Below, one piece after another: positions 1-64,000 of a stretch of DNA of 64,000 nt (positions within the stretch are counted from its first letter, which is position 1; each line of letters begins with the position of its first letter). The position numbers and the translations under genes were made by a program. Under the pieces are notes generated by a model. That model was not told the origin of the DNA and made no database searches. It saw only the letters and a list, made by a program, of their open reading frames with translations. The DNA comes from Phoenix dactylifera (lineage: Eukaryota; Streptophyta; Magnoliopsida; Arecales; Arecaceae): positions 1,322,001-1,386,000 of the forward strand of contig NW_024067681.1 in the NCBI RefSeq assembly GCF_009389715.1. The letters run 5' to 3'.

Positions 1-3000
1 GGATTTGGTTTTGCATGAGAGAGTATGTTTTATATGATTTTTAGAATGAACATACTTATATGAATATTATACATGTAGGCCAACTATTGGAGATATGATA
101 TTATGAACTATGATCATAATTATCTTGAAATTATGAGAAATGCACCATGTAATTAGAATTTGGTTTGACAAGGATAATATATAAATTAGAAGGATAAGAT
201 GTGGTTTGGACTAACCTCATCATGAAATAACCTCCATGATCTTATGCATGGGAGAGCCTCTACGGGCTTACACGTGAGACAGTCTCCACGAGCTTATGTA
301 TAGGATAAACTCTACCAGCTTACGCGTGAAATTTTGTTTAGCAATCTTAGACTGAATCATGATTTTGGTTAGTCCAAATTTGGAAAGATAATTTCTATGA
401 AACTTGGAATTGAAATAATGAGAAATGGATGATAAGACATATGAAACCAATGCTGAATAAAAAATTTTATTTGTTATTATTTATGATATATTTCTTTTGA
501 TAAGTCGGATAGTTGATGTTTATATATGTGGAAATTTGTTGGTTTAATTGAGTTATATTGGATATTTAAAAAGCAATTTCATAATTTATATTTTTATTTT
601 GTTGTCGATTCCTATTTTCAAACTAGATTATTTTATTGGTGTGAATTTGCAGAGATTCTTACTAGGCCATAAAGCTCATGACCCCTTTCTCTTTTTTTTA
701 GAGTTGCAGGTTGTGTAATATTTGGCTATGATTGAGATCACAGATGAAAGGGATGATTATATATGGGATCATTATTACTGGTTAGATGAATGAATTTAAT
801 TTTATACAAGTTTATTACTTGTTATTAAATGAGATTATTTTTGTTTTCGGATATTGAGGTTGGAATAAATTTTTCAGCCCTGGCATATTCTCTAGGGCCC
901 TACCCTAAGGAGTGTGCAACCATGTCACGTGGTCAGACCTAGGTGTCGAGTTTGGGGCATGATATAAGTAGAATCAGAGCATAGGTGTAAGATCATTAAG
1001 GATATCACTAGGGACTGAAATATATCAGAGCTTAAGAGTATATCCCTAGGGACATGACAAAAGTAGCATAATTAAATTCAGAGCTTAGGTGTAAGATCGC
1101 TACGCATTGTGTAAAATGTATGCACTGGGTTTGATATACGATAAGTACAAGGGGTTGGATGATTTATGTCTCTAATTTCAATGAGTGGGGTTAATCTAAG
1201 ATAAGTGTAGGACAGTTAACCATGTCATACTATATTAGTAGGCTATACCGTACCGTGTTTATTTATTCATATGTTGTTTAAATAACTCGAAAGTTCAATC
1301 TTGACATGGGTGTAAATGTGATAATACTTTTAGCTTTGCTGCTAATTATTAGAGCGAAATTTGTATGTAGATCTTTCATAATATTAGAGTAAGCTGAGAA
1401 AGATATTTCATAGTATTAGAAAGGAATGTTCTTTAATGTTAAATCTGTATATGGATTATATTTGGTATTGGCATTTTCGGATACTGCAATAGGTGAATTT
1501 GTATTGGTGGATTTAACTTTATATTTAAGGCCATAGAGTATGCATATTGGTGAAAAATTCTATAATTTGAATTTTTATGTTTGAGTCGGGCTGCTAGATC
1601 TTCTCTCTCTTCATTTCATTCTCTTTTTCTTTCTCAATTGAAGGCTAACAATGTTAATCATTTTGATTAGAGCCTTCAACTCTATAGGAATGTCACTTCT
1701 AGGGATCAAGCAACATGTCGAAAGCTGTGATTAGTCTTACAAGAAGAAATTTTGGATTTGGTCTACTTAGGATGGTAAGTTTTCTTAACCTCTAGTGATC
1801 TATAGTGCACTCCATATATTTTAAAATTGGAATTCATATTGCTTAGCTTTGAACCAGTGATTGAGAAGAAAAATATTTAAATATTTAGAAATTAGAGATT
1901 TTGGAAAAATATGCATGATTATTAATATTATGCATGCTTACATAAAATGAGCAATTCAAGAATTATGGATCAAGCATAATTTGTTATTCTGGCATGATTA
2001 TGAAAACATTGAGTTACTTTCACATCCGCAGAGTTTGAAATAAGATGACATCTTGGTTTTAATGCTTCACTCCTATTTTAATTCTACATGAATTTTTGAA
2101 AGGAAATGATTTTCCTCCTTTTTGAAGTAATATGTGAAATTCCATTTGATATTGCTTATAAAAATAAGTATGCTTATGTATATACAAGAAACCGTTGTTA
2201 TGGATATTATGAAAACTTTCTAGTTTGACAATGATTCGGGTCTAGCTGATAAGATTGATCGTTGGATACGCGTCAGAAACTAGTTTCTTTGGGGCCCAAT
2301 CAGTCGAGGATGATTGCTGACACACGTTGATGGTTTGTGTGTTTATTTTTTAAGACTAATCTTTTTGCCCTGCCATGAGGTGAACCGTGGATGTAGGATT
2401 TAGAGCTAGTTCTGTTTTAGGCCTAGCCAGTTGGGACTAATCACTAATTCATGCTGATAAATCACATATTTAGAGGCTAGTCTCTTTCGAGCCTTGTTAC
2501 GGGGCTGATCGTGGTTGTAGTCATCAAAGACTAAGGAAGAGTTTATGGTTTACGGTTATGCATGGAATATGTTGAATAAGAAAATTGTGTTAGTGAATGC
2601 ATCTTAATATTGTTAAATTGTTATATTTGAAAATTTTTATTCTATCATCAAAGGGTAAGGGAGAGTTTATGATTTACCATTATGTGTGGCATATTTTGAA
2701 TAGAAAATTTGCGTTGGTAAATGTATTTAATTTTGTTAAATTGTTTATATTTTTAAAATTTTATTTTATGCCTGATCCTACAAGAGATTTTAGTAACTTA
2801 CTGGCCTATAAAGCTCATTATCTCTCTTCTATTTTTTTTATAGATACGACATAGACCAAGTAGTGAGAAGCTTAGAATTTAGAAGATTTTTTGTTAGCTT
2901 TTTCTTGAATAAATTTGATTTGGACATAATCTTATTATTAGTGATCATGGACTATTTCTTTTGAATAAATGTATTAGGTTATTTGTTTCTACCATTGTCT

Positions 3001-3109
3001 GAGTTTAGAATGGCATGAAGATGTATGTCCTGTAAGGTTAAACTTTATGAATATACAATTGGTTATCCGTGACATACTCGGCTCGGTCTATCAGGTCGAG
3101 GGTGTGACA
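1..3109. repeat. decayed Ty3/gypsy LTR-retrotransposon remnants
   Basis: AT-rich, without convincing coding sequence. The segment near 880-965 ends in a GC-richer tail (gtcgagtttggggcatgata) of the kind that closes many plant Ty3/gypsy LTRs, and a degenerate initiator-Met tRNA primer-binding site follows. The block is partly duplicated at 1024-1110 (a second 'cagagcttaggtgtaagatc'). A second LTR-like end, gagggtgtgaca, closes at 3109. A short segment (ctta-ctaggccataaagctcat) occurs near 655 and again near 2800, so at least two related fragments are present. I could not place complete LTR boundaries or TSDs, so extents are approximate. Confidence 0.4.
969..980 (+). other. degenerate tRNA-iMet primer-binding site
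   Basis: TAGAATCAGAGC matches the plant LTR-retrotransposon primer-binding site TGGTATCAGAGC at 10 of 12 positions. It lies just downstream of an LTR-like 3' end, as expected for the start of the internal region of a plus-strand element. Confidence 0.45.
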
Positions 3110-3528
3110 ACTATTATTGCAGAATAAGTCCTTATAGTCCAAATGGAGTAAAAAGGTGAAGGTAAAATAAAAATGAAGGACAGATGGGGAATTTGCATGG
3201 GATATTTTTATCCTCAGATCAGGGCTTAAAAATATTTCACCCCTCCCACAATAATAGTTCTAGCCCCTTTGACAGAGGATAAACGCCTTTGACTAGAATA
3301 GCAGTATTCTCCAAAAAGGTATTCCATTTGGCAAGATAAACATGGATATCTGGGTTTATTCAAACTTAACCTACAATTAAAAAGGGCCTTGGATTACACC
3401 ACGCCGTTCCTCCTTTTGGGATGCCGGAACATACTAATTTAATATTCTCTGTGAATTTACCAAAAAACTATCATAAGAATAAGAAAATTTTTGTAAGGTA
3501 TTTTTGGTGATTAAATCACTAAGATTCC

Positions 3529-3840
3529 ATCCTTTTTTTTTATTTTTTTTTTTCTTAGGAAAAGAAAGGGGGGGGGGGGGGGATTAACCCCACCCGCGTA
3601 GCGGTCTCCATTGGCCCCCCTTCTACCAAGAAATGTCTGATGCAGATAGACAGCCCCTTTCACATGTGAGTATGTCATCTCAGCACCATTTCAATACCGA
3701 CTAATCAGATGGCAACTTTATCAGACAAATCAGACGGACTCCTCCGATATTCGTATTTAATTGACGTCCACACATTTCGAATTTGGGCCACTTCGATAAA
3801 ATCTTAGTTCTATTCCAACCATGCCACCCTCTTGGTGGTG
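3529..3840 (-). mobile_element. tRNA-derived SINE, copy A
   Basis: A 312-bp insertion flanked by a perfect 10-bp TSD CTAAGATTCC (3519-3528 and 3841-3850). Read on the minus strand it starts with a pol III promoter-like head: an A-box-like TGGCATGGTTGG and, about 35 nt later, a B-box-like region around AAATTCGAAATG. It ends in an A-rich tail at 3529-3560 (poly-T on the plus strand). Closely similar copies lie at 4330-4648 and 23353-23695, and a variant at 27988-28217. A 14-base G run at 3571-3584 sits inside the element. Confidence 0.8.
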
Positions 3841-4329
3841 CTAAGATTCCCTTTCGTTTTAAGGCTGGTACAAGTTTTGATACGGACCCGGTCAGCTGCA
3901 ATCTTAGTGGGTTCGGATTCCGCTTTGCAAAGGATTTGATGGCTTTTCAACCCCTGGCTTTAATCTGGTGGGCCCCACAGCCGTGGGGGCACATGGAAGC
4001 ACGAGCACTCGTGGCCGTTCAAAAAAAAAGCGTTGATGGTCCCGAATGAGATCAGGGGGCATCATAAAATAGCAATCATGTGCCGTATGATGGGAATCTT
4101 ACGATAAACAACGTCAAAATTGTCCAAAATAGACCGGTGTTTGAAAACGCGCTAACCAGAGACCGCCATGACGAAAGCCTGGTGTCGCCTATGCCTCCAC
4201 AAATTATGGGCTACGTGACAAAATATCACGTCAATTAAATACACCAGATTCAGCAAGCTCATGCCTGACATGTACACTGATTTCCGGTGGAGCCCGCACT
4301 TTATTGTAAAAATAAAGCTTGCTTCATTT

Positions 4330-4648
4330 ATTATTTATTTATTTATTTTTTCTTAGGAGCAGAAAACTCACCAGCATAGCAACCCCACGTTGAGCTCCCT
4401 TTCTACTGAAGAATGTTCGATACGGATAGATAAATTTTACTCATATTCTTCCTATCCATAAGTTGCCTCACGTGTGATTACATCACACCAGCATCACTTA
4501 CATACCGGCGGAACAGATAGTGATTCTATCGGACAAATTAGGCGGAGGACATCTGGTCCCCACATTTAATTGACATTCGCGTATTTCGAATCTGGGCCAC
4601 TCCGGTGGAATTATAGTTCCGTTCCCACCGTGCTACCACTTCGATGGT
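4330..4648 (-). mobile_element. tRNA-derived SINE, copy B
   Basis: A 319-bp insertion with a perfect 15-bp TSD AAGCTTGCTTCATTT (4315-4329 and 4649-4663). On the minus strand the head carries an A-box-like GTAGCACGGTGGGAACGG and a B-box-like CAGATTCGAAATA. The far end is an A/T-rich tail. Same family as copy A. The long perfect TSD is typical of LINE-machinery target-primed insertion and suggests a fairly recent event. Confidence 0.85.
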
Positions 4649-4663
4649 AAGCTTGCTTCATTT

Positions 4664-5844
4664 GCTGTGGGTTCTTAGTGGGTTAGTATTTTATTGTTCA
4701 ATTAATATATATTGGTTAAAAAAAAGAAAGGTGGCATTTGGTCTTTGAAATTAATATATTAATTTGCTTGCAGAGCGAACATGGCAATGAGTCGGTTTGA
4801 ATAAGATACACATCGAATCAAACATGTGGTAGATTAAGAATCTATCAACTTGATCTGACCGGGATCAAAAATCTATATTTAAATTTAATTATTTTATTTA
4901 AATAAATTAAATAAATCAAATGATTAAGCATTGTCATTTTTACCGAAGAGTGGTCCAACTTGGCGCCATTGTAGCTTTGATTAGTTTAACATTTACTTAA
5001 GTCAAAAGTAAACACTCTCTTGATGTGAACTATCTAGGCTTAAATAACTTAAAGCTTGTTTTGGCTTTCTGGCAATCATTATAATGGCATGTTGTTAGAA
5101 CAAGTTTCTACGTAGAGGGGGTTCGTTCAATACTCCCATGACTATAATTATAGTTTCTGAATTGCTATTAAATTGGGGTTGGATATTCATGTAGTTTTCA
5201 AATAATCACTGAACTGTTGAAGTGTTGGTTCATATATAATTAATCCAACTATAATTTCTTTTGAATGCAAGGGAAGGGCTAAAACCCATTCAATTTATTA
5301 GTAGAAGTCATGTTTCATAGACAAAATGGTATACCAGATCAACTGATGAACTTGCAGCACTTTAGAGTTACATAGACAACACCAATCTTTGTATTATGTC
5401 ATGTTTCTTTCTCTCTACTGTGTCCAGCAACTGGCTAAGACTAATTTATCCGCAATCATGCATCTTTTGTCAATTCTTTTCTTTTCTCCAAAATATCTAA
5501 AGGGAGAGCAAAGTCTGAATTTGAGTGCTTATGGGGTAGTGTAAGCAAAGATTCTCTCCACTTGCTTTCACAACAAAAAAAGTAAGCTAAGCTCATTTTC
5601 CATCCTTTCTTTTCAAGTAACTTCCTTGTCTGCAAGTTGTTCCTACTGGCCACTATCATAAATATTCCAACTTTCTCAAGGCTGCAGCTTTCCAAAGAGA
5701 AGGATAAAATGGATATTTGACTCCCTTCAACTTCAAGAAAGGGTAGAATATTTTAACAGCAAATTTATGATCAGAGTTAAATTTTCAGATCCTGTTCCAG
5801 GTCTTACAAGATTCAGAATGTTAATGAGCTTCTCCCATTCACCA
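4664..5844. other. gene-free stretch
   Basis: AT-rich. An 80-codon minus-strand reading frame at 5456-5695 has no recognisable motif and no supporting context. I see no RNA gene or element boundary here. Confidence 0.4.
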
Positions 5845-8007
5845 TTCTTCTTATAGCTTATAAGCCTTCTTAAATGCATACACTAAGAGTTGCCTTTCTA
5901 TTCCAATAGCCCGAAATAGTTGGTGTTACTGCTAAACTCTGATTTAAAGACTTGAAAGAGCACCAATATGCATACACAAATAAAAAAGAAGAGGGTTGCC
6001 GGAGTTGTATCAAGCGAGGAACTCTCCGATGGTTAAGTTGGCCAAAAAAAAAGAAATTTTAGAGAATAGAGAAGAGTAAAATCTGAATAATGAATTAGAA
6101 AGAAAAATATTACGTATCTGGTCCGTCACCTCTTTTTTATAGATACAGAATTCTTGTCCAACTAGTATTGGACTTTCAAGCTTTAAGTCAAGTAGAAAAC
6201 AACCTCGTGGTTGTCCTTACCTAGTTCATGAAGACTTGTCCAACTAAAACAAGTTTTCTTTTCCCTCAGCACTATATGTTACCTCGCGATTGGAGGTTGG
6301 ATTTGAGTCATACTAGCTATGTTTTATGTTCTTGTTTGATGGAAGCTTAATGTTAAGCAGGAAAATGACATGCATAAGGAATTATTGTCTAGCCATGTAT
6401 CTTCCGAAAAAAAGATGGTTTTTCCTTGGCCCATAATTAGAGCAATAAAAATGTTGAAGAATTTTGCAGGTATCCTACTGTTAAAGTTGGTAAGCATTGT
6501 AAATGATCTTCCCCAAGTGAACTTTTCATCCCTATTTTCCTAAAAGGTCATTGCTGTATCTGGATTCTCACATCTGACACCTAACATAAAGATCATTGGT
6601 CAGGGCCTTTCTTGTCACCTCCATTGACTAAGGTCCCAACTTTCTGAAGATTTTTTTTTTTTTTTGGTCGGCCTTGTGATTCCCTTTGTTGGCCCTCTAG
6701 CTTAGGACCACAACCATAGGCTAGAATCTTTGAGTTCATAACTGAATTCATATCATTGCATGAAAAGTTTTCAAAATAGTACTATTATTTTCAGTGTAAT
6801 CATCAGGTGAGCTGTTGTTGATTGTGAGACTCGAAGAATATAATGGTGATATGTTGAAGAAGGCTTCCATTGAGAAATTCTCAGGTTTGAAGAGAAAAGA
6901 GCTTAATGATTTTCGTATTCTTAACTACATCTACTTGAACATTTTATATAAGTATCATATTTTCTTTAATGAGCTTAATAATTTTCGTATTTTTAACATC
7001 TTAAGTTTTTTTTTTACAGGTTCCTGATACTTCATCTGCACGTAGAGATGATGATGCCATCGATCCCTGATAGCTTTTATTTAAGAGTTTTTATATGTAT
7101 TTTTTATATATTTTTCAAAAATACATTGTAAACATAAATTGACAGTATGAATGTATTTTGACAATATGAATATTTAGATAAATATGTTTGATCGTGACAT
7201 GTGTATATCGCGTTTATTGTGCATGCGTTTGATTTTATAAACAGAGTTTTAAATTTTTTATAAAGTTTTGTTAAATTTTTTTTTTACCCTAACGGTGCTT
7301 TAAAGCATCATTAAATGTGGTGATTTAGCGATACCTTAAAGCGTCGCTAAGTGGTGGTTCATTGGCGGCACTTCTAAAAAGCGTCGTTAAATTGCAAGTA
7401 ATTACTGAAGCTAAAAAATGTTGGTAAAGCGCCGCTACGTCCCGACACTTCTGAAAGCGTCGGAAAATATTTTTTCCACTTTTACATAGGCGAGGCTTTA
7501 CCGACGCTTTGGAAAGCGTCGAAAACCATTTTACCGACGCATAAAAGCGTCGGTAATGGCCAAAAAAAAGCGTCGCTAATGCTCATTTTCTTGTAGTGAT
7601 GCTGCAAATGATGTTCGATACATATGGTTCAAAATGGAGAGTGTAGGGTACAAATGCTCTTCTTGGGCTTCAACTGCCAGGGAAATTGCATCTTATAGAC
7701 GATTTCTTTGAATTCCACTGCAATAGAAAATTTATGGGTTTTAATAAGCTATTTCGTGTCATGAGAGTGTTAAACTTGGGAAGGTGGGAGTCGTGAGGCT
7801 TGGGTTGGGGGTGTATCTTTCGCGTAAAAAGAAAGGGTGAATCCACCATTAGATCATGCAATAGTAGCATCAAGATCCGTGCAAATGGATAAATTAAAAA
7901 GTTTGGAATATTTAAAGATCTGTGCAAGACACAATCCAACGACCCATATCGGGAAAGAAGATCAATCATTCTTCTACGTGAAAGAAAAAACTCGAATAGA
8001 TAGATGT
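5845..8007. repeat. tandem duplication, unit A (interrupted)
   Basis: This block is repeated in direct orientation as unit B (8008 to about 9560). Matching landmarks include 'ttcttaaatgcatacactaagagtt' (5872 / 8034), 'gatcattggtcagggcctttctt' (6591 / 8766) and 'gatgctgcaaatgatgttcgata' (7598 / 9137). Unit A is interrupted at about 6903-7598 by a CACTA 3' fragment, and about 55 bp present in unit B (around 9078-9133) are missing at that point. Short reading frames at 7837-8040 and 6815-7027 do not resemble a known family. Possibly a duplicated fragment of an old gene or transposon; unidentified. Confidence 0.7.
6903..7598 (+). mobile_element. CACTA transposon 3'-end fragment
   Basis: The right end reads ...TTTTCTTGTAGTG, the complement of a CACTACAAGAAAA terminal inverted repeat, at 7586-7598. 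Before it, 7280-7580 is packed with subterminal repeats built on GCGTCG (for example gacgctttggaaagcgtcg), the usual architecture of En/Spm-type ends. At 7020-7070 a short last exon after an acceptor AG reads VPDTSSARRDDDAIDP and stops; the relic at 39626-39672 has a matching piece. The 5' end is missing and the element sits inside tandem unit A. Confidence 0.75.
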
Positions 8008-9560
8008 CGTTCTATTCCAATAGCCTATAAGTCTTCTTAAATGCATACACTAAGAGTTACCTTTCTATTCTAATAGCTTGAAATAGCTGTTATTGCTGCT
8101 AAACTCCGATTTAAAGGCTTGAAAAGCATATGCATACACAAAAAAAAAGAATAGGGTCGTCGCAGTTGTATCAAGCGGAGAACTCTCCAATGGCTAAGTT
8201 AGCCAAAAAAAAAAAAAATTTAGAGAATAGAGAAGAATAAGATCCGAATAACGACTCTAAAAGAAGAGTATTGCGTATATGGTACGTCAGCCTTTTTCTT
8301 TATAGATACAGAATTCTTGTCCAACTGGTATTGGATTTCCAAGCCCTAAGTCAGGTAGAAAACAACCTCATGGTCGTCCTTACCTAGTTCAACCTATGAA
8401 AACTTGTCTAACTCAAACAAGTTTTCTTTTCCCTCAGCACTACATATCAGCTTGTGATTGGAAGTCGGATTTGGGCCACACTAGCTATATTTTATATTCT
8501 TGTTTGATGGAAGCTTGATATCAAGCAGGGAAGTAAAATGCACACGGAATTATTGTCTAGCCATGTATCTTCTGAACAAAAGGATGGTTTTTCCTTGGCC
8601 CATAATTACAGCAATGAAACATCAAAAATGTTGAAAATTTTTGCAGGTATCCTACGGATAAAGTTGGTAAGCATTGTAAATGATCTTCTCTAAATGAACT
8701 TTTCATACCTATTTTCCTAAAAGGTCATTGCTGTATTTAGATTCTCACATCTAACACCTAACATAAAGATCATTGGTCAGGGCCTTTCTTGTCACCTCCA
8801 TTGACTAAGGGTCTCAACTTTCTAAAGATTCTTTTTGTTTGTCGGCCTTGTGATTCCCTTTGTTGGCCCTCTAGCTTAGGACCACCACCATAGGCTAGAA
8901 TCTTTGAGTTCATAACTGAATTCATATCATTGTATGAAAAGTTTTCAGAATAGTACTATTATCTTCAGTGTAATCATCAGGTGAGCTGTTGTTGATTGTG
9001 AGACTCAAAGGATATAATGGTGATATGTTGAAGAAGGCTTCCATTGAGAAATTCTCAGGTTTGAAGAGAAAAGAGTTATAGGTGAGTCCAACATCAGAGA
9101 TTATGTCAAATCTTTATTCTGAAGTGAGGATTGTTCATGCTGCAAATGATGTTCGATACATGGGGTTCAAAATGGAGAGTGCTGCAAATGGAGATTGTTC
9201 TTGGGCTTCAACTGCCAGGGAAATTGCATCATCTTATAGACGATTTCTCTGAATTCCACTGTAATAGAAAATTTATGGGCTTTAATGAGCCATTTCATGA
9301 GAGTGTTAAACTTGGGAAGGTAGGAGTCGTCCTACTATCTGAGGCAGGGTGAATCTTTTGCGCAAAAAAATAAAAATAAAAATCTATATCGTGCAATCTA
9401 GTCTCGAGATCCATGCAAATGGATGAATGAAAAAGTTTAAAATACTTGAAGATTTGTGTAGGATGTGATCCAATGGCCTGCGTCGGAAAAGAAGATCAAT
9501 CATTCTGTGTGAAAGAAACAACACGAGCCGAGAGGCTTCAAACTATATATGCCACCTATT
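8008..9560. repeat. tandem duplication, unit B
   Basis: Direct repeat of 5845-8007 without the CACTA insertion. It includes a 73-codon plus-strand frame at 9131-9352 whose counterpart in unit A (about 7600-7800) is broken by stops, so coding is unlikely. In another frame, 9085-9250 reads IVHAANDVRYMGFKMES without stops for about 45 codons; I could not assign this to a family. The two units differ by scattered substitutions and small indels, indicating an old event. Confidence 0.7.
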
Positions 9561-9760
9561 TGGGTCATTTCTAGTCTATCATATCTGACCTACAAGTGAT
9601 TTTTCCTTTTCCTTTTTTATTTTTAAATTTGAGCTTTCATATGTCAAAACTTCCGGATGCTTTTTAAGCTATTATATTCATAATTTTCTAGGAAGAAAAT
9701 GAGAAAGCAAATTGCTTAATTTAATTTACTTATTTGGTCATCTATCATGCAATACTTGGA

Positions 9761-10335
9761 TAGGCCTAAAAATGGGCTTAGGCCGGTCTGAAGCCCATTG
9801 AGCTAGGCTGACTTCAAGCAGGGCTTTGGGCTAGACCTAAAAAATTCAAACCGGATTTGGGTTTAAATGTAAATCCCTTTTGTTTTTTAGGCCGAGCTCA
9901 GATATATCACTAGCCTGGCCCGAGCCCGAACAGAGCCCGAATATAGGCTCGAAAATTAATTTATTTTTATATGTTATTATTTAGAAAGAATAATAAGGAA
10001 GTAAATGATAAATTAAAATGGGTTTAGATGAGAATAATGTATTATGTATCATTTGCTTGTATTATAAGAAAGAGCCTAATTTTTAACTAACTTATTTTCT
10101 TGTGAAACAATATTATGAAATATGAAATTTCAATCAGATTTGGGCCGGACCTATTTTGACCCAAATGGGTAAATTCGGGCGAGCCCAATCGGGCTGGGCC
10201 GAGCTCGGGCTTGGGCTTGAGTGCCTGGATTTTTCAACAATTTTGGACCTTAGCCTGGCCCAAAGCTCAAAAAAAAATTCTGCCAAGTTCGGGTAGGGAC
10301 ATAGTCCAGCCCGGCCCGGTCCACTTTCAGCCCTA
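9761..10335. mobile_element. hAT-like non-autonomous element
   Basis: A 575-bp segment bounded by imperfect inverted ends: TAGGCCTAAAAATGGGC on the left, and TAGGGCTGAAAGTGGAC read from the right on the opposite strand. The 8-bp flanks TACTTGGA (9753-9760) and CGCTCGGA (10336-10343) match at 5 of 8 positions, and all three differences are transitions, so they look like a decayed hAT-type 8-bp TSD. The interior is rich in gggcc/ccggg words at both ends and AT-rich in the middle. No transposase frame is present. Confidence 0.6.
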
Positions 10336-10343
10336 CGCTCGGA

Positions 10344-13300
10344 TAAAAGAACTGGAATGTTCAAAACTAGGTTAGGGATTTAGAACTGTTATGCCTTAGT
10401 CCACTGTATTAACTATTTGGCCTTCTTAATTCAACTGCTTGCACTGGTGGAGCACAAATTTGGATCGAACCAAATAGCATCCATTCTCTCTCACGCACAC
10501 ATACAAAAAAACTAATAATATAAAATTTTCTTAAATTTATTTGAACATCCTATACCTTACAACTATTTGTTTACTGGACAATTTCAAAAATCTATAAGAA
10601 TTAAATTTTAAAAAGCTGATATTATGAGATGGGTTGGTGAACTTATTACTTAATAGGTGATCTATGTAGCCAAAAAAATCTCGCAAAACTACGAATAACA
10701 AGACAAGAAAGTACAAGGCAATAGTACTAGTACAACATTTGTTTAAGTTAGAACTACAAACATATTGTTTTGATGTTAACTACAAGAAGAAGACTTTGAT
10801 TAAAACAAAGGTTTCCTCCACCATCTAAATATTATTTCTGAATTTCTTATTAAAAAATAACTATAGAAATATTAAGAAGACCAGTACGACATTGTAAATT
10901 TTTCATGCCAAACTACATCAAATATATCAATTATGAAATCTATTGAATATTAGATGATAAGGGGAGAGTGTTTCGAGACATGAATGTTCAGATCCAAGAG
11001 ACTATCTTTCCCTAAATTGTTGTTATGAGATGATTTTTGAAAATAATTAGACATAGAGGAACTTGATATGGGAAACTGAAAGCTAGCAAAATAATATTAT
11101 TAAATAAAAGTGAGTTTACAGCAAGTGCTATAAGCAAGCATATATGGAATGATTCACAAGAAAATAATGGCATGGATCCTACTATAATGAGGACGAAGCT
11201 AGTTTATTGGGATGCATTACATAGTTTGCTCATATATACAATGTGATCACCTAATATAAGGACATGATCAAATATATTTTTTTACTGGTTAAGTGTGATG
11301 GAATGCTATTGACTTGCCATATTAGTTTTAGGGTACCTCCAATGTGGGACTAAACATACGCCCATATAGCTTCTCACATACTCTGTTTGTTTAAATCCTG
11401 ACGTCCTCATCAGGCTAAGGGTTCAAATCCATTTAAATCTAATTACAAGCACCACGATCGGCCCGTGATTAGCCCTAATTTTTTGCAGTGTGCCACACAT
11501 AATCTTGCGGAAAAGTTCTTCGGGATCGTTTATCTACTTGCGTTATGTTGCACATTTTCTTTCAACATAAACCTTTCAGGACAAACCAAGTGCTAATGTA
11601 TTAGCCCTCATTGGCGAGGCCTTTAGCATAGTCAGGTTGAGAGTTCAAAACAATCATGCAGTTTATATCTCACTTTACCAAAAATATAAAAAAATCATGC
11701 TATATCGAAATCAATAGAACGAGTTCAATATTTCCAACCATGCATCATCATAATATTCTAAAATAAAGCATATTCAGTAATAAGATACTGTTCATCAAAT
11801 TTATGCATCATAAATAATATGATTCAAATTTATTAATATAATAATTTTATAATTTAATGATAAATTTTAAAAAAGGTCATATTACTTATCTTGCGAGTAA
11901 AATCAAACTACAGATTCAAATAATTTCAAAACTCTTTCTCAGAATCTAAGACTTCGGCGAGCATTCAACTGAAATCTCTGATGACCACCATGAGTCAAGA
12001 CTGTAGGAAGTCAAGAGAAAAAGAAGAAGGAACCAACGATGGTCTAGCGGTGGTGATCGGCAAAACTATTGGTGGTAAGACGAAAGAAAGTGTGGGAGTC
12101 TTTAAATAACTGATGGAGGCTAGATTTTTTAGCTCCCTTAGAAAATTGGGGTGGAGGCGGAGTTCGTCGCCTACTCCAAGTCGAATAAGATTTTTTTTTT
12201 ATTTTTTTTATTTCATGCTTCAACTCTTTACATCTAGGTCAATTAAGTAGACCAGATCCAGTTTCTTATTAGCTCGACTCGATATTGCAAACATGTTGAC
12301 CCTGACATAGGCATAAGCATGGCATGACCTATGCTACGAACTTTAAGTATAGTCGTAGTTATTGACTGTAGAGCAAAAATTGGAAATTAGATATCCGAGT
12401 ATAGGTATTTGTACAAGTATATGAATGTAGGCATGGTATGATCATGAGACTTGGATAATCAATCTTATTCTAATTCCAAGTATCGACTTGTTATGTGTAC
12501 ATCAATGGAAGGATGAAATGTATCATTTATGTGAATATTATTGAAACAAATTGTCATGAAGTTACTTGTGCAAATATACTATGATTTTATGTTTTAATCG
12601 AACTGAATCATGTAAATTTTACTTGATCCAATTCTATAAGGTAGATTTGTTGCTTACTGATATGTGAAGCTTATAATTTTCACTTATGTTTTTCAGACCT
12701 AAGGACCGAGAAATTGGGCAAGTATTGGCACTTTGGGGAAGTGTAATTATAGGCAAGGTTGTCTTGCTAATTAGTATGCTTGGTTTTGACAAGTGGTGTA
12801 TATCAAAATGTAGCTTGAATTACATATAAATACTTCAATATTGAAAGTTTGACTAGTAAATTTTGAAAATAGATCTTTGTTTATAACTTAGGGTAGTGGG
12901 TATGATTACATGATATTTCAGTTTGATAGTTTAGTTGTTCTGATATTACCATTATTTAGAGTTGAATTATGTGATTCTATGTTACATTAATTCATTGACA
13001 ACTAAAATGCCTGACATGCTTGTAAGAATAAACCTCTGTAAATATGCGATGGTTGTTGTATCCTCAAATCATGATTTGGAGGGTAGAGGCGTGACAAGAG
13101 GTGAGAGAGGCAAGGATGGACAATCCTCTTACCTCTCTCTCTCTCTCTCTCTCCACCCTCCAAATAACTGATATTTTTCTTCAAATAAAATGCCACTAAA
13201 TAATAATCATTTTATTCAGAAATTGGATTAAGAAATCCACCCTCTAAAATCGAAAAAAAAAGGTTGATATGTTTTTATTTTTTTAATCATCTAGATGGAT

Positions 13301-13440
13301 TCAAACGAATTGTGAGACAACTACTCGCTACGGGAGACAATTAACTCCTATTACCAACAACAATGCAAGGCCAACCATTCTTCCACGCCCGGCTTTCGTA
13401 TCAAATCAATGCTCAAGTTGAGCCGCTTCCCGATCTCGTA
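10344..13440. other. gene-poor intergenic stretch with possible LTR fragments
   Basis: AT-rich. 'ccaatgtgggactaaac' near 11339 resembles the end of many Copia LTRs. 'gagggtagaggcgtgaca' ending at 13095 resembles a Ty3/gypsy LTR end. A CT-dinucleotide run lies at 13133-13152. Short overlapping reading frames at 12962-13196 on both strands are low-complexity. No gene was recognised. Confidence 0.35.
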
Positions 13441-13930
13441 TCCCCCCCCCCCCCCCCCCCCCACCCCTTTTTTTTTTTTACCTTTTTTGGTGTACCTGCA
13501 TCTCACTACAAACCACGAGAACGCCTAAAATAATCACAAAGCAAAGCACGCTCTAGTGCTACCTGTATTCGCTCCAAAGCCCCCATAAGACGGCCCCAGA
13601 GTGGTGTGTTGCGAATGAGGCAATCCAGTCCGTCACACTATTCACCTTCCGAAAGACATGCGTGGCTCGGATTCATAAGATGGCAGTATCATAGACAAGA
13701 GGTGTAGATGTAGCCTGACATGCCCACTCCGAATCCAGTCGAATCTCTGTCAAGTAGGACCTGCCGAGCATCCACATGCACTCTGGCCTGAGCGAGGCCC
13801 TTCCATACTGCTCGCAACTTTGCCACTGAGACAGACTCATCAAAGGTACGCTGACCTTCAGCCGCAATCAGCCTAGAGTCTTAGTCTCTTATCACAAAAA
13901 CTACACTGCATCTGCTGCCGTCCTTTGAGA
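13440..13930 (-). pseudogene. decayed LINE 3' end (RNase H domain)
   Basis: Reading the minus strand from about 13925 gives a broken RNase H-like (RVT_3) segment: an RD...SRLIAAEGQ strand, then VAKLRAVWKGLAQARVHVDA, a helix typical of the RNase H domains of plant non-LTR retroelements, then LLDRDS. In-frame stops and shifts follow. It ends in an A-rich tail (T-rich on the plus strand, 13468-13487) next to a long C run at 13441-13462. Better preserved relatives lie at 41466-41897 and 43813-44636. I found no clear TSD. It lies immediately upstream of the PPR gene. Confidence 0.65.
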
Positions 13931-14207
13931 TGCTACCTTTAAAATTTATCATAAAAAAACTAGAAGGTGGGGGTTTTCAGGATACCATCAATATCATCGC
14001 GTACCTAGATGCTGGAAGAGTCAAAGAGGAACCTAGATGTTCCTGTCGCCTCCAGGTGAACTTAGGACTGCAGCGCTCGTCAGCTCGCCCTTTCCGCCGT
14101 TGCCATTCCGAGTCCAAACCCTCTGCAAGCCAAGGGAATTTGGAAGTCCGAAGATCCCCAAAGTGGAATGAGATCAGCTCATAGGACCAAAGCTTCTCCG
14201 ATCTTGG

Positions 14208-16940
14208 ATGGTCAAGCTCTCATGGCCTTGCCGCTCGAAGCCCTCCTCTCTTCCCCAGCTCCTCCCCCTCCCCTTCTCCTCCCATCTCGAAGCCTCGGCG
14301 AGAACAACTTGCATGGCATCTCCCTCCGCCGCTGCTCCCCTGGAGAAGCCCTACATGGCACTCACCCAGGAGATCTTCGACGCCATGAAAGCCTGCCGGT
14401 CGATCTCCGAAGCCCGAATGCTCCACGGTCGTCTCGTCTCGATGGGCTTGGAGTTGTCCCTGTTCCTCCAGAACAATCTCTTGAACACGTACATCAACTG
14501 TGGCTCCATTGGCGATGCCTACGGTGTCTTTGAAGGCATCTCCTCTCCGAATGTCGTCTCTTGGAATATGATGATCAATGGGCTCTCTAAGTTCGGACGT
14601 TTGGGAGAAGCGGTGCGGTTGTTCGATGAAATGCCCGTGAGAGACTCTGCATCGTGGAACTCGTTGATGTCGGGCTACTTCAGAAACGGGCAGTTCAGAG
14701 AAACTATACAGGCGTTTGTTTCTATGGTTCGATATCCAAATTGTGAGCCGAATATGTTTACTTTGACCTGTGCTATGAAGGCTTGTGGCGCCCTTCAATG
14801 TCGTGAGCTGAGTCTTCAGCTGCATGGGTTTGTTAAAAAATTTGATTTTGAGAGAGACCCACAAGTTGAAGGATCCATTATTGATATGTACATCAAGTGT
14901 GGAGCCACTGACCTAGCTGCCCAAGTGTTCAAAAAGTTGGAAAGCCCGAATCTTTTTTGTTGGAATTCTATGTTATTGGGTTATTCGAAGTCATGTGGTG
15001 TAGAACGTGCTCTTGAGTTGTTCAGCAAGATGCCTGAACGCGATGTTGTTTCCTGGAACACGATGATTTCCATATTGTCTCAACATGGGCGAGGCAGGGA
15101 AGCCCTTTCCATGATCATAGAGATGTGTTCTGAAGGCTTTGAACTTAATTCTACAACTTACACTTGTGTTCTCAGTGCTTGTGCCAGTATTCCTGATCTC
15201 GGATGGGGTAAACATCTTCATGCCCGAATTATTAAGTCCCAGCAGAGCATTGATCTATTTGTTGGCAGTGCCCTGGTTGACATGTATGCAAAATGTGGCC
15301 ACTTGGAAGTTGCGAGGAGAACTTTTGATGCCCTACCTGACCGCAATACTGTGTCATGGACTGCACTTATTGCTGGGTTTGCTCAATCTGGATGTGTGGA
15401 AGAAGCTATGAAATTATTCCATCAAATGAGATCAGTCCCTATCGCTGCAGATCAATTTACCCTGGCCACTATAATAAGTGCTGCTTGTAGTATGATGGAT
15501 ATACATCGTGGTATGCAGTTACACTCTCATTCACTCAAGATTGGATATAGTTCATCTGTTCCTGTTTCCAATGCTCTTGTTACAATGTACGCAAAGTGTG
15601 GAAGTGTTCAGAGTGCAGAATCTGTCTTCCAGTCAATGCCTCTAAGAGATATAATATCATGGACCAGCATGATCACTGCATATTCTCAAATAGGTAATAT
15701 TAGCAAGGCTCGTGAATTCTTCGATAACATGATCATATGCAATGTGGTCACCTGGAATGCAATGTTAGGAGCTTACATACAGCATGGTTTTGAGGAAGAG
15801 GGCTTTAAGATGTATATTACAATGCTACGAGAAAATGTTGTAAGACCAGATTGGGTTACACTTGTGACTTTGCTTAGAGCTTCTGCGGATGTGGCAGCAG
15901 TTAGACTTGGTAACCAAATTGTTGCCCATGCTGTTAAAATGGGGCTATTTTCTGACACCACAGTGGCTAATAGCATAATCACAATGTACTCCAAATGTGG
16001 AAAGATTGCAGAAAGCCGAGAGACATTTGATTCTATTGTGGATAAAGATTTGATTTCTTGGAATTCCATGATCACTGCATATGCACAACATGGCCAGGGT
16101 AAGGAAGCAATAGATATTTTTCAGAACATGCAACATAATGGTATGAGACCTGATTATATAAGCTATGTTGCAGTTTTATCTGGTTGTAGTCACTCAGGAC
16201 TTGTACTAGAAGGGAGATTTTATTTTGACTGCATGACCAGAGTTCATAATATATTTCCTGGTTTGGAGCATTTTGCTTGTATGGTGGATCTTCTTGGCCG
16301 GGCTGGGTTCCTAGAAGAAGCCAAAAATATTATAGATAACATACCAATCCAACCAAGTGCAGAAGTTTGGGGAGCTTTGCTAGGAGCTTGCAAAATACAC
16401 AGCAACACAGAACTTGCAGAGCTTGCTGTAAAACATCTGTTTGAGTTGGATTTGAAGGATTCTGGAAGTTATGTTCTTCTAGCAAAGATATATGCTGATG
16501 CTGGGAAGTCAGATGACTCAGCAGGAGTGAGAAAGCTCATGAGAGAAAGAGGGATAAAGAAAAATCCTGGCTGTAGCTGGATCGAGGTAAAGAACAGGAT
16601 ACATGTGTTTACTGCAGATGAAGCAAGTCACCCGCAGATTGATGTTATTCAGAAAAAGCTGGATGAGCTCATTAACCAGATTGAAGCTGTGGGATATGTG
16701 AATGTGGCTACTTCAGGATCTCAAAGCCATCATAGTGAGAAGCTGGCTGTGGCTTTTGGACTAATCAGCTTGCCTGCATGGATGCCTATCCATGTTATGA
16801 AGAACCTCCGTATCTGCTCTGATTGTCATACTGTGATTAAGCTGATCTCATTGGTAACTGAGAGGGAGTTGGTAGTCAGGGATGCTAACCGATTTCACCA
16901 TTTTAGAGGAGGATCTTGCTCTTGCCATGATTATTGGTGA
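14208..16940 (+). CDS. PLS-class pentatricopeptide repeat protein with DYW domain
   Basis: Intact single-exon frame of 910 residues. After a Ser/Pro/Leu-rich N-terminus of about 50 residues that could be an organelle-targeting peptide, tandem 31-36-residue PPR motifs run from about residue 60 to 780 (recurring VVSWNxMI, YxKCG and LFDEMP-like signatures). An E/E+ region follows (NPGCSWIEV near 790), then a C-terminal DYW deaminase domain. Zinc and active-site residues are visible: H842 and E844 in HSEKLA, C870/C873/H874 in CSDCH, H898, C904, C906 and the terminal DYW triplet. The family acts in C-to-U editing of plastid or mitochondrial transcripts; the target cannot be read from sequence. Oddity: only about a dozen residues separate the GYV of the E+ region from HSEKLA, so the PG-box linker looks shortened. 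The first in-frame ATG was taken as start. Confidence 0.93.
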   Translation: MVKLSWPCRSKPSSLPQLLPLPFSSHLEASARTTCMASPSAAAPLEKPYMALTQEIFDAMKACRSISEARMLHGRLVSMGLELSLFLQNNLLNTYINCGSIGDAYGVFEGISSPNVVSWNMMINGLSKFGRLGEAVRLFDEMPVRDSASWNSLMSGYFRNGQFRETIQAFVSMVRYPNCEPNMFTLTCAMKACGALQCRELSLQLHGFVKKFDFERDPQVEGSIIDMYIKCGATDLAAQVFKKLESPNLFCWNSMLLGYSKSCGVERALELFSKMPERDVVSWNTMISILSQHGRGREALSMIIEMCSEGFELNSTTYTCVLSACASIPDLGWGKHLHARIIKSQQSIDLFVGSALVDMYAKCGHLEVARRTFDALPDRNTVSWTALIAGFAQSGCVEEAMKLFHQMRSVPIAADQFTLATIISAACSMMDIHRGMQLHSHSLKIGYSSSVPVSNALVTMYAKCGSVQSAESVFQSMPLRDIISWTSMITAYSQIGNISKAREFFDNMIICNVVTWNAMLGAYIQHGFEEEGFKMYITMLRENVVRPDWVTLVTLLRASADVAAVRLGNQIVAHAVKMGLFSDTTVANSIITMYSKCGKIAESRETFDSIVDKDLISWNSMITAYAQHGQGKEAIDIFQNMQHNGMRPDYISYVAVLSGCSHSGLVLEGRFYFDCMTRVHNIFPGLEHFACMVDLLGRAGFLEEAKNIIDNIPIQPSAEVWGALLGACKIHSNTELAELAVKHLFELDLKDSGSYVLLAKIYADAGKSDDSAGVRKLMRERGIKKNPGCSWIEVKNRIHVFTADEASHPQIDVIQKKLDELINQIEAVGYVNVATSGSQSHHSEKLAVAFGLISLPAWMPIHVMKNLRICSDCHTVIKLISLVTERELVVRDANRFHHFRGGSCSCHDYW

Positions 16941-17801
16941 GTAATGTCAAACTCAGATGAAGATTGAAGTTCACTATCAGAATTATAAATATGAGATTTA
17001 TAAATATTCTGATATTTTTTTGTGTCCAGTCAGGCATAATCATCTAACTGAAATGTTGCTGATCCATCTAGGTTTCTAAATGTGAGATTTTGCTGAGGCA
17101 TACTGTTTCCTTAGTTGGGGAAAAAAATGTACCATCACAATTAACAAGTTGGGATTGTTATAGTCAATTTCTTTATCATAAATAACTAATATGAAAGTAA
17201 TAGGCAAGGTTCCTTTATCTTGTTATTCTTTGTAGCTTATTATAAAAAATTCGCATCATTGTTTCACCTTTGAGCAAAGATTTGGTTCATCATGTTCTTT
17301 TGCTTATATGAACCCCAAAAAATATCAGAATCCTCTGATGAATTTCCTAGCTTGTTATAGAGTCTCTGCATTTTTCAGTAGAGGCATCTGACATCTCCAT
17401 GCTAAATTATGGAACAAAATGAAGATTCTACAAGCAGTCAAGTTGTGCACGTGTATGTGTGTGTGTGTGTGAGAGAGAGAGAATAATGCTGTTGATATCA
17501 TTGGGCATTTGAGTCCAAATGCTGTTCGCAAAATTAGTAATAGATCTTTCTTCAAAATGATATGATCATTTACAATGTTTAAATTCCATAAAAACCAAAA
17601 AACTAAGACCATGTTGGGTATTATTTTTTTCTTGTTTTTTTATTTATTTAAGGAGAACAATGGAATCCGGTTGCTTTGTTTTTTTTTTTTTTAAAAAAAA
17701 GTAACTTTCATTATTTTTGGAAAAAGTGAAAGCAAAATTTTTTCACTTTCATTTTCTTTAAAATGCGACATTTTAGACTTTCTTTCCACATGCATCCTAA
17801 C
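16941..17801. other. PPR 3' flank and AT-rich spacer
   Basis: No gene. A (TG)n(AG)n microsatellite lies at about 17455-17481. T-rich tracts around 17620-17700, followed by 'gaaagcaaaattttttcac', have a partial inverted counterpart near 19430-19480, so the hAT element may be nested in an older unclassified repeat. Confidence 0.4.
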
Positions 17802-18968
17802 TAGGGGTGGCAATCGGGTCGGACATAAACGGTCAGAAAATTATAAACATGAATCCGACCTGTTTATTCAACAGGTCAGAAATTACAATCTGAACCTATC
17901 ATATTTAATAAACAGGTAACCCGACCCGATCCGTTTAACCTGTTTAATAAACAGGTAACCTGTTTGGATAGGAGAAAGGAAAGGCCTCACAACCCAAAAA
18001 TTGTTGGGATCTAAATATATTAATAATCACAAGCGTGAGGCCCAGTGAATAAATTATTCTGTCGATCAAAACCCATCTAATCCATCACATAGAACATATT
18101 TTTTTTATAAAAAAAGTAAAGTCAAAAACTTTCAAATTATTATCAACGAAACTGACACAAAAAAGCCACACCAGCGGTCGAGGGCAAACACATCCAATTG
18201 ATGAAGACCAGAAGAAGATGAGAGAAAGCAATATAAAAGTGGGAGGGAGAAGGGGGGGTGGACAAACCAGGGTGTGGCGCTCTCCAGCCTGGAAGGAGAA
18301 CTTCTGTCGCCTCTCTTGTCACTCTCTTCAGCCGAGTGCTGAGTCTACCGATAGGGAGGAGTGAGAAGTAAGAACCCAAGCTCAAGGACGGCGTCGCAGC
18401 GAACGGGCGAAGGACGGAACTCGGAAGAACTAAGGAACAGGAAGCTGGAAAGAAGAACCGAAGTCTGAAATAGAAGAGGAAGGAAGAATGCCGCTCTCGC
18501 TCTGGTCCTCACTCCTCCGTCCTCTAGACGACTAGACCCATGGACAGCTGGACTCTGGTTACTACGGTGGAATGACGGATGGAGAAGACGCGCTATGCCT
18601 ATAGTCCTATGGGCTATCCGGCTATGGACGGCAGGAGGACGATCACAGTCTCATAGAGGCTATGGACGACAGGAGGACAGTCACAGACGTCTTATCTGTT
18701 ACTCCCGTAAGCTGTAATCCGTTGGCGAGCATGTTCCGAGTTCCGAGTAGGCAGTAAGAGGGGGCCTTTTGGGGCTTGGGCTGGCCCTGAACGGGTTAAA
18801 CGAATTAAACGGGTCAGACATCTAAAATATGTATCCGACCCAATTGATAAACAGGTTAAACGGGTTAACCTGTTTACGACCCGATCTGTTTAGGCCAAAC
18901 CTAAACTTGTTTATGGCGGGTCGAACATGGGTCGGGTTGGTGGGTTGGGTCATATTTTGCCACCCCTA
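17802..18968. mobile_element. hAT-family non-autonomous transposon
   Basis: A 1167-bp element with perfect 12-bp terminal inverted repeats TAGGGGTGGCAA / TTGCCACCCCTA and a perfect 8-bp TSD ATCCTAAC (17794-17801 and 18969-18976), which is diagnostic of hAT. Both subterminal regions carry many copies of gggtcgg/acccgacc and aacaggt(t) words, likely transposase-binding repeats. The interior (about 18160-18750) is GC-richer and lacks a convincing frame, so it would be mobilised in trans. Confidence 0.9.
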
Positions 18969-18976
18969 ATCCTAAC

Positions 18977-19376
18977 TCGTCCAATTTATCTATCTATTCA
19001 ACTTCTTTTCCAACTCCTTCCGCCATCCCCTAACGTTCACCCATCCCACCATTGCACCATCCTTTATTTCTTCAATGCCACCCTCTTCGTCACCCTACGC
19101 ATCCTCATCACCGACCTCCTCATTTTTCGTGTTCACCCCTCTGCCATTGCTGGCATCCTTGTCTTCAGTACTCATTGCCTCCTTGACACCTCCTCTAAGA
19201 CCTTTATCACTCGTGTCATCCACTATCTTCCCTTCTCCTCCGTTGCCCTAGTCTGTGCCTTCTTTGCTTGGCCCCATGCAATGGTCGCTGGCTTCACTAA
19301 GGCCAAGCGCATCCTCAAGTGCCTCTTCCTCTGCTGCCTTCATCTTTGTTCTTATTTACTTGACATGTTTTTTTAG
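18977..19376 (+). other. hydrophobic reading frame, possible gene fragment
   Basis: The frame stays open from inside the hAT right end (18927) to 19376. Beyond the hAT boundary it is C-rich, codon-biased and strongly hydrophobic, with runs such as FFNATLFVTLRILITDLLIF and FSSVALVCAFFAWPHAMVAG followed by FTKAKRILKC. It could be a piece of a multi-pass membrane-protein exon, since its base composition differs from the AT-rich flanks. It has no start codon of its own outside the transposon and I do not recognise the family. It could be chance. Confidence 0.25.
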
Positions 19377-19806
19377 TTTTATTGTTAAAAAAATAGTGAC
19401 CACTAAATTGTTAGCAATCTAAAAAAAAAAGGAAACAAAATTTTCTGTTTTTGTAAAAAAAGTGACAGTGATGTCGAATGCAACCTAAGTTGTTTTTAGC
19501 GATCTCTTGCTTGCTAAGTGGATACAAAATTTATTTTTCAAAGAAAATCCTTTTGTCCATTAAGAAATCTAGGCAGATATTACGAGGAAATATATATAGA
19601 TCACTGAAAAATCAATCTTCTTATTAAATCAATGGAAGGAAAATGTCATCATAAGCTCAAGTCCCCATATTTCATCAGTAATTCTTCATTATACATCACT
19701 TCTATATCCTATTTCCTAGTACTACAGTCCCACAATGACTCACAAGGCTGAATCCAAGAAAGTGAATATTTTTTTACTTGCAGAATACTAACAATTTATG
19801 GTCAGC

Positions 19807-22338
19807 TCATTTACCATTGGTTTTGATCTTCACATCCGGGTTCCGCATAGGCTTGAGCCACATATCCGCCATGACTCGCGAGGATAAGCTCCATAGCAAA
19901 TCCTGTGTTCTTTTCGTTGGCACAGTTTTGGTTTTCCTACCTGCGTTTCCAAGCCCATAAGCCACTAACCATTGTTTTGCAGTCAGCTTCTGCTTCTCCC
20001 CATCCCAAACACTCCTCATCCCTCCTGACCGCAACTTCAGAGCCCCAAGATGGAGACTTGTCACTTTAAACCTGCAACCTTCATCTTCTCCTTCTTTCTC
20101 CACTCTCTCTGCCTGCACCACAACCATCATTGGAGCACCCACTGCTTCTAAGCTCCTTAATGGATTCCTCAGCTGAATGATCGCTAACATTGTCATGGTA
20201 GTGTCTGAACTGCAATCTTTTTCCCAATTCTCAGGTGAAATGGCTGAATCCAAGAGGTTATCGTGGTTCGGATCATCTTTTCCCAGATGTGGGGAGAATT
20301 CAAAGGGAGCTTCTTCTTCAGCCATGTCAGCCTGGACTTTGAGAGCCTCCACTGACATAGCCTCCATTTTCTGCAGTGAGAAGGCTAATATTTCCTCCAT
20401 GGTTACTGGATCCTCTTTCACAAACCAAATTCCTGTGGACATCCTCTCCTTTCTGCCTTCACTCATTGCTGTTGCCATCTTCTTAACAGCTGCTATCAAT
20501 TTAGCTGCGCTGGAGCTTGCACCTTCTTTGTTCCTGCCGCTTATGATGGCCGATGCGATCCCTTCGAATGCTATTTGCTCGGCTGATTTGCCTCTCAGTT
20601 CATCCATCGCAGTCAGCGAGAAAAGTTTGCAACTCAAATCTTCCAGATCCATGGAAGCTAGTCTCTGAAACACTTCAAACCCGCTGCCCAATTTCTGATA
20701 CTGGAGGATGTGTGGTCTTGAAACCTGCATCACAAGCTTTGGAATCTCTTTTCTTTCTACTGCCACATTGAAAGGATTCGTGGATACTAAATAGCCTCCA
20801 TCCTTCGTCTGAACCACTGGACCCAGACTCTTTCCAAGATCTGAAAGCAATACCTTTGCTTCATCACCAGTACCTTGAGCTGCTTCCGACTTCAGTGAAG
20901 CAACATGCTCTGGTTTGATATATTTATGCTCATCATCATCATCATCATCATCTTCCAACTCAAGCATTTGGAGGAACTCTCTTGTCACAGTCTCCTCTCC
21001 GTGATCCAACTGCTGCGTTTCGTGTCCTCGCGCCATGTTCAGGGGATTGATTCCATCTCCAGTCATCATCGACTCGATGGCCTTGATCTGTCGAGAAATC
21101 GAATCAAGCTCCGTTAAGCTAACCTGGCGATCCCGGTCATGCATTACCTCTTTCACCACCTCGCTCGAAGCTGATGTCGCTTCTGCGGCGTCCTTTGACT
21201 TCACTTCATCTCGCTCTGCTCTTTCTCCCTGAATTTGAATCCCCATATCAATGACTTCAAACTCCGGGAGGTCAAGATCTTGCATCGTCGACTCTGGCTC
21301 CGACTTGTGGATAGAAGTCGGAGGACGAGTCTCGTTGAGTCCTTTCAAATCTTTTGCTGATCTTGTTGCCCTCGGGCTTATGACACTGAAAGAAGACCTT
21401 GTTTGCTTCCGAGCAACAGAGTAAGAGGAATCCTTTCCCTTGTTTGATCTCACTGCCTCAGCCTGGCTGTAGATCCCGACTCCTCCATCTTCCATCATCT
21501 GAAATCCCAACCTGAGAGCCAATTTTCCTCCTTTCGCCTTCCCAGAGAGCTTGAAGCTTGTATCCCACTGCCGCACCCGAACCCCTTCCAAGCTCTTTTC
21601 AATGGAGTCCAGAACCATTAAGCTTAAGTCGACCATGTTCCTCCCAAAATCCAGCTCTGGAGCATCGATAGCCAGCATCGAGATGAGGAACGGGCGGGGC
21701 TCAAACTTGAGTGGCTTCCCCGTGCCCACTCCGCCGCTGCAGTATAGATGGCATTTGACGAACAGAGTCTCATCAAAGTCGGCGGAGCCCTGAAGCACCG
21801 GCGAGGGCATCGTCTGCACTGCACCATCCTTGGCCTCCTTCTTGCGGACGGAAATCGAGAGGCGGAGGCCATTCAGGGATGCCGGGAGGCCATGGACAGC
21901 GATGACCTCAACGGAGAAGAGGCACGCCAAGCGCTGCATCCCGATATGCGACAGGGCTCGTAAGGGCTTCCAATTCCATATCCCCTTCCTCCCCCCATCA
22001 CCAGGCCTCGACTTATGCTCAAACTTGGATGGAGGGTGGTGGTGCTGGTCATCAGCATCTATGGCGCCGCCCGCTTCAGTTTGAGGTTTAGGGCGGGATC
22101 TCCAGGGGGACAGGGAGGCGTATCGAGAGGAGCGGCTGTACCGGTCCGATCGAGCAATTCCCTCAGTGATCCCGGGGCCATCCACAGGCGCAGTCGCGGA
22201 GTAAGCAGAGCGAGGAAGAACAAGGGAGGTAGTACGCCGGCGGCGGCTAGCCTGCGATTGGTGAAGGGATTGGCTCAGGGTCTCGAGTTCTTGAAGGAGT
22301 TGAGAGCTGGAATCTCCTCTCTCTGAACGTCCCGCCAT
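19807..22338 (-). CDS. PMI1: PMI1-like protein (PLASTID MOVEMENT IMPAIRED 1 family), NT-C2 domain
   Basis: Intact single-exon frame of 843 residues, similar in length to the Arabidopsis family member. The N-terminus has a Ser/Arg-rich segment (about 1-120). An N-terminal C2-type (NT-C2) domain runs from about 125 to 283, starting at WNWKPLRALSHIG and including LACLFSVEVIAVHGLP. A charged low-complexity middle follows, with an acidic run of about seven Asp near residue 463 encoded by an (ATC)n tract on the plus strand at 20932-20952. The conserved C-terminal half includes DLGKSLGPVVQTKDGGYL, STNPFNV and KLVMQVSRP. Family knowledge: plant PMI1 proteins are plasma-membrane-associated and needed for light-driven chloroplast and nuclear positioning through actin. 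The start is the ATG at 22338, the first in frame. The symbol denotes the family; a PMI1-related paralogue is the alternative. Confidence 0.92.
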   Translation of the reverse strand: MAGRSERGDSSSQLLQELETLSQSLHQSQASRRRRTTSLVLPRSAYSATAPVDGPGITEGIARSDRYSRSSRYASLSPWRSRPKPQTEAGGAIDADDQHHHPPSKFEHKSRPGDGGRKGIWNWKPLRALSHIGMQRLACLFSVEVIAVHGLPASLNGLRLSISVRKKEAKDGAVQTMPSPVLQGSADFDETLFVKCHLYCSGGVGTGKPLKFEPRPFLISMLAIDAPELDFGRNMVDLSLMVLDSIEKSLEGVRVRQWDTSFKLSGKAKGGKLALRLGFQMMEDGGVGIYSQAEAVRSNKGKDSSYSVARKQTRSSFSVISPRATRSAKDLKGLNETRPPTSIHKSEPESTMQDLDLPEFEVIDMGIQIQGERAERDEVKSKDAAEATSASSEVVKEVMHDRDRQVSLTELDSISRQIKAIESMMTGDGINPLNMARGHETQQLDHGEETVTREFLQMLELEDDDDDDDEHKYIKPEHVASLKSEAAQGTGDEAKVLLSDLGKSLGPVVQTKDGGYLVSTNPFNVAVERKEIPKLVMQVSRPHILQYQKLGSGFEVFQRLASMDLEDLSCKLFSLTAMDELRGKSAEQIAFEGIASAIISGRNKEGASSSAAKLIAAVKKMATAMSEGRKERMSTGIWFVKEDPVTMEEILAFSLQKMEAMSVEALKVQADMAEEEAPFEFSPHLGKDDPNHDNLLDSAISPENWEKDCSSDTTMTMLAIIQLRNPLRSLEAVGAPMMVVVQAERVEKEGEDEGCRFKVTSLHLGALKLRSGGMRSVWDGEKQKLTAKQWLVAYGLGNAGRKTKTVPTKRTQDLLWSLSSRVMADMWLKPMRNPDVKIKTNGK

Positions 22339-23338
22339 TAATGGAAGTGGAGAGTTCGTATTTGGTAGAGGAGGCCGGCGGGATCTATAGGTTTCGAGAG
22401 TTGGCAGGGTTTATGTTTTAGTCTTTTAGAGGGTGCCATGGGTTAGTGCTTAAGTCCAGGGTTTGGAGAGATGGGTGAAACGTATGGAAGAGGAGAGAGG
22501 AGCGTAGGTGTCTCTTTTGCCTGTAGTTCATCTCACTCTTCCATTAATATTGGACAGGAACACATGTCTCATGAGAAAGATATAATCACAACCCAATCAG
22601 TATTATCCATACTTATTTTATTTATAAATATAGATAAAATTTTGTCAAATATAAAAATTTATATTTATATCTATTTTAAATAAATCCAGATAGAAATTAA
22701 ATATTAAAAAGATAGATATAAATATGAATATAAGTTAAATAATTAAATTTTATAACTATAGAAACAAAAATATTATTAGGCAGATAATAGATTAAGTTAA
22801 TAGCATATTAATATAATTATTTATTTTTTAAAAATTTATCAAGGTAGTTTTCTGTCAATATTAATATTTTTTATAAATATAGATATTAGCCTAATATTTA
22901 AATTTTTATTTATGTTTAAATAATTTTGAATTTAAAAATAAATTTGGATGACTATAGTACTTGTTCACCCTGAAGGTAGACCAAAAAGGAGAGGGAAGAC
23001 AGTTATGTTTGCAACTTGGCTACGCTTCTTGGCGGGAAGGGTGGTCAAGGAAGCAAGCTTAGATTTGCCGACTTCCATTTGAAAAGTAGACCGTTAACTG
23101 AGTTGCTTGGGAGCGGCGCGGGAAGTGAGTGGTTGTGGAACGCAGAAGAGAGGTGAGTACCTGTTGAATGGCACTGATGTACGTTGAGGTTTGGACAAAG
23201 TACATTGATTTGGTTTTGACGATTAATGGCTCTAGACATGCCACGTGCTGTGTTTTTAATGGATAGAGGGTACTTACCGCATTGAAGAGCAGGTGCATTT
23301 AGCGGACCACGGAAAGACATCCCAGAAGCTAGATGAAG
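22339..23338. other. gene-free stretch upstream of the PMI1-like gene
   Basis: Contains the promoter side of the minus-strand gene, then a strongly AT-rich block (22600-22960), then a GC-richer block (23000-23338). In the latter, the word ccgcattgaagagc (23277) recurs as ccgcattaaagagc (23702) beyond the SINE. No TATA box was assigned. Confidence 0.35.
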
Positions 23339-23352
23339 TACTTGCCGCATTA

Positions 23353-23695
23353 TCACCAACGTGGTAGCACAGTTGGAACAGAGCTAAAATTATATCGAAG
23401 TGACCCAGATTTAAAATGTGTGGACGTCGATTAAATACGGAGACCGAATGCCCTCCATCTGGTTTGTCCGGTGAAGTCGCCATCTGATCTGCCGGTATTT
23501 AAATGGTGCTGGTGTGACGTCTTCACACGTGGAAGGGTCTGCCACGTTGGTGGAGCTCCCCTGCAGGTGGAGAGGATATGAGTAAAACTTGTTTATCCGT
23601 ATCAAACATTTTTCAGAGGACAGGAGGCTCAGGTTGCTACATGGGTAAGTTCCTCCTCATCCCTTTTTTTTTTTTTTTTTTTTCAGAAAAAAAAA
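23353..23695 (+). mobile_element. tRNA-derived SINE, copy C
   Basis: A 343-bp insertion flanked by a perfect 14-bp TSD TACTTGCCGCATTA (23339-23352 and 23696-23709). The plus-strand head has an A-box-like GTAGCACAGTTGGAACAG and a B-box-like GACCCAGATTTAAAA. The body matches copies A and B. It ends in a long T run followed by CAG and an A run (23665-23695), an unusual T-then-A tail. Confidence 0.85.
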
Positions 23696-24089
23696 TACTT
23701 GCCGCATTAAAGAGCTGGATGTGATACGAGTTATTAGTGCAATTAATACGGTAGGCTTCCGTGTAATCTTGGCCCCCATTCACTGCGAATGGGTTTCATC
23801 TACAGAACGTGTCCTTTGTTCGGCCCTAGCCGTGAGAGGTTCTGGGCGAACTTTTCACACCGGCTGGTGGTAAAGCAGGACTCTTTTAAAAGAATAAATG
23901 CTAACGACTGTTTCATTACTTTCTCGTGGTGACATTGGATTGGTTACTCTTTGAGCTAATCGAACCGAGTTGTACCAATTCTCTTGCGCCACGTTGGCAT
24001 GGGTGACTGCATCACTCCATGTTATATAGCAACTCTTGATGAATAAATGAAACCCTTGCTAGAGGCATCCAATAGGTCATCCATGGTGC

Positions 24090-24350
24090 CCTTGAATAGG
24101 ATAGAAAATCATGCTACTGTGAGCACTGATTTTCTATGATGCACAGACCGCACCATAGAGTGTTGTGTAGCTCTCGACGGCCACCATCAGAAAACGGACG
24201 ACTATCAAACAAGATAGTCCACAGGTGCGTATCGTATCATATACATGATGCGCCGTCCATCTTCTGATGGTGACCATCAAGGGTTGCACAACAATTTATG
24301 TTGTAGCCTGTACACTGCTAAAGATCCTAGCTATACTATTGCTCCCTATT
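24090..24350. mobile_element. MITE-like inverted repeat
   Basis: A left arm near 24160-24200 (gttgtgtagctctcgacggccaccatcaga) pairs with a right arm near 24262-24295 (tctgatggtgaccatcaagggttgcacaac). Weaker complementarity extends outward (gcacagaccgcaccata against the complement of ttatgttgtagcctgtac). This is the shape of a small non-autonomous DNA transposon. Ends and TSD were not resolved. Confidence 0.45.
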
Positions 24351-24872
24351 TTTTTGGAAGCTATAGGCACCCAATGGATAGGCTACTTGTGGGGATATGG
24401 TTAGGTTAGGCTATCTCTTAAATTTGTTGCATCGGATTATGTAGTGCTGATGAGTACTTAGACCTGGAGCTTTTTCGATGCTAGGTCCGGGTGACCAGCC
24501 ATCTAGGCCAACTTTGGGATCATAAACCAACCCACATACATAGAGCATGTCATATGAAGTACATGCATCGATTATTTGCTTGCAAGCCATCTAATTAGTT
24601 CAAAATGGACAAGATAAGTGGTACTCTTTGTCTTCTTTTATCCCTATGCCAACTCAACCGACCTTGAGGGAGGGAGTAAACAAGGCCTCGCCGTTTGAGA
24701 GGACCCCACACCCTAAGGCTTCGCCGTTTGAGAACCCCGGCTGCAGCCGGCTTCCTCGGTTACTGGGTTACAGGTATTGAATGCCATCTCTGGGGTGGGG
24801 ATGGTATTCGATACCGGTTGGTTTGTAGTCCTGAGCGAGGTTAGAGGAGTAATTTTTTCTTTAATTTGAGTG

Positions 24873-24921
24873 GGTTCTCTGCCGCCCTATATTCAGTCCT
24901 GGTATAGGGCGGCGGAGAACC
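24873..24921. repeat. strong hairpin (inverted repeat)
   Basis: Two 19-nt arms, GGTTCTCTGCCGCCCTATA and TATAGGGCGGCGGAGAACC, are separated by 11 nt and pair with a single mismatch. GC-rich and isolated in a gene-free stretch (23710-25160) that otherwise shows nothing recognisable. Confidence 0.6.
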
Positions 24922-25483
24922 TCAGATTTCCGCTCGGCTTTACAGATTTTTCTTTCGGTAGAACTCCGACATGTTTCCTAGGGTACCTCCGACACTAGCA
25001 TCTTATTGTTGTAACCTCTCGAGGATTCATCTATCCCGACCAACATCTCCTCATCCTCATTGTTTGTTAACATATCATCCAAGGTGCCCTCGTTAGAGGA
25101 GGGCCTCAATTTTGTCTTTTAATTGAAGGAACTCCTCTGTATCGTGCCTATGGTCAATATGAAATAAACAATATTTGTCTAGGTCCCTTTTATTAGCATG
25201 GATCTTCATCCTTCAGGGCCAGTGTAATAATCGCAAGGTGGGCTCCTCGGTCGCCTGGCACTTCCCTCTTTTTGGCTCTATTTTCTCCTTAGCTCATCTT
25301 TTTTGTTATGGCTCTTATGCTTCTTGCCGCTTTTTCCTCTTGCTATCTTCCTCTAAGAAGCGATGTCATCTTGAGTGTTGGTGTATTTATCAGCTCGAGA
25401 TAGCAGTTTTGTTAGGTTCTTGGGAGGCTTCTTTAGAGAAAAGCTAAAGTGGGAATTCTTTAGCATGTTCATAACTGCTACTA

Positions 25484-26200
25484 TCATGATAGAATGGTCC
25501 AACTAATGAACTTCCAATGCTTCAATGTTGAAGTGATTGATGTAGTTACAAAGGGATTCGTTCTTCCTTTGCTTGAGGGTGAATAGGTTGGCCAAGGTCC
25601 TCTGGTGTTTTCTGTTGGTGATAAAACGACTAGTAAAAAAATGGCTAAATTGATTGAAGGAACCAATCAAGGTAGGTTGGAGGCTCGAGTATGAAAGTTG
25701 AGTAGCTTTCTTGAGGTTGGAGGCCCCCTTTCTTGTGTTACTTGATTGTTCATCGAGTCTGAGGTCCCATCGTAGAGCTCGAATTGAGGTATTTTGAACC
25801 TCTGTGGGAAGAGTTTCTTTATGATTTCTCTGATAAAGGGGGGCTCATTCGTCATCTCCAACTAATTGCTCGCTTTGGTGCTTTTTGCCTTCAATGCTTT
25901 GATTTTGTTGTTCATATCCTCAAACTTATAATCGAGGTCAGCCTCCACTGTGGATAGTCTTTTTGGTCAATGTGGTGAGGAGTCATCAAGATAGGAGTTG
26001 ATCTTAGAGTAAGAGGTTGAATAATTGCATTTTCGACCTTGCGCAGGATTCTTTAGGCGGGGATGGTTGCTGCTCTATGCTAGACCTCTTTGTGGTTTGG
26101 TTGATTAGTTGATGGATTGATGTTTTGCTGTTGCAGGTTCTGCACCACTGCTGTGAGGGCTTATACCTGCTAGATGAGCAGGTTAGACTGCTCAATGCTG
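25484..26200 (-). pseudogene. Ty3/gypsy gag relic
   Basis: Broken minus-strand frames resemble a retrotransposon gag. At 25667-25861, FPQRFKIPQFELYDGTSD matches the gypsy-type 'P.FK.P....YDGT.DP..H' signature. Further 3' on the same strand, near 25590-25450, other frames read KQRKNESLCNYINHFN and SFSLKKPPK, matching the 'ESL..Y..RF' and 'F..SL.K..P' motifs. Frames shift repeatedly. Stretches at 26200-26700 and 25160-25480 are probably more of the same element. No LTRs were delimited. Confidence 0.55.
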
Positions 26201-27043
26201 ATAGTTTTTGAAGTCAATTAAGGAGACTGATATCTCTGAGGACTACATAGGAAGCTATCAGACTCCGACTGGATGTAGTGGGTGAACTCTTGGTGGTTAT
26301 TTCTTCTAAGCTTCATGGCTTATTTTGCCTTATTTTTCATAGACGGTTCCAATCTATGGCTGCCAATCTTCGGACTACCGACATGGATCACCTCTATCGA
26401 TTTGCAAAATAGCAACAAGTCCGAAAACTTGCTAGAGTAAGCTTTGGTCGAGCCCTTTGATGCTTAAGTCAGCGAGAGAGTTTTGATAATGGTACGGGAG
26501 AAGAGATGATTGAGAGTCTTAGTGTCATAGTGGCATTATGTGTCGTACCTTTTCATAGAGGGATCCCAGGTCTATATATAGCCATGGGATTCGAAATTTT
26601 TTAAGGGTCGTGTTGTAATGGACTAGAGCCATACGGTAACGGCCAAGGGACGTGCTATAATCATCCAAGATCGCATTGTAACTACCTTAAGATACGGTGT
26701 AGCTTGGAGCCATTATGGTAATCTTTAATTATTAACATGATGAAAGAAGTGTATTTCCACATAAAACGGGGAGTTGTTGCTCAAGTGAGAGGGCTTAGGT
26801 CGGTTTGGAATGGTTGCTGAGTTTATGATTGTTTGTCCGAGCTATAGAATTTTGAATCGAGCGATGCGTGACCTCAAAGGTCAGTCGTTTCTAGTATGCT
26901 CATTTCAGCTCTTAGATGAGTGGAGGTTGACTTGGTTTAACTATGCTGAGTGCTACATCAGCTTTGAGTTGTGTAAATCCGGTCATGCTACATCATGAAG
27001 CTCATTTTCCGTCACATTATAAGGTGATTTCAGATAACCTATA

Positions 27044-27229
27044 TGGGAGAATATTTACAAGAAGATGGACATGGAGGAAAGGTTGAGAGAAGAAGGTTAT
27101 GTTCCTAATACCAGCTGGGTGTTGTTTGACGAGGAACTTGAGAAAAATGAGAGGTTTGTGATACACAGCAAGAGGATAGAATTGGCATTTGGACTCATTA
27201 AGATATATGATGGGAACCCTATTAGATAA
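27044..27229 (+). pseudogene. PPR-DYW gene fragment (E+/PG-box and start of DYW)
   Basis: Sixty-one open codons read ENIYKKMDMEERLREEGYV, then PNTSWVLFDEELEKNERFV, then IHSKRIELAFGLIKIYDGNP and a stop. This matches the end of the E+ region, the PG box (consensus GYVPDTSxVLHDVEEEEK) and the first DYW motif (HSERLALAFGLI). A stop codon lies directly upstream in frame and the rest of the DYW domain is absent, so it is a fragment. It is not a copy of the gene at 14208-16940, which lacks the PG-box segment. The following stretch to 27975 shows nothing recognisable. Confidence 0.8.
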
Positions 27230-27987
27230 GCTTGCATTCAGGATCTATATAAGATAGATTATCGCTCAAGACTTGAATTAATTTCATAAGTTCAAAGGTA
27301 GCAACTGTTTTTGAAAGCATTACCAGGACAAGTCAAAAGGAAAATTACAGAGTGTACAAGTTATACAATCTAAAAACTCAACGTTGTCAATCAATCCTAT
27401 CATGGTATATATCATCCCAACATGCAATATATTGTACTTTGGCATGCAAATTAGCAGCATCTTGCCATTTTGGAGAACAAAAGTCACTGAGTCATGATTC
27501 GATCATGAAATTATCTTAAACTCAGACTAAGAAAGGCAGAATCATGCAATGTAATGACAAAATTGTAGTTCTAGTTGCCATGGTGACCAATGGGACATAA
27601 TGAGCCATAAAATTTATCTTAAACATTATTCAGTGTAAAAGTAGTTGATGCTGAATAATGCTCTTGAAGCAAAGCATATAGCTTCAAATAATGGATGACA
27701 TTCTCTGCACCCACAGCTTCTACTACTCTTTCACAAGTTGATGAAGGCCAATTCCTTGACTCTCAACTTGTTGATCCTTGCAATATTTCATTTTGAATGT
27801 GCCTCCCCTAGCTCATTATGGTAGTTGGACAAATTTAGCAACACCACAGCATGGCTACTTGCACTATCTTCAGTTGCCTCCTCACTACCCTCCATATCTT
27901 CTGCCTCTCCTCCTCCTTGGATCTATTCATCGGCCCTTATCTCTACATTCATTCGCATCCCGGATGTTTGATGATATCTCGCTTTCC

Positions 27988-28217
27988 TTTTTTTTTTTTT
28001 TTTGCTGAAAAAAAGGGGTAGGGGGGAGGAAGGGACCAGCTCACCTCCGCGTAGCAGCCCTCACTGGGCCCCCGCCCCGTCAGGAGAATGTTCGATGCGG
28101 GTAGACTCCATTTTACTCATACCCTCCCCATCCAAAGATGAGTACGTCATATCTAGCACCACCAAGCTATAGGTGGAAGGAAAGCATAATCACCAACAAG
28201 CCATCCGGGCGTGGGGC
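27988..28217 (-). mobile_element. SINE copy D, 5'-variant
   Basis: A 230-bp insertion with a perfect 12-bp TSD ATCTCGCTTTCC (27976-27987 and 28218-28229). The 3' half (poly-T on the plus strand, then cgcgtagcagccctcactgg and gaatgttcgatgcgggtaga) matches copies A-C. The minus-strand 5' end is different: the tRNA-like head is replaced by about 55 bp of unrelated sequence (28163-28217). It is either a 5'-truncated copy with added sequence or a separate subfamily. Confidence 0.8.
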
Positions 28218-28229
28218 ATCTCGCTTTCC

Positions 28230-28882
28230 ATTTTTCCTCTACACTTCAGATGCTAAAAATATTTTAGAAATTTTATCAAGATCCACAAGATGATCATACG
28301 TGTCTTTTGCTAAAGTTCATCTAACAGAGCCAAACAGATCAGTGACTGAAAAAAGATTGAAATACTTCAAAGGTAGGTGAGTCACTATCAAAAGGGGTAA
28401 ATCCAAGGTCTTGGTGCTTTTTTCCCCTAATTTTTATTCGTGTATGTGATTCTGAAAAACAAGGTGGACCGTATTGCATGCTAAACACAGTGCACCATAA
28501 GAAAATCATTGGATGCCGAATGATCTTTTATCTCTATAATAGGATAATGCAACACTGATTGGGAGCTCTAACCTCTAAGTAAGGAGAAAATATATCCAAC
28601 ACCATGCGCACCACATCAGCAGGGCACCACAGAAACAAACTGAGTTAAGATGCGCAGAGCAGCAATCCAAGATAAACCGAGATATATAATTGGTGTGGTG
28701 AACTACCACATGGTCCAGGTATAATTTCTTCTAAATAAGAATGTACTAGAGGAGTTAATTATGTCCAAGCAAGTTCAACCATACCATTGGAAAAAACAAA
28801 AAAAATTTCTTTACGCATATCAATTGTACCAATCAATTTTAGATCTGTGCTAGCCGAAGCGCTTTGAGAGCTGCATGGTCGA
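28230..28882. other. gene-free stretch
   Basis: No coding, RNA or element signature was recognised. Confidence 0.35.
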
Positions 28883-29660
28883 TAGGGCTGAAAATGGATC
28901 ATATTTGTATCTATATTTTTTAACGGATACAAATATAGATATAGATATTAAATAAATATTAAAATTAATATTCATATTTATTCTAAACGAATACGGATAC
29001 GAATTGGATATTAAATATATCCATATTTGTTATAAACGGATACAAATACGAAGCGGATATTAAACATATCCATATTTTTTTATTCGAATACGGATATAAA
29101 TCAGATACTTTTTAGATATTAATGAAATTTGAGTAAAATTCAATGGTAAAAATTAGTAATAAAGATATAATTATAAATAAAAAATTTAATTAAAAAAATA
29201 TAATTCTAAGAAGCATTTATTAATAATAAAAATTAATGATTTATAAAGATTATATCGCGCAAGGTTACTTCAGAATAGATGAAATGAAGAGAAAATAAGA
29301 GTGGAATAAACGAACGAGAGATTTGCGCCTTTAATGTGTGTAAGGTGATTTTAAAAATTTTATTCAAATTGGGCCTTTATATGCGGGTTGCTATCTTAAG
29401 TGATAATCATTTAATATATAATTTTCACTTAATTAATTTTTTGATTTAATTTAACTAATTTTTTTTATTTATTTTTGTTATACAGGTATTTGGATTTGAA
29501 TTCGAACTCAAAAAAATTAGTTGTGTCTGTATTATATTTTAGAAAAAATTAAATTAATGATTTGAATTTGTATCTAACGAATTAAAAAAAGTAATATATG
29601 AATTCGATCCAAATCTGACATAGAAATAAATATGGTTTGGATATAAATATATAATCCGAC
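28883..29660. repeat. hAT-like repeat, left end only
   Basis: Starts TAGGGCTGAAAATGGATC, like the inverted right end of the element at 9761-10335. It continues with many ggatacaaatat/atatccatat words to about 29660, the pattern of AT-rich hAT-type non-autonomous elements. No matching right terminal repeat or TSD was found. Confidence 0.4.
29642..29649 (+). promoter_or_regulatory. putative TATA box
   Basis: TATAAATA lies about 150 bp upstream of the ATG at 29794, in the tail of the AT-rich repeat above. The position is plausible for a short 5' leader, but it is assigned by motif and distance only. Confidence 0.3.
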
Positions 29661-29793
29661 TAAAAGCCGCGCTGCAGGGTTCAACAGTGAATTCGCGCCG
29701 AGGACGCTCCAGTGGAATTTTATCCTCCTCCCACACGATCGCCTTCTTTTCCCTCCACGTATGCCAAAGCTAGCGAGGGGAACCAGAAACCAG

Positions 29794-32700
29794 ATGGCGC
29801 TTCTCTCTGCCAATCTCCTGGCCCCAAATATTACCCTACTCCCCTTCAATCCCCCCTCCTCCCACCTCCCAAGAAACCCTACCCTCCTCCCCAGCTCCCT
29901 TCAAAAGTCTCTTCCAAACCCCCCTTCTCACAACCGAACTGCCGTCGCCGCCTCTTCTTCCTCCTCCTCGTCCTCCCCAGCCGCCGCCGCCGCCGCCGCC
30001 GCCGCGGCTACTGACCTCCATCCCCCGGAGAAGAACATCAAGTCCCGGGAATCTCGATCCAGTCCGGATCCCCCTCGCGCCTTTTCAATTCCGATGTAAA
30101 ATTTTATACCAATGCATCTAATTTCTTCCCACAAATTCCAGACTGGGAAGCGTTCGCGAGGCGAGTTTCCGGTGAATGGGATGGCTTCGGAGCCGAATTC
30201 ACCGCTGACGGGAAGCCTGTCGAGCTCCCGGAGGCGGTCGTCCCCGAGGCCTTCCGGGAGTGGGGGGTCCAGCTCTTCGACTGGCAGACCCAGTGCCCGA
30301 CCCTGGCCACCGATGCAGGTGACCCCGTCCTCTCCTACAAGCTCATCAAGCTGCTTCCGACCGTGGGATGCGAGGCCGACGCCGCCACGAGGCACAGCAT
30401 CGAGGAGAGGGTCGCCGGGGGCACCGGCAATAAGGTTTCGGCTTTCGGCTATGACTCGAATGGTTGTTATGTTGCAGTATCGGCTTTGGAGGGTCGGAAT
30501 GGGCGGAGATTCTTGGAATTGGAGCACTGCTTGGTGGATCCTGGGAATCGGGAAGCTAGGGTAAGGGTGATTCAGGTGGTTCGGGTGGATGAAGGGGAAA
30601 TGAGGTTGGAGAGTTTAAGAGTGTTTTCAGAGCAGTGGTACGGGCCGTTCCAAAATGGCGAGCAGTTCGGTGGGTGTGCCATTCGGGAGTCGGGGTTCGC
30701 TTCGACGGCTGCAGTGGGGGAGTCTGAGGTTGCTGGAGTGTGGCAAGGAACAAGCGTTGCAGTTGCTAGATTTCAGAGTGAACAAACGGTGAGTTGCTTA
30801 AGTTTTGTGTAGATTTCAGTTTTCAGTTGGATATTGGAATTCATAGTTGTGCTTGCTTCCCATGTAGTAGAAAAATATTCTAATGTTGATTTCTTCAAAA
30901 ATTTGTATCTTCGTTACTTTTGGAATGATACTTCTTGCCTGGAGCCAAGCCTGTTTCTGTTCTACATAAAGTGATCTGCTTCTGTTTCGGATTTTTTAGT
31001 TTCAGCTATATATGGTATTATAGGTTTTCTTTGTCCTGAATATTATGTTCTTTTTGAAATATCCGTTGGTTTTTCAATTATTTCTTAACAGTCAATCTTT
31101 TTGTGAGGATTGTTTTTTCTTATCCTTGATGGGCATAGAATCAATACTTTGTTGCTTCGAGTTTTTGTTGGGAATGATATGCGGATCTAAGTCATGAATG
31201 ATGACTTCTGCTAGTATATCTTAGGGCTTCTTTCCTTGCTTGCCAGTAAAGGACCTAAACATAGATGCTATTCGACTGTCACTCTTACCAACAATCTTTC
31301 TTACTGATCGGATCTACATTGAAGGACCTGGAACCAGTACTTGCTGTACTTTGAGGACCCAAATTGTGTCATGTGCTTGGCAACCTCCTCTCTCTGCCAC
31401 CGATCATTTGGATTGTCTCATATCATAGCTTGAATTTGGGCCTTCATGTCATTTGGATCCGATGTTTCATAGTCTTGTGGATCCTTGGAGTGATATGATG
31501 GTGGCTTCTTGCCTAATGATCAATCTCTGCTTATTTCTCTGCAATTCTTTTTTGCCTTTTCTAAAGTTATGAAGTTCGTCTTTATCAACTGCTGGACCTT
31601 TTATAGATGTCTTTTACATGTAGTTATATCAGGGTGATCACTAGCCAGATGTTGCTTCAATCTTGTTAGCCCTCCCTCCACTCTACATCATACCATTTGT
31701 GTTTTTAATGGTGCTAATTTGAAGTCATTACACCATGCTTCCACCCTATGTTCCCATATTTATTCATCTTTTTCCTTCTTGAATCCATTTTTGCAAGTTT
31801 GACGGATATCATAAACCACATTTTTTATCACTCTACATTGCATAAAGTCAATCAACACATTTTAACAAAAAACAAATTTTTATATATTTTTAGATAAATT
31901 AATAATTTATAATTTAATTTTATTTCATATATATGATAATTTATAAAATTATGTAAAAACTATGCACATTGTTGATCTAATAGATTGATTTTGATGACGA
32001 CATAATATTTGAGTATGATACTAACGATTTTGTATTTTTGGAGTGGTTAATTTGTTATATAGGAAGCTCAATGAGTTCCTATATAAATTGGGTCTCTATA
32101 CGTTCGTAAAGAGAGTGACTAGGTTAAGATACAAGTAGTTGGGAGAAGATACAATAGGTTGCAAGAAATTTCCTAAGGGCCAGTCCAACCATGGGTTAAG
32201 CATGATTGAACCGGGAAGTCATGACAAACAACCACAATGGGTTGGTCTGGGTCATCATGTTCAGAACATTGTTTAGACACTAAGAAATTCAAAGGTGGGG
32301 GCTGCAAAATGAAAATCTAAGCATCAAGGTTTTGTCTCCTAGGTGGAAAATACTTATAAACAAAAAACCATAGCATTTGGATACCACTTTCCTGTGCATC
32401 AAATAGTTCCAAATTAATGGAGGATGGAGAGCGTGAAAAGAGAGAAAGGGTAAGGATTGGTGCTAAGAGAGAGGAAGAGGAAGGACAAGGTGCTATCAGC
32501 TTTAGACATGGTGGAAAAAAGGATGGGAGTGTTGATTCATATGGAGAGATGGGTGGGTTGGTGATATTGGAATGGTGATGGAGGAAGATAGCATAGTAGC
32601 GAGGAGTGGTGGTAGAGAAATGGGCAAAACTTGCTTCTGGTGGTGGTGAAGGGCGAAGTAAAAGGTTAATAGAAAAAAAAGGGTTAAAGATTTATTTTTT

Positions 32701-34180
32701 GTTTTTTTGTTTTTTGTTAGTGTTTGTCGACAAAGTGGGGAAGGCTTGTTTGGTGAAGGGTCGAATGGGCAGCGATGAAGCTAGGGCAATGGGGCATGAT
32801 GGAATTGGAAGAGAAGTGGCTAACACGCCAAGAGGTTTCTGATAATCAAATCCTATAGATTCAATTTCATCCACACTGAAATACAAAGAGGTATGAAGCT
32901 GTCGTGCTTTCCCAAACCTAGAAGAAGAAAATATGCTTGCCTAGATACTAATCTCAACTCTGTATTGATACCTAAAACATGTTTTTAGTCACTTGGTTGC
33001 ATTTGGCGATGTTGCAGCGATGGTGAAGGTGGTGGTGGAGGTGATGGTGGTGGCGGCAGGTTTCAACGTGGATTGTGGCAATGGTGACGACTGAGGCATG
33101 GTGCTGATCATGGGCAGTTTTGGTTTTCAGAAAATCTGAAACCAGATTTTTCAGCTTTCAAAATTTCTAAAAACTTTTATTCAAAAGAAATCCATAAACC
33201 AAGAAAGAGTTTTCAGAAACTAAAAGTGGACACCAGGTTACCAAACATCATTCCTGTCTCGGTGCTATGTTTCTGGGGCAAAAAAAAAAAAAAAACTGAA
33301 AACTAGAAACTGCAACCATGTCAGACAGGTCCTAAGCTAAAGCAATTTTGTTATCTGACTCCAACAGTTTCGTCCATGTATATACATGTTCTATAAATTT
33401 TGTTTATTTTACAGGAATCCTAATAACTTTTGATGTTTTCTTTGGTCTGCATCTAACTTAAGCTTCACATTTCCAGGATATATTCCATGAACTTGTGGTG
33501 GATCGTCCAGGAAAGTCAATTAGAAATCAATTGGGCCTTGTATTACTTCCTAAACAGTTATGGTGTTATTTTAAACAAAATAAGGATGGTGAAACATGGG
33601 GGGAGGTTGGATGGTTGTTGAATCATGGTAATGCCATGACATCAAGATGTATTTTCCTCAAGGATGGAAGATTGCAGGCAAGTCTTTGAGTAATTCTTCA
33701 GTCATTTACTATTCTTTTTTCCTTCTATGCACACTGAAATGCCAAGAAGTCATCAACTTTAAGGAACTCTACGTGTTTTAATTCACAACTTCAGAATGTG
33801 GAGAAGATTGTAGTCCACACATGGAAAGGGATTCATTTTCCATCTAAATAAATTCGGTTTGCTTGAACTGGGTATAATACTTTAGGCAAATTGAAGGAAT
33901 TTCTCTAATGAATGAGTTCTGAATCAATTTATGACTTTAGGAGAAATTAACCAGCTGTTTTATGAAAGTTGACAGAGGTAGAGAAGGCATGTTTAACTTT
34001 CAAATTGATACTGTGTTGTATGATCGTTATTAATTGCTCTCTGTAATACAGATATGGCAAAATTTTTATAAACCAATTACTCTTTCTTATCTTTCAAGTA
34101 ACAAGTGCCTTCTTTCTATGGCTTTCTGTTCACAGGAGATAGCAATTGGACAAGAAATTGCAGTTTTAATGGGCATATAA
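29794..34180 (+). CDS. conserved plant protein of unknown function, probably plastid-targeted (exon-1 frame break)
   Basis: Three exons. Exon 1 (29794-30788) starts MALLSANLLAPN with a Ser/Pro/Ala-rich, acid-poor leader like a chloroplast transit peptide. The mature part (FPQIPDWEAFARRV, GEWDGFGAEF, WQTQCPTLA, LIKLLPTVGCEADAATRHS) is in a different frame that is open from 30015, so one base is missing or two are extra somewhere in about 29940-30060. Exon 2 is 33477-33677 (DIFHELVVDRPGKSIRNQLG). Exon 3 is 34136-34180 (EIAIGQEIAVLMGI, stop). Intron 1 (30789-33476) is GT-AG. Intron 2 (33678-34135) has an AG|GCAAGT donor, a classic GC-AG intron. The protein would be about 410 residues. It resembles the lipocalin-like DUF3598 group of plants and cyanobacteria, but I cannot confirm that. 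The frame break may be an assembly error, since all else looks functional. Confidence 0.75.
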
Positions 34181-36430
34181 TTCGGCATTCAATAAAGTCT
34201 GTTCTTCAAACCTTTTATTTATACTTTTATATCTGTATCTGAACCACATTCACTTATCCAAGTTGTACATAAAGTGGGGCTAAATACAATTATCTAGATT
34301 TTAGTTCACTTTGTGGCAAAATTGGAACAAAAACCACTCAATTCTCAATTTCTAGAATATGTTGACAATTAGGGCAGTTGCTGCTTGATGTTCTTACCTT
34401 GGAGGCAAAATTGGAGTAGGCCTGTTGCATCTAACGAGCAGGATTGCATGGATAGTTCATTCAACTTGGAGTGGAACAGTAAGACCACCTCATTTCTCTA
34501 TGTTCTAAGAAATCCATGCCTCTAGATTGCCAGCCCTCCTGTTCTTTGTGTGCCTGAGACTTGTTCATAATAGTTTGTGCTGCTGTTTTCTATACATAGA
34601 TTTTAAAGAGTTCTGTTCTTCGTAGCATGTGCAACACATGAGAAACATGGATCGCTGTGGTTCTTACCATCCTTTCTTGGTGCTTTTACTAGATGTTGGC
34701 CATGTTGCTAACCCTTGTGGGACATTAGTCCTATACATGCACAAAGATTTTACGAACTTTTGTTTTTGTTCTCATTACATAGCTTGAAATATTTTTCATA
34801 CTCTGAAATGCACTGAAGATATATTGGATTTTAGTAAATCCTTACGTGTTTATTTTTATTTGACATGTGGATATGGATAAAATTAAATAAATTAGGTACC
34901 AAAAATTTGAATACGAAAATGAAAACAAATTGGAGAATATAAACTTTTCAACATAACATTGCTTAGGTAATGGAGAGAAAGAACTATTTCTGTAAATTAC
35001 CATTTTGTATTGCAATTACAAGGCATCATCATGATAAAAAAATATTCAATCATATCATAAATAATTGTTAAATGCTATGAACCTTTTGCAACAATTTTTA
35101 AAACTATAGCTATACAACACAATCTTTTTCAGCAGTTACAAGGTACCATCACCACATAAAAAAAATTGGCAATAACTATAGATAATCATTGCAATATTAT
35201 AGACCTTGATGATGAATTTTAAAACTGTTACTATAGAGTATAATTTTTTTCATAGCGATCATAAGGTGCTATCATTTTTTTTAGTAGCAGTGCCGACGAA
35301 CAGCTGTAACATAATATCTTTGGAGACATTTCTTTAAATCATTACTTGAGAATATTTATGGTAATGGATTTTGCCAAGTGTTATTAAAATTTCGTGGCTA
35401 TAGAGTTTGTTGGTTATAATGCATATGACTCTAAATAGAGTGGAACAGAGAAAAATGATTCTTGTAGTCAGCCCCAACCAACTTGAGATTAAAACTTAGT
35501 TGAGTTGAGTTTAATTATTATTGGATAAATATTATTTTATATTTATTTATTTTAAATTAGTACAATATATAAATAATTAAAGTTATTTCAACTATATAAA
35601 ATATAAGTAGAAATAACAGCCAAATTTATAATAATTTTAAAGGACCTCAAACTTTAATAACATGTACGGTTGAAATAAATTAGACAGATCAAACATCAAT
35701 ATATCCAAATTTATGTCCATTCTTCTTGGATGAATATGTGTTTGAATTTGGATATTAATCAAATATTACTTGTATTTGTATTTGTTTTAGATCGATTCTG
35801 GCATGTTTCAAATATTGACAAACATGGATACTTTATGGATATAAACCATATACTAAAATTTTGTGGTCAAAATATTATTTCATGAGTATATAAATCTCCC
35901 ACCTTTGTTGTTATTTCAAAGAGCTACATAATCATATAGAAAGTTGACAAAGATATAATTGCATCCATTTAGTGAATGCTAATAATTGTTACTTTGATTA
36001 TTAAGGATATAATCCACCAAATCAAAAATGATATTGTATAGGAAGCATATTGATCAAAGATATGTTATTATTATCCCTTATTTATCTTTTGAGTTGAAGA
36101 CAGCTATATCAAATTGAATAAATTTGCAAACTCCGCTTGATACCAGATTTTTTTAAAATGTAGGTAAGGATTGGATATTGGCGGCCACACCCCAATAGAA
36201 TATATTTGATCTATATGAAAAAATTGCGATTGGTTTTGGATCAAATAAACTGATTGATTTGCTCATTATAAAATAAGATGAGCTTGGAGCTTAGGGATGG
36301 CAATCATGTCGGGTCGGATTAGGTGCAGGTCACAACAAACAATCCCAAAATTTGAACTTGACTTGTATATTAAATAGGTTGGAATTTCAAATCTGAACTT
36401 ATTATGTTTAATGATCAAATAACCTGACAC
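34181..36430. other. gene-free stretch
   Basis: AT-rich, no gene. At 34990-35280 a degenerate repeat of about 125 bp (acaaggcatcatcatgat, acaaggtaccatcaccac, cataaggtgctatcat) occurs three times. From 36294 the words tagggatggcaatcatgtcgggtcgg begin a hAT-like segment that is shared with copy 2 (49980) and therefore predates the duplication. Confidence 0.4.
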
Positions 36431-36435
36431 ACCCG

Positions 36436-37332
36436 TGTTGTGGTTCAAATCTGGCCCGAGGGTGACCACGTCGGAGGAGTCGAGGTAGCTTGAAACCAGT
36501 TCCTGCACGACGGTGTACCTGCACAAAGCCTCACCGGTGTTTCCGGTGAGGGTCCTCCGACGATCAAATTAGAGTGAGATTTTGTTGGTCCAGCTAAAAG
36601 TCCCTTAGGTGTTACCTGACGGGGCTATTTATAGTCTCTGTGGAGAGGCCCAGGTAGCGGAGGTATTGCCCGTCCTCATCATGAGAAGGGATGGCTCTAA
36701 GTTAGATGGCGCGCAGCTAAAGCTTGCTGGTAGCGTGTGGTGCCGTCCGTTCTTGGGAACGGTAAGGTGTTGACAGTCGTAGCAGGATATGGTCGGAGTA
36801 GCATGGTGCTGTCTTTGGCTGTCGTGGGCCAGCAAGCAAAGCATGACATGGCGGTGTCGCTATGTATGGCCACGTAGAAGGGTGTGGGCACGCATATGGG
36901 TGCGGCCATTGGCAGGGCCGAGCTTGTTGAGAAGTCGCATCATGCATTTGGTGAGGATGACCTAACGGATGCTAAGGTTAGTCTAACATCCCGAGTTTCG
37001 AGGTGTGCTCGGTAGAGCGCCCTGAGCTCAAGGGTTGGGGCGTATCATTGGAGAGGGCGCCCCGAGCTCGGTTGGGGTAAGTCGGCAAATACAGGAGGTG
37101 CCCCAAACTTGGTCGGGCGAGTCGGCGAATATAGGAGGCGCCCCGAACTTGGTCGGACGAATCGGCGAATATAGGATGCGCTTCAAACTTGATTGGGCGA
37201 GTCGGCGAATATCCGAGGTCAAGCTGGTTTTGGGCCGGACCGAAGTTCCGTCTGGCTAGCGTTGGTATCTATTGGGCCGAAATTGGGTGGCCCTTTGGTT
37301 GTGGGCAGGACGATCTATTTCGCCTCCCATCA
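36436..37332. mobile_element. solo LTR
   Basis: An 897-bp insertion starting TGTTGTGGTTC and ending CCTCCCATCA (TG...CA), flanked by a perfect 5-bp TSD ACCCG (36431-36435 and 37333-37337). The orthologous site in copy 2 (about 50106) is empty, so it arrived after the segmental duplication. No internal region, so it probably arose by LTR-LTR recombination. It contains a tandem array of 40-bp units at 37054-37213. Confidence 0.85.
37054..37213. repeat. 40-bp tandem repeat, about 4 units, inside the solo LTR
   Basis: Units starting near 37054, 37094, 37134 and 37174 share gcgccccgaacttggtcgg and gagtcggcgaatata. Tandem units of this kind are common in plant LTR U3 regions. Confidence 0.8.
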
Positions 37333-37809
37333 ACCCGCTTAATTTGTTCAACAGCTCGCCTAGGTACACGAGGTTAGCGAGCACGAGGGTGGACTAAGAT
37401 AATGGGGCCATGCCAAACCATAGACGGTTGAATCTACCTTAGACATTGTTAGCAGGGCTACTTAGGTAATTATCTAGAATTCCTCCCTCAAACAAAAGAA
37501 AACTAATCTATTGCTCTTAGAACATGGCAAGGGAAAAAAAAACTAGGATCCCGAACCTAATCTATTCATCCATCAAGGAATAAATCTTTTAGCTCATGAG
37601 AATGAGGGCGATGCAAATAGAAAGAAATGGAATCAAAATTCTAAAAAGACCAATCAACCTAAGTTGCGCAACTGACGAGAGGAGATGGTGGGAGTGTTGG
37701 AGGTTGAGATTGAGGAGGGGCACAATGGTTTTATACTTATGGTACTAGTTGAAGGGCACTGGGTCCTAGCAATATTGTTAGTCATAGTACACCAGCTCCC
37801 TATATACAT

Positions 37810-38676
37810 GCACCCCTCGTGTCGATGACATCCCTCCAGTCATCTCCGATCTCCCTCCCTTTCTTTCTCGTTAGTCTTTTTCCTCTTCTCCGGCGCCCAC
37901 CTACCGACCCAAAGCCCTGATCGATCTCCTCCTCCCTCCTCTTCGACGCAAGCTCCGCCTTCGCCCGAGGTGTTTTCTCCTCCTCCCTCCTTTCCGGCGT
38001 TGACCGACCGGCCTTCAAGCCTCGATCGAGCTTCGCCTCCGTCCGAGGATCTACTACATAGTGCTCGAATTTACAAAAATGAGCAGCGACTAACCCTTGT
38101 CGTTCTTAGCATCCCTCAGATGACTCTTCCCTCGGATCATTCTTTCCACATTTTTCTTATCTCATGGCATCATCAAAGGCTTCAATATCACTCGTAGGTC
38201 CAATGAATAGATATGCTATTATGCTATTAATTTTTTTTTTTTCTAATTTCAAATAGACAGAGACTCTGATTTTAAGGTGACAATTGGGGAAGTCCCCGTC
38301 AGAACAAATTGGGTGCAAGTGTTTCTCGGAACGCCCCCATCATGCGTTAAAGTGGGTGCAAGTTTTTTCTCCCTGGAAAATGATGTGAGGAGACTAGGAG
38401 CTTATGGACAACTAGGAAGACTTTGACTCTCTTTTTTTTTTTTTTGATGGAAATTAAGAAGACTTTGACTCAAGACTTCCATGATTAGGAGCTTATGCCC
38501 ACTGACCACTCATGATTCTGTTTTGATTTGTTTTATTGCCTGGTTGGTAGTGAAGATGACAAAACAGTTTCTCCATGGTATCCATGTGTTCCCTGCATTA
38601 CGGTGTACCGCCGCTTTTGCTCAATTGATGGGAAGGACTTTGACATTTTCCAAGTCTTTTCCGATATTGGTAGGCT

Positions 38677-38773
<97 letters not shown>

Positions 38774-38779
38774 TGGCAG
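37810..38779. other. copy-1-specific stretch, no gene recognised
   Basis: Absent from copy 2. 37800-38040 is C/T-rich (5'-UTR-like composition) with overlapping frames on both strands but no family signature. 38481-38680 has a short open frame that could be an upstream exon of the CACTA relic that follows. Confidence 0.3.
38682..38771. repeat. (AT)n microsatellite
   Basis: About 90 bp of uninterrupted TA dinucleotide, lying in what would be an intron of the CACTA TNPA-like relic. It accounts for the repetitive YI frames on both strands. Confidence 0.95.
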
Positions 38780-40351
38780 ACATATTCTAATGTTAGTAGA
38801 GCTGCACGAGCATCTCAAGCAGTTTCTCACACTTCAGGTACGAAGAGTTATGCGAGATGTAGAGATAAATTCGTAAGTTTTTTTCAAACTTTTTAAAACT
38901 CTACTAACATATAACACGTATTATGATATATAATTTGCCAATATGCACTTTGTGTGTGTAAATAGAAGAGCATAGGAGGAAACTTGGTGAGGTAGAGTTC
39001 TATAGGATGACTCACACTCACCGAGATGACAGCTTTGTCCTGGAGGAGTCGAGAGATATAGTTATATGTATTCATCTTTGATTTGTTTAAAATTTTTTTC
39101 ATTAGTTTTACCCTTTTTTAAATATTAATGTGATTGTTTTTTTTAGAGATATATAGGATAGGACTATATTTTTTATTTCAGAGCGCGTCGAGGGGTCATC
39201 ATCATCCGGAGCAACCAGTCGTGTCGAAGCTCAGGTCTTTGCCAAATTGATGGGTCCAGAACGTTATGGTCGAGTGAGAGGTTATGACGTTGGAGTTACT
39301 CCCACTCAGTTGTCTGCAGTGAGCCGATATATCCAACATGCCAGACAAAATAGTAGCACTGCAGAGATTTGTAGTCTGAAGACAGAGATAAAGCAGATAA
39401 GGCAGAGCCATAAGACAGAGATAGAGGAGATAAGGCAGAGCCATGAGTTAAAGATACAATCTTTGTAGGATCAGCTTGATCAGATTTCATCTTTATTGCA
39501 GAGATTTGCCCCTCCGGTAAATAACTAAATCTATTTGAATATTTTATGTAATTATAACATATTTTTGTACGAGCATAATGACTTTCGTATTCTTACTTTT
39601 TAAAGTTTTTTTTTTCTTATGGGTTGCTGATACTTCATCTACTTGTAGAGGTGATGATGTCATCGATTGCTGATACATCGTAAACTATTTTTTTAGGAAT
39701 TTAATATCTATGTTTTTAATATTTTTGAAGTACAATGCAATCAAATATAAATATTTCGAATGAAAAGCCTTTCTTTGTGATATGACTTTTGTTATTTATG
39801 TGATTGAGATTGTGTATTTGTTGTGTTGGAAAGTAATGTATACAGGTTTAAAAATTATTTTTATATTTCTTTTAAAAAAATAAACACTACTGCCGAGGCT
39901 TTTAAGCGTCGGCAATAAGCAAACCGGCGCGGAACAGGGTGGCCTTTGCCAACGCTTTCAAGCGTCGGCGAAGGCCCTAGCTTGGGCCTACGCTTTTAAG
40001 CGTTGATGAAAGTCCAACACGCTTTGGACTCCGCCAACGCTAATAAGCATCGGTAGAGTCCAAAATGGGCCGACATTAATTAGCGTTGGCGGAGTCCAAA
40101 GCGGGCCGACGCTAAGAAGCATCGGCCTATTTTTTATTTCGGCCGACGCTTATAAGCATTGGCAGACTTCAAAATGGCCGATGTTTAAAAGCGTCGGAAT
40201 CCGTCTATACTGACGTTTTCTAAAAGCATCAGAAAAAAAAATCTCACCATTACCTGCCTGACGCTTTTGTGACGATGCGAGAATTACTAATGCTTATGAG
40301 CGTTGGTAAAGATTTTAAAAAGTGCCGGAAAATATTATTTCTTTTGTAATG
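38780..40351 (+). mobile_element. decayed CACTA 3' half with TNPA/Transposase_24-like exons
   Basis: Exon-like pieces match plant Transposase_24 proteins: 38780-38872 (YSNVSRAARASQAVSHTSGT, like 'N..NR......HT.GSKSF'); about 38970-39060 (KLGEVEFYRMTHTHRDDSFV, like 'ELF..TH.RKDGTFV'); 39182-39468 (KLMGPERYGRVRGYDVGVTP, then a coiled-coil-like KTEIKQIRQSHKTEIEEIRQ); and a last exon near 39626-39672 (VADTSSTCRGDDVID). Then 39884-40330 holds dense palindromic subterminal repeats of the type ccgacgctt..aagcgtcgg. The right end TTTCTTTTGTAATG (40338-40351) is a degenerate CACTACAAGAAA terminus. Same family as 6903-7598. Confidence 0.75.
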
Positions 40352-40356
40352 TGGTC

Positions 40357-40428
<72 letters not shown>
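40357..40428. repeat. (TA)n(TG)n compound microsatellite
   Basis: About 25 bp of TA repeat followed by about 45 bp of TG repeat and a short GA run. The site in copy 2 (about 59683) has only a few TA units, so it expanded after the duplication. Confidence 0.9.
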
Positions 40429-40429
<1 letters not shown>

Positions 40430-41465
40430 AGAATTGGAATGATGGGTCGGATTGATGGATCAAATTACTTTTTGCCGCTTTTCTGTGCCCCTTTATTACC
40501 TATCAGGCCCATACATTGGTTGACAGTTAATCCGTGAACTACCCTGTTAGTAACTGTAGTATTCTCCCTTTTTTTTACCATTTTAATGTCAACTTACATA
40601 TCGATATTGTGAATTATTTCTCCAATAAGTATGTCGATTAAGCCTGCAGAAAACTGCAATCCATATCAATCCATATTTTAGGCTTCTACACCATCGCTTC
40701 ACCTTCACCTCTTATAGCTGCAAACTATGTTCTAATATTGTGTACTCTGTACTATATATTGGTAGTCATGAACATGATGTTTTGAAAATTGTGTATCAAT
40801 TTATTTAAAAGTATGTACTAGTTTACTAGATGACTATTTTGCTTGAAGTGTATCATTCAGCTAGTTGTATGTACCAATAAAAGTATGTTTTGAAATTATA
40901 TATCAATTTACCTAAAGGTATATATTGTATTATTGCTAGGTGTATATCAAAGAGGTTTATAATATATATCCAAAAGTCGATAAATGCATGTGACCTAGCT
41001 ATGTAGTAGTATGTACGGGTAAATATGATGTTCTAAAAATTATGTATCAGTTTATTTAGAGATGTGTATTGAGTTATTAGATAACTAATTTGTGTAAGTG
41101 TATATAATTGATTGTGTACTGTATACTAATGAACATCATGTTTTAAAAACTGTATATCAATTTATCTAAAGGTGTGTATTAATTTGCTAGATAATTAATT
41201 TATTTGCTGTATATTATCTAACTATGTAGTATATATATATAGAGTATGTTTTGAAAATAAGGAAGAAAAAGAATATCATATTTTTTTTAATCATAGAACC
41301 GATGATTTCATTAGTAAAAAGAGTTTTTGGCTTTTAGATTTTTTTTTCTTTGAGATGTTTTCTGGGAGAAACATGTAAAATAAAAAGCCATTTTTTTTTC
41401 TGGTCCATTTTTCTGGTCAAAAATCCCTTCCCTTATTGTACGCTCATTTTGCTTCGGTTGACTTT

Positions 41466-41897
41466 TTTTTTTTTTTTTTGGCTAAAAACGGGTTTTCATA
41501 CAGTACGTGTACGAATACACCCAATAAAGTCAAAAAAGACTAACTCACGGAGAGCCAGTGGCAGCTCCCCCTCCCCCACCCAAAAAGTGTATCCTGAATG
41601 ATGAGCCGCGAAGGCAGCCACCCAGTCGGCTGCCCCATTAGCTTCTCTGAATACATGTTTGGCCTGGATAGCCACCCCAACCCCACACATCGTCCCTATA
41701 TCCCGAACCAAGGGATGGTCTGAGCCCCCACCCCTCAGCTCCTCCTGGATCCAACTGATAACTATGGCTGAGTCGCCCTCCAAGACAATCGCGCCAGCCT
41801 GCAGTACCTGCCTCGCATATCGAAGACCCGCCCAGGCGGCTCGTAGCTCTGCCCCGGGAACCGACGTACCGAAAAACTGACAGCCTCTTGCTGCCAC
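41466..41897 (-). mobile_element. 5'-truncated LINE with RNase H domain
   Basis: A 432-bp insertion with a perfect 15-bp TSD GCTTCGGTTGACTTT (41451-41465 and 41898-41912). The minus-strand frame carries an RVT_3-type RNase H end: GAELRAAWAGLRYARQVL, VLEGDSAIVISWIQ, HPLVRDI and FREANGAADWVAAFAAHHSG. An A tail of about 20 nt follows at 41466-41480. It is absent at the matching site of copy 2 (about 60845), so it inserted after the duplication. It lies about 240 bp upstream of the UGT pseudogene start, in reverse orientation. Confidence 0.9.
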
Positions 41898-41993
41898 GCT
41901 TCGGTTGACTTTGTGCCGTGACTTGTGCCACAAATTAAGTATGGAAGGCACTTAGAATGGCCATTTTCCAGTGATTTGCTGACCTATGGTTCC

Positions 41994-42003
41994 AATAAAT
42001 AAG
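41994..42003 (+). promoter_or_regulatory. possible TATA-like element of UGT copy 1
   Basis: AATAAATAAG lies 136 bp upstream of the ATG at 42139. It is conserved in copy 2 as AATAAATAAATAAC (62875-62888) although flanking bases differ. Weak evidence. Confidence 0.25.
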
Positions 42004-42138
42004 TGGCTACGAGCCGGCAGTCTCTCGCATTCCACTCCTGGCAGAGACTGGTTTTAGCTCCATAACCCATCTCTGCGCCAATCAATCCTTCTCTCACCTT
42101 TCCTCCGATTTCCACCCTCCTCGCCCTACCTCTATCTC

Positions 42139-43565
42139 ATGGCTCAAGAAGAAGGCCCTCTGCGCGTGTACATCCTTCCCTTCATATGCCCCGGCCACAT
42201 GATCCCCCTCCTCGACTTGGCCACCCTCCTGGCCCTCCGCGGCGTCGCCGTCACCATCATCACCACCCCAGCCAACGAGCCCCTTATCCTCCCCACCCTC
42301 CACCGCTCCGCCTCCCTTCCCCACCCCATCCGTCTCCTCCTCCTCCCCTTCCCCTCCTCCGTCCACCACCTCCTCCCCCAGGACGGCCAAGAAAACCTCG
42401 CCTCCATCTCCTCCTCCAGCTTCCATGGCCTCTATGACGCGACCTTCGCTCTCCACCTCCCCCTTCTTGACCTCCTCCGCCGATGTTGCCCGAGAACTCG
42501 GCATCCCTCGCCTCGTCTTCCATGTCTCCGGCCTCTTCTCTCTCACAGTCCACGACACCATCCACCTCCAATCTCCCCACCTCAGCGTCTCATCCGATTC
42601 CGAACCCTTCCTCGTCTCCGGCCTCCCACACCGCGTGGAGCTCATCAAGTCCGAGCTCCCGGAGACCTTCCTCCTTCCGCAGTCACTTGACACGAAGAGA
42701 GATGCCGAGAAGAACAGCTTCGGCATCATCGTCAACACCTTCTTCGATCTCGAGCCAGAATATGCTGAGATTTACATGAAAGAACCGGGCCGAAGAACGT
42801 GGCTGATCGGCCCGGTGTCCCTCGTCCACAAGGACAAGAACGACCTGAGCAACCGAGGTCAGGATCCCGACGCGGATCCCGCCCTGTTGCTAAGCTGGCT
42901 GGACACAAAGCCAGCCAGCTCCGTGTTATACGTCTGCTTCGGAAGCCTCTGCGAGTTTGGCGATGATCAATTAAATGAGATCGGCGCCGGGCTCGAGGCT
43001 TCCGGCCACCCATTCATATGGGTGGTGAGGAGGAATCCGGGGGAGAGCTTGTCACCACGAATTGAAGAGATCAAGAAGAGGGTGGGGGTAAGGGGAATAA
43101 TAGTCCATGGATGGGCTCCGCAGGTGGTAGTACTGGGCCACCCAGCGGTTGGAGGATTCATGACTCATTGCGGGTGGAACTCGACGCTGGAGGCGGTGTG
43201 TGCAGGGGTGGCGATGGTTGCATGGCCGCTGTTCTACGAGCAGTTCATAAATCAGAGGCTAATCACGGATGTGCTCAAGATCGGGGTGAGGGTGCCGGGG
43301 GTGGGAGGGAACATGTTGCTAATGGGATGGAAGAATGACGTAGTGAAGGCGCAGGAGGTCGCGGGGGCGCTGGAGAGGGTGATGGGGAAAGGGGAGGAGG
43401 CGGAGGGGATGCGGAGAAGGGCGAGAGAGTTTGGAAAGAAGGCGAGGTTGGCGATGGAGGAAGGGGGGGTCATCGCACGGGGACTTGGACCGGTTGATAG
43501 ATGAGCTGATGGCATGCCGGGAGGACAAGGGGAAGAAGGCAGAGGTGGTCTCTAGTGATGTTTGA
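42139..43565 (+). pseudogene. family-1 UDP-glycosyltransferase pseudogene (UGT73-like), copy 1
   Basis: Intronless UGT with two frame breaks. The N-terminal part (42139-42480) has the acceptor-side catalytic His in FICPGH (residue 20). A 50-bp deletion at 42481/42482, relative to copy 2, removes the segment holding LISDSIFSWS, including the probable catalytic-dyad Asp, and shifts the frame. The rest reads on through NSFGIIVNTFFDLEPEYAEI and a complete 44-residue PSPG sugar-donor box (43112-43243: WAPQVVVLGHP, GGFMTHCGWNSTLE, WPLFYEQ) ending in Gln, as in UDP-glucose users. A 7-base G run at 43463-43469 then shifts the frame again; in the other frame the normal C-terminus (DLDRLIDELMACREDKGKK) continues to a stop at 43565. 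Family role: transfer of a sugar from UDP-sugar to small lipophilic acceptors. Group-D/UGT73 placement rests on motif style only. Confidence 0.9.
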
Positions 43566-43812
43566 TTGGCGAATCTTTTACAAGTATGATGTTCCTAATT
43601 GCTATTCCTCGGAGTCCCGAGTTCTTGGTGATTTATAGATCAAGTAACTAGAGTATGAAATGAAAGGAAAGAGAAATTGGCCTAGAAAGACACCTTTAAT
43701 GGCATGGTATCGTAGGGGTTGGAGAAGTAACTAGAGTATGAACCTTTAACTGTTAACTGGCTAGTTAACAGTTACCACCATTAGGAATATGAAGGAATGA
43801 TAACACACCCAG

Positions 43813-44636
43813 GATCTGATACACTTGCTGCGGGCCACGGTGCGGAGCCCTAGGCTTGCGGAGGAGGGGATTCTTAGGGCATACCTGGCTTACCACATCT
43901 GGTTGGACCGGAATGCTCGACTGTTCGAGGGCAGGAGGCTCTCGGCGAGGATGGTGGTAGAGAGAGATGTGCTTCAGGCCGAGAAGGTCTTTTCTTATAC
44001 TGTCGTGTCTTCACTTGGGATGACTAGGGACATCTGGGGTACCCACAGTGCTGTTTTAGCGCCCAGGTTTGCCGTTGTTTCTTGGATACCCCCACCCCTT
44101 GGTTATCTTAAAGTAAATTTTGATGGCAGTGTGGTAACGGGCAGGAGGTCGGAAGGGGTCGGATTTGTTATCCGAGACTATTTTGGGAGTTTGGTGGCAG
44201 CGGGAGGCCGGGGCTCGACTGGTCTCACGGTTGCTGGGGCAGTGCTGTGGGCAGCTTGGGCGGGCATATCCTATGCGAGGCGGGTGCTCGGGGCCGGCCG
44301 GGTGTACCTTGAGGGGGATTCCTCCATAGTCATAGATTGGATCCGGAGTGCTGATAGGTATGGAGATGGGCATCCGCTCATTCGGGAGACTCGCAGATTG
44401 GCGATGGAGATAGACGAGTTTTAGGCCGTACACATTTTCCGGGAGGCGAACAGGGCTGCAGACTGGGTCACCTCCTATGTTGCACGACACTCCGGGGAGT
44501 TCCACTGGACATCCACAGTGGAGCTACCGCCACATTTGCATCTTTTGCTTTCTTCTAATTTGGCAGGATGTACTCACGTTAGAGCTATATGAATTACCGT
44601 TTTAACCAAAATAAATAAATAAATAAATAAATAAAA
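43813..44636 (+). mobile_element. 5'-truncated LINE with RNase H domain
   Basis: An 824-bp insertion with a 13-bp TSD ATAACACACCCAG (43800-43812 and 44637-44649). The plus-strand frame (43825-44424) encodes the end of the reverse-transcriptase ORF and an RNase H domain: LAYHIWLDRNARLFEG, LKVNFDGSV (catalytic Asp), WAAWAGISYARRVL, YLEGDSSIVIDWI and HPLIRE. A TAG at 44422-44424 interrupts it before the FREANRAADWVTSYVARHSG segment, so it is inactive. It ends in an (AATA)n tail at 44610-44636. Same superfamily as 41466-41897. Confidence 0.9.
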
Positions 44637-44858
44637 ATAACACACCCAGAATATAGGAGTATTGGAATGGAGGTAATTATTATGCATGACAATAATGCTC
44701 CATGTGGCACAAATCAATAAGAACAAGTATTAATAATGAGCATTGGCACCTATTTTACGACTACAAACAATGTGGGGAAAATGGTAGCGCTGCCCAAAAT
44801 ATAAAAATGGAAGGATGGTAATTGCCATGCATTATGCTAGTAGCTCATGCAATACAAA

Positions 44859-45250
44859 CACTACAAGAAAAAATTAAAAATTCGGTAGTTTTAAAGTAAT
44901 TTGCCAACGCTTATAAGTATTACAAGAAGATGCCCTGACGTTATAAAAAGCATCAAAGAAGTGTCGGCATTGCAAGTATGAAAAATAAAATTACAATGCT
45001 TACTGTTTGCATCATTTTTTTTTAGCGAGCAACAGTTTTAACAATTGCTAACTAACGATGCATTTTAAAAGGTCATGAGGTTAAGCTGCTTTCTGACCTA
45101 CATTGTGGCCCATCATTAACGACACATTTAATGATCGCTAAGGAGCAACATTTTTAAGCATTGTTACTGGCTTTTTTGATGGTTCTTTAAAGCATTGTTA
45201 TCGGCGAAAAAATAAAATTTTGGTATGATTTTCCTTGATTTTACCAATTT
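44859..45250 (+). mobile_element. CACTA 5'-end fragment
   Basis: Begins CACTACAAGAAAAAATT, the terminus matching the right ends at 7598 and 40351. About 350 bp of degenerate subterminal repeats follow (gcattgttatcggcg, aacgatgcattttaaaa, cattaacgacacatttaatg). No internal coding region follows, so it is a remnant. Confidence 0.65.
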
Positions 45251-46683
45251 TTGGCCCATGTTAGGCATAAAAACGAAAAAAGTGATGAATGAAGATGGAG
45301 GGAATTATACCTGATTTGGCTTGGACTTGGGTTACAAAATCAATGAGTCTCTCTTTCTCGATTTTTTTTCCACAAAACCCACCATTCCATTCACTATTTT
45401 TGAAGAAAAGACAGGAGAATGGTATCCCTTGTCCTGTGTCTTTGGTCAAGGATGGCCCAAACTGACTCGAATTGAGCAGTACCAGTTTAGTTCAGGTCAT
45501 TTTGCATGAGCTCCAAACTATAAGTCAAGTTAACCCAGTTCCGTATTGGTTCGGCTTGGTACACCCCCAACTGGGCGATTTAGGTCAGTTTGGCAATTCA
45601 TGCTTGGAACAGAAATCCAATGCAATCAACCAACCATTGACAAAACATTTAATTTTAATCAAAACAACCATGTCATAAACCATTTGATTTAGGTTCTAAG
45701 AATAATTAAAATTGGTATTGACCGTCAAGCATAGGGTTATGAGGTTGTTATTTGGAAAGTGGCTGAACTTCTTGACTGTTTGTGCAAAATGTATATGGCA
45801 TTGGCATTAAACTATAAATAACTAAATTTACGCTTTCTAAATTATGAAACTATGTAATTGATATGTATAATTGCAATGTATATAGGGTGGAAAGTAAGGA
45901 GATTAGACTAGTATTCTGGACGATTCAACAGCTTGAACCATTTGGGTTGAACTAGAGTCGATCCATCTGAATGGAAAGGTCAAAAAGAAAATGTCAACAT
46001 ATCCATGTACGTATATCACGATCTTCTATGCACTTCTGGGTCAGGTTGGTTCAACATGGGGGTCAACTCAAACCCACCCAATCCCAACAACTAGTTTTCT
46101 ATTTTTCGGAACCAGAATTAGCCTGATTAATGTTGGAAGCAAACTAAATATTGGGTTGGTTCTTGGGTTATCCAAAAACAAAATAAAAATAAATTCTAGT
46201 GTAATAATTTATTGATTCTTTTCAAGAAAATCCATCCAGAACAAGTAATGGACAATATAAATCAACAAACAATCTATCAAACAGTAACATCCAATAATAT
46301 ATTCAAAGAACATATATACCATGTCACAATCATGATTAGAACAACCAATCATCCTATTTAACAAAACACAAGTTAACATAAACTTTGAGTCAGGATTTAA
46401 TGGACTATGAGGTAATATATACTATATAAGAAATTTTAGATATTATATTGTAAGCTTAATGTATAATATTATACAATATAGATTGGTTTCGTTCAGGGTC
46501 GATCAAGTTAGCTGATGTCTTGACCTGAATTCGAGTTGATCCAATTGAGTTTTTTGACATGAGAACTAGAACCAAACCAACATGTGCTAAAACCCAAACC
46601 AAAGTGACCCAAGGAGGTTGATTTGGTTTGTTTTTTGGGTTGTTTTGTAACTATGAGCACTCGTACTTCTCTCTGATGCCACA
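45251..46683. other. gene-free stretch
   Basis: AT-rich with no recognised coding sequence. It may be the decayed internal part of the minus-strand Copia element whose LTR follows, but no gag or pol motif is visible. Confidence 0.35.
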
Positions 46684-47167
46684 TGGTGTTTCTATTAAAA
46701 CAGAAGGATCTCTAGTATTTGAAACCGGTCTTGAAGCGTGAATTAATACTGTCTTTAAGTGAATTTTACCTTCACTATATTGCTGTTGGTGATCCAGCAA
46801 ATTCGCTCCAGGATACAACAAAACCGAAATAGAATCCTAGCCAGCAAAACTAGGATTCCCCATAACAACTGAATGAAAGATTTTGTAGAAGAAGTGAAGT
46901 TAATCTGTGAAGGACATTGGCTATTTATAACTCTGAACTAAACTCTGAACCAACACAACTATTGGATCAAAACATAATTGCTCGTGCAATTATTTTGTGC
47001 AAAACAGATAAAAACTGCCAAGTGCCAATCTTTGATTAATATAATATTGGCTTTTCCTCCACAAATTCCCACCAAAAAATTACTTTAACATGTGTAGGAT
47101 ATGAATGCCTATAAAGCTATTTAAAAGACTCTACACAAGCAATGTGGGACTAAAATCCCTCTCAACA
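46684..47167 (-). mobile_element. Copia-type LTR with adjacent primer-binding site
   Basis: On the minus strand the segment begins TGTTGAGAGGGATTTTAGTC and ends in CA at 46684. It carries a TATAAATAG motif (from + strand ctatttata near 46920). Just beyond its end, CTCTGATGCCA (46671-46681) is a near match to the complement of the initiator-Met tRNA binding site TGGTATCAGAG. This orders it as a 5' LTR plus PBS on the minus strand, 484 bp. The downstream LTR was not found. Confidence 0.65.
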
Positions 47168-48169
47168 TTACCAACTATCAAAAGGAAGGAGACTTCCAAC
47201 AGTTTGTTTCTTCTAATAGCACCATTGCCATTGCCACTGAGGTGAGAAGGTTTGTCAACCGTAGGGGCATAGTTGTTAGATGACGACAAGGCCAAATCTA
47301 ATGACAGCCAAGTTTGCGGAAAGAGGAGGACCTAAGGCTGTATATGGTGGAAATCATGACGGCGCAGTCAAATCTCTTACTTTTTCCTCTTTCTTCTTCA
47401 TCGTATATATTTTGTTGGTGCCAAGAGCAAGATTCCATCTCCTCCTCTTTTTCCTTTTCTTCATTTTCTTGAGGCAAGGCCACATTTAGGGCATAGGAAA
47501 GTGAGGTGAGCTATTGGAAACTAGGATGAGGAAGAGAGTGACTAGGTTAAGATACAACTAGTTGGGAGAAGATAGAACAGGTTGCAAGAAAGTACCAAAG
47601 GGCCAGTCCAACCATGGGTTAAGCATGATTGAACCGGGAAGTCATGACAAACAACCGCAATGGGTTGGTCTGGTCCATCATGTTCAGAACATTGTTTAGA
47701 CACTCAGAAATTCAAAGGTGGGGGGGCTGCAAATGAAAATCTAAGCATCAAGATTTTGTCTCCTAGGTGGAAAATGCTTATAAACAAAAAACCATAGCAT
47801 TTGGATACCACTTTCCTGTGCATCAAATAGTTCCAAATTAATGGAGGATGGAGAGCGTGAAAAGAGAGAAAGGGTAAGGATTGGTGCTAAGAGAGAGGAG
47901 GAGGAAGGACAACATGCTATCAACTTTAGACATGGTGGAGAAAAGGATGGGAGTGTTGATTCATATGGAGAGATGGGTGGGTTGGTGATATTGGAGTGGT
48001 GATGGACGAAGATACTATAGTAGTGAGGAGTGGTGGTAGAGAAATGGGCAAAACTTGCTTCTGGTGGTGGTGAACGGCAAAGTAAGAGGTTAATAGAGAA
48101 AAAAACAGGGTCAAAGATTTATTTTTTGTTTTTTTCTGTTTTTTATTAGCGTGTGTCGGCAAAGTGGGG

Positions 48170-49026
48170 GGTAGTTCTATATACACCCCCCCTATTGCTC
48201 AGGACACCCCCCAAAAACCAAAAAAAAAATACCCAAACTAACCTTTAGTGTAATTACCATATTGCCCTTGAAATTTTCTCATACACCCCCCTTCCTCCTC
48301 CTCCGTTTCGTTTTGAAAAGAAAAAAAAAAAACACCCCTCAAACCCCCCTTAAACCCCTCCTCCCCCGTTCCCCCTTCTCCCTCTCGTCGCCGGCATTCT
48401 CCCGATCTCCGACCACCTCGCCGGCTTCTCCCGGAACCACCTCGCCGGCTTCTCCCGAAATTTTTTTTTTCACGGTTCGTGCTCCGTTCGGCACTGGATC
48501 GCCGAACAAAAGGCTTCTGTTCGGCTGAACAGTGCCGAACAGAAGCCTTCTGTTCGGCAACCCTCAACCGAACAGATCTGTTCGGCTGCACAGTGCCGAA
48601 CAGAAGGCTTCTGTCCGGCACTGTTCAGCCGAACAGAAGCCTTTTGTTCGGCGATCCAGTGCCGAACGGAGCACGAACCGTGAAAAAAAAAATTTCGGGA
48701 GAAGCCGGCGAGGTGGTTCCGGGAGAAGCCGGCGAGGTGGTCGGAGATCGGGAGAATGCCGGCGACGAGAGGGAGAAGGGGGAACGGGGGGGTTTTGGGC
48801 GTTGGTGAGGTGTTTTGGAGGGGAAGAGCGGGGTGGGGGGGGGGGGGGGTTTGGGGGGTGTAGAGAGCAATTTAGGTGAGGGGGTGGGGAGGGTGGGGGG
48901 TAATTTAGGAATTTTTAATTTTTTAGGGGTGTCCTTAGCAAATGGGGGGGTGTAGAGAGTATTTAATTTTTTTTTAATTTTGGGGGGTGTCCTGAGCAAT
49001 AGGGGGGGTGTATATAGAACCACCCC
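48170..49026. mobile_element. long foldback (Mutator-like) element
   Basis: An insertion of about 857 bp with long inverted arms. Left end GGTAGTTCTATATACACCCC; right end, inverted, GGTGGTTCTATATACACCCC. A flanking repeat AAAGTGGGG on both sides fits an 8-9-bp Mutator-type TSD, with the exact edge blurred by a G run. Inner arms (about 48375-48570 and 48575-48770) are almost perfectly complementary and built from short inverted ttcggc/gccgaa words. The right arm contains a second degenerate terminus near 48930-48960 (ggtgtccttagcaaat). The site is empty in copy 1 (32738). Reading frames here are mirror-image low-complexity shadows. Confidence 0.8.
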
Positions 49027-49236
49027 AAAGTGGGGGAGGCTTATTTGGTGAAGGGTCCAAAGAGCATCGACCAAGCTAGGGCAATGGAGCATGATGGAAT
49101 TGGACGAGAAGAGGCTAACATGCCAAGAGGTTTCTGATAATCAAATCCTATGGATTCGATTTCATCCACCCAGAAATACAAAGACGTATAAAGCTATTGT
49201 GCCTTCCCAAACTTAGAAGAAGAAATATTCTTGCCT

Positions 49237-50474
49237 AAATTAGTACAATATATAAATAATTAAAGTTATTTCAACTATATAAAATATAAGTAGAAATAAT
49301 AACCAAATTTATAATAATTTTAAAGGACCTCAAACTTTAATAACATGTACGGTTGAAATAAATTAGACAGATCAAACATCAATATATCCAAAATTTATGT
49401 CTATTCTTCTTGGATGAATATGTGTTTGAATTTGGATATTAATCAAATATTACTTGTATTTGTATTTGTTTTAGATCGATTCAGGCATGTTTCAAATATT
49501 GACAAATATGGATACTTTATGGATATAAACCATATACTAAAATTTTGTGGTCAAAATATTATTTCATGAGTATATAAATCTCCCACCTTTGTTGTTATTT
49601 CAAAGAGCTACATAATCATATAGAAAGTTGATAAAGATATAATTGCATCCATTTACTCATATTTTTAGTGAATGCTAATAACTGTTACTTTGATTATTAA
49701 GGATATAATCCACCAAATCAAAAATGATATTGTATAGGAAGCATAATATGTTATTATTATCACTTATTTATCTTTTGAATTGAAGACAGCTATATCAAAC
49801 TGAATAAATTTGCAAACTCAGCTTGATACCAGATTTTTTTTAAATGTAGATAAGGATTGGATATTGATGGCCACGCCCCAATAGAATATATTTGATCTAT
49901 AAGAAAAAATTGAGATTGGTTTTGCATCAAATAAATTGATTGATTTGCTCGTTATAGGATAAGATGAGCTTGGAGCTTAGGGATGGCAATCATGCCAGGT
50001 CGGGTCAGATACAGATTAGGGCAGACAATCCCAAACTTGAAATTGACTTGTATATTAAATAGGACAGGATTTCAAACCTAAACGTATAATAATCAAATAA
50101 CCTGATAGACTCTCCTAACTTGTTTAACAGCTTGACTAGGCACACAAGGCTAGCAAGCACGACGGTGGACTTGGATAATGGGGCCATGCCAACCATGGAT
50201 GGTTGAAGCTGCTTAGCCATTGTTAGCAAGGCTATTCAAGTAATTATCTGGAATTCGCCCCTCAAACAAAAGAAAAGTGATCCATTGCTCTTAGAACATG
50301 GTAAGGAAAAAAAAAACTAAGATCTCGAACCTAATCCATTCGTCCATCAAGGAATAAATCTTTTAGCTCATGCGAATGAGAGCGATGCGAAAAGAAAGGA
50401 TGGAATCAAAATCCAAAGAGACCAATCGACCTTAGTTGCCACAACTGATGAGAGGAGATGGTGGGAAATAGTTT
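49237..50474. other. gene-free duplicated stretch
   Basis: Counterpart of 35552-36435 and 37333-37750. It holds the hAT-like tagggatggcaatcatgcc segment near 49979 and no gene. Confidence 0.5.
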
Positions 50475-51300
50475 CACTACCAGAAAACACGCGTATAGTG
50501 ACGGGAAATTAGTGACGGACCGTTATCAGTTACTATTTGTGACGGCTTAGTGACCGACAGAAATTTGGTCACCGTGGTGTAAACTTAGTGACCGTTTAGT
50601 GACAGACCGGTTACAGAATGCGCGGGTGGGATGGGCGCCAAACCTTAGTGACCATCATAGTGACGGGGTATCTGTCAGCAATATGATAACCAAAATTGCA
50701 ACCAGACAGTGACAAATGTAGCCGTCACAAATATAGTAACCCTAGTATTTATAAATTTTTAAAAGATTATTTTTGGCAGTAACAGATTATTGACAAAAAT
50801 TTCTGTCACCAAATTTAATTTTTAATTCCAAAAATATTAAAAATATTATTTTTGAGTAAACCTAAATTAAAAGAAAAGATAAAAGGAGGAATATCCAAAA
50901 TGAAACTAAGTGTGCCCGCCGTTCCGCCCAAATTTCTTCGATAATCCAAATTCCAATCGCTCTCTATAAAACTCAAATTTCTTCTTCTCATTTTAAAATC
51001 TCATGGTGTCGGCCATGACCCATTTGCACCCCTATTGCAAGTTTCCTGCTTTATAAAATTTTTTTACCATGCTTTATAGTTCAAAAATATTTTTGCCTTG
51101 CAAGTCCCGTCCAATCAGCCTTATAAATAAAAAATAATTTGATATGAAATTTGGCTTGCAAACCGATTTAGCCCAAATCAGCCTTAGATATACAATTTGG
51201 CTTGCAAACCAACTTAACAAAAACCCTAACCTTTTCCTTCCCTTCCCTTCCCCTCCCTCGCTGAGAGCAGCCGCCGAACCCCCCCCCCCCCCCCCCCCGC

Positions 51301-51983
51301 CCCCACTCCCTCGCCCCCCCGGTTCGGGACCCCAGCCTGGCGCATTACCGCCCCTGTAAACCTTCATCGGCGGGGAGAAATCACCACCATCCGCTGCAAA
51401 GCCGGTCGTCTCGACGCCCTTCGCATCCCCTCGTTCCGAACCCGCAGCCCGCTCAGACTCCCGCGGTAAGAACCTAACCCCCCCCTCCTCCCTCCTCTTC
51501 TATGGCCATCTGGCGATTAGGTTTAGGGTTTTCTCTGATCCAGTTATCCAAGTTCTTCAGGCCGCCGTTGCCCTCTTCTTCTCATTCTTCGATCCGATCC
51601 AAACCAACCGGGCGTTTGATCCCTTGATTTCTCGAGTTCTTCCCCACTCCCTCGCCCCCCCGGTTCGGGACCCCAACCTGGCGCATTACCGCCCCTGTAA
51701 ACCTTCATCGGCGGGGAGAAATCACCACCATCCGCTGCAAAGCCGGTCGTCTCGACGCCCTTCGCATCCCCTCGTTCCGAACCCGCAGCCCGCTCAGACT
51801 CCCGCGGTAAGAACCTAACCCCCCCCCCCCCCCCCCCCCCCTCCTCCCTCCTCTTCTATGGCCATCTGGCGATTAGGTTTAGGGTTTTCTCTGATTTATC
51901 CAAGTTCTTCAGGCCGCCGTTGCCCTCTTCTTCTCATTCTTCGATCCCACTGCCATTTGTATGTTGATTAAACATATGTTTCC
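51301..51983. repeat. 341-bp GC-rich tandem duplication inside the CACTA element
   Basis: Unit 1 starts at 51301 and unit 2 at 51642 (ccccactccctcgccc); they are near-identical for about 300 bp. Each contains ccgcggtaagaacc, a possible splice donor, and a pyrimidine-rich segment with gcgattaggtttagggttttc, reminiscent of a host-gene 5' leader and first intron. They differ in C-run length (51477-51486 versus 51818-51841). A preceding C run lies at 51281-51298. It may be a leader or promoter for TNPD or a captured host leader. Confidence 0.8.
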
Positions 51984-52494
51984 CGAGAGGAGGGATTTTT
52001 CATCCCTTCTCTTTTTTGGTTTTGGTATGTATGTATGTAGGTGTTCTTCTGGTTAGTAAATGCATCTATTTGTTACTCTGCTGATAGAATTAGAATTTTC
52101 AAAATTTTAATTGCTACTTTGATTTATGTTCTCCTTGTTGTCCATTTGCAGTCCAACTTGCTTGAGTGGAGAGACTTGTCTAAAATAAGCTCTGTTTAAA
52201 AAAATCTTAAACCCATATGCCAGCTCTGTTGTAATTTCATATGAAAATAAGCTCATGTATTTTAGATCTTTGATGGTTTCTTTTGCCAGCTCTGTTGTAA
52301 ATTTAAAATAAGCTCTGTTGAAAAATAAGCTGTTGAAATTTTGAGGGTTGATGGGTTGGGATTATGTAAAGTTCATGGATTTTAATTTTTTCGTCATGTT
52401 ATTCATTTTTACAATCATTGTTCATCTGCAAGGAATAATGGAAAGTGGTGGAAAGTGGTGTTGCTTCATGGTTGTGAGTTATTTCCAGTGTGCA

Positions 52495-52557
52495 ATCAAG
52501 AAGCTGGTCAAAAAGCTTGCTAAGAAGTACCATGCTTTCCTAGCATCAGAGGCGATC
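52495..52557 (+). pseudogene. captured fragment of ribosomal protein L10a (uL1)
   Basis: Within an 78-codon open frame (52348-52584), residues KKLVKKLAKKYHAFLASEAI match a conserved internal stretch of eukaryotic 60S ribosomal protein L10a (…NKNKKLVKKLAKKY.AFLASE..IKQIPR in the family). The match stops at SEAI; the next residues (MYIHIC) are unrelated, and the upstream residues (MVVSYFQCAI) are also foreign. About 60 bp of a host exon thus seem to sit in the transposon between its 5' end and the transposase. Identification is from memory of the family sequence; the run is short but very characteristic. Confidence 0.7.
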
Positions 52558-52974
52558 ATGTATATTCACATTTGTTCTATGTGAAGCAGATAGTATTCCA
52601 TATGTAAATTTGGATGATTTGACTTGTATTCCTTGTCTTTGTAAAGATTAAATGCTTTTTGAATATTGCTGGTATTAGATGAATGAACAGATAACTTGTA
52701 AAGGTTAATTCCTTATGTTCAGCTTTTTGTAAAGATTGAATGCCTTCTTAATGTCAATGATGCTGGGACAAGATTGAATGACTTATTTTTGTCATGCTTA
52801 TGATAACTTCTCATCTTCATAAATATCATACCAGTTTTTGTTTCTTTTACATTTTTTACGATCTTGCCTTTCGTGTTTTTAATGGTTCGGTTTTTCTTAT
52901 GTTGTTTTCTTTTTTTATCATCTCTCTAATATTTTCTAGGCTTTCTTATGTTGTTTTATTTTTTTGATTTTTAG

Positions 52975-55900
52975 AGGAACTATGTCAGTTGTTGAATATA
53001 AGAGCTGAGTTCTGTGATGGAGTTAAAGGGTTCCTTGAGTTTGCATTTACTCAGTTAGAGTATTGTAGTGGTGATAAGATTAGATGCCCTTGTATAAGAT
53101 GTGACAACCAGAAATTTCTTAACCGTGATACGGTCAATGTTCATCTGTTGAGAAAGGGGTTTACACCGGGATATTCAACATGGTTTGCACATGGGGAGTT
53201 ACTTGGTGCAGTTGCTCCTGTAAGTACAAGTGCAGTAGAAGCATCCACATCAATGGATGTTGGTTGTGAACATGGTCAGCAATATAGAACCATGGTGATG
53301 GAAGCTATGGGTCCAGAAGAGGAACTTCATTTGAGAAGTGCATTTGAAGTTAATCATGAGGAAGAACCAAACAAGGATGCTGCAGATTTTTATTCTTTGT
53401 TGAAAGATGCAGAAGTACCTTTGTGGGAAGGGTGTAAAAAACACTCTAAGTTATCTGCTATTAGTCAATTATTAAATTGCAAGTCTGAATTTAATATGAG
53501 TATATCTTGCTATGATCGAATCATGAAAATAGTGAAGAATATGTTGCCGGAAAGTGAGAAGCTGCCCTCTGATTTCTATCAATCAAAGAAGATGCTTCGG
53601 AAGTTGGGGTTGGAGTATACAAGTATTGATGTTTGTGAGAATAATTGTATGCTATTCTATAAGGAAACAGAGAATTTAATTGAGTGTACTATTTGTGGTC
53701 ATCCTCGTTATAAACTCAGAAGAAATGATGGTGGTGGTAGAAGAAAAGATGTTCCTTATAGAAGGTTGCGATATCTTCCAATAACACCAAGACTTCAGAG
53801 GCTTTTTATGTCAAGCAGAACGGCTGAACTCATGTCATGGCATGTGAAGGGAGGTGATTCAGATGAGATGGTGCATCCTGCTTGTGGGGAGGCTTGGAAG
53901 CACTTTGACCGCATTCATCCATCCTTTTCTACCGAGCCTCGTAATGTTAGACTTGGGTTATGTACGGATGGATTTAACCCCTTTAGCCAATCAGCTCGTC
54001 CTTATTCTTGTTGGCCAGTTTTCGTAACAGTTTACAATCTTCCACCATCAATATGTATGAAACGACCCTACATTTTTCTAAGTTTAGTCATTTCTGGACC
54101 TAAGAGCCCTGGCAAAAGTATTGATGTCTTGCTTAGGCCTTTGATTGATGAACTTAAAATATTATGGGAAGTAGGGGTCACCACTTATGACATCTTTAGA
54201 AAAGAGAATTTTCAAATGAAGGCAGTTTTATTATGGACTATCAATGATTTTCCTGCATATGGCATGCTTTCAGGATGGAGTACGCATGGAAAGTTGGCCT
54301 GCCCGTATTGTATGGAGAACTCAAAAACATTTACACTACAACATGGTGGGAAGACTTCTTTTTTTGACTGCCATCGTCAATTCTTGCCCATGGACCATGC
54401 ATACAGATACCAAGTTGATAGTTTCTTCAATGGTAGAATAGAGACAGACCCCCCACCTCGTCGACTGTCTGGTGAGGAGTTGAAAAATAGGATCTCTGCT
54501 TTGCCTAATATAACTTTTGGTTTGAAAGCTCCTAAGCACACCATTCCTGGATTCGGTAAAGATCATAATTGGGTGAAAAGGAGCATATTTTGGGAGTTGC
54601 CCTATTGGCATACACTACTTATTCGACATAATTTAGATGTCATGCATATTGTTCGGAATGTGTTTCTCAATATATTTTACACTTGTATGGATGTAAAAGG
54701 GAAGACTAAAGATAATGTGAAAGCAAGGCAAGATTTGGAGTTGTATTGCAAGCGTCCTAAGTTGAGGATTCAATTTGTTAATGGAAAGCTAGTTAAGCCT
54801 CCAGCTTCCTATGTATTGTCCAAAGACCAAGCAATGGAGGTCTGCGAGTGGGTGAAAGGGTTAAGACTGCCTGATGGATATGCTTCAAACATATCGAAGT
54901 GTGTTAACCTGGATGATTATAAGTTTTACGGGTTAAAAAGTCACGATTGTCATGTTTTCATGCTGAGATTGCTTCCAATTGCATTCCGTGAAGTATTGCC
55001 AGCACCAGTGTGGGATGCATTGACAGAATTAAGCTGTTACTTTAGAGATTTATGCAGCACAACTTTGCGTGTCCAAGATATGGAGGTTCTTGAGAAAAAT
55101 ATTGTGGTAACTCTCTGCAAACTTGAGAAGATATTCCCTCCTGCATTTTTTGACTCAATGGAGCACTTACCTGTTCATCTAGCTTATGAAGCTAAGGTTG
55201 GGGGGCCCGTGCAGTACAGATGGATGTACCCCTTTGAAAGGTAACAATTTCTGTAAATCCATTAATATAGTTTCTTTGTATTCATTAAATTTGAGAAATT
55301 AACATATTAATCTTATTTATAGGCTTATGCATGATATAAAGCAGAAGGTAAAGAATCGAGCATCGATTGAAGGTTCTATTGTCGAGGCTTACATCATAGA
55401 AGAAATATCAACTTTCTGTTCGCATTATTTTGAGCCTTCTATACAAACAAGGTTAAATCAAGTTCCCCGTAATGAAGATGAAGGGGAGTTTGATCTCGTG
55501 GATCGTCTATCCATTTTTACTCATCAAGGTCGACCTTTTGGAAAACCTTCTGCAAGGCATTTGACTACTCAGGAGTTTAATGCTGCTGAGTTATATGTTC
55601 TTCTTAATTGTGTGGAGGTTCAACCTTTTGGAAAGTAAGTTACACAAGTACTTAATTATAATCATGCTTAAAAATGCATATGGAGTACAATATATGTGAT
55701 TATAGCTTTTGTCTTGTAGGTATTTTGATGATTATATCCGGCAATCTTGTCCAAATATAAGCCAAATTGATTTGGAAAGACGACGCGAAATGGAGTTTCC
55801 GGCTTGGTTTAGATCATATGTGAGCTGTAAATTCATAAATATAATAATAAATTAGACTTTCACTTGATTTATTCTTACGATATTATTTTTATCATGCTAG

Positions 55901-56629
55901 GTTAATGACAGTAAAAATCATGTTGATGGGCGCTTAAAGGACCTATCATATGGCCCTGGGAATAAAGTTAAATGTTATAAAGGCTACTTTGTGAATGGGT
56001 ACAGATTTCACACCAAAGAATATGGAAAGGATAAAAGAACCTTCAACAGTGGTGTGTGCATTAAGGGAAGCAGTTACAATGACTTTGAGAGTGACTATTA
56101 TGGGATGTTGGTTGACATTATCGAGTTAGACTATTTTGGGATTGGTAATAAAGTAGTGTTATTCAAATGTGACTGGTATGACAGAGATAAGGGTATGAAA
56201 GTGCATCCTCAACATGGCCTCGTTGAGATCAATTACAAACTAAGACTTCCAACCAATGATCCGTTTGTATTAGCTCAACAAGCACATCAGGTGTTCTATA
56301 CTGGTTACCCAGGTAAGAAGAAGAATCGAAGATTGTGGTGGGCAGTAATTAAGACAAAAGCTAGAGGTAGGTTCCTTCCTAGTGGGACAGAAGAAAATTT
56401 TTCTGATTTTTATCAAGAAGAAAACTACAGGATTCCTACCCCAATCTCGATGACAGATGAGCTTGATGACCCAGACATTTTGGTTGGTGTTAATAGAGAT
56501 GCAGAAGATATTGATGCAGCAGAAATTGAGTTGACAACTAACCAAATGGAAGAGGATCTTGAGGATGAAGAAGAAGATTTTGAAGATGAACAAACTGAGG
56601 AAGAGGAGCATGAGGCTGAGGAAGATTAA
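52975..56629 (+). CDS. CACTA TNPD-type transposase
   Basis: Four exons recovered: 52975-55240, 55323-55634, 55720-55819 and 55901-56629. All junctions are GT-AG with consistent phase; about 1135 residues, no stops. Order of domains: transposase-associated N-terminal domain (GVKGFLEFAF, CPCIRCDN, HLLRKGFTPGYSTWFAHGE); tnp2 transposase core (LGLCTDGFNPF, GPKSPGKSIDVLL, GWSTHGKLACPYC, HNLDVMHIVRNV); DUF4218-like (HLPVHLAYEAKVGGPVQYRW); DUF4216-like (VDIIELDYFGIGNKVVLFKC, DWYD); acidic tail ending EEDEEEDFEDEQTEEEE. It catalyses excision and reinsertion of the element. The true start is unclear: exon 1 opens at an acceptor AG with no in-frame ATG, so a short upstream exon is needed, or the ATG at 52982, which is one frame off, marks a frameshift. 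Confidence 0.9.
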
Positions 56630-56809
56630 AATACAACATGCATATTTATGAATGCTAATATAACTAATTTTAGACTTATAAATTATAGTTGTGCAGACAT
56701 GAGAAAGAGCAAAGAGAAAGCAACAGGTCCACTGATTGTTCTTTACTTTGATTGAATTTGTTGACATTTACATTGTGAAATAACTATAACTTTTTATTGT
56801 TGTGCAGTT

Positions 56810-58478
56810 ATGGCCAAGAAAAAAGGGAAAGCAATAGGTAATGGAAAAGCAGCTTTAATACTGGCTGCTACTCAAGTTCCTCCTCAACCTCCTAGGTTGC
56901 CTGAGCGTGTCGAGGAATTTCATGATGATGATGATTACATTCCTGATGGGGACATGATTGAAGAGTTGGATGCAAATGAAGAAATAAATGATGAAGAAAT
57001 GAATGGTGCAGTGCAAAATCATGAGGATACAATGAATGAGGATCAGATGAATGATGAACTTGGAATTGATCCAAGACAGAGCAATGGCCCAGAACCAACC
57101 CTTAAAGCCCCTGTTGATGCAAATGGAAAAGTGATTGTTAGGTGCAAAAGAGGAATGTATGAAAATATCACTTTCTTATATCACTAATTTGAATTTATGT
57201 GTTTGTTGCATTTAAAGTATTTAATTTATTTTCTAATGAATATTTTTTAAATTGCAGGTTTCTTGATTATGAGGTCAGTCACAAAGCTGTTGCTATCATG
57301 CGCCAATTTTTTAATGGTCCGTGGTTGTCATGGAGGGAGGTCCCTACACATGCTAAAGTTGGAATGTGGAACAAATTTGAGGTGATGTAATTAATTTATA
57401 TTTCTTATCATTAACTTTTGCCCTTAACAAATAGTAAGTCTGATTACTTGCGATCTATATATTGTTAGGAGATACACACAATTCTTCCAGGACAATTGCA
57501 TCATGTGCATGAAGTTTGGAACAAGCATTGTCAGCGACGATTGACAACCTCATTAGGGAAGGTCAGAAGCCAAAAGCTTCTGGAAGCAAAAGGAGATTTA
57601 AACAAAGCCCGTGATAAACCCCCTAATTGGATCTCTAGAGAAAATTGGAATAAGCTAATTGATATTTGGATCTCTCCAAAATGGAAGAAGAAATCAGAAG
57701 CCAACAAAAATAATAGAAACACCATGAAGAACGGTAGCATCTCTAAACACTGTGGAGGATCAATCACATTTGTGAATCATGACGAACGATTGGTACATAT
57801 CTTTATTCAATTAGATTTCTATAATAATTTTTATATTATTGTTCAGTCATCTTAAATTAGCCCATTATATGTTAATGAATTTTTTCTTTTCTCTTTTGTA
57901 GAAATTAAAGTTAGGCAGGGAGCCAACAATAGTTGAATCTTTTAATCGGACGCATAAGACAAAGCAAGGCATGGGAGGATATGTAGATAAGAGAAGTGAA
58001 GCTGTCATGGTAAGTATAATTTTTTTATGATTCATAAATATTATTGAACTTGCTCATGTTTATCTCTTGTTTGATCCACCATAATGTTTTTCTCTTCTTT
58101 TAAATCAACTGGCAGGCAAAGTATTCAGCTGAATACTCCAAAAAATATGGTGATGCCTCCACCTCAGATGCTCCTCCACGTGATTATGACTTGTGGTTTG
58201 AGGCAACTGGTGTCCCAACTCATGGCCATGTCTATGGCTTTAGTCCCCTAGAGGATCTCACTGGAATTATTGGGCAATCATCATCTGCTTCCACCTCTAC
58301 AAGTCAAGCTCCAGAGCTGTACACTCATGAAGACCTTCTACGTATTCTTGAGCAGGAAAAGAAAAAATGGCAAGAGGAGGTTCTTCAAAAGATGAGAGAA
58401 GAGATTGGCTTTGGACCAAGGCATGCAGATCGGGGGAGTAATGGTGATTCTGGTTCTGCTGATCATGCTTCATTATAA
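56810..58478 (+). CDS. CACTA TNPA/Transposase_24 (Ptta/En/Spm)-type protein
   Basis: Five exons: 56810-57156, 57258-57381, 57469-57792, 57902-58009 and 58116-58478, all GT-AG with matching phases, total 421 residues. N-terminus MAKKKGKAIGNGK, then an acidic Asp/Glu/Asn-rich segment. The conserved domain follows: FNGPWLSWREVP, MWNKFE (exon 2); WISRENWNKLIDIWISPKWKKKSEANK (exon 3); REPTIVESFNRTHKTKQGMG and YVDKRSEAVM (exon 4). The C-terminus has a coiled-coil-like LLRILEQEKKKWQEEVLQKM. Family members bind subterminal repeats and assist the transposase. It lies about 180 bp downstream of TNPD in the same orientation; in En/Spm both proteins come from one alternatively spliced transcript, so a joint transcript is possible. 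Confidence 0.9.
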
Positions 58479-59712
58479 TTGTTTTTGCCTTAGATGATAG
58501 GTCTTTGCATTCCTAGGAGGAATGAAATCTCTGTTGATCTTTATGACATATTTTTAGACTTTGATTTTGATGGATTCAGGACATGTTGATGCCAATTTTG
58601 AATGACATTTAAAATGACTTTTGCGTAATGTTGAATGCCTTTGCTATTAATGATATTATTGTTATTATTATTATGTGCCAATCAATGTACCAAATGTACC
58701 AGGTTATTAGATTGTGATCGGTGACCAAATTTTGGTTACTAAATTGTTTACCAACTATTGTGACGAGCAGTCATAAACTTAGTGACAGGATTTTGGTCAA
58801 TAAAAATTGATTTTGCTCAGCGCGTTTGTAACCAATTAGTGACCGTAAACTTATCACTAGGTCAGTGACGGGATTAATGACAAATGTAGTGACAAAATGT
58901 GTGACCATGTCTGTGACGACTAAATCTGTCACTAAAGGTCGTGACAGATTAGTGACCAAACTTGTGACCGCATTCTGTGACAAAATCAGTGACCAAGTTG
59001 CCTTCGTCACTAACTCCGCAACTGGATAGTGACGGGAAATACATAATTTCTTAAATATTTAATTCTTGAATTTGTAACGGCTTAGTGACGGCGGTTCTGT
59101 CACGGAGGTTAGTGACGGGAATCGCCGCCGTCACGGAGAATTTAGCGACGCGTGTTTTTGCAACGAAGTCAGTGACGGGAGCTCCGGTCACAAATTCCAT
59201 ATTAGTAACCGGAAACACGGTATAGTGACGGGAATCTCCGTCACTATACGCGTGTTTTCTGGTAGTGTTTTGTACTTATGGTACGTACTAGTTGAAAGGC
59301 CCTGGATCCTAGCGATATTGTTGGTCGCAGAACACCAGCTCCTTATATCATTGGCCATGGACAACGGAGAACACATCGGAGGAGGGTGCGGCGGTCAGAG
59401 TCGCACAAGATAAGAAGGGAAGATGGGAAGGAGACGGAGAGAAAGAAGAGCAAAGAATAAAAGGGTGCTCTTAAAACTCTCTAAAAGAGGTAAGTGGCAT
59501 TTAAAGCAGTAAGTGGATGCGATACAAATGGGTTAAGCCAACTTGATCCAATTATTAAATGAGTTAAGAGTCCGAAATTCAAATCCAATCCATCTAATAA
59601 GTAGATTAAACTAGGTGCAGATCGACCTTTTTTAAATTCGAATCTATTTAGTTCGAATCCAATCTATTTATTGCTGGTCATATATATGTGAATTGGAATG
59701 ATGGGTCAGATT

Positions 59713-59862
59713 TGTTGAAAAAAGAAGAATAAGAGAAGAGAATTATATTTTTGCCTATCTATTACAATGTACTAGAGTAGCCTTTACATAGAGTAGGAGG
59801 CTGATGAAGTTTGGTAAGGCCGACTAAGTTGGGCATAATCAATCAATCAATGGATTCTAACA
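59713..59862 (-). mobile_element. short solo LTR (Copia-like)
   Basis: A 150-bp insertion, minus strand TGTTAGAATCC...TTTTCAACA. Flanks AGATT and TGATT give a 4-of-5 TSD. The corresponding copy-1 site (40452, gggtcggattgatgg) is empty. The small size fits a TRIM or short Copia LTR. Confidence 0.75.
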
Positions 59863-61198
59863 TGATTGATGGATCAAATCACTTTTTGCCGCTTTTAGCT
59901 ACCTATCAGGCCCATACATGGGTTGATAATTAATCCGTTAACAACCCTATTAGTAACTGTAGTATTTTTCCTTTTTCTTTACCATTTTAATGTCAACTAA
60001 CATATCGATATTGTGAATTATTTCTCCAATAAGTATATTGACTAACCCTGCAAAAAACTGCAATCCACATTTTAGGCTCCTACACCATTGCTTCGCCTTC
60101 ACCTGCCATAGCGGCAAACTATATTCTAATATTGTGTATTGTATATTATGTACTGATTGTGATGAACACGATGTTTTAGAAACTGTGTATCAATTTATTT
60201 AGAAGTATGTACTAGCTTGCTAGATGACTAATTTGCTTGATGTGTACTATTTGGCTAGTAGTGTGTACTGATAAAATATATGCTGAAGGTATGTATTGGA
60301 TCACTGCTTAGTGTACATCAAAGAGGCTTATAATATGTACTAGAAAGTCGATGAATACATCTCACCTGGCTATGCAATATGTATTGGTGAATATGATATT
60401 CTAAAAATTATATATAAATTTGTTTGGATATATGTAGAGTCATTAGATAACTAATTTATTAAGTGCGTATCATTTGATTATATATTGTATACTAATAAAC
60501 ATCATGTTTTAGAAACTGTATATCAATTTATCTAAAATTGTATATTAATTTGTTAGATAATTAAATTATTTCGTATATATCACCTGACTATGTAGTACAT
60601 GTATATATAAAGTATATTATAAAAATAAAAATTATTATATTTGTTTTAATAGTATGACTCACGGTTTCATTAGTAAAAAAAAAATTGGCTTTTAGATTTT
60701 TACTTTGGAATGTTTCCCATGAGAAACATGATAAAATAAAAGGCACATCCTTTTTCTTTTTTTTCTCCTGGTCCCATTTCTTTCCAAAAATACACCTAAA
60801 CAAAACTCAAAAATCTCATCTCATATTGTACTCTCATTTTGCTTCAGTTGTCTTTGCGCCATTGACTTGTGCCTCGAATGAAGTATGGAGGGTACTTAGG
60901 AGCTGTTGGAAGTAGAGCTGTTGGAAGTAGAGTTGTCTGAAGTAGAGCTGTTATAAAAATCTGTTTGCTGTTTGGTAACTACATTCGTAAAGTGTTGTGG
61001 TACTTTGTTTTGTGTTTGGTAAACAAACTGAAAAAGTACTTTTGTATGGCAAAATTACCATAAAGTATATTGCATAGTGTTATACAACAGAACATAATAA
61101 AACATAACATATATCAATACATAAATATACGATATAGTATAATATTATTGTAATATAAAATAATATTATTATAATATAGCATAATAGTAATATAATTA

Positions 61199-61474
61199 TT
61201 AGAGTAAATTAATATTTGGTAATATAACATAATATTAAATTATTTTACATAACATATTAATGTATTATGATATAATGTAATATATATTATATTTATAGAA
61301 TAATACAAAAATAAAGGTATAAAATATTATAATTATTAGTATAAATTTATTTTCCATAATATAACATTATATTAAATTATTTAAAATAACATATTAATAT
61401 ATTATGATATAACGTATTATAATATTATATTTATAGTATAATACAATAATAAAGGTATAAAATATTTTAATTAT
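61199..61474. repeat. 138-bp AT-rich tandem repeat
   Basis: Two units, about 61199-61334 and 61335-61474, plus a partial third, share attag.gtaaatt, acataacatattaa and aaaggtataaaatatt. Confidence 0.8.
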
Positions 61475-62100
61475 TAGTGTAAATTAATTTTTTATCCTCC
61501 GAATGACCATTTATCTCTCTAATAATTTTTCTAGCTAGGTGATAAAATTGATTAAATGATTACTAGATGTTTAGACGAGAATCACATAGATGAAGAATTA
61601 TTTAGCATATTCTACGTGCGTACTTTAATAAGGCTTGGAATACACTTCATATAGCCTGGCACATAGTTACGTCTTCGTGGCACACAGTTTAGCCTTTCTG
61701 ACACATAGTTACGTCTTTCTGGTATATAGTTAAGTAATTTTCGTATACAGTTACATAAGGATTGAACACAATTAATCTAGCATGGTATACACATAATATA
61801 TCTTAGCACATAGTTAATCAAGGCTTGCACATAGTTAATATCCATCCTCTCTAACTTTACCTTATTCATACTTTTTTACATTGTTAACGTAGTAGCAACA
61901 AAAATACAACAAACATTCATGTTTGGTCAAATACAAAACAAAACAACATTTGGAATTGCACTGCACTCAGAAGTCAACGAGCTATAAGTTGAGAAGCAAT
62001 ATAATCATGCAGAATATCCATCTCACGGTACCCAATATTTGGCTTTGCTCTGCACTCAGTTCTTCCTTTGGTTCATTAATCTCTAAACAATCAGAAGCGT

Positions 62101-62420
62101 ACAGAGAGAGGATCTCTCTCTATAACACAGAGAGATCCTCTCTCTGTAACAGAGGGAGATCTCGCGGTCACCCGGGGACCGTGAGATCAGTAAGGGGAGG
62201 CACCGTGGACCGCGGTACTGCGGTCCACGGTGTCGCGGCTAGAGCATGGACTGCGGCTCTCTCTGTAACAGAGGATCGCGGTCACCCGTGGACCGCGAGA
62301 GGGGAGGCATCGTGGACCGCGGTGCTGCGGTCCACGATGTCGCAGCTAGAGCCTGGACCGCGATGCCGCGGTCCTGGTGCTCTTCTTCGCGGTCTACGCT
62401 CGAGGAGGACCACAGCGCGC
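62101..62420. repeat. GC-rich duplicated hairpin block
   Basis: Two related units (about 62141-62250 and 62256-62359) each carry ctctctctgtaacagagg, a ggtcaccc..ggaccg inverted pair and a 13-bp perfect stem with a 6-nt loop: 62201-62232 (CACCGTGGACCGC...GCGGTCCACGGTG) and 62308-62339 (CATCGTGGACCGC...GCGGTCCACGATG). A further inverted repeat, gagagaggatctctc/agagagatcctctctc, lies at about 62105-62140. Confidence 0.85.
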
Positions 62421-62874
62421 GAGGTCGATGATTAAAAAAAAATAATAGATTGATTTTGGAAGGTACGGAGAAGGAATAAAAATTTTTTTTCTTCTAAAAT
62501 GTGGTTCAAGAGATGCATACAAAAATAGAAAAGAAAAATATCTTTTCTACGGAAGGAAGTCTGACGGTTAGGGTTCTTTGTTCCAGTAGATTTTTAGATT
62601 TATAAAGGAACAAATTATGTAATTATTATATTTTAATATGGGCATTTTTGTCAAAAATACAGCTTTCCAATAATGCTGAAAACAGGAAAAGCTTCAAATT
62701 AAAGCTTCCCCCAAAAGTTGTTTTCAACTTTCCGTAAAAGCTAAAATAGCTTTTCAAAAAATTTATCAAATATTATTTTTTATTTACAAATATTTTTGGG
62801 GATCAGAAAGTATTTTTTGACGTTACAAAAGCTTTCCAGTCATTTTCTTCAGTGACTTTCTGAGGTATGGTTCC

Positions 62875-62888
62875 AATAAATAAATAAC
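62875..62888 (+). promoter_or_regulatory. possible TATA-like element of UGT copy 2
   Basis: AATAAATAAATAAC lies about 154 bp upstream of the ATG at 63042 and inside the short stretch still shared with copy 1. Motif-only evidence. Confidence 0.25.
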
Positions 62889-63041
62889 AACGAGCCGGCT
62901 GCCTCCGCTCCGTCTCGCGTATTCCACGCCTGGCAGAGGCTGGCTTTGGCTCCATAACCCATCTCTGCGCCGACCAATCCTTCTCTCTCTTACCTTTCCT
63001 CCGATTTCCACCCTCCTCGGTCCTCGCTCTCCCTCTCTCTC

Positions 63042-64000
63042 ATGGCTCAAGAAGAAGGCCCTCTCCGAGTGTACATCCTTCCCTTCATATGCCCCGGCCA
63101 CATGATCCCCCTCCTCGACTTGGCCACCCTCCTGGCCCTCCGCGGCGTCGCCGTCACCATCATCACCACCCCAGCCAACGAGCCCCTTGTCCTCCCCACC
63201 CTCCACCGCTCCGCCTCCCTTCCCCACCCCATCCGTCTCCTCCTCCTCCCCTTCCCCTCCTCCGTCCACCACCTCCTCCCCCAGGACGGCCAAGAAAACC
63301 TCGCCTCCATCTCCTCCTCCAGCTTCCATGGCCTCTATGACGCGACCTTCGCTCTCCACCTCCCCCTTCTTGACCTCCTCCGCCCCAGCCCCCCTGATGC
63401 CCTCATCTCCGACTCCATCTTCTCATGGTCCGCCGATGTTGCCCGAGAACTCGGCATACCTCGCCTCGTCTTCCATGGCCCCGGCCTCTTCGCTCTCACA
63501 GTCCACGACACCATCCACCTCCATTCTCCCCACCTCAGCGTCTCATCCGATTCCGAACCCTTCCTCGTCCCCGGCCTCCCACACCGCGTGGAGCTTACCA
63601 AGTCCGAGCTCCCGGAGCCCTTCCTCGTTCCGCAGTCACTTGACACGAAGAGAGATGCCGAGAAGAACAGCTTCGGCATCATCGTCAACACCTTCTTCGA
63701 TCTCGAGCCAGAATATGCTGAGATCTACATGAAAGAACCGGGCCGAAGAACATGGCTAATCGGCCCGGTGTCCGTCGTTCACAAGGACAAGAACGACCTG
63801 AGCAACCGAGGTCGGGATCCCGACGCGGATCCCGCCCGGTTGCTAAGCTGGCTGGACGCAAAGCCAGCCAGCTCCGTGTTATACGTCTGCTTCGGAAGCC
63901 TCTGCGAGTTTGGTGATGATCAATTGAATGAGATCGGCGCCGGCCTCGAGGCTTCCGGCCACCCATTCATATGGGTGGTGAGGAGGAATCTGGGTGAGAG
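63042..64000 (+). CDS. family-1 UDP-glycosyltransferase (UGT73-like), copy 2, truncated by window edge
   Basis: Open from the ATG at 63042 to the window end: 319 complete codons, no stop, no intron. Motifs: FICPGH with catalytic His20; LISDSIFSWS with the probable catalytic-dyad Asp124, absent from copy 1; RLVFHGPGLFALTVHDTI; NSFGIIVNTFFDLEPEYAEI; TWLIGPVS; SSVLYVCFGSLCEFGDDQL; HPFIWVVRRN. The C-terminal PSPG box lies beyond the window. Comparison with copy 1 predicts about 490 residues in all. Third positions are strongly C/G-rich. The family transfers sugar from UDP-sugars to small acceptors such as phenolics, terpenoids or hormones in the cytosol; the acceptor is not predictable. It is probably the functional member of the pair, but its proximal promoter is interrupted by the 60900-62836 insertion. 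Confidence 0.92.
   Translation, partial: MAQEEGPLRVYILPFICPGHMIPLLDLATLLALRGVAVTIITTPANEPLVLPTLHRSASLPHPIRLLLLPFPSSVHHLLPQDGQENLASISSSSFHGLYDATFALHLPLLDLLRPSPPDALISDSIFSWSADVARELGIPRLVFHGPGLFALTVHDTIHLHSPHLSVSSDSEPFLVPGLPHRVELTKSELPEPFLVPQSLDTKRDAEKNSFGIIVNTFFDLEPEYAEIYMKEPGRRTWLIGPVSVVHKDKNDLSNRGRDPDADPARLLSWLDAKPASSVLYVCFGSLCEFGDDQLNEIGAGLEASGHPFIWVVRRNLGE

Follow-up and report, generated by a model that had tools for sequence, protein, structure and literature searches.

A tandem segmental duplication with a UGT gene in date palm: unfilled insertion sites and uneven divergence between the copies

A 64,000-nucleotide stretch of the Phoenix dactylifera genome (the window; contig NW_024067681.1, positions 1,322,001 to 1,386,000) contains a real tandem segmental duplication: two copies in the same order and orientation, separated by a spacer of 2.7 kb. 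It is an ordinary local duplication, well preserved and with one gene lost. We consider it highly probable that a local tandem duplication was followed by divergence of the copies, loss of the UGT gene in copy 1, deletion of exons in copy 2 and insertion of transposons. Divergence between the copies is uneven, and the locus therefore gives no single clock.

Two collinear copies

Self-BLAST, run on the window alone and within 124 kb of contiguous sequence surrounding it, found ten collinear same-strand pairs of blocks (32109-44851 versus 47532-66441). Their bit scores, up to 2529, exclude chance similarity between the copies. Recurrence of blocks in the same order and orientation had been proposed in an initial annotation of this DNA and is borne out here. 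Its left limits, 32109 and 47532, were also correct, but the right limits of 43565 and 64000 fell short, since homology reaches 44851 and 66441. The copies and the self-BLAST blocks (copy 1 / copy 2, all on the same strand), with the K2P divergence of each, are as follows.

32109..44851, + strand: copy 1 of the duplicated segment (homology limits)
47532..64000 in the window, continuing to about 66441 outside it, + strand: copy 2
Block A: 32109-32740 / 47532-48169, K2P 0.051
Block B: 32731-32946 / 49026-49240, K2P 0.128
Block C: 35553-36427 / 49236-50105, K2P 0.055
Block D: 37340-37693 / 50116-50466, K2P 0.137
Block E: 37728-37805 / 59267-59348, K2P 0.144
Block F: 40450-41465 / 59864-60855, K2P 0.174, which may be inflated by the internal repeats of this block
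Block G: 41898-41955 / 60841-60899, K2P 0.175
Block H (holds the UGT gene): 41962-43631 / 62841-64585, K2P 0.123 in the UGT 5' flank, 0.032 in the UGT coding sequence and 0.082 in the 3' flank
Block I: 43634-43811 / 66059-66238, K2P 0.117
Block J: 44637-44851 / 66227-66441, K2P 0.100

A search of the genome (773,078,369 bases in 2391 contigs) returned only two strong copies of block A, both at this locus, and two weak matches (69%–73%) inside it. The sequences flanking the two copies show no such recurrence, either at 60 bases or more in the window or at 100 bases or more in the wider stretch. The duplication would have copied at least 12.7 kb, perhaps 15.4 kb (32109-47531), including one UGT gene.

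The UGT gene pair

As the initial annotation stated, the unit carries a UGT gene, but its copy 1 version is broken, which had passed unmentioned.

42139..43566, + strand: UGT pseudogene of copy 1; a 50-bp deletion shifts the frame, and there is one extra G
63042..64514 plus stop (63042..64000 in the window), + strand: open single-exon UGT gene of copy 2, 491 codons, PF00201

In copy 1, the 50 bp are missing at 42475/42476, between two TCCGCC repeats, with a frameshift as the consequence, and the extra G lies near 43463. The reading frame of copy 1 was lost through this deletion between short repeats as the copies diverged. The copy 2 gene matches PF00201 at 79.5 bits (curated cut-off 19.5), and its best solved-structure matches are 6lzx (a named glycosyltransferase) and 9x43 (UGT 73C1), with SgUGT73AM30 (26fx) near the top. 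Judged by its sequence, it is predicted to be a UGT73-like member of the UGTs (GT1). It resembles the UGT73-type plant glycosyltransferases in its PF00201 domain and its best solved-structure matches, but the nearest other genes in the date palm genome, among the matches listed, are just 50%–56% identical. No other genome match exceeded 56% protein identity among the 88 listed (87 of 223 candidates scored), so that, among these, the two copies are each other's closest relatives in the genome. Among the literature titles listed on UGT families of P. dactylifera (10 of 12), none concerns this locus.

The pair has a Ks of 0.057 and a Ka of 0.024 (474 codons). Both copies changed about equally, with 13 versus 15 changes against outgroup L018 and 15 versus 17 against L019. 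Outgroup L017 (wrong 159-codon frame) was set aside; its row gave 4 versus 7, and the three outgroups taken jointly gave 2 versus 5. The nearly equal change indicates that the copy 1 gene probably broke late or was kept alike.

Insertions and their unfilled sites

For seven insertions, the opposite copy preserves the corresponding unfilled site, which aligns once the flanks are joined. The initial annotation had regarded each copy as an empty-site record for insertions in the other, and these seven sites agree with it. Target duplications are exact at five of them and 4/5 bases alike at one, and none was found at the remaining one. These seven elements and a further stretch of copy 1 (37806-40351) are listed below; a point in place of the strand means that none was assigned.

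36436..37332, + strand, copy 1: solo LTR of 897 bp, TG...CA, flanked by the 5-bp target duplication ACCCG
41466..41897, - strand, copy 1: 5'-truncated LINE, RVT_3 (RNase H-like), 15-bp target duplication GCTTCGGTTGACTTT
43813..44636, + strand, copy 1: second 5'-truncated LINE, RVT_3, AAAT-rich tail, 13-bp target duplication ATAACACACCCAG
37806..40351, + strand, copy 1 only: possible CACTA relic, judged by eye from its CACTA-like right end and subterminal repeats
48170..49026,., copy 2: foldback element, 857 bp, 58-bp TIR (93%), internal palindrome, 9-bp target duplication AAAGTGGGG
50475..59267, + strand, copy 2: CACTA element, 8793 bp, 30-bp perfect TIR, 3-bp target duplication TTT
59713..59862,., copy 2: solo-LTR-like insertion, 150 bp, TG...CA, flanks AGATT/TGATT (4/5 alike)
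60900..62833,., copy 2: high-copy repeat insertion, recognized by genome matches

Of the insertions named earlier, the solo LTR and the LINE at 41466-41897 had been placed exactly to the base; the second LINE had been missed. The unfilled site of the 36436-37332 solo LTR lies in copy 2 near 50105-50116. This LTR is without an internal region and belongs to a repeated family with at least 55 other matches (40 of 1848 candidates scored). RVT_3 was detected with E-values of 1.3e-8 (41466-41897) and 8.9e-7 (43813-44636), and a reverse-transcriptase domain was absent from both short pieces. By their long target duplications, A-rich tails and this LINE-associated RNase H-like domain, they are probably LINEs.

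The CACTA relic reported for copy 1 has the right end and the subterminal repeats expected of its name. It is weakly supported: no left TIR was seen, and Transposase_24 (E-value 0.0095) was below the Pfam cut-off. The complete CACTA of copy 2 contains open frames with Transposase_21 (E-value 1.3e-85), DUF4218, DUF4216 and Transposase_24; it also harbors a direct repeat (51301-51595 / 51642-51947, 300 bp, 93.5% alike). The element at 48170-49026 is of the Mutator-like foldback type by its long terminal inverted repeat and its 9-bp target duplication, a length linked to Mutator. The 60900-62833 insertion has at least 203 matches (40 of 3263 candidates scored), no clear target duplication at its ends, and a left end shorter than that of some other copies. 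Its first 600 bp are 92%–95% alike at about 40 places among the matches listed, a likeness which suggests that this family spread recently.

At least five kinds of transposon (LTR, LINE, CACTA, foldback and high-copy repeat) have inserted, each time in only one of the two copies. Provided that the site in the opposite copy was always empty, a clean insertion postdates the duplication. A relative chronology of many transposon families had been claimed; it holds for before and after the duplication, but not for the order among the insertions. None of the delimited insertions lies inside another, contrary to the proposed dating by nested insertions, and they can therefore be ordered only against the duplication.

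The upstream gene and two probable deletions

There are two further length differences between the copies. One of them involves a predicted gene upstream of the UGT pseudogene.

Upstream gene, predicted exons: exon 1 ending at 30788; exon 2, 33477..33677; exon 3, 34136..34180, with stop
32947..35552, + strand: segment of 2.6 kb absent from copy 2, with the rest of intron 1, exons 2-3 and the 3' flank of the upstream gene
64586..66058, outside the window: segment of 1.47 kb absent from copy 1, with ATAG on both sides

In the predicted model, the frame is open across both splice junctions, and no Pfam match was found. Exons 1 and 2 are present only at the copy 1 place (genome search, two matches among three candidates); exon 3 is too short to match. 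Copy 1 begins within predicted intron 1, and the duplication would accordingly have started inside an intron of a single-copy gene. Near 30000-30100 in this gene (29647-34180), a likely transit peptide is out of frame with the main coding frame; either a small intron has been overlooked there or the assembly contains a base error.

Since the last exons of the upstream gene are predicted to lie in the 32947-35552 segment, the absence of this segment from copy 2 is probably due to deletion there, and the possibility that it is a transposon of copy 1 was dropped since predicted exons were found inside. Copy 2 joins the edges of the segment with an exact TA overlap, or with five bases including one mismatch (TAGAT/TAAAT); an insertion could also leave the imperfect overlap, and this counts against deletion. 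Copy 2 kept an open UGT gene, but the 2.6-kb deletion would have removed its duplicates of the upstream gene's 3' exons. The difference at 64586-66058 is consistent with loss from copy 1. That it was inserted in copy 2 is doubtful, since the segment is without a high-copy relative and its 24 matches besides itself are scattered and at most about 126 bases long (25 of 25 candidates scored). Both differences are better read as deletions than as insertions.

Uneven divergence between the copies

Over all ten blocks, 415 of the 5194 aligned sites differ, or 8% overall. The initial annotation expected shared blocks to diverge uniformly, which is not what was found: K2P ranged from 0.03 in the UGT coding sequence to 0.18, and the heterogeneity was strong (chi-square 140, 9 d.f., p about 1e-25 for ten blocks). 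It persisted without block H (chi-square 75, 8 d.f., p about 5e-13), and block-to-block differences remained after exclusion of CpG sites. Uniform divergence is expected of one undisturbed clock and is not a defining feature of tandem duplication. Collinearity still shows the duplication, while the spread between blocks counts against a single undisturbed duplication with one clock.

Divergence also changes within short distances.

35553..36154, no strand assigned: low-divergence tract in block C, 11 differences at 592 sites (1.9%)

This tract adjoins the part of block C from 36155 onward, with 34 differences at 265 sites (12.8%). None of 1000 permutations gave a break as strong as that at 36155, where the inspected alignment is clean and the DNA is AT-rich and non-coding. 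Blocks A and B, both in predicted intron 1, differ at 4.9% versus 11.7% of sites (p 0.0017). The longest identical runs, of 218, 124 and 123 bases, exceed the shuffled 95% limit of 109, and the top shuffled run was 158.

The chances appear about even that the whole unit is of one age and that its parts differ through uneven mutation rates, in genic versus methylated, transposon-rich DNA, together with purifying selection. The UGT coding sequence, where Ka is less than half of Ks, and the nearly equal change on the two UGT branches argue for this. Against it, the differences survive the removal of CpG sites, and no gene or element boundary was seen at the sharp break inside block C.

That same break, the contrast of blocks A and B within one predicted intron, and the long identical runs are what ectopic gene conversion would leave if it had re-homogenised the left part of block C, block A and part of the UGT coding sequence; the low-divergence tracts would then be younger than the duplication. 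We regard conversion as a real possibility that falls somewhat short of an even chance. The runs of 124 and 123 bases are below the top run of the shuffled whole alignment, and within the coding sequence alone a run of 218 bases was reached by 148 of 5000 shuffles. Two sequences cannot separate conversion from locally low mutation or constraint. The coding Ks, set against about 0.12 in the flanks, amounts to a roughly two-fold gap between genic and intergenic DNA, and a gap of about this size between genes and intergenic DNA is often reported. A fuller version, which we hold to be rather unlikely, is that the copies exchanged sequence long after the duplication, with at least three tracts including part of the UGT gene kept alike and the DNA between them drifting to 12%–17%, and that the copy 1 UGT gene broke only after the last exchange. 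The timing of this break would follow from the identical 218-base run, which lies on both sides of the breaking deletion.

Ages obtained from different blocks

At 1.3e-8, a rate for intergenic DNA, the pair would be 2-5 My old. With the palm rate of 2.61e-9 cited in the available text of PMC2270835, block A and the coding Ks would give an age of about 10-11 My, whereas five other parts (blocks B, D, I and J and the UGT 5' flank) would give 19-26 My. The earlier dating claim was too strong; the spread of ages is itself the result. It is a caution that dating duplicate pairs by a single block misleads, since the ages differ by the block used.

The accessible part of a study of maize tandem gene duplicates (PMC6118310) names gene conversion as a possible dating bias, and describes adjoining gene copies amid transposons as found here. 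In contrast to the maize duplicates, the non-coding parts of the date palm copies are still alignable, which makes breakpoints, deletions and unfilled sites recognizable. The locus represents usual plant genome evolution and is instructive in a few respects: it is preserved well enough for unfilled sites, short-repeat deletions and gene loss to be seen together.

The spacer and the origin of the junction

44852..47531, no strand assigned: spacer between the copies, with a CACTA-like end, degraded repeat pieces and a solo LTR

The CACTA-like end, CACTACAAGAAAA, begins at 44859, after 7 bp of non-homologous sequence. Shared family membership with the copy 1 relic or with the complete CACTA found no support (best word-7 E-value 0.01 or worse). 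The degraded pieces match the genome at 68%–83% (at least 39 matches besides the spacer itself; 40 of 66 candidates scored). The relatives of the solo LTR, at about 46687-47204, are closer (80%–93%), and each of the 43 matches listed apart from the sequence itself lies within this LTR (40 of 132 candidates scored). The degraded pieces, at 68%–83%, look older than the duplication, although identity to family relatives only bounds their age, and it is thus more likely that the spacer belonged to the unit from the start, as its 3' part, than that it was inserted later. No counterpart of it was found, at 60 bases or more in the window or at 100 bases or more in the 20 kb to the left and the 40 kb to the right. 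Head-to-tail adjacency consequently rests on an assumed later loss, in which the second spacer copy would have disappeared to the right of 66441. Here 84 bp are followed by an LTR element (66526-69062, outside the window) that lacks a clear coding frame; its repeats measure 679 and 814 bp, and the second includes a long AT array.

Immediately outside the two block starts, at 32108 and 47531, the bases already differ. This lends no support to recombination between repeats, and end joining or a replication error would more likely have made the junction. It is very unlikely that the duplication arose by alternative (reversed-ends) transposition of a CACTA element, with the end at 44859 as the scar. 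CACTACAAGAAAA does lie beside the copy 1 border, and, in the available text of PMC3744419, maize Ac left an element at the duplication junction. The two cases share a tandem direct duplication and the end of a class II element near the junction. Nevertheless, inspection by eye revealed no matching end at 47531, at 66441 or in the rest of the spacer, and none was present among five of the seven inverted pairs listed for the spacer; the duplicated breakpoint sequence of the model was not seen. Unlike the Ac duplications, the date palm locus is without a visible second end or duplicated target, and its element is a CACTA rather than a hAT.

An assembly artefact, with two haplotypes or mis-joined reads set in tandem, is hardly credible: the accessible text of PMC6794320 describes a highly heterozygous species and, if it concerns the same assembly, separate haplotigs, but the copies are 8% divergent overall with many insertions and deletions, their flanks show no duplication at the thresholds of 60 and 100 bases, and block A and the UGT gene (for the latter, among the matches listed) have no further high-identity match in the assembly.

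Elsewhere in the window, another direct repeat pair was observed (5853-6901/8020-9075, 88.6% identical; 7599-7995/9137-9526, 77.8%), and the nearby segment 6922-7118 resembles 39522-39729 in copy 1 (73.6%). Outside the duplication, the window also contains a PPR-DYW gene (14172-16940, + strand) and a PMI1-like gene (19807-22410, - strand).
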